Shown one piece after another: positions 1 to 64,000 of a DNA stretch of 64,000 nucleotides (positions are counted from its first letter, which is position 1; each line of letters starts with the position of its first letter). This stretch comes from Malania oleifera. Lineage: Eukaryota > Streptophyta > Magnoliopsida > Santalales > Ximeniaceae. The position numbers and the translations under genes are program-made. The DNA lies in contig NC_080426.1 in assembly GCF_029873635.1 (NCBI RefSeq), positions 54,760,093-54,824,092 on the forward strand. The letters run 5' to 3'. The notes under the pieces are model-generated. The model saw only the letters and a list, made by a program, of their open reading frames with translations. It did not search any database and was not told the origin of the DNA.

Positions 1-437
1 CCTCATGGTGACTTCTAATCGTCGATTCAGGCAATGAATGACGAGAAATCAAAGAGAGAAGGGGTGGGGAGCGCAGGTCTAAAGAGAGAGAGATATTTGA
101 TTTCCTCATGAAGAAGTAATTTAAAACCTATTTATAGATTGTTGACTCGGCTGACTTTGTTGACGAAATGGAGCATTCGTCGATGAGTTGTAGAAGGACG
201 TTCGTTGATGAAAGAAGGGGCTCTTTGACGAACTTGAAGCCTGAAATTTCCTGTCTTTTGGGATTTCTTCGTCGACAACGCCTGAACTTTGTCGACAAGT
301 CACAGAATGGCACTCGTCGACGAAAACAAGGGATTCGTCAACAAGCCCTACTGCTTTGTACTCTTTTAATTTCCCCTTCTTCTTTTCTTATTTATTTCTT
401 TTATTTTCTAAGTTCGCGTTTCTACTGATACTGACAT
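1..437 (-). repeat. LTR fragment (U3 and start of R), minus orientation
   Basis: Read on the minus strand this is retrotransposon promoter sequence. A good TATA box (CTATAAATAGG) is the complement of 127-137, followed by a pyrimidine-rich leader towards position 1. Upstream of the TATA, at 150-345, lies an array of GTCGAC-centred inverted repeats (near 271, 289 and 319) with decayed relatives such as GTTGAC and GTCAAC. The same design (TATAAATAG plus TCGTCGACGA motifs) occurs in the minus-strand fragment at 17136-17451, so the two are probably one family. It joins abruptly to plus-strand gag at about 437. Open frames here are not coding. The family is not named. Confidence 0.6.
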
Positions 438-1215
438 TGTTGTAGTGTACTGATAAACAGAGAGTTATATATGCCATATTCAGACCGAGAGAGGAGGCTG
501 AGCGTTGGTGGTCCACTGTGAGTCTCTTAGAGAAGAAGAGACCAGTACACATAGCCATGACCTGGAGCTGGTTTAAAGAGATATTTTTTGACCGATATTT
601 CCCCACGACCACTAGAGAAGTTAAAGTCGAGGAGTTCTTGAATCTGACCCAAGGGCACCTGAGAGTTCAACAGTACGCGGTAAAGTTTGTTGAGCTGTCC
701 CGCTTTGCCCCTTATATAGTCGCAAATGAGGTGAATAAGGTAAGAAAATTTGAGAGAGGCTTGAGGCAAGAAATCTATGAATAGGCGGCAGTTTTGAAGA
801 TGCAAGATTTTACAGAATTGGTAGATAGGGTTGTCGTAGCGGAGACAAGCAGGCAAAGAGATGTCGAGGTACAGAGTCAAAGGAAGAGACCCACGCCTCC
901 TGGATTTCAGGCAAGTACTTGCCGAGGCCCGTGGAGAAGAGGTAGATATAGTAGGGGACAGAGACAGGATATGGAAATCCGTGGAATTCAGGGCGAGCAT
1001 ACTTGACCTATTTGCCCTAGATGTGGCAGGAGGCACGTGGGAGAGTGTCAAGAGGGAAGGAATATCTGCTATCAATGTGGTATACTGGGTGTCTTGGCAC
1101 AAGACTATTGTGCGCAGCCAAGAAATGCTCCCACCCTCAAATAATTCCAAGGAAACAATCAGGTACCCTGAGGTGACCAGCATAAGAATACCGCGCAGGC
1201 ATAGGTCTACGCACT
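437..1215 (+). pseudogene. Gypsy I gag remnant (retrotransposon capsid)
   Basis: Broken gag of a Ty3/gypsy chromovirus. The retrotrans_gag core is readable from about 437, with AERWW at about 498 and then [16 protein letters not shown] and LSRFAPYI, matching the gag of Gypsy III at 33662-33900. A TAG stops the frame at 782-784 and the reading frame shifts afterwards. A degraded zinc-knuckle region follows near 1010-1110 (CPRCGRRHVGEC, then CYQCG without the usual GH). The N-terminus and the 5' LTR are missing, because the sequence starts abruptly at the junction with a minus-strand LTR fragment. It cannot make a capsid. Confidence 0.85.
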
Positions 1216-1234
1216 AACACCAGGAGATACTTAG

Positions 1235-1850
1235 GTGGCTGGCAATGTGGTGACATGTATTATTACTATGCTTTCAATTAAATCTATTGTTCTATTTGAT
1301 TCAGGGGCCAAACACTCTTTTGTATCTATGGGGTATATCAAGTTATGTGGGATAGAAACTCAGTTGCCAGACACCGAATTATCAGTAGCCACACCACCAG
1401 GATCAGTAGTGAGGTTTCAAAGGGTAGTTAAAGGGTATCCAGTGGAAATTCATGGGAGAGTGCTAACAGCTGACCTCGTAATGTTAGACATGCATGGATT
1501 CAATATGATATTGGAAATAGATTGGTTAGCCTCCAACTATGCCAGCATCAACTACCATCAGAAAGAGGTGGTATTCAGACCTTCTGGAGAGCAGGAGTTA
1601 GATTTTTGGGGTCACATGTGCGTTTCTCACCACAGTTAGTGTCAGTTATTCAATCAAGGAGGCTACTCCTAGATGGATGTCAAGGGCACATAGCTTGTGT
1701 GAAGGAAATTCCGAAGAAAGAATTGAAACTTACCAATTTTCTAGTAGTGAAGGAATTTTCAAATGTCTTTCTAGAGGAATTACTTGGATTACCTCTTGAC
1801 CATGAGATTGAATTTGTCGTTGATTTGCTACTAGGGATGGCACCAATTTC
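1235..1850 (+). pseudogene. Gypsy I protease remnant
   Basis: Aspartic protease of the same element. The catalytic motif is seen as LFDSGAKHSF near 1290-1320, where functional relatives have DSGATHSF. The usual downstream flap and ILEIDWL motif follow at about 1510-1530. The open frame ends at 1639. A shifted frame continues to about 1854 with the linker leading to reverse transcriptase (LLLDGCQGHIACVKE, then FSNVFLEELLGLPLDHEIEF). Lineage assignment (Tekay/Del-type chromovirus) is inferred from the chromodomain at the pol end and similarity to Gypsy III. Confidence 0.85.
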
Positions 1851-3100
1851 TTAAGCTCCCTACAGAATGGCTCCAGTAGAATTGAAAGAATTAAAAGATC
1901 ATTTGCAAGAATTATTAGATAAGGGATTTATTAGATCTAGTGTATCACCCTAGGGAGCACCAGTTCTATTTTAAAGAAGAAAAATGAGTTGATAAGGATG
2001 TGCATTGACTACAAAGAGATAAATAAAGTGATAGTTAAGAACAAGTATCCTCTTCCCACTTGTTCGATTAGCTCCAGGGAACACGAATCTATTCCAAGAT
2101 TGATCTTTGCTCTGGGTACCATCAAGTGAAGGTCAAAGCAGAGGATGTTTCCAAGACAGTGTTCCGAACTCGGTATGGCCACTATGAATTTCTAGTTATG
2201 CCATTTAGACTAAAAAAATGCACTTGCTACATTCATGGATCTCATGAATAAAGTTTTCCATTAGTACTTAGACCAGTTTGTAGTGTTTTTCATTAGTGAT
2301 ATACTGGTATATTCGAGGAGTCCCGAGGAGCGTGAGACACACTTGAGGTTGATACTTCAGATACTTAGAGAAAGGGAACTGTATGCCAAATTCAAAAAGT
2401 GTGAATTCAGTTTAGATAAAGTTACATTCCTTGGGCATGTGGTATCCGGGGATGGTATCTCAGTAGATCCAAGCAAGATAGGAGCAGTGGTGACTTGGGC
2501 AAAACTGAGGAATGTTTAGAAGATCGGAAGTTTCTTGAGACTGGTGGAATATTATCGCCAGTTTGTAAAGGGATTTTCTAGGATATCAAGGCCTCTGACA
2601 TGGCTAACAAAGAAGAATGTTAAGTTTGAATAGAATGACGATTGTGAGCAGAGCTTCCAGGAATTGAAGTAGCGGTTCATCACTACACTTGTTTTGACAA
2701 TTTCATTAGGAGTTGGTGGATTCATAATCTACAGTGATGCATCTCAGAAGGGGCTGGGATGTGTGCTAATGTAATAGGGGAAAGTTATAGCCTATTCTTC
2801 TCGTCAACTTAAAGAGTATAAGAAGAATTGCCCTACACATGATTTAGAGTTGGCTCTAGTGGTGTACGCATTAAAGATCTAAAGACATTATCTGTATGGT
2901 GGAAATGTGAAATATTTACAGATTGTAAGAGTTTGAAATATTTCTTCACATAAAAGGAGTTGAATATGAGGCAGAGGAGGTGGCTGGAATTGATTAAAGA
3001 TTACAATTGTACCATTAGTTACCACCTATGGAAGGCTAATGTGGTAGCTGATGTTTTACGCTATAAATCAGGGTGCGCATCCATATAAGCAATAGTAACT
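1851..3100 (+). pseudogene. Gypsy I reverse transcriptase / RNase H remnant
   Basis: RT and RNase H domains, heavily mutated. Readable motifs include [12 protein letters not shown] (1861), [14 protein letters not shown] (2168) and [20 protein letters not shown] (2387). The catalytic box reads FISD rather than FIDD at 2289-2300, so the first catalytic Asp is Ser and the enzyme would be dead even without the stops. RNase H follows with IYSDASQKGLGCVLM (2728), [11 protein letters not shown] (2848) and ELIKDYN (2990), interrupted by several TAG codons and frameshifts. Confidence 0.85.
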
Positions 3101-3169
3101 ACACCTCTGATCAGAATGGATTTAGAAAGACTTGGTGTATAGCTGGTAAAGGATAGTCATTAGACATTA

Positions 3170-4190
3170 ATTGCTCATCTAGTACTTCAACCAACTTTAC
3201 CGAAGAAAATTAAGATTGCACAGATACAAAACACAGAATTAGTAAAGTTCAAAGATAAAGTGCAGAGCGGACAAGGAACTGATTTTAATATTTCAGATGA
3301 TGGAGCTTTGAGATTTCATAGTAGGTTATGTGTATCTGATGACGTTGGAATTAAAAATACTATTTTGGAAGAGGTGCACCATTCGCTGTATACAATACAT
3401 CCAGGAAGTATGAAAATGCACAGGGATTTGCGAATATCCTTCTAGTGGAGCAATATGAAGAAAGAAATCGCTAAATATGTAGAGCAGTGTTTGAAGTGCC
3501 AGCAAATGAAAGTTGAGCATCAGAAATTGGCGCGACCATTGCAACCACTTCACATCCCTAAATGGAAGTGGGAGCATATTTCTATGGACTTTATATCAAG
3601 GTTGTCGTTGGCACTTAATGGACAAGGCACCATATGGGTATTCGTTGATAGATTGACGAAGACTGCCCATTTTCTTCCTATCAGAGTTAACTGCTCCATG
3701 GGTAGATTGGCAGAATTGTATATACAGGAGATAGTCAGATTGCATGGAGTGCCCGTGTCCATTATTTCTAACCATGATCCACATTTCACGTCTCAGTTCT
3801 AAAAAAGCTTATAAAGAGCTTTGGGATCCTAGTTGACTTTTAGTACGACCTTTCATCCTTAAATCGATGGATAGACAAAGAGGACTATATAAATATTGGA
3901 GGATATGTTGCGTGCATGTGTTCTAGATTTTGGAGGTAGTTGGATTTAGTACCTACCACTAGTGGAATTTGCTTACAATAACAGCTACCAAACTAGTATT
4001 GGGATGGCCCCGTATAAGGCGTTATATGGTCAGAGATGTCGATCTTTGTTATATTGGGATGAAATTGGGGAAAATCATATATTAGGGCTAGAAATGGTAC
4101 AACAAGCTTCTAAGAAAATCAAGCTTATCTAGGAAAGAATTAGAATAGCTCAGAGCCGACAGAAAAGTTATGCAGATACTCGTCAACAAG
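3170..4190 (+). pseudogene. Gypsy I integrase remnant
   Basis: Integrase with a readable HHCC zinc domain (EEVHHSLYTIHPGSMKMHRDL at 3367-3430, then [12 protein letters not shown] at 3487) and the start of the DDE core (ISMDFISRL at 3580, [13 protein letters not shown] at 3643). A probable first-Asp region is present. The second region reads [13 protein letters not shown], with Asn for the usual Asp at SDRD. The frame stops at 3800-3802, and the remainder to 4190 (YNNSYQTSIGMAPYKALYGQRC) is recognisable only by switching frames. Confidence 0.85.
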
Positions 4191-4192
4191 CG

Positions 4193-4636
4193 TTGGAATT
4201 TGATGTAGGTGATAATGTGTTCTTGAAAATTGCACCAACGAAAGGGGTAATGAGATTTGGGAAGAAGGGTAAGCTTAGCCCTAGGTATATTTGGTCGTTT
4301 GAGATATTGGAAAGAGTTGGCCCAGTTGCATACAGGATATCATTACTCCCAGTGCTATCCAGAACCCATGATATATTTCATGTGTCCATGTTGAATAAAT
4401 ATGTCCCAGATCCATTTCATATAATAAGTTATGAGGCACTGGAGATTGGTGAAACATTATCTTATGATGAAATGCTCGTTCATATCTTAGATCATAAAGA
4501 GCAGGAATTACACACCAAGAAAATCCCACTGGTGAAGGTACTATGGAGGAATCATGCGGTTGAGGAAGCTTCGTGGGAGTTAGAGGAGGAAATGCATCAA
4601 AAGTACCCACATTTATTTAGTGGGATCCAGCATTAG
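4193..4636 (+). pseudogene. Gypsy I integrase C-terminus with chromodomain
   Basis: The longest intact open stretch of the element, 147 codons ending at TAG. It starts in the integrase C-terminal domain (VGDNVFLKIAPTKGVMRFG), continues with the FHVSMLNKYVPDP motif typical of plant Gypsy integrases, and ends in a chromodomain-like segment ([20 protein letters not shown]). Chromodomains of this group bind chromatin and bias insertion towards heterochromatin. This supports assignment to the chromovirus branch. The ATG at 4193 is internal to a former polyprotein, so this is not an independent gene. Confidence 0.85.
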
Positions 4637-4906
4637 CCAGGGAAAGGTAATGGTTTAGGTAAGAAATCATGTATGTAAGTAGATTTTTGTGTTGCTTAAT
4701 TAGTTGAATGTAATAGTTTTCTATTTTGGTTGGTTTTGGGAGAGTTTTGATTTAGTGATTGTAATCTCCCAGAACTGTATATGTAACCACGGTATTCCTC
4801 TGCCATAAGTGAGGGTAATTAATAAAATTTCAGCGTTTTTCTTTAAGGTTGGTGTAAATGAAAGATGACAAATTTCAAGGACGAAATTTTTATAAGGAGG
4901 GGAGAA
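4637..4906 (+). other. Gypsy I 3' untranslated region and polypurine tract
   Basis: Non-coding stretch between the pol stop and the 3' LTR. It ends in the polypurine tract AAGGAGGGGAGAA (4894-4906), which primes plus-strand DNA synthesis and abuts the LTR at TGTAGTGAC. The sequence GTAACCACGGTATTCCTCTG near 4780 recurs almost unchanged at the same place in Gypsy III (about 37862), which shows the two elements are relatives. Confidence 0.8.
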
Positions 4907-5167
4907 TGTAGTGACTTGGAAAATAGGAATACTAAGAAAATACGGGAAAAGAAGGAATTTGGTTTGCTGTAGACCAAACCGTCGACGGTTTGGTGGGGGA
5001 GCAGAAAATTGTTGACGATTTTGTAACAACCGCTGCTTAGTAACGGTAAATCAGTGACGACTTGGTTAAAAGACCAAACCGTCAATGGTTTTAGGGAAAC
5101 CATCAATAGTTTTCCTTGTGCTAGCAACCCTATATAAAGGGTTTAAGTGATTTTATTTGTTTAAAAT

Positions 5168-5170
<3 letters not shown>

Positions 5171-5250
<80 letters not shown>
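5171..5250 (+). repeat. (CT)n microsatellite
   Basis: About 80 bp of uninterrupted TC/CT dinucleotide, 30 bp downstream of the LTR TATA box, so it would form the start of the element's transcript. Confidence 0.95.
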
Positions 5251-5256
<6 letters not shown>

Positions 5257-5858
5257 GGACTGCGGCCAGCTCTCTCTATCTCTCTTCATTTTCTTGCCCG
5301 ATTTAAGCCCAAATTGAAGAAGGAACATCATTTCAAGATCCTAGTGATGTTCTCTGCAATTTAACTAGAGCGGTTTCGTAATTCAGGCATTTTAAGCACC
5401 ACTCCAAAACTAGGCTAAAGAGATTATTTTTAAAAGTTTGGCTAGTTATTGGTAATATGTGGGCCTACTTATGTTGAATGGTTGTTATTATGAGGTTAAG
5501 TTGATTGAATTAGGGTTTATGGATACAGGTTTTGTGCGGGCGCCGCATGCATAGTACTGGATTCCCAGTAGGCATAGTTTCAGGAAACAAGTAAGGGGAT
5601 AGATAAGTCAGGTATTTTCAGAAAATTTACCATTTAAAAATACAGTATTTGATTAAGAAAAATATAATCTTCCTAGACAGTCAGTATATCATATAATAGT
5701 ACTCACTTGTGTGGTATGAGTATAAATATTTTACTATAGATATTAGCTTGCCAGATTACTTTATGGTTACACAGAACAAGCATGTTTTTATAACGAATTT
5801 TTAGAAAATTTATAAACAGTATAGAACTTGTGATATTTTTGGTATATTATGATAATTT

Positions 5859-6139
5859 AGCCGGCCCAGATGCCATGATATTTCAGCCGGCACAGATGCC
5901 GTTATAATTCAGCCGGCCTAGATGTCGTGATAATTCAACAGGTCTAGATACTGTGATATTTCAGCTCGCCCAGATGCCGTGATATTTCAGTCAACCTAGA
6001 TGTCATGATAATTTAGCCGGCCTAGATGCAGTGATAATTCAGCTGGCCTAGATGCCATGATAATTCATCCGGCCTAGATGCTGTGATATTTCAGTCGACC
6101 CAAATGCCGTGATATTTCAACCGGCCCAAATGTCATGAC
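5859..6139 (+). repeat. 26-bp tandem repeat array in LTR
   Basis: About ten to eleven diverged copies of a 26-bp unit with consensus close to AGCCGGCCCAGATGCCGTG followed by ATATTTC. Differences between units are mostly C/T and G/A, including loss of the CCGG core. The copies lie head to tail inside the 3' LTR of Gypsy I. Confidence 0.9.
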
Positions 6140-6540
6140 TAGATATATTTATAACAGTTTATTCAGAAACATTATTATGACAGATTTTACACAGAACCAT
6201 GAAACAGTTATATTACAAATATTTATGAAATGTACTATATGATAGTAGAACCTGGATGGCTTAGTTTAGTTTCAGAGCACTGTACCGAAGCAATTAGTTC
6301 AGAATTAGTGCCGCTGCACATCTCAGATAGAGTGTCGGTGTATGGATAGTCGATTGAGCCGTGTAGTAGTGTGCCCCCTAGTAGTCCGGACCAGACTAGG
6401 GAGGCCAATCGTACTTACAGACAAGTCAGTTTTGGCTTGGTATGGTAGGCCAACCATTCCTAGGTTCCGCCTACGGGATGCACAACCCAATCATGTGGGG
6501 GTAATACATGATATCAGCTAGTTATCCATCCTGGGGATGA

Positions 6541-6772
6541 TTTCAGTATTATATAGATATAGCATATAATTTATATGCATACAAAATTTCAGTATTATAT
6601 AGATATAGGAGACAACTTATATGCATACAAAATTTCAGTATTATACAGATATAGCAAACAATTTATATGCATATAGAATTTCAGTATTATACAAATATAG
6701 CAGACAATTTATATGCATTCAAAATTTCAATATTATACAGATATGGCAGACAATTTATATGCATATAAAAAT
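6541..6772 (+). repeat. About 46-bp tandem repeat array in LTR
   Basis: Five copies of a unit beginning ATTTCAGTATTATATAGATA and ending TTTATATGCATACAAA, 10-15% diverged by eye, in the same LTR as the 26-bp array. Confidence 0.9.
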
Positions 6773-7325
6773 TTATTATGACACAGTATGTCTATGTTGA
6801 AATATGATTTCTTAATATTTATACAGGACAAATTTACTTGATTTATTATATGCAAATAATTTATGTAGAGTATACATTTATAACACAATAGAACTCATGT
6901 GCCACACACTGATGCTAATATATCCCACTTACTGAGAGGTGTCTCACCCCATAATTCAAACATTTCAGGAAACCCAAATAAACAAGTGGAGTGAGCTCCG
7001 AGATAGAGGAGGTTTTAGTACTGTCCTAGCTACAAGGTAAGTACTTGAGTTAGAAGAGGGATTTTGTGTGAGTCCCTAGAATATTTCTATGGATTTTTGG
7101 GGATGTATATGTATAATTATGAAGTTAGTAGGACTCCGGTATTGTGTATAAGGTTTAGGTATATCATGTTTTCCGCTGCACAATTGATATATATATATAT
7201 ATATATGAATAGGTGTATCCCTGGTACCCCACTTTGGGTTCGGGTTGACTTTGTTTACAATTTGTGGTATCAGAGTTTAAGAAGTAAATATATATATATA
7301 TAGCCAAAATTTTTAGGGCGTTACA

Positions 7326-8446
7326 TAAAGTGCCTAATGAAATAACATTCTTCCTTTGACCGGGTACATGCCTTACATCACATACGGTTCTCACAACACC
7401 ATCATACATTTTGATTTTGACATTTCCAATACCAAGTATTTTGCACGAAATATTATTTTCCATCAAAATACAACCAGTGTAACTAACCTATAGGTGTTGA
7501 ACCATTTTATATTTGATGTCATCTGATAAGAGCATCCAATATCTAAGATCCAAGAATCATCCGTGAGGCACTCCAAACCCAATGAAACAAAAACCATATC
7601 ATCACCACTGCTTTTTGAGCCTCCTTCCACTACATTTTCAGATTTTGACGGATCTTGTTGATTTTTAACATTCCCACTCTTCCACGTTGGACATTCCAGT
7701 CTTATATGCCCAATTTTACTGCACCTAAAACACTTCACGTTCATCTTCATCTCAGACTGCAACCCAGATCCACTTCAGGACTTACGTCTCCCATATTCTT
7801 GGTTACTTTTCACCACAAGCCCTTCACAATGTGAAACATCATCGATGGCCATTTGTGTTCAATGAAAAATGAGCAATGCACTTGTCACCTCTTCTAAATT
7901 CAAGCTTTTCTTGCCCCATGTAAGAGTGGTAACTAAGTTCTTATAAGTTTGAGATGCAGGTAGGGAATTTAATAGCATCAAAGTCTTATCTTCCTCCTCG
8001 AACTTTGCATCAACACGCACAAAATCACTCATAATCTGATTGAAAGTGCTGATATGTTGGTTCAAATCCAAACCCTCCATCATCTTAAGCCAATACAACC
8101 TTTGCTTAAGAAAGAGTTTGTTTGATAAAGACTTAAGCATATACCAGCTTTCCATTTTACGCCAATCTGCTGCCGAAGAATCCTCATCCATGACATGATA
8201 CAACACATCATTAGCCAAACACAAATGAATGGTTGATACTGCATTTACCTCCAATTCATTCCATGTTGCTTCATCCATACTTTCTGGTTGAATTCTATAC
8301 AATGTCTTCACCATCCATTGCTGCACCAAGAGATCCTTCACCCTTCTCTATCACAAACTGAAATTCTTGGTTCCATCAAACTTGATAACGTCAAATTTCA
8401 TAGATGAAGATGTAGAGGCCATTATAAAAAAAACTTTAATACCAAT
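7326..8446 (-). pseudogene. Copia gag-protease fragment, minus strand, with PBS
   Basis: Ty1/copia polyprotein start on the minus strand. The ATG is at 8422-8420 (MASTSSSMKFDVIKFDGTK), but FSLW is broken by TGA TAG, both explicable as G-to-A and C-to-T changes. The UBN2-type gag continues 8341-7859. A CCHC knuckle (CFRCSKIGHIRLEC) is near 7720-7680, and the protease site reads SWILDIGCSYQMT (normally DTG/DSG) near 7560-7520. Coding similarity ends at ISLGTL beside the Gypsy I LTR at 7326, so the rest of pol is missing. The PBS (ATTGGTATTAAAG) is the complement of about 8432-8446. It resembles the Tork/TNT1 lineage and the gag of Copia IV. Confidence 0.85.
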
Positions 8447-9027
8447 TGTTGTGTAAAAACCCCTAACTATGCACAGTGGAATGTATATTTATATGTAAAG
8501 GATCAAACACACACTATAGTAATCTAATGGTGAATATAAAAAATAATCCACAACCACAGTAAGTAAATTAAAGCAATAATAATCACAAAGACACGAAGAA
8601 TTACGTGGTTCGATATTGTCTACATCCACGGGAGCAAACGGGAAGGATTCACTATCTTCTTGTGTAAATTACAAGAGTAATACAAGAACCCTCTCAATTC
8701 TCTCTAAAACCATCAACCAACACTCAACCCTACATATACAACATATACTATGTATATATAAGCCTCCTCGAAGTTTTCCCCTTGAAACCCAACTATATTA
8801 ACATCCAAATATTCAAAATTTGAAATCTGCGCTGGTTGTCCTGAGCCAAACCATTGATTGTTTAGGCCAAACAATCGACTGTTTCAGACTAAATGTAAAT
8901 TATCAGAATTCTGGAGCCAAATAATCGACTATTTCCCTACTTCTCCTTAGCACATGTGATTTTTCACTATGTCTTCTTCATTTTTTATGCAGTCCATCAA
9001 GTATATGAGCTACAAAAAAACAACACA
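8447..9027 (-). repeat. Copia 5' LTR, minus strand
   Basis: On the minus strand this LTR begins near 9027 and ends ..ACACAACA at 8447, directly before the PBS of the adjacent gag. It contains a TATA-like TATATATA region near 8750-8760 and the conserved Copia LTR block around GAACCACGTAATTCTT (complement of about 8595-8640). Upstream of the TATA are three copies of a CAATCGACTGTTT-type motif (about 8845-8935). The left, 3' LTR of this element is absent. The outer boundary at 9027 is inferred and not supported by a target-site duplication. Confidence 0.65.
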
Positions 9028-9046
9028 CCCCAATCACTAATATAGG

Positions 9047-9446
9047 TGTTAGGGAGTGACAATGTAATGGGATAAATGGCGTGAGATATTGCTTTACATG
9101 TATTCTCCAGGGATTTATAATGAATATTTGATTACTTGTGTCAATGATTGTATGATTTTTCTCTTGAATGGAATAAGACAAGTTGTCTTTGTTATCATTA
9201 TGTTGATGTCTAGAAAAGGGTTGTACCTTATTGTTTTATGAATATCCTTTGTATATGAATGTCTTGACTAAGTGCTTTATTGTCTTTTGTATTAATGCAT
9301 TTCTAATCTCCCGATGGTTATCGATACTTATCTAGTGCTCATGTCTGTAGGTTTTCAATACGTGATTATCAGCGTGCTCGGTTGGGGGAGAGCTCTCGAT
9401 GAGTGTCACGTGGCCCTGAATTGAGTCTTATTCGGGGGTCCATGAT
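9047..9446 (+). repeat. Probable 5' LTR of Gypsy II
   Basis: The right end is fixed by a PBS (TTGGTATTAGAGC, 9449-9461) just after CATGATA. The left end is uncertain; TGTTAGGGAGTGACA at 9047 is the best start seen. No matching 3' LTR survives because the element is broken at about 13012. Confidence 0.5.
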
Positions 9447-9474
9447 AGTTGGTATTAGAGCACAATGTGTGCGA

Positions 9475-10870
9475 ACACCATGAGTAATGGCATGAGAACC
9501 TCAAAGTTTGGAATGACAAAACACGTTGAGGCACTTGAAGCAAAAGTGGCAAAACTTGAAACCTTGAAGACGAAACTCTTTGAACTCTAAGGGTAGGTGA
9601 TGAATGGTTTAAAAAGAAAGGCATGCCAATATAGCTAGAGGCTTCCAAAGAAAACATTAGAGGGAAACCTCTATGATGAGCTTGAGGAAATAATTATGGA
9701 ACTTAAGAAATTCATTCCATGTATAAAATCCTTGGAGAAAAGTCCAATAAATCTTAAGAACCTTTGAAATGAACATTAAGCAGTTGGAAGCCTTTGGGAA
9801 TAGGCTGAAACACATTGAGGGTGTGTTGGCATCCATTAGTTCCCAAGGAGAAGAGCCAATAGAGCTTGAGGCCTCTTTACGAGAGTTAACTGACAATTTT
9901 TATTTTCTTGAAGAAAACGTCAAAGAGTCCATTAGTGCCTTCAAATAAGATCTTAAAGAAATAGGCAACTTCTAGAACACTATAGACCAGTTTGAGAGTA
10001 GCTTACAGAAGATGAGTGCAAAATTGAATGCGGTGGCACAAATGTCCCATAAGCCAATAACTGATACTATTGAGGGGACTCGAATTAAGTTACCGAAACC
10101 AAAAAGTTATGGGGCACTCGAGATGCAAAGGAATAGGATAATTTCATCTTCGACTTGGAACACTACTTTAAGTGCTCACGGATCAAATCAGAAACCAAGT
10201 GAACATTGCAATAGTATGCCTTTCTGGGGATACTAAGTTATGGTGGAGAATCAAATGCGAAGAGATGCAGCACAATCGATGTACTATTGAGAACTGAAAG
10301 GGATTGAAACAAGCGTTGAAGGCATAATTTTATCTTAAGAATGCAGAGTATATGCCACGGTGCAAAGTGTATGATTTACCACAAATGAGCTCTATAAAGA
10401 GCTATGTACGGGAGTTTCAAGCCCAAATTCTTGACATTAAAGACATGAATGAACTTGATAAGCTATTCCATTTCCTCCGGGGATTGAAGACTTGTCCAAA
10501 AAATGAGATGCCAAGGCAAGGGGTCTTTAACCTCTCCTCTACCCTTGCAACAGCCTGGTGGCTAGACAATTTTTCAGATACGTCTATAATGAGGAAGTAC
10601 CCAATGACCGCCAATAGTAAACAGAAGCCCAAGAAGGTATATAATCCTAAAAATGGGGGAGGTGATAAAGGAACTAATGGTTATTGGAGAGATAAAATAT
10701 CTTCAACAACTAGGGACTCAAAAGGTGGACATATAGCGGGTAGAGAATACCAACCATTGAGTTCATGCTTTCTCTGTATGGGACCTCATTGTGTAGTAGT
10801 GTGCCCTAAACAAAAGGCCTTAAATGCCCTGAAAGCCCTTTGGGAGGGAACAGAAAGCCGATAATAGACT
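9475..10870 (+). pseudogene. Gypsy II gag remnant
   Basis: Gag of a second plus-strand Ty3/gypsy element with several stops. The clearest part is 10352-10864: SIKSYVREFQAQILDIKDMN, then LDKLFHFLRGLKTC and FNLSSTLATAWWLDN. This is the retrotrans_gag pattern of chromoviruses with short gag. The upstream part (9500-10240) is glutamate-rich and probably coiled-coil, readable as fragments. A cysteine-containing stretch (SSCFLCMGPHCVVVCPKQKALNAL) lies where the zinc knuckle is expected. This gag is clearly different from that of Gypsy I and III, so Gypsy II is another lineage. Confidence 0.75.
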
Positions 10871-10889
10871 CAAAAGAGAAATAGGAGAT

Positions 10890-11415
10890 GGTAGGAGCCC
10901 TAAGGTTTTTGGGGGCATTGGAACGTCAAGCAATGGCCAACAAGTCTCAAGAAACAGATCAAATGTATATGGATCTATGGTTGAATGGGAAGATGACCAA
11001 GGCCAAGGCCACATAAAATTTTATCGCAGATATAAAAGCCCAATAGTTAAAACTGCAGGTTGATAGGGACATGGAAAACTTGAAGGCAATAAAGTTAGAA
11101 GCAGTGACCATTGTAGGAGTCAACCCTAGAGTTGCCTACCAGATGGGGCCCTAATCAGGGTCAATCGACTTCACAATAGCACCCCTAGATGACTTTGATG
11201 TGGTGTTGGGGATGGATTTCCACAAAGTCACATGCTTAGTTCCGATTCCTCGTGATGATCGGAGATAACCCTTGTGTGGTGCCAATAGGCTGTAACACTA
11301 TGGATGGAAAGAAGTTACTTTCAGCTCTCCAATTCAAGAAAGGAGTGAAGAGGAGAGAGCCTTCTTTCATAGTGCTACCCCTAGATTTAGGGGATAAAAA
11401 TATATAGGCATGTCC
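10890..11415 (+). pseudogene. Gypsy II protease remnant
   Basis: Between gag and RT, the sequence DFDVVLGMDFHKV (about 11192-11230) matches the C-terminal part of Ty3/gypsy aspartic proteases (hydrophobic-LGMDWL). The catalytic DSGA motif is not visible. Stops occur around 11152, 11266 and 11400. Confidence 0.6.
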
Positions 11416-12620
11416 AACTGAGATCAAAGAAGTGCTAAAGGAATTTAAAGATGTAATCCTAGAGTAGCTCCCTATGGTTTTACCACCTCAACGACATATA
11501 GACCATGAAATAAAGCTTCTGCTCGGAGTAAAACCACCATCTCGCATCCCCTATCATATAGCGCCATCGGAAGTAGCTGAACTTAGAAGATAATTAAATG
11601 AAATAATAGAAGTAGGATTTATTCAACCATTAAAGCACCCTTTGGGGTACTAGTGTTATTCCAGAAGAAACAAGATGGGAGTCTGATACTATGCATGGAT
11701 TATCGGGCCCTCAACAAGGTTATTGTTCATAATAAGTACCTCATTCCATTAATTCCAAATCTCTTCAACCTACTAAGTACAGCTAATGCCTCACTAAGCT
11801 AGACTTAAAGTTGGGATACCACCAAGTGCGCATTGCAGGGGGGCTAATCAAAGACCACTTGTGTCAATCAATATGAAGCATTTGAATTCCTTCTTATGCC
11901 TTTCAGACTAACAAATGCACCTGTCACTTTTTGTACCTTAATGAATCAAGTTTTTTCAGACTACCTGGATAAATTTGTGGTCTTCTACCTTGATGACATT
12001 GTGTTGTTCAACTTGTATTTAGTAGAACACAAGGAATATCTTCAGCTAGTCGTTCAAAAACTCAAAGAAAATCAGTTGTACTTAAAAGGGGAGAAATGTG
12101 CTTTCACCCAAAGACGTATCAAATTCTTGGGACAAGAGGGGCAGACACGAAAGGATCCGGTGAAGCTACAAACCATCCATGAATGGAGACCACCTACATT
12201 CGTCATTGAACTACGATCCTTCTTAGGACTTGCCAACTGCTATAAGAAGTTCTTCAAAGGGTACTCTAGAATAATCGTGCCATTAATAGACTTATTGGAA
12301 AAGGGGGTAAAATGGGAATGGTTAGAAGATTGTCAATCAACATTTGATGAATTAAAGAAGAACATTGCATAGGATCACGTTCTAATCCTTCCTAATGAGA
12401 CAAAGCCATTTAAAGTGTAGGCAGATACATCCAACTTTGCATTAGGGGGAGTCTTTTATGACATCTGGTTGCTTTTGAAAGCCAAAAAATAAAAGGTGTT
12501 AAACACAACTATACAGCCCAAGGGAAGGAACTTCTAGTCATGGTATACAGTCTTCGAGTTTGGAGGCATTATCTTTTGGGGTCAAGTGGTTGATGCTTTA
12601 AGTAGGAAAACAGAATTTGG
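11416..12620 (+). pseudogene. Gypsy II reverse transcriptase / RNase H remnant
   Basis: The longest open part is 11896-12372, with MPFRLTNAPVTFCTLMNQVF, the catalytic YLDD box in VVFYLDDIVLF (about 11980-12010) and FTQRRIKFLG, then ELRSFLGLANCYKKFF. Upstream, DGSLILCMDYRALNK (about 11675) and PSRIPYHIAP are recognisable. RNase H follows as ADTSNFALGG at about 12422 and VVDALSRK at about 12587. Stops at 11592, 12370 and 12418 and frameshifts make it inactive. The YLDD box differs from the FIDD box of the Tekay-like elements here. Confidence 0.8.
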
Positions 12621-12639
12621 CAGCACTGATAGCCATAAG

Positions 12640-13012
12640 TCATCTATTGATTAGCAGGGTAACTTTATCCATGAAGGAACTCATCAGAAGACACTTGAGA
12701 ACAAACTAGTAGGTGCAGACATTGAAGAAACTGGTAGAAGAAGGGAAGACACGACAATTCTAGATAGAGGATGGGTTGTTAATGACGAAGGGAAGGCGAT
12801 TGTATGTACCCACATCTAGGAATTTGAGGAAGAAATTGTTAAAAGAATGAGGCCACATGTTACGGAAAAAACACTCAGGATGGCGATGAACTCAGGCAAT
12901 AATCACACAAGGGTACGATTGGTCGAATATGGATGATGATGTGGTAATTTATACAAAGACCTATTTGATTTTTCAATAAGTTAAAGTAGAAAGAAAGAAG
13001 ACCCCGGGACTG
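12640..13012 (+). pseudogene. Gypsy II integrase N-terminal fragment
   Basis: After the RNase H, a degraded linker leads to the end of the integrase zinc domain, seen as FQ-stop-VKVERKKTPGLLQ at about 12965-13015, where intact relatives have CQQVKVERKKAPGLLQ. Similarity then stops and the next bases belong to a minus-strand integrase, so the element is cut in its integrase at about 13012. Confidence 0.6.
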
Positions 13013-15340
13013 TTGCAGAAATGTGAGTTGAAACGCGGGTCTCGATCTAACACTATAGATACTAGCACCCTATGGGAACAAACTATCTCCTGGATATAGA
13101 TCTTCGCCAAACGGTTAAAGGAATAGTTGATCTTGATAGGGAGGAAATGGGTGGTCTTAGTCAACCGATCTATTATCACCCAAATAGCATTCTAGCCATG
13201 CGATGTTGACGGCAGCCCTGAGACAAAATCCATGGAAATATGATCTCACTTCCACTCTGGGATAAATAGCGGCTACAACTGACCCGCTAGCCTCTGGTGC
13301 TTAGCTTTTACCTGCTGGCACATCAAACACTGGGCTACATACTCAACAATTTCCTTCTTCATACCACTCCACCAGTAAAACTCTCGCAGATCCCTGTACA
13401 TTTTCGTACTGCCAGGATGAACCGTATACAAGGATCTATGAGCCTCATCCAAAATAGTCTTCCTGATCCTAGCATCAGCAGGAACACACAGTCTGGAACG
13501 GAACCATAAAGCCCCATCATTTGAAATGCAGAATTCATCTCCCTGGCCAGTCTGCACTTTATCCATCACCTCTGCTAATTTTGGGTCTTCCTTCTAAGCG
13601 ACTTTAATTCTTTCCTGCAGAGTAGGTTGTACCACTAGGATAGCGATACAAACTGAAGGATTACCCTAGATCAATTCAATGCCGAGTCTCTCTAGATCCA
13701 TCATGAGAGGATGCTAGATTTCCATAGCCGCCAACGCTGATTCCTCGGACTTATTGCTCAGTGTATTAGCTACCACGTTTGCTTTCCTTGGGTGGAAACT
13801 GATAGTACAATCAAAATCCTTAATCAACTCTAACCACCTTCTCTGTCTCATATTCAATTCCTCCTAGGTGAAGAAATACTTTAAACTCTTGTGGTTGGAG
13901 AAAATATCACATTGCTCGTCGTACAGGTAATGTCTCCTAATTTTCAATGCGTGTACCACTACAGCTAATTCAAGATCATGAGTAAGGTAGTTCTTTTCAT
14001 ATTATTTCAATTGTCTGGACGCATACGCCACCACCTTGCCATGCTGCAATAATACACAACCAAGTCCTTTCAAGGACGCATCACTCTAGATAGTATAACC
14101 CTCACCCCCTGACAGGATGATCAGTACTGGTGCTTTGACTAGCCTCTGTTTCAATTCCTGAAAATCTGCTCACAATTGTCGTCCCATTCGAATCTAGCAT
14201 TCTTTCTAGTCAGTCACATCAGAGGCCTTGATAAAGCTAAGAATCCCTCGACAAAACGACGGTAATATTCGGCTAACCCCAAGAAACTCCTGATCTCCTT
14301 GACATTCCTTGGTCTAGCTCAATTCACTACTGCATCAATTTTACTGGGATCCACAAAAATTTCGTCTCCTGAGATAACGTACCCTAAAAACGTAACTTTT
14401 TTTAGCCAGAAATCGTATTTGCTAAACTTTGCATACAGATTCTTTTCCCTAAGCATCTGTAATACCTGCCTCAAATGTACCTCATGCTCCTTACAGCTTC
14501 TCGAATAGACTAGTACATCATCAATAAAAACAACAAACTAACCTAAATATGGATGAAAAAACCTATTCATCAAATCCAAAAATATCGCAGGAGCATTCAT
14601 CAAATCAAATGGCATAACAAGGAACTCATAATGCCCATACCTGGTCCTAAAAGTCGTCTTCGATACATCTTCTGCTTTTACCTTTACTTGATGGTAGCCT
14701 GATTTGATGTCAATCTTAGAATATACCCGTGTACCCTGGAGCTGATCAAAAAAATCATCGATACGGGGTAGAGGATACTTGTTCTTAATTGTCACTTTAT
14801 TAATCTCCCTATAATCTATATGCACATCCTTATAAACCCGTCCTTCTTCTTTATAAACAATATCGAAGCTTCCCACGTGAATACACTAGGTCGTATGAAA
14901 CATTAATCAAGTAAATCCTGTAACTGATCTTTCAGTTCTGCCAACTCTGTCGGCGCCATTCGATACGGTGCTTTAGAGATCAGCAATGTACGTGGAATTA
15001 GATCAACGGAAAAATCTACTTCACGATCAGGTGGCAAACCTAACAATTCATTTGGAAACACATCTATAAATTCTTTCACTACTGGCGTGTTAATAAGTTT
15101 CAACTCATTCTCTCACATTTCTTTCACGAAAGCTATAAATCCATGACAACCACTCAGGAGCAGTCTCTTAGCCTGAACAGCTGAGACCATCTGAGGTAGA
15201 GACTGTACTCGTGACCCTATAAATCTGAATTATGTTCTTCCTAACGGTCTAAATATTACTTCTCTCACATGGCAGTCTATACTGGCAAAATTAGCTGCTA
15301 GCCAATCCATGCCAAAAATGATATCAATCCATTTATGTTA
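13013..15340 (-). pseudogene. Minus-strand Gypsy pol fragment (protease end to integrase)
   Basis: Read right to left this is a pol fragment of the Tekay/Del-like family. It shows the protease C-terminus (FGMDWLAANFASID, about 15335-15290), the RT linker (15103-14903), RT fingers ([20 protein letters not shown], 14815-14755) and palm with MPFDLMNAP. The catalytic FID region near 14525 is interrupted. RNase H spans about 14160-13700. The HHCC integrase domain (13569-13273, [20 protein letters not shown] and CLMCQQVKAKHQ) and the start of the DDE core (13179-13020, IDRLTKTTHFLPI and VLDRDPRF) follow. It is cut at both ends, without gag or LTRs. Several stops are present. Confidence 0.85.
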
Positions 15341-15342
15341 AA

Positions 15343-16215
15343 CGCTATATTATCATGTATTATATATTATCGAAACCCGAATGTTAGTTTAGTTCAGTTT
15401 CAGGAGCACGGTACCATAGCTATATAGATTAGATATCTATGTTCAGATTGGTGCTAACCACCCCACAAGGGGGTGGGAGATGGATAGTCGATGTGGCTTT
15501 CAGCGTAGAGTTGTAGACGTCCACCTGGTAGTCCAACCAGGGTATAGCGGGCCCATCGTACTTACAGACATTTTTGACTTCGCAGTGGTCGGCCAGCCAT
15601 TGTCGGGTCCGGCCTTCAGGCTGAACACCTCGTTATGGGGGGTAATACTTGACATCAGCTAGTTATTCAGTATTATTAGCTATACTAAACGGTTATGATT
15701 AGTATGATTTATTAAAAATATGAAGGTATACATTTATGCAGTTATTAAATGATGAATGTTTTCTGGTATGAAGAATGCACTGTATATCTATATTATCATT
15801 AAATATTCATGTTGTCACACATCTGTATTTAGTTTATTTTCCTTACTGATAAGTGTCTCACCCTCGAACATTAAATGAAACTCAGAAAAATCGGCGGAGC
15901 GTGACTGCCATTGAGATAGTAGTACTACCCCACTAGGAGGATAAGTTTTGATCTAGGGATAGTAGATGTGTGTTGTGGGTTCCTAGATATGTTTGTATGT
16001 ATGTTGTATATTTGGAGATTGTACATAAACATAGATATTTGGGAATACAGTTGACTCTGGTATTTTATATTTTATGGTTATGAGAATGTGATTTACATTT
16101 ACTGCTGCCTAGGTTTCCGCTGTATATGATAGGTGTGTCCCCGGTACCCACAGGTTCGGGTTGACCTTGTTATTAAATATGTTTATTATATAATAAATAT
16201 AACTAGGTCATTACA
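15343..16215 (+). repeat. 5' LTR fragment (3' part), plus strand
   Basis: Homologous to the second half of the Gypsy I LTR: it shares GGATAGTCGATG, ATCGTACTTACAGACA, GGGGGTAATACTTGACATCAGC and the GGTACCCACAGGTTCGGGTTGAC end block. It ends GGTCATTACA at 16215, followed by a PBS (TTGGTATCAAAGCC from 16218). The U3 part is missing; at about 15340 the sequence abuts minus-strand pol. Confidence 0.8.
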
Positions 16216-16217
16216 GT

Positions 16218-17135
16218 TTGGTATCAAAGCCTAGGATACTAGATTCTGTAGACTCTAGAATGCAACAGTAATAATACTAGAGTATAGGATAAGGGAATTT
16301 GAGGTCCGGTTTTGTAGTCTAGATGCAAGACTTCCGTGGTGGTTTGTGTGATTTTCCTGGGGTGACAATTTTAGGAAATTCATGGTAAACTATTGTCGGG
16401 TTGGGTATCTAAGTTGCCGGATTGAACCTTGAATTAAGATTAGGAGTGATGAATTAATTAGGAGAATATATTATATAAGTTGAGCGATATGTATAGTGAA
16501 GGGGTTCTAAATTAAGTTATTTATTTTTCAGGATGGACCCTGATGGCAGTAGTGCTCATGCTAGTGGGAATGAGGGTGCTGGACCCTCAGGCGCTGCGGG
16601 TGGTGATTCGGATGCAGTCTTATGCAGCGTGGCACAGCAAGTTATGGATGAAATTGCCAGGAGTTCAAGGGAACAGGGTGGTCTGTCGGTGGGTCACGGT
16701 AACTCGATAGAGAAATTCATAAAGATGAATCCTCCGGCTTTATCAGGGGGAACAGATCATGTAGTCGCTTAAAATAAGGTGCAGGAGATAGAGAAAATAT
16801 TTGCAGTATTGCAGTGTTCAGAGGAGCAGAGGGTGCTATTTGCTACCTATAGATTGATTGGAGAGGCCGAGAGATGGTGGACGACAATGAACTTTTAGAG
16901 CAGCAGAGAACAGTACCTGTGGAGATGACATGGGAGTGGTTTAAGGAGACATTCTTCTACAGGTATTTTCCAACCTCGTCCGGGGAAGTTAAGATAAAGG
17001 AGTTCTTGAATCTGAAGCAAGGACAGCAGACCGTACAGCAGTACGCGGCGAGGTTCATCGAATTATCTCACTTCACCCCGTATATTATACCAAATGAAGC
17101 AAAGAAGGTACAGCAGTTTGAGAGAGATCTAAGGA
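16218..17135 (+). pseudogene. PBS, leader and gag fragment of a Gypsy element
   Basis: The PBS at 16218-16231 is followed by a roughly 300-bp leader and a gag start ATG at 16533 ([17 protein letters not shown]). The frame stops at 16770-16772 and resumes as VQEIEKIFAVLQCSEEQR, then 16874-17135 with MTWEWFKETFFYRYFPTS and LSHFTPYI, the same gag core as Gypsy I. Similarity ends at QQFERDLRRE, where a minus-strand LTR fragment begins. Confidence 0.85.
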
Positions 17136-17451
17136 GAGAGAAACCGTAGGGAAAGAGAGAAAGTGAGAATTTTTTATTTTTCCTGCATAAAACCTAGTTT
17201 TCGCACTATTTATAAAGCCGGATTCATCGAGGAGTCCTTGAAGAGTTTCGTCAATGAACCTTCACCCCTCATCAGCAAAATTCAGAAATGCCAAAACCCT
17301 CTTTAGTATTTTCTCGTCGACGAGACATACCCTTGTCGACGAGCCCAATTGCCGCGTCGTCGATGAACGCTTCTTCTGCACCCTCTTTTCTATTCCCATT
17401 TTTCTCTCTCTCAATTATTATTTAAATACCATTATACTTTGGGTCATTACA
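17136..17451 (-). repeat. LTR fragment, minus orientation
   Basis: On the minus strand it starts TGTAATGACCC at 17451, typical of Ty3/gypsy LTRs, and carries TATAAATAG (complement of 17206-17214). Upstream of the TATA is the palindrome CTCGTCGACGAG (17313-17324) with four related motifs. It breaks off in the R region at about 17136 against plus-strand gag. It appears to be the same family as 1-437. Confidence 0.65.
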
Positions 17452-18750
17452 ATATGTTTTGACTTTATGAGTCCAATCCTGTTTTGATAATGATAAATCA
17501 CTTGGTATTTGATATGTGCATTGAGATTGTGAACAGGAACTACATTAAGCACGCACGAAAAGATAACAAGTCATGGAAGCCATAAAGAATAAAGCATACA
17601 TATCTTGGCAAGATCCATGAAACTCAAAGAGTGCAAGAATGAAGATGCAAGCACCAAGTTCAAGAGCATCATGGGAATGGGCACTTAGAATTCATGTACG
17701 TACATTTTCATATAATTTAATTTAAGGCTCAACATATACCCTAGAATGACCTTAGGACTCATGCATCTCATGAACATCATTAGGGGACATTCAAGGACTT
17801 AAAATATTTTTAAAACCCCTAGAAAATATTTTTGTAAAAGAACCAAGAAAGAGAGGAAAGCAGTTTTTCAAAGTATAAAGAAAAAATTCAGAAAATAGGA
17901 ACTTCAGAAGACCAAACTCAACGGTTAGTCGCCTGAAGTTGCCACTTTAGAAGACTAAAGATAACCTTAGTCATCTAAATAATTTCTTCAGAAGACTGAA
18001 GATTAAGTTTAGTCGCCTAAAGAATTTATGGTGAAACACAGAACCTGGTAGAAACACCTCAAAAGATTGAACTCGAACTTCAGTCGTATGAACCTGACAC
18101 TTCAATCATTTGAACCCCAAACTTCATTCGTCTAACCCTATGTCTAGGTTGATTTTTTCGAAACTTTAAGGAACTTCAGTCATCTGGGCCCTTGACCTCA
18201 GTCATCTAAACTTGCGAGAAAGCTTAAAAATTTAATTTTTAATAAGAGAACTCGCGAGATATTTTTTGATCCAACGGTTGAAATTGATTCTAAGGATAAG
18301 ACATATATATATTGAACATCTAAACCCTAGTACGTTAGCTAAGATCAAAGAGAAGAGAAGAGAACATTGCTTTTGAAAGAGAATTAAGAAACTTGAGCAT
18401 ATAGCTATACGATTGTCTACACTCTAACTCATACATATCAAGCTTGGGCAAATCAACTCATAAAATCAAAGGAGATTCATTACACATCTTTATTTCAACT
18501 TGATATTAAGGTTTGATTAATCCATTTAGTGTTTTTAAGAGTTTCTCATATCATCATCTGTTATTGAATATCATTAGATATGATTGACATTGAGTTTTCA
18601 TATACATATAGAGAGTGTTTTTGACAAGTTCATTACTTAAGAAAGTTTTCTTTTGGCCATTGATTAAAGAGTTTTCATTCAAGTGTGTTCTTAGTTAAAG
18701 ACTTGATATTTTGGATACTTCTAAACTATTTGATTAGATATCCTTAGAAG
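17452..18750 (+). repeat. LTR-like sequence (possibly SIRE-type Copia)
   Basis: No coding domain. The opening (TGTTTTGACTTTATGAGTCC, then TTTTGATAATGATAAATCAC) resembles the start of SIRE/Maximus-type Copia LTRs. At 17900-18220 there are about eight copies of a motif like TTAGTCGCCTGAAG or CTTCAGTCGTCTGAA. A TATATATATTGAAC box is at about 18303, followed by AAACCCTAG. Classification is tentative. Confidence 0.45.
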
Positions 18751-18754
18751 TGCA

Positions 18755-18757
<3 letters not shown>

Positions 18758-18808
<51 letters not shown>

Positions 18809-18821
18809 TATATATATATAC
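18758..18821 (+). repeat. (TA)n microsatellite
   Basis: About 64 bp of TA dinucleotide with a single interruption (TAGATA). Confidence 0.95.
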
Positions 18822-18829
18822 ATTAAGTT

Positions 18830-20275
18830 GAATATTACAAAGATCATATTGAGATTAAAATCTTGAAAGAACGCGGTTCAGTCAGCTGACTAACAATTTA
18901 TTAGAATAATTTTTTGAGAGATAGAATGGTGTCAGCCGCCTGTCCAGTCAACTGACTAGTGCAAAAAGTAACCCAGTCGAGTGAGTCAGTCGACTAACTC
19001 TGCGGAGGATTTTGAATTTCAAACTTACAGGAATATTTTCAAAATTAATTCTATGAATTAATATTTTTTGAAAATTTACCTAAATGCTCCATATTAAATG
19101 AGGAAACTTTTCTTTAAAATGTCTATAAATACCTCCCTTGATCAATAAAAAATACTTTCAAGCAATATATGATTTCTATGCTAAAACTCTCCTAAAGCTC
19201 ATTCTTGCTTACACCTTTGCTAGGGGGGAAACTCTACAAAATTGTTGGATTAAAAATAAGGGTTTGGTTCTAAGTTGCATCTAAATCTTTAAGAAAGAAC
19301 CATTGGTGACTTCCAAACCTTGAGCTTCACATTTTCTATTTAGTTTTGGTTTTGAAATATGATTTGAGATTTAACTTGTGCAACTTGCTCTGTGGTTGAG
19401 AGTGTTTTTGTACGCAAATATCCATTCCTTTCTACTAGATCTTTGACGGTTCAAGGTATTGTTGGATCGTTGGACCAAGCATAGGTTGTTGTTTGGAGAG
19501 GTTTCTCTTCCTTAAAAAGAGGTGGGTTATTGTAAAGGTTTTTGTTCCACCCGAAAGGAATAAGGTATAGTAAAATCCTTAGGTGGTTGACCTAAGGTGA
19601 GGACGTAGGCTGGGGTAAGCCGAACCTCTTAAAAGTAACGGTATCACTCTCTTTCCCTTACTCTTTTTAAATTCCTGTAAAATATAAACTGCGTGGATGT
19701 TGTAATTATTTCAATAATAAAAACCACATATATTAGAAGTTAAATAAACCAAAGCCTAATTTGTTGTTGGGCTTGCGGAAACCGAAAGTGAGTACGTTGG
19801 TTAATTAATTTTTTGCGGAAACTATAAGGGAGTATGTTGATTGGTTAACAACTCAAAACCTATTAGTTGAAGGTTTATTTAAATTCTGATCTTGAAAAAG
19901 TGTTTGAATGTTATTTTAATCTTTAGTTCAAAAGCCAACTACAGGACTTGTTTTGAATGTTATTTTAATCTTTAGTTTAAAAGCCAACTACAGGACTTGC
20001 ACATTCATATACATGGTTGCTAAATATTGCAAAAGCTATTATTAATTTCGTGTATGGTGTTTGTTTGGATTGAATAGTTAATCAATTGATTGTGTTTGTT
20101 GTGGTTGTAGATTGAATAGAAGAAGTTACTGCTTGTGTGGATTTCCTAATCAACAAGAATAAAAGAAGTCTTTAAAGGATTGTAAAAAGTCAACAACTCT
20201 TAAAAAGACTCTAAAGAATTTTAAATAACCTGATTCACTCCCCCCCCCCCCCTCTTAGGACTACACCTTAGGTTT
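18830..20275 (+). repeat. Second LTR-like sequence
   Basis: Dyad motifs (CAGTCAGCTGACTAAC, CAGTCAACTGACTAG, CAGTCGACTAACTC) at 18880-19005 lie upstream of a TATA box (TCTATAAATACCTCCC, about 19122). An ATTCACTC + poly-C (20239-20252) + TCTTAGGACTACACCTTA block near the end is of a kind common at the 3' end of Copia LTRs. A 65-bp duplication (TTGAATGTTATTTTAATCTT..) occurs at about 19905-20000. No PBS or coding sequence is evident afterwards. Confidence 0.45.
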
Positions 20276-23200
20276 CATCATTTTTGTTATATAGATTGTA
20301 TTAAAATAACATAATGAAGATTGTAGATAGCTAATTATACATCAAAAGTACTCTAGCAACACTTTTGGGGAAGAATGTTCTCCAAAGGATCAATTTAGTT
20401 TGTGTCTCACTCAAATATGAACTTTATTTAGTTGCCTATATAATGGACCAATCTTCAATAGTTTGGATAAAAATGACTCATTCTCCTACATAAATGGCCC
20501 TATTTTTCAATGATGCACTCTAAGCGTTTTACTCTCTACCATAAAATACAGCAACCAGAAAACAATTCAAAGATATTTTTGCAATATTTGTATTGATTAC
20601 TAAAATCATTGCCCTATTTTTCAATGTTGCTAATTTGGATTGAAGAGAAAAAAAGTTTAAAAGGTTTAATAGCAACTAGTGACCTTGTTATGATTATGAC
20701 TAGAAGTCAATAAATCTCATAAATGGTGGTTAAATCGTAATATGTTGTAAAAGATTCAAGAAATAACCCGTCAAATTTTTTAACGCATTATAGAAACGAA
20801 GTCCCCATCCCCTAAATACACCTATTGAGCACCAAAATGTATACAAAAAAAAAAGTGTATTTTCTTGTAGTGCTATCTCGAGTTGGTGAACTAATAATAG
20901 ATAATATCATTTTGAAACAACTAATACAAATGCACATACTTTGTTGTCCTCCTTTTAGATTGTAATTCTCTATGCAACCTTGTTCTTTTGGATTTTCAAT
21001 TCAATTATTCATAATCGTACATTGTGACCAAAATTGAGTATATGTTATTGCTTACAAGATATTCTACAGTTCAAGATTACATTTTTGCCCATGTCTTCAT
21101 TCCCAAACATGATCACCAAATTTAATTTATTGAAGTATAGAAATCATGAAACAAAAAGTTGAGTAAAAATTTAACACAATATATGCAAATATATGTGGTT
21201 TAGCTATAAAGTTTACATCCATGGGAGAGAGCTTATTATTCCACTATTGTAAATAATAATACAACAGAAAGATTATCATGTAGTCTGAGAAGTATTACAA
21301 ATGAAATGCATATATTAAAATAGTCAATACATATATAAACAAGGAGCATAACAATAAAGAATAAATATACAGAATCAGCATCAATCCAAAGGCCTGACTC
21401 TAACATGACCTATAGTCCTCCTTGGACACAACGTGCAGCTATGACCTTCTTCTTGATAGAGAGTACACCTCATCTTCTTCAAGACTTAATCTCTTGTAAG
21501 GAAGGTATTTTGTTACTAATAAAATTAGTCCTTTATCGTTATTTTATTTCTATGTTTGTTCTTGTTTATAATTTCATGTTTTTATGGGAAACACTTTAAT
21601 ATTATATTTGCTTAGAAGTCCTTGGACCACCACCTACCCCATAGTCTAGGACCACCCAATAACTACTCACACTTTACATGGTGGAGGTAAAGATTTAAGC
21701 TAAAATCTAGTTTACAAAACTAGGTTTTAAGTCTAACAATTTGCATAAAGTTTTAAAATTGACTTTCAGAAACTAGGTTTTCAGTAACTTTACATCGCAC
21801 GTGCATGGCATTCGAAACTAGATTTTAAAACTTGGTTTTAAAAACTAGGTTTTAGGCCATAAAACTAAGGCCCAAAACTAAGTCTTAAAACTCAGTTTCC
21901 AAAATTATGTTAATAAAAAGATAATATTTTTGGATAAAACTTCTTATCTTCCCAAGACTAGCAAACAATAAGTTTGGCCGCGTGGCCTTCATTTCATTAC
22001 GACAATGTGAGATAAAGGACAAATTATTAACATGTCACATTTAAATGAATCAAATCATTAACTTTTGGATGATTAGTGAAAATTTTTTATTCCAATAAAT
22101 GACTATCAAGTGATAGCTACTAAATTTTAAGAATTTAGTTGATTGTTTAATACAGAATGCGATAAAACAATTTAACTTAATAATTTCTTATGATAAAAGG
22201 GTCTTCTTGGCATGGTCATTCAATGTTGCAAGCGACGGTTAGTGTGTCACTTCTTAAAATTTAGGCATATACGTCAGACTAGGATGCCTAATGTACACGT
22301 TAACTTTATGTTTTGAAAAGTTTTGAATTTGAATTTGTATTAAATTTAAATAAAAAATAATATAAAATTGTATTGAAATCCGTTCAAATCCAAATCCAAT
22401 CCCAAAATCTAAAATTCATGCTCCCAAACACAGTGTAGGGTCCATTTGGATCAAAGATTTTGTTAGGGGAAAGAAAAAAAATAAGAAGAAAATTTATTTT
22501 CCCTTTACAATAAATATTACTAAAAATAAAAAATTATTCTAATATAGAAAAAAATTAAGAAAATTTCTAATATTAATGATGTGCAAAATCAAATTTTTAT
22601 TCATTGGTTTAGTATTTTTTTTTTTTTTTTTTCTCACTTCCTTCATAATTTCCTTTCCTTAACATTTTTTAAGTTCCAAATAAAACCTAGGGATCCATTA
22701 TACGATCAAGGATTTTGTTTGGGGAGAGAGAAGGGAAGAAAAATAAGAAGGAATTCATGTTTCATTATATTTTCTTTCGAAATTAAATACCATTAAAAAT
22801 AAAATTTTACTTTAAAATTAAAAAAAATAAAATGTTAATTATGTTTAAAACTAAAATTTTTACTTTTCACTTTCTTGACACGCTTTCCTTAATGACCTAC
22901 TAAGGGTTTGGCTTGCAAGTACTACTGACTTGGATGCTTGGTTTTAATTTTTCGCATAGGAAGCTAAGGCTGTGTTTAGTTATTTCTAATTTTTATTTCA
23001 CTTTTTCAAATATATTTAAAAAAATATCAGCTTACTTTTCAATTTCTTCAACACTAGTACAAAAAACTTTTTAAAAAAATGAAAGGCTTTGATGCGGTGC
23101 ACTTGTGGAAAATAGGTTTATTTTTTATTTTAAAATTTTCTAATAATTACAAAAATAAAAAAATTATTTTCTATTTTTCTAAATTTGTATAGGAAACTTG

Positions 23201-24420
23201 AAAAGCATTTTTTTTCCTATTTTCTAAACTTTTAATTTTTATATAAATTTTGAAAAATTTAAAAACGAGATAACATCTTTATAATTATTGAAATTTTAAA
23301 TAATAAAAAATAAAAATGCTTTTCATAATTAAATAAATCCTCTATTTTCTATTTTTAAATACAAGCTTTGGAAAACATGTCATTTTTATTTCATAGAAAA
23401 ATTAAAAAATGAAACTAAAAATATTTTTTTTTTCTACACAAAAAAAGGCCCTAAATCTTTCTCACCCTATCTTACCCTTTCTCTACCAATCTCCATTTTC
23501 TAGTCCCTTCTAAGTACAACTCAATAAAATAGAATTTGATGAATTCATTATTTTTTATTAGAATATTGGACCCATTCGCTCATAGGAGAAATGATTTAGC
23601 CATTTGGATTGTCAATTCTCATTATTCTTTCGGTTCGCATTAACCTTTTAGATATCTTAATAATGCTTTCTAAAAGCTAAGAGTTCATTCAATTATAGAA
23701 AATAAATTTCATTTTCTATTTTTAGACTTACAAATCATTACAAAAATGCAGTTTATTTTCCAATTTTTTCATGACATGCATTTTAAAAAAAAAAAAAACT
23801 AGAAACAAGGAAAGCTTACTTCAAAATCTGGAGTTGTTATAAAATAAGAAGCCTTATGGTAGTTATTATGCAAATTTGCATTTTGTGCCCAAAATCCAGT
23901 GAATGGAGTGAGCACCTCCTTCCTTGTTATGCCTCTAAGAAACTCCAAGACATTTTCTTTTGTTCTATTTTTAGAGAGGATGTGACCTACTAAAAATGAA
24001 TTGGGTTATAAGATTTATTTTTATTTTTTTTGCTATTTTTTGTGATGAATGCTAAAATCATCCATTAAAAATTTACTTTTGTCCATTTATCTTAGGATAA
24101 AGCAGTCCTTTACTGTAATTATTTGCTTTCATTAATTTAGTTTTGATTCAATTGTAACTTTTTTTAGTACTAGAACTAGAGATAATATTGTCATTATGCT
24201 TCAGCCAACTTATCCTATTCCATCTTAGAAAGAAAAGAACTTAAACAAAACACTTCATAGCATAACTATACATTTCTACAAGATTCGTCACAAAAACACA
24301 CCTTTTGATAAAATTAGTTTTTTATACAAATTATCCAATTCTTCTATTATGACCATTCTACTCCTAAGGATAAGCATTCATGACCTAAGAAAATGCCTAA
24401 TTCTCCCCATGTCTGCGATT
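20276..24420. other. AT-rich intergenic DNA, no gene seen
   Basis: Downstream of CENH3. No convincing coding frame, RNA gene or splice-supported exon. It contains a cluster of AAAACTAGGTTTT-like palindromic motifs at about 21690-21905 and AT-rich MITE-like repeats (separate entry). The short open frames at 21405-21599 and 22581-22796 run through low-complexity sequence and match nothing I recognise. Confidence 0.7.
22440..22890. repeat. Two adjacent copies of an AT-rich dispersed repeat
   Basis: About 22445-22600 and 22700-22870 are diverged copies of one unit: GGATCAAAGATTTTGTTAGG and CGATCAAGGATTTTGTTTGG, each followed by a purine-rich run, a stretch close to ATTACTAAAAATAAA and TTAAGAAAATTT-like sequence. 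Similar sequence is at about 60025-60180 and 62805-62990. It looks like an old MITE-type family; no TIRs or TSDs could be fixed. Confidence 0.45.
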
Positions 24421-24589
24421 CTATTTGTTTTCTAGTAACAATATTCTTTTACATTTAAAAACAAAAAAATTGGTAAGCCTCTTACAATACAAGAATGAAC
24501 ATGCTATCGAATGACAAGTGCATATTACAAATTTAGAATGGTTGCAACTGATAAAATAAGGGTTAGTCGCCAGCATGATGCACTGAGTC
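24421..24589 (-). other. CENH3 3' untranslated region (probable)
   Basis: Sequence directly after the CENH3 stop on the minus strand. No perfect AATAAA is present; AATATT-type variants occur near 24440. The 3' end is not determined. Confidence 0.5.
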
Positions 24590-24645
24590 TCACCAAGGCT
24601 GCCCTTTCCCTCCAAGTCGCCGTGCAAGTTCCCAATCCTTCTTCA
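24590..24645 (-). CDS. CENH3: CENH3 exon 7 (helix 3 and C-terminus)
   Basis: 56 nt. The acceptor is ..TTGCTTCCCAG at 24646 and on. The first two bases TG complete an ATG codon with the last A of exon 6, giving M139, then [17 protein letters not shown] and TGA at 24592-24590. It lies 22.7 kb from exon 6, and the exact phase match is strong evidence that the exon is real. Confidence 0.95.
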
Positions 24646-27600
24646 CTGGGAAGCAAGCAAATGAAAAGGAACGGGTTCATCTTAACATATCACAAGGTAC
24701 TAGTGTACAGCACTCTAACCAGCAAGATACACTAAAATTGGAAAATGAATCCAGATATATGGCATGCAATACCATGAATCAATACAACAATAAAGAAGCA
24801 GATCCCTCCAATGCCCTACTGGGCAAGTGTCCATTTTTTCTATTTTCCTACCACACTACAATTGCTATCATTTTTTCATTCAAAGCAACAGTCCTTTTGC
24901 ATGTTTCCATCCAAAGAAAATGTCCTGATTTGGAGTCTGCAGCCGAAACCAAGCCAACCGAGCTAGTGGGATTCAAAATGTGCAGAACCGAACAGATTAA
25001 AAACAAAAAACCACTAAGCCAAACTCAGAAGTTACAAAATTTTAGTCCTTTTTGCAAACACATGCAAATCAAAGTCAAGTTTTAGACAAAAATGCACCAA
25101 CTCTTTATTTAGAATCAGCATGTATTCATGTTAACTAATTGCTAGAATCAAGTAACTATTCAAGCATTTCTGCTAGAAAAATATGGAAGAAGAAGAACTG
25201 TGTCAAGTGATGGCTTTACCCTTGATTCAGGCTGAGCTCCACTGGTGGCTATCAAGCTGTGAATTAATCTTTGAAAAATTGAAGTGTCAAACCTTCAAAG
25301 CTTCGAAAAAGGTTGGGTTCAAGTTGAAGAATCAGAATATTAAAGTATCAAATGTTCGGTTCAGGTTAAAGACCCAGAGATTCAAAATTTCTACAAATCA
25401 ATCTTTGTTGAATGGTCAAATGGGTGGGATGCCATCAAGGACAAGGATAGCAGAGGCATTGACCTGGCGTGGTGGTAGTAAGATGGTGGCAGCAATGGGA
25501 GTAGGACAATAGATGCACTTGCAGCATGATGCAAAACGTTAAGAGTTAGCCAGTGTGGATTTGTTTGTATCAAATTGAGAAGTAAAAAAACAATGATAAT
25601 ATGCTTGTGATTTTTTTAAAATAAATTATTTTAAAAATTCATTAACTGGTCAATTCAATTTTCTCAATTCAGAAGGAAAAGTCACTTTGGAACCAACTAA
25701 CCATTATCCATTGTTTACTTATTGAAGAGGACCAGTTTAACTCCTTCAACCGAACAGGTTGGACCAAACTTGATCCCATCTCTCGATTCAATGACTGATG
25801 CACTCCCCTCCTAGGTGTGGAGCACTCTCAAGAGGATATAAAAAATTGGACGAATGAGCTGATCCACAATGAGAGTGCATAAAGGAGATCTTCGCCATAT
25901 GAGGGCTGATTGTCTCAATTTTGTGAGGCATCTTTATGAGGTAAAATCATGAGGCTCAATGGACCAAAGTACATAATACTAGGCTGAGACTATTGAGGTT
26001 GAAGATCGGGCGGCAAGCCTATTACAATTCCACATGGCATGTGTACTAGGGAGATCTTGGCTTTAGAAGGACGAACTAGGCCTTAACTTTGTGAGGCACC
26101 TTTATGGGACAAAACCATGAAGCCTAAGCGATCAATAGTTCACCAAAGTAAGAAAACGGCTACATTTGGTGTCAGAATTACCTTGGACTTAAGAGATATT
26201 GCCATGTGAGTAGGTGTGTGCCACTATCAAGGATGCCAAAGATTGAACAAGAGACAAAAAGAGATCAAACAAGAGAGCACGTCACAACCTACATTAGGAA
26301 TGTCCTAGAAAAAGCTTTCCCATATAGAGACAAATTAGGTCTCAATCCTATGAAATGCATTTCATGGGACAAAATTATGAGGCTCAATGTGCCAAAATAT
26401 ACCACCCTAGAGTTGGACCAAAACCACTGTCGTCTTACTTCCAAGAGTGCAAATCAATGATTCGAGCATTGACAATTATTAATGCTTTTTTCACTCCAAC
26501 TACAGGCAACCAACAAACTGGTGCAAAAACATCTTAAAATTCTTAACTAACTCAGCATATCCCCTTTCCAACTCTTGAGGATGAATAACAAATGCAGGTG
26601 GAGTCTGAAATTTAACAATTATTATTGGCTAAAAAATAAAACCACCCCAAGGCAAATGGAGCTAACAAAAACCCTTGTCAAAAGTTTAACTTGTATCGAA
26701 AAGCATATGCTAAGTATTTGTTGCATAATATCACAGCTGGCAGATTTTATACAAAGGAAAACAAAATAACTTGAAATGAAAAGTGCAACCTAATAAATAC
26801 ATACTAGAAACAATTGCAAATAATCTTTTTGATGCTACATCCAAGCAAGAGGAATTATATTTTTGTAATTTTTATATCATTTTTTCATCTTTTATTTATG
26901 TATTTTGTTAGGATTGTATTTTTAAGATTCAAGGTTATTTTATTTAGTAAATTAGTATTTTAATTTATTTAGATTTCTAAAATTGATTTTATTATTTCCA
27001 AAGCACTGTAAACCTATAAAAGGCCTCCTTGGCTTGGACATGTTATTTGTATGCCCTAAACCCCAAAAAAAAATGATATCATGTAAGGACATTTACATTG
27101 TATCTTCCTGTTAGGGATCTAGGAACAATAATCACACACACAAGAAAAACAAGCACACAAAATAAAAACACCAGATTTACGTGTTTCGGTCTAATCTGAC
27201 CTATGTTCACAGAGCACATCAAATATACTATAACCAAAAAGAAAAACAAAAGGAGGAAACACACACTCAACTCAACTCTTCTCACACTTTTCTCCCTCTC
27301 TCAGCTTCAGCACTCTCACACTCCTCACTCACTCGCTTCATTTGCACACTTCACACAACACAAATGTTCTTATTTATAGATACATAGGATAGATATAGAA
27401 GGAAAGGAGTTATTGCATTCTAATGGGATAATGAGCACATGGTATTTAATGGATTATTTTAGCATGTGATAATTGTGTTTTTGACAGAATGAATTTGGTA
27501 CACGGCTGCAGCTCATCCTCTTTAAGGCATTTCCATTTTCTCCAGTTCCATTTCAACTTAACACTTCCTATGTTCGCCTAATTAATAAAAGGTCAAGTTT

Positions 27601-28511
27601 TGCATAGTTTATAGGATTTGAGTCGAGGAAATAAGTCCTTAAATAGATTAAGGACATAAAACTTGTATCCTTTTGCACTTGGTTATAACAAAACTTCTGT
27701 TCATATAATTACCAACTAGGCACTGATAATCCAAATAAATTAGCTTGAGCTATGTATGACATTTAGGGAATGGTGCGACACTGAGACAAACACAAGGATA
27801 CATGTTTAAAATGTTACATGTTAAAGACCAAGTGCACAGATCATGACCAACCCCTAAAACACTAGAACGAAGTTTTACGTATTTGTCGAAGTGTTTATAT
27901 TACACTTGTGTATAGTATAGTGCTTAGATAGTTAGGTATAAGATTTTTTTTAATGAGCGCACCATACACTCATTCTCTAATCAAGAAATCTGAATGTGAA
28001 CAAGCAGGTTATGATAGTCTTATGCATGAAGGTAAGTGAATATAGACATAGTACCTTGACGGTAAATAATGAAAGTCCTATAAGGTCTTCTTAATATGAC
28101 TTAGGAAATCCTTCACTAAGGCATAAGAGTAGAAGACCTCTCTAATTAAAGTCATAATTAAAGCTCAGACACATAGCATTAAGCAAGAGATTCCACATAT
28201 ATTTCTCATTATCTAAGTTGCTTAATCGAGGCATTGCATTAAATAAGGACTACATCACACATTGATTGTAATGGAATAAGCTCTCTCCCATTCAAATTAA
28301 CATATATCACCAACTAAGTCTCATGGATAATGAATGTCCTAAAGAACTTTGATATTAGAATCCTCATAAAAGGAGATATGAAAGGTGTTTTAATTCAACT
28401 AATTAGATAATTGAGATATTGATCTAGATTGATATAACCATACTCGCCATTAGATTAGAATGAACTTAATGGGCCACACGTGATAAGAATAAAAATTTGA
28501 ATAAGAAACGA

Positions 28512-28554
<43 letters not shown>

Positions 28555-31500
28555 AAGGGATATCTTAATGACAAGGAAACCACTTGGCAGTCACCCGATG
28601 CCTCGGAACTCTATATAAGAGATCAAAGAGATAAGACAAAGAAGCTTGCCATCCCTAGACGCCCCCACTCTCTTCTCTTTCAGTTTCTTTCTCCTCTCTC
28701 TCCTCATAAGTCTATTGTTCTTAAGTGTTTGTCAGGGGCTTCTTCTTATTCCTTGCAGTGTATGGTACACACTTAAGAGGCTAAGATGCTTGTGTGACTA
28801 AAGAACTTGATTCAAATATTGATGTAATCAAGAGGCTGGTTATTCTCTCTCTTCTTTCCTTTTTCAAAATTAACCATGGATGGCATCTTTGGCTCCTACC
28901 TCGAGTGGTATAAAGCAGCCTCTAATCGGACGCAGTTGTCACTGTTCTTTGGCAAGTTTCATAATATTTAGCTTAAATTGTCATGTTGTCAATATTTAAT
29001 AGGGTTGTTTGTGCTAAATCAAACTTGCAGGGTTTAAATCGCTTTGTGCCACTGCATCTACACCACCATCCAGTCATCCACATTTCGACCACCACTACTC
29101 CTTTCTGCAATCTCCACACTTTCCCCTTCCATTTAGAGCCACGATAAGGGGGAAATTTTCATTAAAACAGGGTTACATTTGGTTCATGGGGTGCTAATTC
29201 TTTGGAGTAAGGCAGCAGTAAAGTAAGAATTTGATAGCTTTCAAAAGAAAATATGTTATCATAAAGAAAATGACAATGCAAGAACTTTGTAAATCCATAA
29301 CATGGAATAGTCAAGTAATGACCATTAATGTCTATTTCTAAATTCCATGTAGGATAGAATGACAAAATTTTTTGCATGAATGATTTGTTTTAAATTATTA
29401 CATCTATATACAATATTTTTGTTACATTCCCATCTTATTCCATTCTATTTCTAAGAATAGACATCCAACAAACCCAAAAGTTTTGCAATGAGGAGTAGAA
29501 GCAAAAACAAAAGCAAAAAAAAAAGTGTAGCATCAAAAAATAAAAATAAAAGAGACGAAAAAAGAAAAAGAAGACGAATAAATCATTGCTTTTACAATGC
29601 CAACCAAAGCGAAATTCATCATTGACAACTGTTGATTCCTTGCCCAAAATTGGTTATTATTTTGGGTAAATTTATCAGCTGCCCTCCAGTAACTTCTCTA
29701 CTATTGAATTCTATTTCGCTTCTGATGCCATCGAATTGCATCGATATCTTTCAAGTTTACTTGCAATCATAGTTCTAGAACCTTCACATATTCAAAATTT
29801 GAGGTTGGATTTTTCCCAACTAGAGGAGATTCAGGAGAATGATGCAGCATGCAAACAAGATGAATTATATTTTTTGGAAATTTTATTATGTTTTCAATTT
29901 TTTCATATACTTTATTTTTATTGGAATATATCTACAAGATTATAGGATATTTTCTATTTAGAAAATTTGTATTTATTGTTTATGGTGTGGCTCTTATACT
30001 TTGTGGGGGCTTATGAACAAAGGGAGAAAAACATATATTGATGCAGCAGCAATGACTCGTCGACAAATGCCCTGTGCTCGTCTACAAGAAGATGTCGAGA
30101 GGTGAAAAACTGCAGAGTTCAAGACTCATCAACGAGTGGGTTGACTAGTCGATGAGTGGTCTTCTCTGACTCGTTGACAAATCACTTGTACTCGTCGACA
30201 AATGCGCCCGGGCTGCGAGAAGTTATTTGAATTTTGAATGCAAACGGTGTGACGGTTGGGGATTCAGAGGGAAGCCTCCGAGGACTTATTAGATATGTTC
30301 TTCTGGGCATATTTTGACATGTAAGAGAGTAAAAGAGGGGTAAGAGAAGGAGAGAAGATCATTGAGTGTGTATCTTTGAATTTCATAGTGAAATTTCTTA
30401 CCGATTGCTCCCGTAGATGCAAGCTTTCCCGAACCACGTAATTCCTGGTGTCGTTGCTCTTATCTTAACTCTCTTTATATTACTATGGTTGTGGAATGTT
30501 TTTGTTTATCACCAAATTTGTTTGTTGCAAGTATGTATGTGTGACCCTTTATACAATGTTCATTCTGCTGCGCATTATTGGGAGAGACCGCCCTTATTTG
30601 GTATTAGAGAGTGTTGTATGGCCTCTGAATTGAAGGATCTCTTAGTGCAACAAGGTTTTGGTGAAAGGTTAATATAGATTTTCAACCGGATAGCATAGAT
30701 GCAATGACTTGGAAGGGAATGGGAGCAATCATTTGTCTTTATTTAGCTAAGGACGTGTTGCATCATGTCATGAATAAGAATTCTCCAGCATTAGTTTGGA
30801 AAAAACGGGAATGCCGATATATGTCTAAGGGTTCATCAAAATCTGCAAGTGTAATGGAGGAAGAGTCAGAATGTAGTGTTGGAGATATGTTACGTGGTTC
30901 ATCGGGTTCGGGGTGCCTCGCGGATAATTCTTGAATCTTAGTCACCGGATGCTTTTATCGTAGGAAATGGTTTGACACCGATAGGTCAATTTATGCTAGT
31001 TGTATTTTGTTTGAAAATTATATTTCATACAAAATATTTGTTATTAGAAATGTCAAAATCAAAAATGTATGATGGTGTTGTAAAAACCATATGTGACATA
31101 AAGTATGAATCGGGTCTAAGGAAGAATGGTATTTCATTTGGAATTTTAGACCGTAATGGATATTGTTACAAGTCTGAATGTCGAGAAATGAAAGTGTGTG
31201 AGGGTAACTTGATAGTGATGAAAGGAGATAAAGTAGCAAAAAATATCTTTACACTACAAGATGTTATAGTTGTAGGTGGAGTTGCAACTATTAAGTCTGA
31301 GTCGGATTTTTTGTGGTATATGCGGTTAAAGTGTAAAAACCCAAAATGCGAAAAAATGGGTTTAAATATTAAGAGGGGCAAAATTGGAAATTTTTGGGTC
31401 AAGGGCTATAAAAGGAAATTTCTATTACTTCTTCATTAAGTAAACTCAATCCTATCTCTCTCTCTCTCTAAACTCTCTCTACTCTCTCCTTCTCTCTAGA

Positions 31501-34500
31501 ATTCTTCGTCGATCGTTGACGAAATCGAAAAACGGAAGCAACCACGAGGATCGTGGAAGGATTCTCTACAACTTCTACGGATCGGAATCTTGTTTCGGAG
31601 ATTTTCGGGTTTCGGCGTAAAATCAAGATAAGGCTCGATTTTTAATTCTGATCCAATAGTTTTGTAGGTATCAGTCTTGTGAGTATATGTTGTACTATGA
31701 ATTGTAGGTTTTGAAACTCGATTCGCTGTTTAGGGACCTTGGAGTTCGGGATTTGCTTATGGGGTTAAGGTAAGGGGAACTATGTTTATATTGGTTATTT
31801 TTAAAATCGGACCCGATGGAACTGTGGTCCACGGTCCTGTGTGTGTTTTGGCTACTCATTTAGGGGGATATTTAGGGGGATCTAACGGGAAAAACTATGG
31901 GTTTTTTATTGTTACAGTTTTGGGAAAAAGGGGGCGACGGGCTAAATCCCTAGTTTTGTTGAAAACCGAGTATATGTGTGATTTATACTGTGATATTGGG
32001 ATGACCGTGCCTTGACTTTGTTTAAACTATATTTGTTTGGAAAACCATGATTTAGATTACCAAATGAGTATAGTTTGTTTGGTTATATGAGCATGCATGT
32101 GTGTGTGATATGTTGAAGTGCTAGTAGGAACGTGGTTTCGAAATTGTTTCAGGTACTGAGAGTGGCCGGCTCTATATCCGAGGGTATGTGTATCACCAGC
32201 CACGTTGGCAAGAGTGGCCGGCTCTATATCCGAGAGGGTGAGCCTATTCCAGCAGATCAGGTCGAAGGGTGTGGATCCACCAGTTAGCGCCGGTACGATG
32301 CCATGAGAGTCGAGGACTAGCCATGTGCCGGTGGCGCCATGCTTCGCGGGTTAGCTACGGGCCAACGCCGGAATACCCGACCGGCTTCGGGCCGATGGGT
32401 GTGACGACACCGGGTTACTGATCATGTGTGTGTATTGTGACGGGGTTGCGTATAAATGGCCTTCATATGTGTGCGTGTATGCACTGTGTAAATTAGTACT
32501 GGAATGCATTTAACTGCATGTATGTTGTATCGTGATAACATTCAAATGCCACACACCGATATAACCTGTGTTCTTCCTTACTGAGAGGTGTCTCACCCCT
32601 ACTATACGTACATTTTTACAGGTCCTTCGGGTAACCGGAACTAGCGTCCTAGTGTAGGGAGCGTAGTGGCCGGTGTACTACGTTAGCTCTTGGGTAAGTG
32701 CTAGGACTGTAGTTTTGTTGGGTTGCCATTTTGAGTTGTATTTGGGCACCCAGTTTGTCTGTTTTGTTAGAGTCATGTTCTACTCTTGTATAGACTCTAG
32801 TATGGTACTGCATATGTTGATATAGAATGACTTTTTCCACTACGTATATGATTATGATTGGATATGTTTAGGGTGCCTGGGAACCCCACGGGGTCGGACC
32901 CTCATCCAGTGTACTGTATCTGTGATGATTTATATGATACAGGGACAGGTTAGGTTACAATTTTCACCCTCGAGTCCCATTTCCGGGTTCGGGGCATGAC
33001 AGCTTGGTATCAAAGCCAAGTTGGTTACCAGATCTTGTAGACTTGGTTAGGTTTAGTTATGAGTACATACCAGAGTATAGGATGTGGATATGGGTAGAGT
33101 TGGTTGAGAGTTGTTCGGTTGCTAGACTAGGGATTGTCGATGGTATTCCGTGTTTTTCCTAGGATGACGATTCCAGTAAAAGTAGGGCAGATCATTGATG
33201 ACTTTCGTGTCAGTGTGATAGGACATACCTAGACCTAGCAGGAAGTAGTTAACACGATTAATGTAGATCATTGTGTTAACTGTTTATGTTATAGGGATAC
33301 TGATAGATTCCTATTGTGTTGCAGAATGGAGCCCAGGGATAATAATCTGGGAAGTGGCTCCGAGGAGACTGCGAGTGATGAGTCCCTTTCTGTGCCTCGA
33401 GGTTTGATGAGGCAGGTATTACGGGAGATCGGGCGGAGTGTGAGGAGATGCGAGTGCTCTCATACTGCTGCGGGGTGCACCATTGTGAGGTTCACACGCA
33501 TACATCCTCCGACGTTCTCTGGAGGACCTGACCCGACGACAGCAGAGAACTGGATGGAGAAGACTGAGAGGATTCTGGGAGTTCTGCACTGCACGGATAG
33601 GCAGGGAGCCCTCTATGCTACTTTCTAACTGTCTGGGGAGGCGAGTCGATGGTGGACTGCGGTGAGTTTGCTGGAGAGACAGAGAGCTGGTCCTGAGGAG
33701 ATGACATGGAGCCGTTTCAAGGAGGTGTTCTTTGACAGATACTTCCCGACTTCAGTACGTGATGCGAAGGCAGATGAGTTTGCTGCTCTGACGCAGGGGA
33801 GTTTGACGGTGCAAGGGTATGCGGCTCGATACATAGAGTTGTCCCGTTTTGCACCATGTATGATCTCGAGCGAGTATGAGAAGACTCGGAGGTTCGAGAA
33901 GGGTTTGAGGAAGGATATCCGTAGAATGGTGGGTATGCTTCAGATCCGCGAGTTCTCGGTATTGGTGGATAAGGCCACGGTGATCGAAACTGGTATTCGA
34001 GAGGACAAGGTGGATCAGGAATCGAGGAAGAGGACAGTACCTTCTGGTTCTCAGACAGGATCTCGTCAGGGATCGTGGAAGAAGAAGAGCAAAGGCTCAG
34101 GTTATCATCAGAATACCGAGTGCCAGGTTTCTCAGAGGAGCCAGACTGATGGTCGTTGTACCAGATGCAACAGGTGGCACGAGGGTGAGTGCCGGCCATT
34201 TGGAGGTAGTTGCTACAACTGTGGCCAGCCAGGCCACAGGTCTCGTGATTGTCGAGCACCGAGGCAAAACGTGCCTGCAGTTAGTGGGGACTGAGGGAGC
34301 AACCAGAAACCTCAGGGAACCATTCAGACGAATACAGCTTCGGCCAGAGTATACTCTCTTACTCTAGCGGACGCTGAGCATGCAAGTAACGTGGTGACAG
34401 GTACCTTATTATTGCTTTTGAATAAAGCTTCTGTTTTGTTTGATTCGGGTGCAACCCATTCCTTTGTATCTGTGAATTTTGTGGGACGGTGTGGGGTTGA

Positions 34501-37500
34501 GACTCGAGATATGAATGAGGTGTTATCTGTTACTACGCCATCTGGGAGTGTATCTTCCTGTAGGAAGATGTTGGTAGACTACCCAGTAGAAATTCAGGGA
34601 AAGCTGCTACCGGCGAATCTTGTAGTATACGACATGTCGGTGTTTGATATCATTCTGGGGATAGATTGGTTGTTCTCCAGTTATGCCGTGATCGACTGTC
34701 GTAGGAAGGTAGTAGTTTTCAGACCTCCTGGGGAGCAGGAGTATGAGTTTGTAGGATCGTGTGTGCTTTCAGCGCCACAGATTCTATCGGCATTATAGGC
34801 GAGGAAGCTACTCTTGGACGGATGTTAGGGGTACTTAGCTTGTGTGGAGGAACCTCCGCGGGATGAGTTGAGACTCGAGGATATTTGGGTAGTTAGCGAA
34901 TTCCAGGATGTGTTTCCAGATAATTTACCCGATTTACCTCCAGATCGTGAGGTGGAGTTTGCGATAGAGTTGCTGCCTGGTAAGGCACCGACTCTAAAGT
35001 TCCGTACCGGATGGCTCCAGCAGAATTTCAGGAGTTGAAGGAGCAGTTGTAGGAATTACTGGACAGGGGATTCATTCGACCTAGTGTTTCGCCCTAGGGA
35101 GCTCCAGTACTATTTATAAAGAAGGACGGGTCGATGCGGATGTGCATTGATTATCGGGAGATTAATAAGGTAACTGTGAAGAATCGTTATCCTTTACCTC
35201 GTATAAATGATCTCTTTGACCAGTTGCAGGGGACGCGAGTCTTTTCGAAGATCAATTTGCGGTTAGGATATCATCAAGTGAGGGTTAGAGCGGAGGATGT
35301 AGCGAAGACGGCTTTTCGAACTAGATATGGCCACTACGAGTTTTTAGTCATGCCTTTTGGGTTGACAAATGCTCCGGCGGTGTTCATGGATCTGATGAAC
35401 AGGGTTTTCCATGAGTACCTAGATCGATTTGTAGTGGTATTCATTGATGACATTCTGGTATACTCAAGGAGTACGAAAGAACACGCAGAACATTTGAGGT
35501 TAGTGCTATAGATTCTGCGGGAGAAGAAGTTGTATGCTAAGTTGAAGAAATGTGAATTCTGGTTGAGTCAGATCACATTCTTAGGCCATGTGGTTACTGG
35601 GGATGGTATATCAGTTGATCCTAGCAAGATTGAAGCTGTGGTCGACTGGGTAAGGCCGAAGAATGTGCAGGAAATTCGGAATTTTCTGGGACTGGTGGGT
35701 TATTATCGTCGGTTCGTAGAGGGTTTCTCTAAACTGCCTAGACCTCTGACACGATTGACCAGGAAGGGAGAGCAATTTGAGTGGACCAGTGATTTCGAGC
35801 AGTGCTTTCAGGAGTTGAAGCACCGGATGGTTACTACTCCAATATTGACCATTCATTCAGGAGATGGTGGATTTGTGATTTATAGCGACACGTCTCTAAA
35901 GGACTTGGGATGTGTGCTTATGCAGCAAGGTAAGGTTGTGGCGTATGATTCTCGGCAACTGAAAGAGTATGAGAAGAATTACCCTACGCATGATCTGGAG
36001 TTGGCTGTTGTTGTGTATGCACTGAAGATCTAGCGACACTATTTGTACGAGGTGCAGTGTGAGATCTTCACTGACCATTAGAGCCTCAGGTATTTCTTCA
36101 CACTGAAGGAGTTGAATATGAGGTAGAGGCGGTGGCTTGAATTGATTAAAGACTACGATTGCACAATCAGTTATCACCTGGGGAAGGCTAATGTGGTAGC
36201 TGATGCGTTGAGTCGGAAGTTAGGGCCTACGGCTATATCTGCAATTGTAACTCAGTGTCACATCAGACGGGATTTGGAGAGCTCAGGTATAGAGTTGGTG
36301 GTGGGTGATCATCAGGCTTATCTTGCTGGTTTGGTGGTCCAACCGATTTTGTTTGAGCGTATAAAAGCCGCGCAGGCTAGTGATGCAAAGTTGGCAGAGG
36401 TTATGGAAAAGGTACAACAAGGACTAACTACAGAGTTTAACATCTCTGAGGGAGGTGTGCTGAGGTTTGGGACCAGATTGTGTGTTCCGAACGATGATGA
36501 GATCAGAAGGACGATTCTAGAGGAGGCGCATCGTTCTATGTTTACGGTACATCCTGGTAGTACGAAGATGTATCGAGACTTGCGTGAGACCTTCTGGTGG
36601 TCTGGTATGAAGAGGCAGATTGCTCAGTTCGTGGAGCAGTGTCTGACGTGTCAGCAAGTGAAAGTTGAATATCAGAGGCCTGCAGGGCTGTTGCAGCCTT
36701 TGCCTATTCCGATGTGGAAATGGGAGCATATTTCCATGGATTTTGTGACCGGATTGCCACCAACGCTTCACGGACAGAATGCTATCTAGGTGATCGTGGA
36801 TAAATTGACGAAATCTGCTCATTTCATACCGATGAAGGTTAGCTATCCTTTGAGTAGGCTAGCAGATTTGTATGTGCATGAGATTGTGAGAATGCACGGG
36901 GTACCGGTGTCCATTGTGTCAGATCGAGATCTGAGGTTTACTTCTCGATTCTGGACGAGTTTGCAAGAGGCATTGGGGACGAAGCTTACTTTCAGTACAG
37001 CGTTCTACCCCCAGACTGATGGACAGTTGGAGAGGACAATACAGATATTGGAAGATATGTTGCGAGCTTGTGTGTTAGACTTCGGTGGTAGCTAGATACA
37101 GTTTATACCACTTGTGGAGTTTTCTTATAACAACAACTTCCAATCTAGTATCGGGATGGCACCGTTTGAGGCTTTGTATAGTCGGAGGTGTCGATCTCCT
37201 TTGTGTTGGGATGAGGTTGGTGAACGTCAGGTGTTAGGACTTAAACTTGTGCAGCAGGCGTCTGAGAAGGTGGGTTTGATCCAGGAGAGGATTAAATCAA
37301 CTCAGAATCGGCAAAAGAGTTATGCAGATGTTCGCCGCCGTGAGTTAGAGTTTGAAGTGGGAGGTAAGGTATTTCTGCGTATGGTTCCAATGAAAGGAGT
37401 GATGAGATTCGGCAGGAAGGGTCAGCTAAGCTCGAGGTATATCAGACCATTCGAAGTACTTGAGTGAGTGGGTCCAGTAGCCTACAGAGTTGCATTACCT

Positions 37501-40500
37501 CCAGCACTTTCGAGGATCCATGATGTGTTTCACGTCTCCATGTTGAGGAGGTACGTGTTGGATCCTTCACATGTGGTTAGTTATGATGAGTTGGAAATTG
37601 GGGATACTTTAACATATGAGGAGATACCTGTTCAGGTTCTAGACCGTAAAATTCGAAGTTTCGTACCAGAGAGATACCATTAGTGAAGGTATTGTGGCGA
37701 AACCACGAGGTTAAAAAAACTTCTTGGAAACTAGAAACGGAAATACGCCGGAAGTATCCACAGTTATTTTGAGCACTTGTACATGATCCTACTATGGGTT
37801 GGAATAGGTGGTTAGTCATCGAGAGTGTGAGTATTGTGAACTCCTGAGACTGTTGTATATGTAACCACAGTATTTCTCTGCCATAAGTGAGGGTATGTAT
37901 GTGTATGTGTATGATGGGACAATGCAGTGATGATCGTCAGTTCGCTCTTGAGTTGTGTCTAAGTGTATGTGTATGATGGGACTATGCTGTGATGATCGTC
38001 AGTTCGCTCTTGAGTTATGTCAATGTATTTGATTGTATGTATGAATCTGGGAATAAGAGATGGCAAATTTTGAGGAAGAAATTTTTGTAAGGAGGGGAGA
38101 TAGTAAAAACCCAAAATGTGAAAAAATGGGTTTAAATATTAAGAGGGGCAAAATTGGAAATTTTTGGGTCAAGGGCTATAAAAGGAAATTTCTATTACTT
38201 CTTCATTAAGTAAACTCAATCTTATCTCTCTCTCTTTCTAAACTCTCTCTACTCTCTCCTTCTCTCTAGAATTCTTCACCGATCGTTGACGAAATCGAAA
38301 AACGAAAGCTACCACGAGGATCGTGGAAGGATTCTCTACAACTTCTACGAATCGGAATCTCGTTTCAGAGATTTTCGGGTTTCAGCGTAAAATCGAGGTA
38401 AGGCTCGGTTTTTAATTCTGATCCAGTAGTTTTGTAGGTATCAGTCTTGTGAGTATATTCTGTACTATGATTTATAAGTTTTGAAACTCAGTTCGCTGTT
38501 TAGGAACCTTGGAGTTCAGGATTTGCCTACGGGATTAAGGTAAGGGGAACTATGTTTATATTGGTTATTTTTGAAATCGGACTCGGTGGAACTGTGGTCC
38601 ACGGTCCTCTGTGTGTTTTGGCTACTCATTTAGGGGAATCTAACAAGGAAAACTATGGGTTTTTCATTATTACAATTTTGGGAAAAAGGGGGCGACGGGC
38701 TGAATCCCGGGTTTTGTTGAAAACCGAGTATATGTGTGATTTATACTGTGATATTGGGATGACCGTGCCTTGACTTTGTTTAAACTGTATTTGTTTGGAA
38801 AACCATGATTTAGATTACCAAATGAGTGTGGTTTGTTTGGTTATATGAGCATGCATGTGTGTGTGATATGTTGAAGTGCTAGTAGGAACGCGGTTCCGAA
38901 ATTGTTCCAGAACCTGAGAGTGACCGGCTCTATATCCGAGGGCGTGTGTATCGTCAGCCACGTTGGCAAGAGTGGCCGACTCTATATTCGAGGGCGTGAG
39001 CCTATTCCAACAGATCAGGCCGAAGGGTGTGGATCCACCAGTTAGCGCCGATATGATGCCATGGGAGTCGAAGACTAGCCATATGCCGGTGGTGCCGTGC
39101 TTCGCGGGTTGGCTACTGGCCAACGCCGGAATGCCCGACCGGCTTTGGGCCGATGGGTGTGACGACACCGGGTTACTGATCATGTGTGTGTATTGTGACG
39201 GGGCTTGCGTATAAATGGCCTTCGTATGTGTGCGTGTATGCACTGTGTAAATTAGTACTAGAATGCATTTAACTGCATGTATGTTGTATCATGATAACAC
39301 TCAAATGCCACACACCGATATAACCTGTGTTCTTCCTTACTGAGAGGTGTCTCACCCCTACTGTACGTACATTTTTACAGGTCCTTCGGGTAACCGAAAC
39401 TAGTGTCCTGGTGTAGGGAGCGTAGTGGCCGGTGTACTACATTAGCGCTTGGGTAAGTGCTAGGACTGTAGTTTTGTTGGGTTGCCATTTTGAGTTGTAT
39501 TTGGGCACCCAGTTTGTCTGTTTTGTTAGAGCCATGTTCTGCTCTTGTATAGACTCTGGTATGGTACTGTATATGTTGATATAGAATGAATTTTTCCGCT
39601 GCGTATATGATTATGATTGGATGTGTTTAGGGTACCTGGGAACCCCACAGGGTCGGACCCTCATCTAGTGTACTGTATCTGTGATGATTTATATGATACA
39701 GGGACAGGTTAGGTTACAATTTTCACCCCCGGGTCCCATTTCCGGGTTCAGGGCGTGACATAAAGTATATGGGTGACTACATGTATTTAGATGTTTGGGA
39801 ACCAATGATGATACCATCATGGGATAGACATATGTATTTCATGGATTTATCATGTAGGGTCTTGGTGTACTTCATGCAGTGGCTGAGGTGGAGAACTAGA
39901 CTAGGAGAGAGATTCTCAAGTCAAACATTGGGGATGAGTACGCTGGTTTTGTTCAAGAAATTTTTTGAGCAGGGCAAGTTATATGCAGAGCTTGCAGGGT
40001 ACTTCTTGATGAAGTCAGTGAATATGGTATGTTCCTCGTATGATCGATAGCCAAAAGTATCGCTAGATGGAAAAGTTGCAAGTGAATTGTGGGCATGTTT
40101 TTGCAGTAGACTACTCGGTTGTGAGTGAATGTCCACTTGTGCACTATTCTAGTGATGGAGGATCTAGGCTTGGTGTTATTTTCCGAACAGTACCTCTTTC
40201 TTTATTCACTAAGAAAGGAGGGTGCAAGTTGGGTGATCCTGTGGCAAACAAAGGGGTGATTGAGGACATGGCTTTTTGTTGATGAAGTCATAGGGCAGCG
40301 TACTCAAGTAAAGGAAGAGGAACAAAAATGCCAGAAAACTGCAGCAGCAGCAGCAATCATGTTATTCAGGTAGAGTTAGGGACTCAAGGCAGAAATGCGG
40401 GGAGTTCTAACTCAGGTTAACAATATCACAGATTAAATGGGTTTGTGATGCAGGTGGAGCAACAGACTCAGGGCAGAGACGGCATTGGTCATTTTGTAAA

Positions 40501-43464
40501 GAGTTTCAGCTCGAGAGATCCGCAGAATCACGGCAAGTTCATGTGCACTATCAGAACACCACTCAGGTGTGAGGTGGTGAGGCTTCCAATATGGAAGAGG
40601 GTGATAAGATACAGTGGAGTGATATGTTTGTTGTGTATGAATGACATGTTATTGGCTGAAAATGCTTTAATTGAGGCTTTAATCAGTTGGAAACTCTGTT
40701 GAAAGGTTTTGACATGACTATGTTTGGGTACGGCCAAGATGAGTCTTGGTTTGTTGATTCGCATGGACAAAGCTGCAAGGAGATTGGTATTATCTCATAG
40801 TGGCTTTATGGACAAAGCTGCATAGAGATTAGTGTTATCTCAGGGTCGCTTTTGGACGGAACCATAGGGAGACTTCATTTGCCGTCTCAAAGGGGTACTG
40901 TGGAGAATCGTTGTGAAATATCTACCACTCGGTACCCAAGGATGGGTTGTGATGTCCGGGATATGTCAAAGGTCCTCCATGATTTTTGTAATGGAGTGTT
41001 TCAGCAAGCAACAGAGTGAACCGTCAGTTGTTAGTTTTGTTGAAGACTATACAGGGGGCTTTGGTGATATAAGGCTTGCAGCAACTTTTTTGTTTCTTAT
41101 TGTGGGAAGGTCTTATTAGAAGCCTAGGGTGAAGTTTTCAGGTATTGCATCTACAACTGTATCGGGGTTGATGATAGAAGCTGAAACCGTCAATGACAAG
41201 TTCAAGCGGTATTGCTTGGACTTGGTGCATGTCTCCAAGTGGTAGAAGGGAGACGGTCCCAACCGAGCATTCTAAGTTCAAGGTGGAGCAATCAGATATG
41301 TTTTTCGGGTTCTCCTAAGGGGCGTATAATCGCCAAGGTGGAGATTGTTGTTTATGGTGTGGCTCTTATACTTTGTGGGGACTTATGAACAAAGGGAGAA
41401 AAACATATATTGATGCAGCAGCAATGACTCGTCGACGAGTGTCCTATGCTTGTCGACAAGAAGATACCGAGAGGTGAAAAACTGCAGAGTTCAAGACTCG
41501 TCGACGAGAAAGCCCGGGCTGCGAGAAGTTATTTGAATTTTGAATGTAAATGATGAGACAGTTGGGGATTCGGAGGGAAGCCTCCGAGGGCTTGTTATAT
41601 ATGCTCTTCTAGGCATATTTTGACATGTAAAAGAGTAAGAAAGGGGTAAGAGAAGGAGAGAAGATCATTGAGTATGTATCTTTGATTTTCATAGTGAAAT
41701 CTCTTACCGATTGCTCTCATGGATGTAGGCTTTGCCGAACCACGTAATTCCTGGTGTCCTTGCTCTTATCTTTACTTTATTTATATTGTTATGGTTGTGG
41801 AATGTTTTTTTTTATCACCAAATTTGTTTGTTGCAAGTATGTATGTGTGACCCTTTATACAATGTTCATTCCGCTGCGCATTGTTGGGAGAGGCCACCCT
41901 TATTTCACAACAGTATTTTAGAATATTTAGACTTCCCAATGTTTTCTTATTCCCTAAGCATTGGAAATCTATAAAAGGCCTTCTATGTACTAGATTTATT
42001 AAAGTTTAAATTAAAATTATTTTGCACTTCAATCTAGCATCACTCTTTATGCATGCTTCCAAGATTGACCATGAATATAGACTTGTTAAATAATCAACAT
42101 CAATCATGCCCCTAACGGCTTGAACACACTATTTTAAAAGGCTCAATCTTACCTGAAGACAAGGCATGCCTAAAATGCCTTAAGGCTCAATCCAAAATAT
42201 CAAATCCCACAAAAGGCTACATTACATGGTGATGCTTACGCATTTGAACAAAAGACATGCCTTTTGCACCATTTTAGTTGAGGCTTAAGCATTTTGGGAG
42301 TGTAATTCTCAAGTTAGATTTGGCTAAAAAAGTTTAACTCCGTGTTTATATAAAAGGAATGTCATAATATGAGTTGATTTCAAAATCTCTAGAACCTCAA
42401 CCTTTCCAAAATAAATGAGTTGTATCTTAAGTCTTGAAAATAATTTGAACTTTATAATGTTATAGGTATCCCTAGTCATGATTCATGTAATGAAAGCAAA
42501 TTAGCAATTTTTGAATGGCCCACAAGTAGTATGCAAATTATTTTTTATTTTGGGACTAAAGATACTAACCCCCTAATATTTGGCAAAACGACAAGGACTT
42601 CCCTTGAGGTTTCAAAATTTCCATAGAACTCCGCTGACATTTAATTTTTGGACACTTACACCCCTCAAAAAATTAGTCTTTTAGCCAAATATAAAAGGAG
42701 GCTAATGTCTTTTTGACAAACCTCAAGAGAGGACTATGGAATTTTTGAAACGTTAGGGGAGGTCCTCATTTTTTTTTCCAAACCTCAAAGGAGGTCAGTG
42801 TCTTCTTTCCCTTGAATTTTTTTACATTATATTTGTGTTTTGTCTTAATTTTTTCTTTATTTTTAGAATATATGCAATTTATTTACATATATTTATCTAA
42901 AATTAAATTCTCAAAAGGCTTACGCAGCAATTCCTTAAGGCTTATGCCTCACCTCTTAAGGGTTAAAAATGCCTCAACTAACGCCTTCACCTTTTAAAAA
43001 ACATTGCTTGATCATCAATTAAGGAATCACAAGAGAATTGAACTTGTATCAATGAAACAAAGTGTTGAGTAATGGCTCAAATTCAAAGGGATTATCCACT
43101 TGAAGTTTGTTACAAGTGGGAGGTTTCATGTGGAGGGCTCAGAAGCTTTTTGTAGGCCCCTAAGCCTTCCATGCGTGAAACCTCCTTGTTTAGTTAAACC
43201 GAGCCCAGTGGGTGTGCTTTGGAAGTCGCCCACCTGCAGTATGGTACTTGAGCAAGGTGTAGTGTAATTGTATTATCATGAGGATATTTTTGGGATTTTC
43301 ATATGGGGCTTTATATACATATCGTAGCCAAGAGTTGAAACCTTAAGCAGTTTTCGTTTGATAATAGTGAAAATTGCACAGAGGCTCCTTGGACTTAGCA
43401 CATTGTTGGACCAAATTAATTCAAAGTTCTTCTCTCCTTCTATTTTCTCTATTTTTTGTATTTG

Positions 43465-43499
<35 letters not shown>

Positions 43500-46400
43500 A
43501 CCTTGGGCGTGATTTCACAACACAAATTAACAATTAATTAAATTGGGAGCCATCAAAAAGATACTATTGAAGCAAAGAAAAAAAGTATGTCCATATATCA
43601 TGATTCATATAGAGATGGCTGCAGCTTGCATAAACTACAACAGCATCAAACCCGATGCCACCTAGAATGTGTTCTAGTTTGTAAGATAGGAATAAGACTG
43701 CACCACAAAAAATGTTCTAAAGTACAAAAAACTAAGGTATACAACAACAACAAAATCAAGTCTTAAGTCCCACTAGATAGGGTCAGGTACATGAAAGCTT
43801 TTCCATCAATTCGCAAAATCAAGATCATTTTTCTCACATAGATTAAGGGCTATTAAATCGTTATTCACTATCTCATTCCATATTATTTTAGGTCTATCCC
43901 TATCCCTTCTACTACAAATAATAGTAACTAGCTTACTCCTCCTTACTGGTGCACTATTTGACATACGTTTAGATGTTCAAACCATCTAAGACATTCCTTA
44001 TCTTTTCTTCTATCAATACCATGCCTAACTTACTACGATCATGTTTGTTCCTCAATTTACCCTTTAATTTTATACCACTCATCCACCTTAGTATTCGCAT
44101 TTTAAAAACTTTTAATTTTTGGATATATTGTTTCTAAGATGCCCAACAGTCTAATCCATATAACATAGCTAGTCCTATAGTCATTTTGTAGAATCCTTTT
44201 AATTTTAAGGGTATTCGACGATCACACAACACTCCCAAAGCACTCCTCCATTTTACCCAACCTAGTTTGGAACTACTTATAAAGAAGTGTTTTTCAGAAA
44301 AAAGGGTTGAATTTAATAAGTGCTGATAATACCGAAAAAGTGTTGAAAGTTAAAAGTGGAGTTTGGTTGTATTTAAAATAAATGGTATTTGGACACTTAC
44401 TTTTATTATAGGGTACTATATGATTATTTTTACACATACTTCAGATTACAAATATTAATATTTTTAAATTAAAAAATTTTAATAAGTATTATTTTAATTA
44501 TTTATGATTAAAATTTAAATATTTTCTGTTAAAAAATAATATAAATTATTATTTTTAATTAACATATTACTATCATACTAAATTATGATAAAAATAATAT
44601 TATTAATTAAATTCAATTTTTTAATTTATTTAATGTTAATTTAAAATACAATTATTTTTAAATATATTTAATAAAAATAATAATATTTTTATAAATAAAT
44701 TTAAAGATAATAATATTAAGTTTTTATTGAAATTTTAATATTTTCTATTAAATGAAATAATATAATATCACTATTTATTAATTAAAAATAATTTTATTAT
44801 TAATTTATATTTAAAACATATGATTATCACATTAATTTATGTTAAAAATAATATTAATAACTAAATTAAAATTTTTAATTTATTTAATGTTAATTTAAAT
44901 TTATGGATGGTTCTTTTTATTCATTCCACAATTTAAGTATATTTTATTAATAATTAATGGGCTATAATGCATAGTAAAATAATATTTGATTTATTTTAAA
45001 ATTTTTAATTTACAATTTAATTAATAATTATGTTAATTATTGTTTTTAATTAATATTTAAATATTTTTATTAAGTAAAAATAATACAATATTAATTTTGA
45101 TTAACAATAATCTTGTTCTTAATTTATATTTATAACATATGATCATCATATTAATTTATATTAAAATGACATTATAAACTAAATTATTATTTTTAATTTT
45201 TAATATTATTTCAAATTAATAGATGATTTTTCTTCTTCATTCCATAATTGAATTATGTTTCATTAGTAAGTAATAAATTATTATACATAATAAAATAGTA
45301 TATGATTATCTTCTAATGTATTTTTAGAATTATAAAATAACCACTTAATTTTCTTATATTTACAAAATTGACCCAACATATGAACAGCGTCAGTTATAAG
45401 TGGCCAAAAAGTTATTTTAGATTGTTTATCAAAATTTACTTAAAAAGTTCTCAAAAAAAAGATTTTGCAAAAGCACTTTTTGCAAAAAGTGTTTATTGTA
45501 GTACAAGCCAAATGTCACTTGTTTATAAAAGTTCTTATTTTAAGTGATAAGTGCTATAAGCACTTTTTTTGAAGTACTCCCAAACAAGGGTTAACCCTAT
45601 GTATTACATCCTCTTCAATTTCTCCTTCCACTTGCATAATAGATCCAAGGAATTGAAATCTACTAGTGCTATTAATTATTTGACCATCAAGTTTAATCTT
45701 TTCTTCGATATTCTTCCAACCATGGTTGAAATTACATCTTATATAATTCTATCTTGTTTCTACTTATTCTAAAACCTACAGACTCTAAAGCTTCTCTCAT
45801 AATTCTAACTTAGATTCTACTTTACTCCTATTTTCATCAATCAAAACAACATCATCTACAAACAACATACACCATGGGATCTCATTTCACATACTCCTAG
45901 TGAGTTCATCAATTGCAAAAGCAAAAAGGTAAGGCCTCAAAGTATATCATTTATGTACACCAAAAGTGATTGGAAATTCTCTAGAGTCCCCACCTGCAAT
46001 TCTAATGCTAGTTATTACTTTATCATACATAACCTTAATGACATCAATATACTACTACATACTCCTTTTTTCCCAAAAACCCATCAAAGAACTTTTTTCT
46101 AGATCAATAAAACCACATGCAAGTCCCTCTTTTTTTTCTAAACTTTTTCATTAATCTTCTTAATAGATAAATAGATTCTATAGTCTGTCTCCCCAACATA
46201 AAACCAAATTGATTCTTTGCGACTCTCATTTCCAACCTTATTCTTTGTTCAATTACCATTTCCCACTGTTTCACTCTATGACTCATAAGTTTTCCACAAT
46301 AATTATTATAATTTCAAATATCACATTTGTTTTTGTATATAGGTATTAACGTGCTTTCCTCCATTCGTCTGGCATTTTCTTGGTTTTCATAATTGTTTTG

Positions 46401-49400
46401 AATAAATTAGTTAGACATATACTTATATTATCCAGTAGACATTTTCAAACTTCAATTGGGATGTTATCCAATCCTATAGATTTCCCACCTTTAATCTTTT
46501 TTAAAGTCATCTTAACTTCAATGACGCCAATTTTGCCAATAAATCTCAATTTTTTAGCATTTTCCTCATTCATCACTTCTAAGTTTATGCTTTCACAACT
46601 TATTAATGTAGCTTCGCCACCTCTCTTATATATCTTCTTCTTTAACCAATATATTATCCTACATTCTTTATCCATTTTATATTAACTAAATCCTTGCACT
46701 TTCTTTCTTTAGCTTTAGGGTATGCTTATGCATACACATTATAAAAATCCATAGCAACATGCATATATGTAAGACAAGATACTGAGGGATTTCTAAATTT
46801 AAAAGGAGTTTTTACAGGTAATTAGATTAATAATGAATTGAAAAACAAAGTCATACTACAATAATGCTCCAGCCACTAATAAAAATGTATATGTCGCACA
46901 TAAAATATTTAGTTAAATCGTTGGACTGTGAGATTTAGTGTTTTAGATTTTAGAAGTTATAACACAATGCGCTATGTTTCTAAAGGTTCATGTGATTTCA
47001 GAATTCACTTCAATATTAGCATTTAGTAATAATTATGGGCTGGCCTAAAAGACAAAAGGACTAGGATTTGCAAGTACCCCAAGCCACACTATGATTAATT
47101 TCATATGCAAATATATAAAGTTAACAATGCACTTCCAATATAGACATGAAGCGGTGGAAAAGGTGAAAAGAATTAAAATCTCCAAAACAAAAAAATCAAA
47201 AAAAAATGAATGAATGAGAATAAGAATGAGAAAAATGAAAAATTTTGGAAATGATTTCAATTTTCTTAACTGGTGCATCAACCCATGCTCCAAGCCACAG
47301 CACCAAATAGACAAATAAATTTAAAACAGCAAGATTTTTATTTAAAATAACAAAAAAAAAACCATGAGTGTGATAAGTCTCACTTACTTAGTGTAACACG
47401 CTTTGCATGAATTGCACACAGCATTGAATCTTCAAACAAATGAACCAAAAAATCCTCTGCAGCCTACAGAATAAACCTAAGGTAAGTATACTGTACAAGA
47501 AGCTGTTAAAGCAATCTACAAAAACAATCTAACAAGTTTTTGTGGCAATATATCCCATATCCTATTGCACATAGCCACATAGGACTGGAAAAGCTGGAAT
47601 AGGTTCATAATTTTGCCTTCTTTGAAAAGTGCTGCCACATGAAACATGTATTTATATATCAACAGTGCTGGGTCATATAACAACTCTTGTATAGGGCCAG
47701 ATCATAGCTACCAGAAAATGCTAGCACCCTAGAGAACAATGTGGTACATTTTTGTTTGGAACACTAAATCAAATGATCCAATGCTCCAATTCAATAATTT
47801 TCACACAAAATAACTTTTTATTAGTTAAAATGAGGAATCATCCTACATTATTAATCTATTCCAAGACAGAAAATCTCTTCTAGATTTAGAAACAGCTCAA
47901 CATCCTCTCCAAAATATACAAGTCCCGTTACACTTTTAACACCAATATATCTAATCAAGTATCCAGCTAACATCGGGCCAGATTCACATGTCATCTTTTG
48001 CAACTCCATTCTAAAGCCATATGATGCACTACATTGGGCAACTAATTCACTGAAAAATTACCTTTGTAATATTCACCTGAAGTTAAACAATAGGTATGAA
48101 GATGACAGTGTGAATAGTTTTGGAATAAGTAAAATATACCCCAAGAATTTAAGAAAACATATACATAAATTAAGGGATGTTTCACTATCTAGCAACCTAT
48201 TTGGTTAATATTTCCAAAACAGAAAAAAATTAAAAACCTAGTTGAACTCATTATTGTTTTGTCATTGAATCAAATAACAATTTAAAATATAATTAAAGTA
48301 GTAATATTACAAAAGAATATAAATTAAAAATCATTATAATAAAAATGGAAATTTATTATAATTATTTCAAACTCATTGTGCTCTTAGAACAATCCTATTG
48401 TGCATGAGAATTGAAAATTAGTAAAAATATGGTTTACTAAATGGCTTATTTTTAAATAAAAAAAATTTTCAAGTTTTTAGAAATTTTTTAGATTTTTAAA
48501 TTTTAATTTTATTTTAAATTCACATTGTAATTTTATTTTAATTTTAATTAAAAAAATTATAAAATGAAATGATTTAATCCACAAAAGTCAATTATCGATA
48601 TTAAGTAGCACAACAATGTAACCAAGCCAAAAGGGACAGCAAAAATAGAAAACTAGAAACATAAACAAACACATTGTTGTAACCTGTTGCTTTAAAGCAA
48701 CCAAAAAAAAAGGGGGAAACCAAAAATGATACCAAACAAGCCCGAAAAACAAGAAAATTGCCAACAAAGAGATGCACTAGAGACTAAGTCAGCCAAAAAT
48801 GCTTGGTTGCAATAAAATCGATGATCGTTTGAGTAAGAAATGTTTTTATTATTTAGTTGAAGATGCTACATGGAAACAAGACATGAAAGTCTGTAATTAA
48901 ACCAAAATATATGGCAGTAGATAGAGTAGATGGTGACGAAGGAGTTCCACAAATAACTACCACTTCGTTGAATTGAGTTAAAGCTATAATGGAGCACATT
49001 ATAAACATGGATGATGATGGCATCAAGAATGAATCATCACACATTGCCTGGCTGTATTTATTTTTTGGATAAGAACACTACCGTTGCTGTCTTAAAAAGC
49101 AAAGGCATTAGAAAAAACGTTGACCATACATGGTTCCATTAAAGATAGCACAGGTAAGTGGTCAGGAAATGAAACAAGCAATAGACAGATTGCAGTTATT
49201 GCACATTGAACCAAGTTACAGCAATTGGTGATAGGGCAAAATGCTGGCGCCATTCACGACAAATTTTAACAAGAACCAGAATCAATTGCAGATGCTGCCT
49301 TTTAAGTTGAATATTATTTCTTATTTACAAGGAGAGAGTGAGAGACTATAGTAGTCCTATCAGCAACCATGTTGCTGTATGACACTATAGTGCAATATTT

Positions 49401-52400
49401 TAATGTTTGATATTTTTAAGAAAATTCAAGCCTTATCCCTGCACCAGAGTCAGACATGAAAAACTCTGCTTTTCTCCCCCAAATGCACACGCATGCTCAG
49501 CTAAGCACAACAGTATACCTTATGGTCTTCAAGAAAAGTTTGAATTCAATAAGCAAATTTCTTGAATATAATAATAAATTTATTAATTTTTCCTTTCAGT
49601 ATTTTACAATCTCAGAAACAGAAAACCCACTGACCATAAAGAAACTGAAGCATTCTTTCAAGCTGAGGTTCCTTCTGCGTTGCATTCAAACAGCCTCCTC
49701 ACAATGACAGCAAATGCCCAGGGAATATAACTCAAAGCAGTGGTCAAATCATTGCCACCATATCTATGAGAACACAATCCATGTTCTGCAGGATTGCCCA
49801 TTTACAATGTCAATCTAGCAGTTGGTGATAAATCTACAAATAGCAGTGAGTTTCTTTTCATTTCCCATACCAGAGAGAACTACCATAAATTTGAATGAAG
49901 GTTGAGCCCCTAGAATCTCGTCCAGGGAGCATGGTTTTGCCAATACAGTTAGGAACTCATGGTCTATATTTGATGCAAGCTTCATTTAGATACAGAAAGC
50001 AGTCCCTACTATATCTCATAAACCTGGGAAAATTGGGCATTGTGAATTTTAATATTAATCAAGTCCAAGAAAATTATCCGTGTCTAATGGTAGTTTCTAT
50101 GCTTAAATTGTTGTTTTTTGTCCTACATTGGTACAATAGTTCCACATTCGTATAAAAAGTTGTTTTGAATTTTTTGTATTATTTGTCTCACATTGGAGAG
50201 AAGTGTTTTTTGGACTTGAGGTTGAAGCTATATAAAGAGCTCAACTCTCCATTTGTAAAACACACCTCAAAGTTGTACTTTGTCAAGAAGTAGTGGATTG
50301 ATCATCGGCGCCCAAGGACATAGGTAATTCTATACCAAACGTCGTTAATTTCTTATCTTGTTCTTTTCACTGTTTTATTATTAGTTTCTGCATTACTTTA
50401 GTTTCTTATATATTCAATAACAATAGTTGTAATATTGGTGTTTGGCACAAGTTGGGTGCCCGACACAACATAAAGTGGGTGAAACCAAGGAGGCTACATC
50501 TGAGAACCCATGTCACCAGGAATTTTCAACCAAATAACAGAAAATCAGTTGCATTTACTTTGGAATATTCTATCGACAAACCTAAGCAGGTTATAGTTTT
50601 TCATTTTTAAAAAAAGCAAGTTATGGTTAAATTATCCACCATAAATAGTATCATGAGCCCATCGTTATCATATTAATTCTAATGATAGATCTCAACAAAA
50701 ATTGTCATTCTAAATAAAGAAAAACCCATAATTTAGTTTCAAATCTATTATAACAGAAGCATGATCTATAATAAGTCCTAACATAATCATTTTAGAATTA
50801 TGACTGGAAACTAGAAGCACTAAGCCTTACAAAAAAACCACTAATTTGTGCATGATCAATAGTGTGTGAAAATAGAGAGAGTGAATGGATGGTGTAAGTT
50901 TCAAGTATATGCTTACCCACCAAGCTTTAGAAGCCTGGTGCTTTCAAGTTCCATAAGCACACCGACACCACATGAATTCTTGTTTATGAAATCACTTGAA
51001 TCTGTGGTGCCAATATAAATTTTATAAATAGCTTAGACTAGAAATTTAATATGTCACTATAATCATCAGAGCAAAATCATTAACCAATAGAAATTCATAG
51101 GGAAAACATTGGAAGACAGATATTGAGGTAGAGAATGGAAAAATATATTGTTTGGAATTATTAATTTATTTTCAACACCATCTCAAAAAAAAAATGTTTT
51201 TTTTTCAGCAACATCATGATAGTCAATTTAATATTCTATCAAAAACTAGTGACCTAACATATGCCAAATCTCCAATACAACACCTAAAAAAAGCATGCTT
51301 GCAGTAATACAAAGAAGTCTCCGCAGAGACAGATGCACACATGATGAACGATACCTCCTGAAGTGCTGTTAGAGCTTCAGCAGTCCAACGACTAATTTCT
51401 GGAGCATAGAAATTGCTAATTTCTTTCACCTTCCACAAATGATAAGAATGACTATCACTAACTGAGTTAATCTCATATAAAAAATAAAAATATTAAAAAA
51501 AAAATCAACAATGGAACCCTAAAATAAATAGGCAATTACAAGAAAAAGAACAACATGCACAACAAATAGCAAATGTCAACAAATAACTACATACAGAATC
51601 CATAAAACTATATCACAACAAATAGCGATATTCAAGAGCGCTGGAGTGGAGACAATCAATCAGTTCTATAGCCCCATAAGGTTGCCTTAGGCAAGCATTA
51701 AACAACTGATTAGTTACATATGCAAGCAGTCACTCACTGATGTAAAATTCTGTGGAACACCAGTTCATGAATCCTGACTATTAACCTCAAGTGCTATTTG
51801 GAAATTCCAAAACTAGGTGTCTGCACGTACATTCTAGGTGTGTAGGAGCATCTATGAGTTCAAATAGTTTTATAAGGTGGCCATATCTGTTTTGTAACCA
51901 ATACTCTTTACATACTATTTGAATTCACATCAAATATTTCAAAAAAAGTATCTTGATGCAACACAATGTATTCTACTCTTGTAAACATATATTTAACATT
52001 GGAAATATATTAAATATTTATGAGCAGGTAGAAAAGCAAAAGCAATAGCATGGAATCTATTTTATATGAAAAATAGTGTAGTTTCTAATTTCTAAATAAT
52101 TGTATAGCATTCTTTAAATGCTTGTACTATTACATATATCTTGTTTTATGATTTACTTAATCCCTTTCATTCTTGTTATTTATGTTTTAGATAAACTTTG
52201 GTAAAATACTGATGTATATGTTTAAAATATATGGTTAGTCCTAAATGAATCACACCACATCTCCCTAAATTTCAAGAATATTCACATTTATGTCCACAAT
52301 TTGTATCCTTGCAATTGTTGGGGATCTAGGAGCGACAATCACACCACAAGCAAAAATAAACAAGCAAAATAAACACCAAGATTTAACGTGATTCGGTCCA

Positions 52401-55400
52401 AACTGACCTACATCCACAGAGCACACCAAACTTCAATAAAACTAGGAGAAAATACAAGAGGAGGAGGAGGCTCCAGCACTCCACTCAACTCAACTCACTC
52501 TTTCTCACACCTCTCTCTCTCTCACCTTCAACTCAATTACACTCACATATTTTTCACGCACACACATCTCCATTTATATAGATGGATGGGGATGGATATA
52601 AATGGAAGATGGTAATGAGGTGATTCAATGAGATGAGCTGGTGATTAGCACCGACACTACAACATATCAAAGCTGGCTCTCTACAGCTCATCAAAGTTGG
52701 CTCTCTACAACTCATCAAAGCTGGCTCTCATCAAGGCTCCATTTCCATTACAACTCAACAATCTCCCACTTGGAGATGAAACACCATCTCAACCAGTATA
52801 TAGGTAAATGATTCAGCTTCTCTGTGGTCACCGCCTTTGTCAACATATCTGCTGGATTCCTAGTACCTTGGATTTTTTCAAGTGTCAGCACTCCGTCCTC
52901 CAACAGAGATCTGACAAAGTGATAACGTAGTCCAATGTGTTTGGTTCTGGAATGAAATGCAGAGTTATTTTCTAGATGTATCACACTCTGACTATCGCTA
53001 TGCAAAACATTTCTCATCTACTTTATTTTGAGCTCTGTCAACAAACCTTAAAGCCAAATCATCTCTTTGCTGGCTTATGTCACTGCTACGTATTCAGCTT
53101 CTATAGTGAATAGAACAACAATCTTTTGTATCTGTGACATCCAACTAACAGTTGTTGTGCCAACTCTTTGCTGGCTTCTGTCACTGCTACGTATTCAGCT
53201 TCTATAGTGAATAGAACAACAATCTTTTATATCTGTGACATCCAACTAACAGTTGTTGTGCCAATAGTGAACACATATCCGGTGGTACTTCTACGTTGAT
53301 CAATTTCACCAGCACAATTGGCATCAACATACCCTTGAATTTTCAAGTCTCCTTTGTCGAAACATAGGCACTTATCAATAGTGCCATGCAGGTATCTCAA
53401 GATCCACTTCACTGCTTCCCAGTGAGTCTTCCCTAGATTTGACATGAACCTCCTGACAGCTCCCACTGATTGGTCAATGTCTAGTCTGATACAAACCATG
53501 ACATACATGAGACTTCCAATGGCTGAGGTGTAAGATACCTTAGCCAGGAAGTCCCTCTCTTCATCTGTTTAGGGAGTCTAATCCTTGGAGAGGCAGAAGT
53601 GATCGGCCAATGGTGTATTTACTGCTCTAGAGCTGCTCATGTTGAAGCCATGTAAAATACAGCTAATATACTCTAACTGAGATAACCACAATGTTCTCTA
53701 TTGTTTATCTCTGAAGATCCGCATCTCAAGTATCTGCTTTGCTGAACCCAAGTCCTTTATGTCAAACTCCTCTAACAATTGCAACTTCAATTTTCTAATC
53801 TCTTCTATATCTGGTCCTACGACTAGCATGTCATCGACATATAGTAATTGAATGATATAGCTAGACGAATACCTCTTCAAGTAGCAACAGTGGTCGGCAT
53901 TGCACTTCTAAAAATCTTTCCTGCGCATAAAACCGTCAAATTTTAGGTATCATTGCCTGAGAGCTTGTTTGAGACCGTACAACCTCTTTTTCAATCTACA
54001 CACAAGATTCTCTTTACCTTTCACTGAGAATTCTTCTGGCTGATGTATGTAAATCTCCTCATCTAAATTACCGTGAAGAAATGTCATCTTCACACCCAAC
54101 TGCTCGATATATAGGCCCTCCGAGACAACAATGCTCAAAACTAATCTGATGGTTGTTAGCTTCACAACTGATGCAAATATGTCGGTGTAGTCGATTCCTT
54201 CCTTCTGCTTAAAGCCTTTGACTACCAATCGGGCTTTGTACCTCCTGGAGCCATCATGCTCCTCTTTAATTCTGTACACCCACTTGTTGTGAAGAGTCTT
54301 CTTACCTTTGGGCAACTTAGTTAGTTCTCACATTTTGTTGGAGATGAGGGAGTTCATCTCGTCCTTCATTGCAAGCTCCCACTTGATCAAATCTCTTGCC
54401 TGACATGTTTCATCATAGCATTCGGGTTCTCCTCCATCTATAAGAAGTAAATAATTCATATACCTCTTATTTGGTACATGGAACCGAGAAGATCTCTTAA
54501 GCTCCGGAGCTGGAGTAGGAGGCGGTGGTGCGACGATCTGCTCCACACGTTCCTCCGCCTGAGGATTCTCGGTGTTTTTCTGTTGTGTCCCAACACCTTC
54601 TAGGACATCATCCAAGTCTACATAGGTTGTTTCATTCTGAACTGGTTTTGTTGTGTGTCTGTCTTTGTACATCACCTTTTCATTGAAGATCACGTCTCTG
54701 CTTCTGTTACCTTCTTGTTTTCATCATCTCAAATGCGATACTCATACTCATCTTCACTATAGCCGACAAAGGTGCATTTCCGAGACTTTGGATCAAGCTT
54801 GTTTCTAACATGATCACTAACATACACATATGCAACACAACCAAAAACTTTCAAATATAAAAGTCTCACCTCTTTTCCACTTCATACTTCTTCTACGAGT
54901 CTGTGATCCAATGATACTGATGGACTCCTATTGATCAAGTATGCTGTTGTGTTGACTACCTTTGTCCAAAATTGCTTTGGTAGGCCTGACTACATACGCA
55001 TGCTTCTAGCTTTTTCGGTCAACGATCAGTTCATCCGCTTGGCTACGTCGTTATGCTGGGGCGTACCTAGTACAGTTCTTTCCATCCTGATACCATGCTC
55101 ACAGCAGAATTTCTTGAACCTGGTGTCTTCATACTCACCACCGTTGTCAGCTCTCAGTTTCTTGATTTTTAAACCAATTTCATTTTCAACCATTGCTTTC
55201 CAAATCTTGAAAGCGTCAAAGACATTTGATTTCTATTTCAGAAAATAAACTCATACCTTCCGAGAATGATCGTCAATAAATGTCATGAAGTAATTCCTTC
55301 CGCCTATGGATGAGACGGGCGTTGGTCCCCATACATCTGAATAGACTAGTTCAAGTCTCTCCTTTGGGGTATGAGTGTATGTCTGAAAATTGACCCTCTT

Positions 55401-58400
55401 CTGTTTCCCGAGTATGCAATCCTCGCACATGTTAATCTCTACTAACCGTAGATCACTAAATTTTCCTTTGAATGCTTCATCCAGAGTCTCTTCTCGCTCA
55501 TGTGACCAAGTCATTGGTGTCAAATGTTGCTATCGTCATTTCCTATAACAACTGAAATAGACATGCAGGCATTAGAAGTCACATAAAGTGTTCCACTTTT
55601 CTTACCTCATGCAATCATCAGTGCACCCTTTGACATCTTCCATTCATCGCCAATGAATGTTGTGGTGTATCCTTCATCTTCCAGTTGTCCAACTAAGAGC
55701 AAGTTCTTTCTCAGGTCTGGAATATATTTGACATCCTTTAGCTTCCATACGGACCTGTTCATCTTAATCTTCAGAATCCTTTGCCGACTATGTCGCAAGG
55801 TTGATCATTGCCAAGGTATACCATACCGAAGTCACCTGGTGTATACTCCTCTAGGCAATCTCTACTGCAAGTGGCATGAAATGAAGCTCCAGAGTCTAAG
55901 ACCCAAGATCTTCCATACCTGCTTCCTTTCCATGAATCTTTCCCTCGACTTTCTACGTTCAAGGCTAAACTTGAAGTGGAAGCATTGTTTGACTGCATCC
56001 TGATCTTTTCCGTCAAAATCATGTTGATGACCTCGTCATACTTCAGCTTTGATTTTCCTGCGAAACTACTGATCGTAGTAACGATACATTTCCAACTCTC
56101 AGGCAACTGACTAAGAATCAACAAGGCATGAATTTTATTGTCAAACGTGATTTCAACTGATGCGAGTTGATCTGATAGCTCGTTGAAATTGTTCAAATGT
56201 TTACTAAAACTTTGACCTACGAGTATGTGCATGGTAAACAACTTTTTCATTAAGTGTACCTTATTGGAGGCTAATAGTTGTTTGTACATGTTGGAAATCG
56301 CATCCATAAGTGATTTGGTGGTTGTCATGTGCTTGATGTTGAAGGCTACAGACTTTGCTAGCATTATCCTGACAGCTCCAAGAGCATTCTGGTCAAGCAA
56401 CTCCCACTCATCCTCCTTTATGGATTCTAGTTTTCCCTTCAATGGTAAATGCAACTCCTTACCAAACAGGTAGTCCTCAATTTGCATCTTCCAAAAACCG
56501 AAATTGGTGTCGCCAAACATCTCGATCTTTGAGCTCTTTTCGTTCGACATCTTGATTCACCTATCTAGAGATGGAATCAATTCAAGCGGACAACACAGTT
56601 GAATCCGAAACCGCCAAAAACCTTGGAAATGGTTCGACTCATTCAAAAAACGGACCTGAAATGGCTCCAAAAAGCCTAGTCAAATTCTGTTAAACTTAAC
56701 AGAATATCCTCCTTTTTAACGGAATATGCTGACGCCGTTACTGACGCCATTTGTTGACGCCGTTACTGACGCCATTTACTGACGTGGCTGCTAATGTGGC
56801 AAGTGGGGCCCAGATGATGAGGCAGCTAACGTAACAAAGTTAGTCTCAATTGCTGACATGGCATTTGTCATGGCAAGTGCACCCAACTACTAACGTGGCA
56901 TCTGACGTGGCACTAACGTGGACTGAGACTTCTAACAGGGATGCGCTAACGTCAACTATTGCAGCAGACGCGTGAGATACATAGGCGCATGTGGGCGCGT
57001 GAGGTCACGTGCTGGTGACCTGGTGGCGCATGAAGGCGCATGACAACGACGCGTACTCCTAGAAGCGCGTGTGGGTGCATGGGACCTCCTTTCGAGCTTT
57101 GATTTGCACCGTTAGCTTCATCTTGTCGAGAGGAATACCCTGGTGTGCTCAAAACTTGATTTTGAGATACTAGGCAGAGGCTCCAATCTAACGATTTTGC
57201 TCTGATCTAGCGGTTTTACTCCGATCTGGCTCTGATACCAATTGTTGGGGATCTAGGAGCAACAATAACACCACAACCAAAAATAAACAAGCAAACTAAA
57301 CACCAAGATTTAACGTGGTTCGGTCCAAACTGACCTACGTCCACGAAGCACGCCAAACTTCACTAAAACTAGGAGAAAATACAAGAGGAGGAGGAGGAAG
57401 CTCCTGCACTCCACTCAACTCAACTCACTCTTTCTCACACCTCTCTCGCTCTCACACCTTTAACTCAATTACACTCACATATTTTTCACACACACATATC
57501 TCCATTTATATAGATGGATGGGGATGGATATAAATGGAAGATGGTAATAAGGTTCAATGAGGTGATTCAATGAGATGAGCTAGTGATTAGCACCGACACT
57601 ACAGCACATCAAAGCTGGCTCTCATCAAGGCTCCGTTTCTATTACAGCTCAACAGCAGCCACATGTATGCCTTATGGGCATGTGTAATATACGGTTATTA
57701 TATTTCAATGCTAAGAAGCATAAATCATACTCTGCGTTGAATTAACAAAGATGTAATTCTAAGGGACAAATTTCATAGGACAATACAAAATGTACAAGGT
57801 TTATTTGACGGAAAACAAAGTTTGCTAAATTGGCAAGTAGACAATTTTTATCAGATTACTCTATTCATTCCACAGTTCATCCTTTTGACACAATTTGAAA
57901 AATTTTAAACAAATTTCCCACATCTTGTCATCAATTAGAGCCACTCAGTTAAAACAGGTCGAAGACAATATTCCCAGTTTGAATAATATAATTTATCACC
58001 AATCATCACTTCATGGGGTGTTTAATCGAAAACAAAGTCTACACCACTCCAAAGAGGGTGTAACTTTATTCTCCATTTAAGTGAAATTTGATTCCATTGT
58101 TCAACAACTGACATGTAGGTTACAAAACTGCCTGCATAAATATGTTAAATCTTTCATAACTCAGTACAAGTCAAATAGTCTAAGGAAGGTTTGTACAGTT
58201 GAGTCGAGTATCTACAATCTTAAATAAATTATACAGAGCTGTTTCAAAGGGTCCAAGTTATCATATATGTAACTAACAATACAAAAATACAGTGAATAGC
58301 AGTCTCGGCTGGGAATCTATTTAACTATAAACTATCTAATTTTAAGCCACTTTGAATGATAAGTGATCTAACAAACTCACAGTTCTAATGAAAGGAGCAG

Positions 58401-59033
58401 CTGGGATCAGCAGATTCCAAGTCTTTTGCAAGCGTCGAATCTCCTGAAGAGAAACCGTTCCCGGCCTATAGCGGCGGTGTCTTCGCACATTTCGCGACCC
58501 TGCCTCACCTGAAAGGATCAAAATCATTCCTGACCCTCAACTTCACTTGTAACAAATTTCTAGAAAACTCAACAGAAAAGAAGAAAAAAAACCTAGCATT
58601 ATTAACATTTTGTCTACTAAAGTTAATGACATTTGCTCTGAAAAGCAGGGGAAAATTTATTTCCAAAATGCGAACCGAACACCGACGAAAACTCACTTGG
58701 TGTAGCATCCCCCGCCATCCTAGAACGTCCACCTCGCTGTAAATTTTCCCCAAAATGGTTTTTAAAAACTGGATGAGATACAAATGTACCAAACTTTTAA
58801 AATAACAGAAGAATAGATTAAAATTTTCCAAAAGCAGAAATAGAGCAAGAGAAGAAATGTACCGAACTCGTTCCAGGGGTCGACGGTGAGGCGACTCCGG
58901 CAGCTGCGAGATTTAGAGAGAGAAAATCAGGGTTTACGAATAGAGAGAGAGAGAGAGAGAGAGAGATCTGAGTCTGACCAGATTTGCGACGGGAACTTGT
59001 TTTCCTGCTGGCGACATGTTTGATTCTCGCCAT
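24590..59033 (-). CDS. CENH3: Centromeric histone H3 variant CENH3 (seven exons)
   Basis: CENH3 replaces histone H3 in centromeric nucleosomes and seeds the kinetochore. Coding exons on the minus strand are 59033-58979, 58903-58863, 58736-58697, 58508-58381, 51429-51355, 47463-47388 and 24645-24590. All introns are GT..AG, phases agree throughout, and the join gives 471 nt (156 residues plus stop). The product has a basic tail of about 58 residues starting [18 protein letters not shown], then [17 protein letters not shown] (alpha-N), PAAPFIRT, a long loop 1 ([10 protein letters not shown]), helix 2 ([20 protein letters not shown]), AKRVTLMKKD and the tail [12 protein letters not shown]. The loop-1 extension, RWTAEAL and GGKGQPW separate it from canonical H3, whose tail ends GERA. 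No frame damage is seen. Only the gene size, about 34.4 kb through transposon-filled introns, is unusual. Confidence 0.96.
25800..26420 (+). repeat. Degenerate tandem repeat, three copies
   Basis: Three diverged units of roughly 150-200 bp share, in order, a GTGTG(T/C)ACT-like start, a segment like GGAGATCTTGGC, then TTTTGTGAGGCATCTTTATG, GGACAAAACCATGA and GGCTCAATGGACCAAAGTA-like text (centres at about 25930, 26100 and 26370). No coding potential. Probably part of an old retrotransposon. Confidence 0.6.
26831..27060 (+). repeat. Old LTR-like repeat, copy A (uninterrupted)
   Basis: Matches the repeat split by Copia IV (29841-29973 plus 41913-41990). The shared blocks are GATGCTACATCCAAGCAAG, GAATTATATTTTT, AAATTAGTATTTTAATTTATTTAG-like text and the TATA-like CTATAAAAGGCC at 27014-27025. 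Position 26955-26959 (GTATT) corresponds to the Copia IV target site, so this copy shows the empty site. Confidence 0.7.
27109..27563 (-). mobile_element. Solo LTR of the Copia V family
   Basis: TGTTAGGGATCTAGG..CTTAACA, similar along its length to the two LTRs of Copia V (52317-52760 and 57243-57654), including the GTTTCGGTCTAATCTGACCT block. It is flanked by perfect 5-bp direct repeats CTTCC at 27104-27108 and 27564-27568. With a TSD and no internal sequence it is a solo LTR left by LTR-LTR recombination. Its orientation is minus, like Copia V and CENH3. Confidence 0.9.
28440..29060 (+). repeat. Unclassified LTR-like sequence with (GT)n
   Basis: A (GT)n run of about 38 bp (28513-28550), a TATA-like CTCTATATAAGAG at about 28610, CT-rich leader sequence, and a G/C-richer 3' part ending with GGGTTTAAATCGC. 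It resembles an LTR promoter and leader but no partner or PBS was found. The open frame at 28516-28776 begins in the GT run and is not coding. Confidence 0.4.
29841..29973 (+). repeat. Old LTR-like repeat, copy B, left part
   Basis: Left half of the repeat also seen as copy A. It ends with the Copia IV target site GTATT (29969-29973). The right half resumes at 41913 and runs through CTATAAAAGGCC at 41969-41980. Upstream, 29060-29840 has no recognisable gene. Confidence 0.7.
29974..30598 (+). repeat. Copia IV 5' LTR
   Basis: Starts TATTGTTTATGG, where the 3' LTR has TGTTGTTTATGG (one G-to-A change in the terminal TG). It carries a GTCGAC-type motif array at 30055-30205 upstream of TATA-like sequence near 30290, and the conserved Copia block CCGAACCACGTAATTCC at about 30428. 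Confidence 0.85.
30599..31331 (+). pseudogene. Copia IV gag-protease remnant (left part)
   Basis: Begins at the PBS and runs into [15 protein letters not shown] (30627) and [20 protein letters not shown] (30705), then jumps by an internal deletion of gag to [11 protein letters not shown], a stop, and a degraded protease. The protease-to-integrase linker is readable as [20 protein letters not shown] and NIFTLQDV (31050-31260), and the region ends at LWYMRLK of the pre-integrase domain. Gypsy III inserted here. Most of gag, including the zinc knuckle, is missing. Confidence 0.8.
31332..33001 (+). repeat. Gypsy III 5' LTR
   Basis: TGTAAAAACCC..GGGGCATGACA, 1670 bp. The TATA box GCTATAAAAGG is at about 31405, followed by CT-rich leader. 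A short internal repeat (GTGGCCGGCTCTATATCCGAG) occurs twice at 32161-32240. Confidence 0.95.
33326..34294 (+). pseudogene. Gypsy III gag
   Basis: Start [15 protein letters not shown] at 33326. Capsid core 33662-33900 ([27 protein letters not shown]). Two Cys clusters follow, [12 protein letters not shown] (34159) and an intact CCHC knuckle [14 protein letters not shown] (34210-34251), which in working elements packages the RNA. A TAA at 33626-33628 replaces a Gln codon, and a TGA ends the frame at 34292-34294 where relatives continue into protease. Confidence 0.9.
34391..34843 (+). pseudogene. Gypsy III protease
   Basis: Aspartic protease with an intact catalytic motif [12 protein letters not shown] (34438-34473) and [15 protein letters not shown] further on. 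TAG stops at 34796-34798 and 34826-34828 fall at Gln codons just after the domain. In an active copy it would process the Gag-Pol polyprotein. Confidence 0.9.
34844..36230 (+). pseudogene. Gypsy III reverse transcriptase / RNase H
   Basis: RT with [13 protein letters not shown] (35134), [12 protein letters not shown] (35350) and an intact catalytic FIDD box (35440-35451), then [20 protein letters not shown]. RNase [19 protein letters not shown] (35880), [14 protein letters not shown] (35990) and ADALSRK (36200). Defects are a one-base deletion at about 34990 and TAG stops at 35050, 35095, 35509, 36031, 36079 and 36124, each at a codon expected to be Gln or Trp. Confidence 0.92.
36231..37470 (+). 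pseudogene. Gypsy III integrase
   Basis: Intact HHCC zinc domain ([19 protein letters not shown], then [10 protein letters not shown]; 36525-36670) and DDE core: MDFVTGLP (36738), [14 protein letters not shown] (36912) and [13 protein letters not shown] (37018). Stops at 36787-36789 and 37093-37095 (Trp positions) and 37465-37467 (Arg position). It inserts the cDNA in active relatives. Confidence 0.92.
37471..37772 (+). pseudogene. Gypsy III integrase C-terminus and chromodomain
   Basis: [20 protein letters not shown], then a frameshift at about 37660, after which the chromodomain reads [20 protein letters not shown] and ends QLF-TGA at 37770-37772. This places the element with the chromodomain-bearing chromoviruses. 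Compared with Gypsy I the acidic EEAS segment has become KKTS. Confidence 0.85.
37773..38101 (+). other. Gypsy III 3' UTR, 62-bp duplication and PPT
   Basis: Non-coding. A 62-bp unit beginning GTGTATGTGTATGATGGG is tandemly duplicated (37901-37962 and 37963-38024). The polypurine tract AAGGAGGGGAGA abuts the 3' LTR. Confidence 0.85.
38102..39760 (+). repeat. Gypsy III 3' LTR
   Basis: Same sequence as 31332-33001 with scattered transitions and a small deletion (near 38637, relative to GGGGGATATTTA in the 5' copy). The terminal TG is mutated to AG. It ends GGGCGTGACA, followed by the TSD TAAAG. Confidence 0.95.
39761..41345 (+). pseudogene. Copia IV pol remnant (right part)
   Basis: Continues after Gypsy III with integrase ([20 protein letters not shown] at 39776-39835, normally SDVWGP), a DNG-like region lost by frameshift, and EIFEQGKL-like text. 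Then come a decayed ELWA..FGC segment (about 40085-40130), an RT palm trace reading [17 protein letters not shown] where YVDDMLIA is expected (about 40636), and RNase H-like fragments to about 41200. Many stops; no function possible. Confidence 0.7.
41346..41912 (+). repeat. Copia IV 3' LTR
   Basis: TGTTGTTTATGG..CACAACA. It contains two perfect palindromes, ACTCGTCGACGAGT and CTTGTCGACAAG (about 41427-41464), upstream of TTATATATGC (about 41595). Compared with the 5' LTR the second half of the motif array is deleted. Confidence 0.9.
42131..43005. repeat. MITE-like element with TTTTAAAAGG ends
   Basis: The left side has CTATTTTAAAAGGCTCAATC and the right side, inverted, TTTTAAAAGGTGAAGGCG. 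Between them are AAGGCTTA/TAAGCCTT motifs near both ends. A second foldback element (42552-42811) lies inside. No TSD fixed. Confidence 0.4.
42552..42811. repeat. Foldback MITE, nested
   Basis: About 260 bp whose two halves are inverted repeats. The ends are GGGACTAAAGATACTAACC and, inverted, GGGAAAGAAGACACTGACC. Internal pairs include CTTGAGGTTTCAAAATTTCC with the inverse of the right half. No coding sequence. Confidence 0.55.
43281..43525 (+). repeat. Copia LTR fragment with (GT)n
   Basis: Shares about 110 bp with the complement of 60275-60395, including AGAGTTGAAACCTTAAGCAG, TTTCGTTTGATAATAG and AAAATTGCACAGAGGCTCC. The rest (TTTTGTATTTGCTCTGTGTG and a GT run at 43468-43497) matches the usual R/U5 layout of Copia LTRs. 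No partner LTR or TSD. Confidence 0.55.
43741..46690 (-). pseudogene. RTE-type LINE, 5'-truncated, split by an insertion
   Basis: Non-LTR retrotransposon on the minus strand. The 3' end at 43741 is a TTG-rich tail. Read from the right: [14 protein letters not shown] (about 46450), [20 protein letters not shown] (46230-46170), the catalytic box [10 protein letters not shown] (about 45862-45835), [16 protein letters not shown] (about 45640-45600). After the insertion come [14 protein letters not shown] (44255-44210), [10 protein letters not shown] and [15 protein letters not shown] (44170-44080). The motifs match plant RTE reverse transcriptase and its C-terminal region. Frameshifts and stops throughout. 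Confidence 0.85.
44262..45590. mobile_element. AT-rich non-autonomous DNA transposon-like insertion in the LINE
   Basis: The left end CCTAGTTTGGAACTACTT and the inverted right end CCTTGTTTGGGAGTACTT agree at 15 of 18 positions. Subterminal AAGTG(T/C)TT motifs are inverted at both ends. The 1.3-kb interior is extremely AT-rich and non-coding. It interrupts the LINE frame between HRV and WVKWRS, which shows it inserted later. The TSD could not be resolved. Confidence 0.6.
47388..47463 (-). CDS. CENH3: CENH3 exon 6 (end of helix 2 and loop 2)
   Basis: 76 nt. The acceptor is TTCTGTAG and the donor GTAAGT. It encodes residues 114-138 ([20 protein letters not shown], then KRVTL) plus one base of codon 139. 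If intron 6 were retained, the frame would end two codons later (SK then TGA), removing helix 3. Confidence 0.95.
47464..51354 (-). other. CENH3 intron 5 (3.9 kb)
   Basis: Bounded by donor GTATCG and acceptor CTGTAG. No coding frame is supported. It contains AT-rich sequence (48200-48570), a short DATWKQ-like remnant shared with repeats A and B (about 48861-48885, low confidence), and the LTR-like segment at 50110-50480. Confidence 0.85.
50110..50480 (+). repeat. Short LTR/TRIM-like sequence
   Basis: GTCCTACATTGG and GTCTCACATTGGAGAGAAG boxes, a TATA-like GCTATATAAAGAGCTC (about 50228), then TTGGTGTTTGGCACAAG and GGGTGCCCGACACAAC near the end. This layout is usual for short plant LTRs. No PBS or partner was found. 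Confidence 0.45.
51355..51429 (-). CDS. CENH3: CENH3 exon 5 (CENH3 targeting region)
   Basis: 75 nt, phase 0 at both ends. The acceptor TTGTGGAAG has a weak pyrimidine tract; the donor is GTATCG. It encodes residues 89-113 ([13 protein letters not shown], then [12 protein letters not shown]), that is the end of helix 1, the extended loop 1 and the start of helix 2. This is the CATD region that directs CENH3 to centromeres. Confidence 0.95.
51430..52316 (-). other. CENH3 intron 4, left flank of Copia V
   Basis: Intron sequence without recognisable features. The other flank is 57655-58380, also featureless. Intron 4 without Copia V would be about 1.6 kb. Confidence 0.8.
52770..54693 (-). pseudogene. 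Copia V reverse transcriptase / RNase H
   Basis: [22 protein letters not shown] and [18 protein letters not shown] (54315-54150), then the catalytic YVDDMLVVG (about 53840-53815) intact. RNase [21 protein letters not shown] (53330-53265) and [20 protein letters not shown] (about 53000-52935). Frames are broken at 54328, 53950, 53698 and 53227. A 101-bp tandem duplication lies within RNase H. Confidence 0.88.
53063..53264 (-). repeat. 101-bp tandem duplication in Copia V RNase H
   Basis: Two copies (53063-53163 and 53164-53264) starting CTCTTTGCTGGCTT, differing at only a few sites. 101 is not a multiple of three, so the duplication alone shifts the frame. Confidence 0.9.
54700..55605 (-). 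pseudogene. Copia V integrase
   Basis: The GAG-pre-integrase/zinc region ends [14 protein letters not shown] (about 55430-55390). The DDE core starts [15 protein letters not shown] (first Asp) and [19 protein letters not shown] (second Asp) is readable at about 55150-55125 and FGCVAYVYV near 54840. At least five stops interrupt 55250-54700. Confidence 0.85.
55771..56550 (-). pseudogene. Copia V gag-protease (zinc knuckle deleted)
   Basis: Open frame of 259 codons starting [20 protein letters not shown]. It has a UBN2-type gag core ([31 protein letters not shown]). Where TNT1-type elements have a CCHC knuckle, the frame passes directly from [13 protein letters not shown] to the protease [13 protein letters not shown], so the knuckle is deleted in frame. 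The catalytic DSGA is intact. The frame ends at 55771, and continues in another frame at 55798-55607 ([20 protein letters not shown]). Confidence 0.88.
56690..56960 (-). repeat. TGACG / ACGTGGC repeat cluster in Copia V leader
   Basis: Between PBS and gag. On the plus strand GACGCCGTTACTGACGCCATTT is effectively present twice (about 56732-56782), followed by six or more (T/C)(A/G)ACGTGGC or decayed TGACATGGC motifs to about 56920. Confidence 0.75.
58381..58508 (-). CDS. CENH3: CENH3 exon 4 (tail end, alpha-N, helix 1)
   Basis: 128 nt. The acceptor is ATCCTTTCAG and the donor GTGAGT. It encodes residues 46-88 including [35 protein letters not shown]. This is the most conserved part of the histone fold start, and it fixes the identity as an H3-family protein. 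Confidence 0.96.
58697..58736 (-). CDS. CENH3: CENH3 exon 3 (N-terminal tail)
   Basis: 40 nt. The acceptor is ATTTACAG and the donor GTGAGT. It encodes [13 protein letters not shown] plus the first base of a Ser codon completed by exon 4. The tail is fast-evolving in plant CENH3, so support comes from splice sites and phase, not from similarity. Confidence 0.85.
58863..58903 (-). CDS. CENH3: CENH3 exon 2 (N-terminal tail)
   Basis: 41 nt. The acceptor is AAATCTCGCAG and the donor GTACAT. Its first two bases complete an Ala codon with exon 1; it then encodes [13 protein letters not shown]. The Ser/Thr/Pro-rich composition is typical of CENH3 tails. Confidence 0.85.
58940..58966 (+). repeat. 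(GA)n in CENH3 intron 1
   Basis: About 26 bp of GA on the plus strand, that is a CT tract in the 75-bp intron, which can serve as part of the pyrimidine tract before exon 2. Confidence 0.9.
58979..59033 (-). CDS. CENH3: CENH3 exon 1 (start of N-terminal tail)
   Basis: 55 nt, ATG at 59033-59031. It encodes [18 protein letters not shown] plus one base. MAR-K-H is the usual start of plant CENH3, which makes this start preferable to the upstream in-frame ATG at about 59105. The donor GTCAGA is weaker than consensus. Intron 1 is only 75 bp and contains a CT run. Confidence 0.9.
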
Positions 59034-59105
59034 GGATGGATGAGTCGAAGCTCCACCGTGAAGCTCTGGCAGCGGTGCTTTTGTTTCTGAAAAGCCCTTT
59101 TCCAC

Positions 59106-59230
59106 TTTTGTTTTTAATTTTTCCCGTTGGGGAGACGGAGACCGGTGCCGATGCCGATGCCTGTTTGAGACTCTACTATTTACTCTCTCCGCTCAACTAT
59201 GGCAAAATTCAAATAGTTCCCGCTCAATTT
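59106..59230 (-). promoter_or_regulatory. CENH3 upstream region with two E2F-like motifs
   Basis: TTTTTCCCG (59118-59126, 85 bp before the ATG) and TTCCCGCT (59217-59224, 184 bp before it) each match the E2F consensus TTTSSCGC at seven of eight positions. Arabidopsis CENH3 is a known E2F target expressed in dividing cells, so these are reasonable candidates. No clear TATA box is seen. Confidence 0.45.
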
Positions 59231-59239
59231 CATTCTCTT

Positions 59240-60160
59240 TTGCCAAGTGTCCTCTCTTTCGGTTGCGCTTTGAACAAGTAGAAGAAGAGCGTCCGAGTAA
59301 CTAAGATATGAATTATCGCTCTCATATTTTTTAACTCAAAACATTATTAAAACTTAATTAAATTCATGTCCTTAAGTGTTTTTATTTCTCCTCAATAAAG
59401 AAATAAATTATAAAACGTGTTTGTTTAAATTATCAATTTTCTGTTTGTTTTATCGGTTTTCAATTATTTTGATAACTTTTTTTTCAAAAATTTTAATATT
59501 CAGAAATAGTTTTTTTATTAAATTATTCATTTTATACACTTTTAAATTAAAATCAAAATTAAATGATCATATGAATTTAAATACAATTAAAAGATATATA
59601 TGCATAAATTTTAAAAAGTAGTAATAAAGCCAATTACAAAATATTTTTACTACTTTTCAATTGTCATGTCTAATAAAATTTTATTGTGCAGTAAAATTAG
59701 AAAGTAGAACAATTAAAAAAATAATTATAATAAATTTATTTTTATTATAATAATTTTTTAATGTGTATTATTTGTAATTTTATTATTTTAATCATATTTT
59801 TATAATATTATTTGATTTAAAGTGGAAATGAGCATTATTAATTAAGATTTTAATTGGTATTAGTTTTATCAATGTTAACCAAACAGGTTATTTGCTTCTA
59901 ATTTTTAGCTTCTATTTTTGGTTTTTGATTTTCGTTTCTAGTTTTTGTTTCTCTAATTTTTTACAACCATACCACATAAATAATTAACTAAAATTATAAA
60001 TTGTGAAAGTAAGAATCTTGGCATTTGCTTGGATTAAGAATTTCATAAAAAAATAAAAGGAAAATAAGAAGGAAATTATTTTTCATTGTACTTTCTTTTT
60101 ACATAAAATACTATTAAAAACAAAAAAAATTATTTTGATATGACTAAAAATTAAGAAAAT
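59240..60160. other. AT-rich intergenic DNA, no gene seen
   Basis: Upstream of the CENH3 promoter. Very AT-rich with MITE-like text (60025-60180 resembles the repeats at 22440-22890). No coding frame is convincing. Confidence 0.7.
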
Positions 60161-60420
60161 TTGCTCACTAATTTGGTTATTGCGAAATCACTTCCTAAGG
60201 TTATGCCCACACATATAACAAATAAGAAAATAAAGAAATCAGAGGAAAGAAGAAAAAGAGCAAATTTACCTGATTTAACAATATGCCTACATCCATGGAA
60301 CAACTGTGCAATTTTCCCTATTATCAAACGAAAATTGTTTTAAGATTTCAACTCTTGACTATAATGTATATATATATAGTTCCATATAAAAAACTTCAAA
60401 ATACCCTGATTATAATATAA
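60160..60420 (-). repeat. Copia LTR fragment, minus orientation
   Basis: The complement of 60275-60395 matches 43300-43415 over about 110 bp, and continues with CCATGGATGTAGGCATATTG, the conserved Copia R/U5 block. Solitary and without a TSD. Confidence 0.55.
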
Positions 60421-60975
60421 TGACATTATACCCTCACTCAAATAACTATACCATTACATCTAGAGGATCCTCCAATATGTCTTGCTCAGTTTACTTTAAG
60501 TAAATAAAAAGGTTTCACGAATAAGTTATGTGAATATGAGTTATAACTTAACAATTATGTTGGTGTACATCCAGTCTCACATCGCCTCTGTGGGCAGTGT
60601 GTTGAGGATGAGCACTTTAACTTGGTATCAGGGTTGGACCTTGGGTCGCTTAGCTCTTCTGTGGATTGGACTCCTCCTCACCTCATTTCCCCTCATGGGC
60701 TCAAGGAGGAGTGTTGGTGTACGCCTAATCTCACATTGTCTCTATGTGCAGTTTCAAGCCAGTATAAGATCTTCTTATCTCTCTCTCTTTGATACCTAGG
60801 TTTTGAGGATAAGCTCTCTAACTAATTAAGTATATCTTTTATTTTTCTTTTTTACTCTTCCTATTAAATCAAGTATGAAAAAATAACATTTTTTTGTATT
60901 TTTGTTATTTTTCCCCCCATGGACTCAAGAGGGAGTGTTGGTGTACATCCAGTCTCACATGTGGGCAGTCTCAAG

Positions 60976-61818
60976 TAGGGATGAGCATAATTCGGGGAAA
61001 CCCGAATTAACCTATCAATTTCGGTCAGTTCAGTTTGGTTAACAAATAGGGGTCGGTCGGTTCGGTTATGTGTTCGCTAAATTTTGGGTAATCAGTTATC
61101 GGGTTGGTTATGAAAAAATTTAATTCGGTTAACCAAATTACCCGAATCAAGAATTAATTAAAATTTAAATATAAAATAGATATATATTATATGCTAGGGT
61201 CCTCTCCTATGTGCCAGACGACCCCGACTGGCCAACTGTTTGTGTCCTCTCATCTGCGTCGCAGCTTCTCGATGACTCCATCTCAAACCCTTATTTTTCC
61301 TTCTCCAGTTCTCCTTCAAAGTCTCCTTTGCACTGCAGCCTCTCCAGTTTCCCCTCTCGGTCTCGGACCTCAGTTCTCCTTCTCCTTCAGATTTCAGTCC
61401 TTCTTTTGTTTCCCTCTGCTAGACTTAGCAGGCAGTCCTTCTCCACTTCTCCTTTTCCCTCTTCGCAAATCGTCTCTTCAATCTTCGTTGCTTTGCTTGA
61501 GGCTCATGCCCTAAGCGCCGGCGGCTAAGCCCCTCTTCCCACTTCCCAGTTCTCTGTCCTCATCCCAATCCCGATCCCAAATCCCTCTTCCAGTAGCTGG
61601 ATGGATCGATTCAGTGACTCAGGTACATATTCCATTCTTTAATAATTAATTTTAATTATTTTGGTTAGATTCGGTTAACCGAATTACCCGAAAAGGAATT
61701 TGGTCGGGTTCGGTTCAGGTAGCTCTCCTTGTTCGGTCGGTTCAGTTAACAGAATTTATTAACCGAAATTTTTGATTAATTAACCAAATTTGACCAAATC
61801 GACCGTTTGCTCACCCTA
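60976..61818. mobile_element. hAT-type non-autonomous transposon with captured DNA
   Basis: TIRs TAGGGATGAGCA and, inverted, TAGGGTGAGCA. The flanks share the direct repeat AGTCTCAAG (60967-60975 and 61819-61827), consistent with the 8-bp TSD of hAT elements. Subterminal sequence is rich in TTCGGTTAACC-type motifs at both ends. The middle (61190-61622) is far more GC-rich and gene-like. It interrupts LTR3 of the TRIM. Confidence 0.8.
61195..61622 (+). pseudogene. Captured 5' end of a host gene (probable)
   Basis: A C/T-rich segment resembling a plant 5' UTR, ending in ATGGATCGATTCAGTGACTC AG followed by GTACAT, that is a short first exon (MDRFSDS) with a splice donor. The overlapping frames at 61191-61514 and 61211-61528 arise from the CT-rich composition and probably are not translated. 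I do not recognise the donor gene. Confidence 0.45.
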
Positions 61819-61889
61819 AGTCTCAAGCTTGTATAAAATCATCTCTTCTTGATATCTAGATTTTAAGGATGAGCTCTCTAACTAATTAA

Positions 61890-63600
61890 AGATATCTTTT
61901 ATTTTTCTTTTTTACTCTTCCTATATATTAAATAAAGTACGAAAAATTAACATTTTTGTTTTTTTTTTTATTTTTTTTTAATTTCAAACAGGCTTGTAAG
62001 TTGAATTAATTGATGTAAACTAAAACTTAAGATTTAAAATATATAAATTGTTTAATTGAATAATTAGTAGCCTACATGTTTGACTATGAATCCAACAATT
62101 GGACCATTGATTTAGTGGCCCACTTATTCCACCAAGTTAATGTCCATGTGGAGCTTAATAAGGTTGTGTATCATTTCATTTTGCATTAATTTATTATGAC
62201 AACAAAAGTTTGTAATAACAAAATAAAAGGACAAAAAGTTATTGTATAAATGTGGTAAATTTTTTTAACACATAAGTACTAGATGAGCAGTTAACTAATG
62301 AATAGATATTTTGTCTAACAAATTATGAGAGTGTTTTATAGTAATTGGTAAAAAATCGAAGATTGTAACCTTATATTTAAATAACTTTTAGATTTGAATT
62401 TGCATTCAAATTAGATAAGAAAATGTGTTCAAAATTATCCAAATCTAAATTTAAAATATGAAATTCATGCTCTTAAATACAACATAAAGTCATTTCGGAA
62501 AAAAATTTTGAAGGCGAGGTGGTGGGGCAATAAGTGAATTTTATTTTTTTATTTTTTTTATTTATAATTTCATGTTTGATGAGGCTAATTCCTCTCCCCC
62601 TATCACCTCCAACAAGGATGATTATTTTTTTTCCTCATCACCCATAAAATGATTTATTTGAAACTCTTTTACAATAACAAGTTTTGCGAAAAAAAAAAAA
62701 GAAGAAGTTGTATGCTATGTAATTTCTTGTTGGATTTTATGTTAATTTTAATTTTTTTTTTATTTTCTGTTTATTTGTTGTCCAATTGTAAGTCTATAAG
62801 GTCTTAATTGGATCAAATATTTTATTTGAGGAAAAAAATAAAAATAAAAAATGCATTTTTGATTGTATTTTCCCTCAACAACAACGAGCATTAAAAGTTA
62901 AAAATTTAAAAAAATCAAATAATAAACATATATAGAATCAAAAATTTATTTATTGATTAGTTATGTATTCTATTTTCCTTCTTATTTTCCTCCTTAACAA
63001 AATAAGAAAAAAAATGTAATATTTTTCTAAGTTGCCAATGAGGGTTTAAGGCATTCTTATGTGCTTTGTTAATCTTTGTTGGGTAAAATACTTATTTTTA
63101 TTTTTATTTTTTTTAAGACATTCTTTTTCAATAAATCAAGATTTTTGAAATTTTGGTCTCATTATGTCCTTTTGGAACTTGAAAAATATTAGGGAGAGTA
63201 AAGAAAAATATAAATGAAATTACTTTTCATGTTTGGTTATTATGAAAGTAAATAAGAAAATAAAAAATATACTAAATCAATGATAAATAATTTTAATTTT
63301 ATACATTATTAACATTTAATTTTTCTAGAGAAAATTAATTATGTCACAACAATTTTTAGTTTTAATAGTATTTGATATAAGAAAACACAACAAAATAGAA
63401 AATAAATTTCTCAACTTGTTGTACAATTTTCTAATCCTTTTCCCTTTTTCTTTTTTTTTACAATAATTGCCTTTTGATTTTCAATTGACATATATTCTTT
63501 TGAAATTAGGTCCAAGATTTCATGGTACAACAAATGGATTCTTGGACTTGCTTTGAAGACTCAAAGCAATGCTTATTATTGAAAGCTTAATTGCTCTTTC
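61890..63600. other. AT-rich intergenic DNA, no gene seen
   Basis: Poly-A/T and MITE-like text, including a copy of the GGATCAAATATTTTATTTGAG repeat at about 62805-62990 and a further related segment at 63180-63440. No coding or RNA gene is supported. Confidence 0.7.
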
Positions 63601-64000
63601 TAATAATATATATTTTTTTTTTCCTGAAGGTTGTGGAATTTTATCCATAGCTTCGAGGGATCATTACAGCAAACTAAACCCCCTACCACCAACTCCCCCT
63701 CCTACCCCTACCCGAAAACCCCACCTCACCCCCTTTAAAAATTCAGGGAAAAACCCTCACTCGTAGAGGCGAGTCAACCCTTTCCGTTCCATGGGAAGTC
63801 CATAAATGACTTCTTGTGGGAGAGTTTAAGGCACGTCCAATTGAGGATAAGGTGAGGTTTTCAAAGTCTTTTAAGGTATCAAAAAGGGATTTTGTTTAAA
63901 GGAAAGAAAAGAGAGAAAACCACACTTTTCTTCTTTTTGAAAGGTTTTTTGGAGTGTGATTTGAAATGAAGGTGTCTTCTACTTGATCTATAGATGTTTA
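63600..64000. other. Unclassified sequence at window end
   Basis: Composition changes to C-rich (63680-63740) and then resembles a leader or LTR. The open frame 63569-63766 (PPTPPPTPTRKP) is low-complexity. It may be the edge of another element or gene beyond the window. Confidence 0.4.

Follow-up and report, generated by a model that had tools for sequence, protein, structure and literature searches.

Two intact CENH3 genes in Malania oleifera, one of them spread over 34.4 kb with LTR retrotransposons in its introns

Malania oleifera carries two intact CENH3 genes. The one on chromosome C10 was probably enlarged in part by LTR-retrotransposon insertions after the two had separated by duplication, and is most likely transcribed as one pre-mRNA and spliced normally. 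The second, compact gene lies on chromosome C4. The architecture of the C10 gene is an extreme yet expected product of LTR-element accumulation.

The locus was analysed in a window of 64,000 nt (C10:54760093-54824092), from which the exon chain was rebuilt. Seven exons on the minus strand join in phase to give 471 nt, specifying 156 codons and one terminal stop; each exon string has a single minus-strand occurrence in the window, and all six introns possess GT..AG borders. The gene spans 34,444 bp (59033..24590), of which 33,973 bp are intron, the introns measuring 75, 126, 188, 6,951, 3,891 and 22,742 bp from the first to the sixth (Table 1). The initial annotation had proposed this seven-exon, 156-residue gene, its phases and its borders, together with two joins spanning 22.7 and 6.95 kb. 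Exon reconstruction confirmed the model, the two long joins being introns 6 and 4.

Table 1. Features of the CENH3 locus on chromosome C10, in positions of the 64,000-nt window; C4 refers to the second CENH3 gene.
Feature	Position	Strand	Basis or remark
CENH3 exon 1	58979..59033	-	exon reconstruction; ATG at 59033
CENH3 exon 2	58863..58903	-	exon reconstruction
CENH3 exon 3	58697..58736	-	exon reconstruction; contains Met39, the start of NCBI isoform X5
CENH3 exon 4	58381..58508	-	exon reconstruction
CENH3 intron 4	51430..58380	-	6,951 bp; C4 counterpart 1,587 bp
CENH3 exon 5	51355..51429	-	exon reconstruction
CENH3 intron 5	47464..51354	-	3,891 bp; alignable to C4 intron 5 (3,111 bp)
CENH3 exon 6	47388..47463	-	exon reconstruction
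CENH3 intron 6	24646..47387	-	22,742 bp; ends 47387-46701 and 25151-24646 alignable to C4 intron 6
CENH3 exon 7, including stop codon	24590..24645	-	exon reconstruction
Copia LTR retrotransposon in intron 4	52313..57654	- (gene strand)	LTR pair (about 57239-57654 and 52313-52712) and domains; frames broken
Outer LTR element in intron 6	29973..41905	+	LTR pair (about 29973-30599 and 41345-41905); split by Gypsy
Gypsy nested in outer element	31332..39760	+	LTR pair (about 1.67 kb each) and domains; frames broken
Alternative exon of predicted isoform X6	50984..51001	-	within intron 5; encodes tail IQVIS
Alternative exon of predicted isoform X3	49744..49785	-	within intron 5; encodes a tail of 13 letters (not shown)
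Word GCGGGAA	59217..59223	-	190 nt before the C10 ATG; also 170 nt before the C4 ATG

The C10 protein contains an H3-type histone fold (Histone, PF00125; E-value=1.6e-32), and its matches in the PDB are to H3 and CENP-A. Among the database matches listed, the best carry the name CENH3, the top two being Malania oleifera isoforms. Identity to plant proteins named as CENH3 among the best matches listed is 59–73% over most of the length, as against 48–49% to the intact canonical H3 genes of the same genome, so that the protein is nearer to CENH3 than to its own genome's canonical H3. The N-terminal tail is divergent: it holds most of the differences between the C10 and C4 proteins, and many of its columns vary among 47 other plants. 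Both proteins would be expected to load on centromeres.

The genome was scanned with a Pfam histone survey (60 matches) and with a whole-genome search using the CENH3 protein (41 matches). CENH3-type exons occur at two places only, the C10 locus, with 6 of the 41 matches, and C4:98230496-98238808, with 4. The remaining 31 matches show 32–65% identity; the strong ones are canonical H3 genes or pieces of them, and the weakest may be due to chance. Groups of intact canonical H3 genes were seen in the CENH3 protein search at C2:145823604-145983098 (5 matches) and C4:45357843-45553552 (4 matches). The C4 CENH3 gene has seven exons with the same phases as in C10, GT-AG introns of 78, 148, 190, 1,587, 3,111 and 3,282 bp, and an intact frame of 477 nt (158 amino acids). 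From ATG to stop it measures 8,873 bp, about a fourfold difference in length. With this intact copy present, the C10 gene is not single-copy, and the reading in the initial annotation that function rests on the C10 locus alone is not supported. A third CENH3 copy absent from the assembly is possible, given that the published gene set is reported to lack 4% of BUSCOs (PMC10199050).

Introns 4 and 6 of the C10 gene contain elements with two LTRs. The insert in intron 4 also carries a copia-type gag (gag_2) and an RVT_2 reverse transcriptase, identifying it as a Copia element. In C4 the same intron is uninterrupted at the insertion point (window 57655 / 52313 corresponding to C4 98231336 / 98231334), and subtraction of the Copia leaves 1,609 bp of C10 intron 4 versus 1,587 bp in C4. 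The letters flanking the insertion, GCTGC before and ATTGC after, are identical at three of five positions; the empty site in C4 is clean. Intron 6 holds a Gypsy element, with gag, RVT_1, RNase H and integrase zinc-binding domains, bounded by a TAAAG target-site duplication (31327-31331 and 39761-39765) and nested in an outer LTR element. On C4, a relative of the outer element runs on unbroken across the position of the Gypsy, its matches meeting at 98218531/98218526. By eye the outer element appears to be Copia-type; two of its ORF pieces were searched against Pfam and gave no match. Full-length Copia and Gypsy elements had been claimed for these introns: the paired LTRs are indeed present in both, but the reading frames of the elements are broken into short ORFs.

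The intron 4 Copia and the outer element with its nested Gypsy make up about 17.3 of the 34.0 kb of intron. Some of what remains in intron 6 is repetitive as well: in a comparison with about 210 kb of C4, 7,907 of the 22,742 bp of the whole intron find a match, as against 137 bp of intron 5 and none of intron 4, even with its Copia counted. Repeats are also found in the rest of the window. Downstream of the gene lie further LTR-element pieces; those at 1436-4618 and 13117-15082 are similar to the Gypsy of intron 6 (67–69%), and that at 7326-8655 to the outer element of the same intron. There are minisatellites at 5850-6138 (26-bp or 78-bp units) and 6540-6770 (46-bp units). Short dispersed repeats at 43256-43475 and 60208-60432 are similar to each other in inverse orientation, and another, at 59517-59889, is like a segment of C4 intron 5.

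The two proteins are identical in 130 of 158 alignment columns. A tree was built from both, together with 47 of 135 collected proteins (chosen by the analyst, with truncated Malania isoforms excluded); in it the C10 and C4 proteins are sisters (support 100/97) on branches of 0.13 and 0.10. Residue 6 of the C4 protein, within the N-terminal MARxKH start, is T, the residue being H in C10 and in 42 of the 47 other plants. Since Malania is reported to show only the ancient triplication common to core eudicots (PMC10235099), a recent whole-genome duplication is an unlikely source of the pair, which more probably arose by dispersed or segmental duplication. The 4.9 kb of the window upstream of the C10 gene show scattered matches, mostly out of order, to the 200 kb upstream of the C4 copy.

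The C10 and C4 introns align at 76–85% identity, and the coding sequences (NG86) have an overall Ks of 0.169 and Ka of 0.105. Synonymous divergence is uneven, with a Ks of 0.37 in the tail (Ka 0.30) and 0.060 in the fold (Ka 0.018), all from small counts, whereas the introns along the gene differ by 15–24%. Gene conversion over the fold, an idea suggested by its low Ks, is not favoured, since introns 4–6 are about as diverged between the copies as introns 1–3 and the fold value reflects only four synonymous changes. The LTR pairs differ by K2P distances of 0.0505 (intron 4 Copia, 370 sites), 0.0619 (Gypsy) and 0.0944 (outer element), which correspond to 1.9, 2.4 and 3.6 My at 1.3e-8 per site per year, a rate used in PMC6377399. 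The duplication came first and the swelling of C10 later: for intron 4 this is shown by the empty site of its Copia in C4, and for intron 6 it is indicated by the LTR distances of 0.05–0.09, which lie below both the C10/C4 intron divergence and the overall Ks. As a counterpoint, the Ks of the fold alone is not above the LTR distance of the outer element.

In an effort to judge how unusual such a length is, chaperonin genes (PF00118) were used as a size control. The 58 matches of this one family, sorted by strand under a 40 kb limit, fell into 21 clusters, 14 of which had more than one match; six of these 14 exceed 10 kb in span. The longest covers 24,066 bp, including a gap of 19,430 bp between matches that may hold unmatched exons, and none of the 14 reached 34 kb. 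As far as this single family goes, genes stretched to 10–24 kb are common in the Malania genome, about 75% of which is reported to consist of transposable elements (Copia 28.9%, Gypsy 30.0%; PMC10199050). The C10 gene had been called striking; this is weakened, because the genome is so rich in transposable elements and other conserved genes are long, but no sampled gene was of its length.

Predicted isoforms are named by NCBI from both loci, namely, among the matches listed, X5, X6 and X3 from C10 and X5 and X1 from C4. The C10 isoform X5 (118 amino acids) is identical to residues 39–156, starting from Met39, and thus spans both giant introns to exon 7. Isoforms X6 and X3 of C10 end inside intron 5 and are missing the second half of the histone fold; X3 in addition uses an upstream acceptor before 58768 at exon 3. 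A full-length isoform of 156 or 158 amino acids was seen for neither gene among the 120 matches listed per protein search. The canonical exon 5 donor is used in all three C10 isoforms listed. In both C4 isoforms listed, exon 5 is extended by 14 nt (C4:98232287-98232300, downstream of the canonical donor), producing a frameshift in exon 6 within the histone fold. With a rough score table drawn from general knowledge, this +14 donor scores 7.64 against 6.32 for the canonical donor in C4, and 5.35 against 6.32 in C10. If the isoform pattern and these donor scores reflect real usage, the compact C4 copy would be the weaker gene.

The word GCGGGAA, which we take to be an E2F core, is present upstream of both genes and is a possible cell-cycle promoter element. 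When the C10 upstream stretch was shuffled 2,000 times by mononucleotide, the word turned up in 42 of the shuffles; in an automatic alignment of the C10 and C4 upstream DNA, the two occurrences fall in different columns. Arabidopsis CENH3 is named an E2F target in a review (PMC4110626). Alternative splicing of CENH3 has been reported in cotton, for 55 of 206 transcripts (26.7%; PMC4308911), and several alternatively spliced forms are described in banana (PMC5489561).

The C10 gene might instead be a decaying duplicate in which the transposons cause early termination or silencing, the compact C4 copy doing the work. The existence of that intact copy is in keeping with this idea. So is the fact that two of the three listed C10 isoforms lack the end of the histone fold, which counts against the explanation that we prefer, and of the four differences between the two folds, C10 seems to hold the derived residue at three and C4 at one. 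One of the two cowpea CENH3 genes is, moreover, reported to be dispensable (PMC7738545). By its sequence, however, the C10 gene is not a pseudogene: neither its frame nor its splice borders carry a lesion, and its branch is similar in length to that of C4. Within the fold Ka is below Ks, small as the counts are, and predicted isoform X5 reaches exon 7. We regard decay of the C10 copy as unlikely. The initial annotation had itself held that a compact expressed copy, with the C10 locus silent, would speak against its reading; the compact copy exists, but predicted isoforms are named from both loci.

The opposite imbalance, in which C10 is the main functional CENH3 gene and C4 is failing through a stronger +14 donor of intron 5 that frameshifts its histone fold, is rather less probable still. 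The +14 donor is found in both listed C4 isoforms and the canonical one in all three from C10, the former outscores the latter in C4 and not in C10 by the approximate table, and the T at position 6 of the C4 protein departs from most other plants. Against this, the isoform lists are incomplete and the donor table is approximate, while the C4 frame is intact and its fold has acquired fewer derived changes than that of C10. In that case, centromere function in Malania would hinge on the removal by splicing of a 22.7-kb intron derived largely from retrotransposons. The giant introns could also be an assembly error, with repeats misjoined between exons, in a repeat-rich genome whose published assembly (1,495.1 Mb in 13 pseudo-chromosomes) is reported to contain 596 gaps (PMC10199050). 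This is very improbable: the 64-kb window holds no N, introns 4, 5 and 6 can be aligned, in order and at either end, with their C4 counterparts, and the TAAAG duplication and the nesting are clean. The NCBI record behind isoform X5 has the same exon chain, though it probably derives from the same assembly.

In the preferred explanation, that of two intact genes with C10 enlarged after duplication, a seven-exon CENH3 gene of some 9 kb would have been duplicated onto another chromosome. LTR retrotransposons would afterwards have entered C10 introns 4 and 6, helping this copy to grow to 34.4 kb, and would have left its exons, phases and splice borders undamaged. Most likely, the C10 gene would give a single long pre-mRNA, and ordinary splicing would take out the transposon-filled introns, with the C4 copy as a second source of CENH3. 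In Arabidopsis such splicing is reported to be permitted by heterochromatin marks that mask the intronic transposable elements, together with IBM2 and EDM2 (PMC4417168). By analogy, the C10 introns may be heterochromatic and may need factors of the IBM2/EDM2 type. The Arabidopsis genes are like the C10 gene in having transposable elements within the introns of protein-coding genes.

CENH3 is an essential chromatin gene in plants, and the Malania pair bears on the question of which of two copies is retained in a long-lived tree. With introns that can be aligned and an insertion site that is cleanly empty in C4, the two genes form a natural experiment on transposon-filled introns and the output of a dosage-sensitive gene. 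In its architecture C10 stands at the extreme of a kind already known, and a matched pair with and without the transposons is a useful test system.

Among known CENH3 genes, the alphaCENH3 genes of cereals measure 2,050–4,679 bp, with an intron 6 of up to 2,588 bp (PMC8603533), that of banana about 5.5 kb (positions 70772-76310; PMC5489561) and those of cotton 2,565–2,673 bp (PMC4308911). In the reported data these genes share with Malania seven exons, six introns and a lengthening of the introns toward the 3' end, and in some cereals intron 6 is the longest, as in C10. They differ in size, at about 2–5.5 kb versus 34.4 kb with LTR elements inside the introns. The claim that the C10 gene is longer than reported plant CENH3 genes thus stands with respect to cereals, banana and cotton. 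A literature search, at the level of titles and the opening lines of abstracts, showed no comparable transposon-stretched CENH3 gene among the papers listed. LTR elements have been reported in cereals in the spacer between alphaCENH3 and betaCENH3 (PMC8603533), and in Malania C10 they lie within introns. In grapevine, 2,697 introns of 3–100 kb were reported in 2,563 genes, without functional bias and with many LTR elements (PMC3058033). These large LTR-rich introns are like those of C10, although in a different species and, in the part of that report consulted, with no mention of CENH3.

Two CENH3 paralogues in one genome are also known from cereals (alpha and beta) and from cowpea, where CENH3.1 and CENH3.2 lie, as in Malania, on different chromosomes and differ mainly in the N-terminal tail (PMC7738545). 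Because cowpea is reported to require one of its genes for normal growth and fertility but to be able to dispense with the other, unequal roles of C10 and C4 would be unsurprising. What sets the Malania pair apart from those of cowpea and cereals is a fourfold difference in length through transposons.
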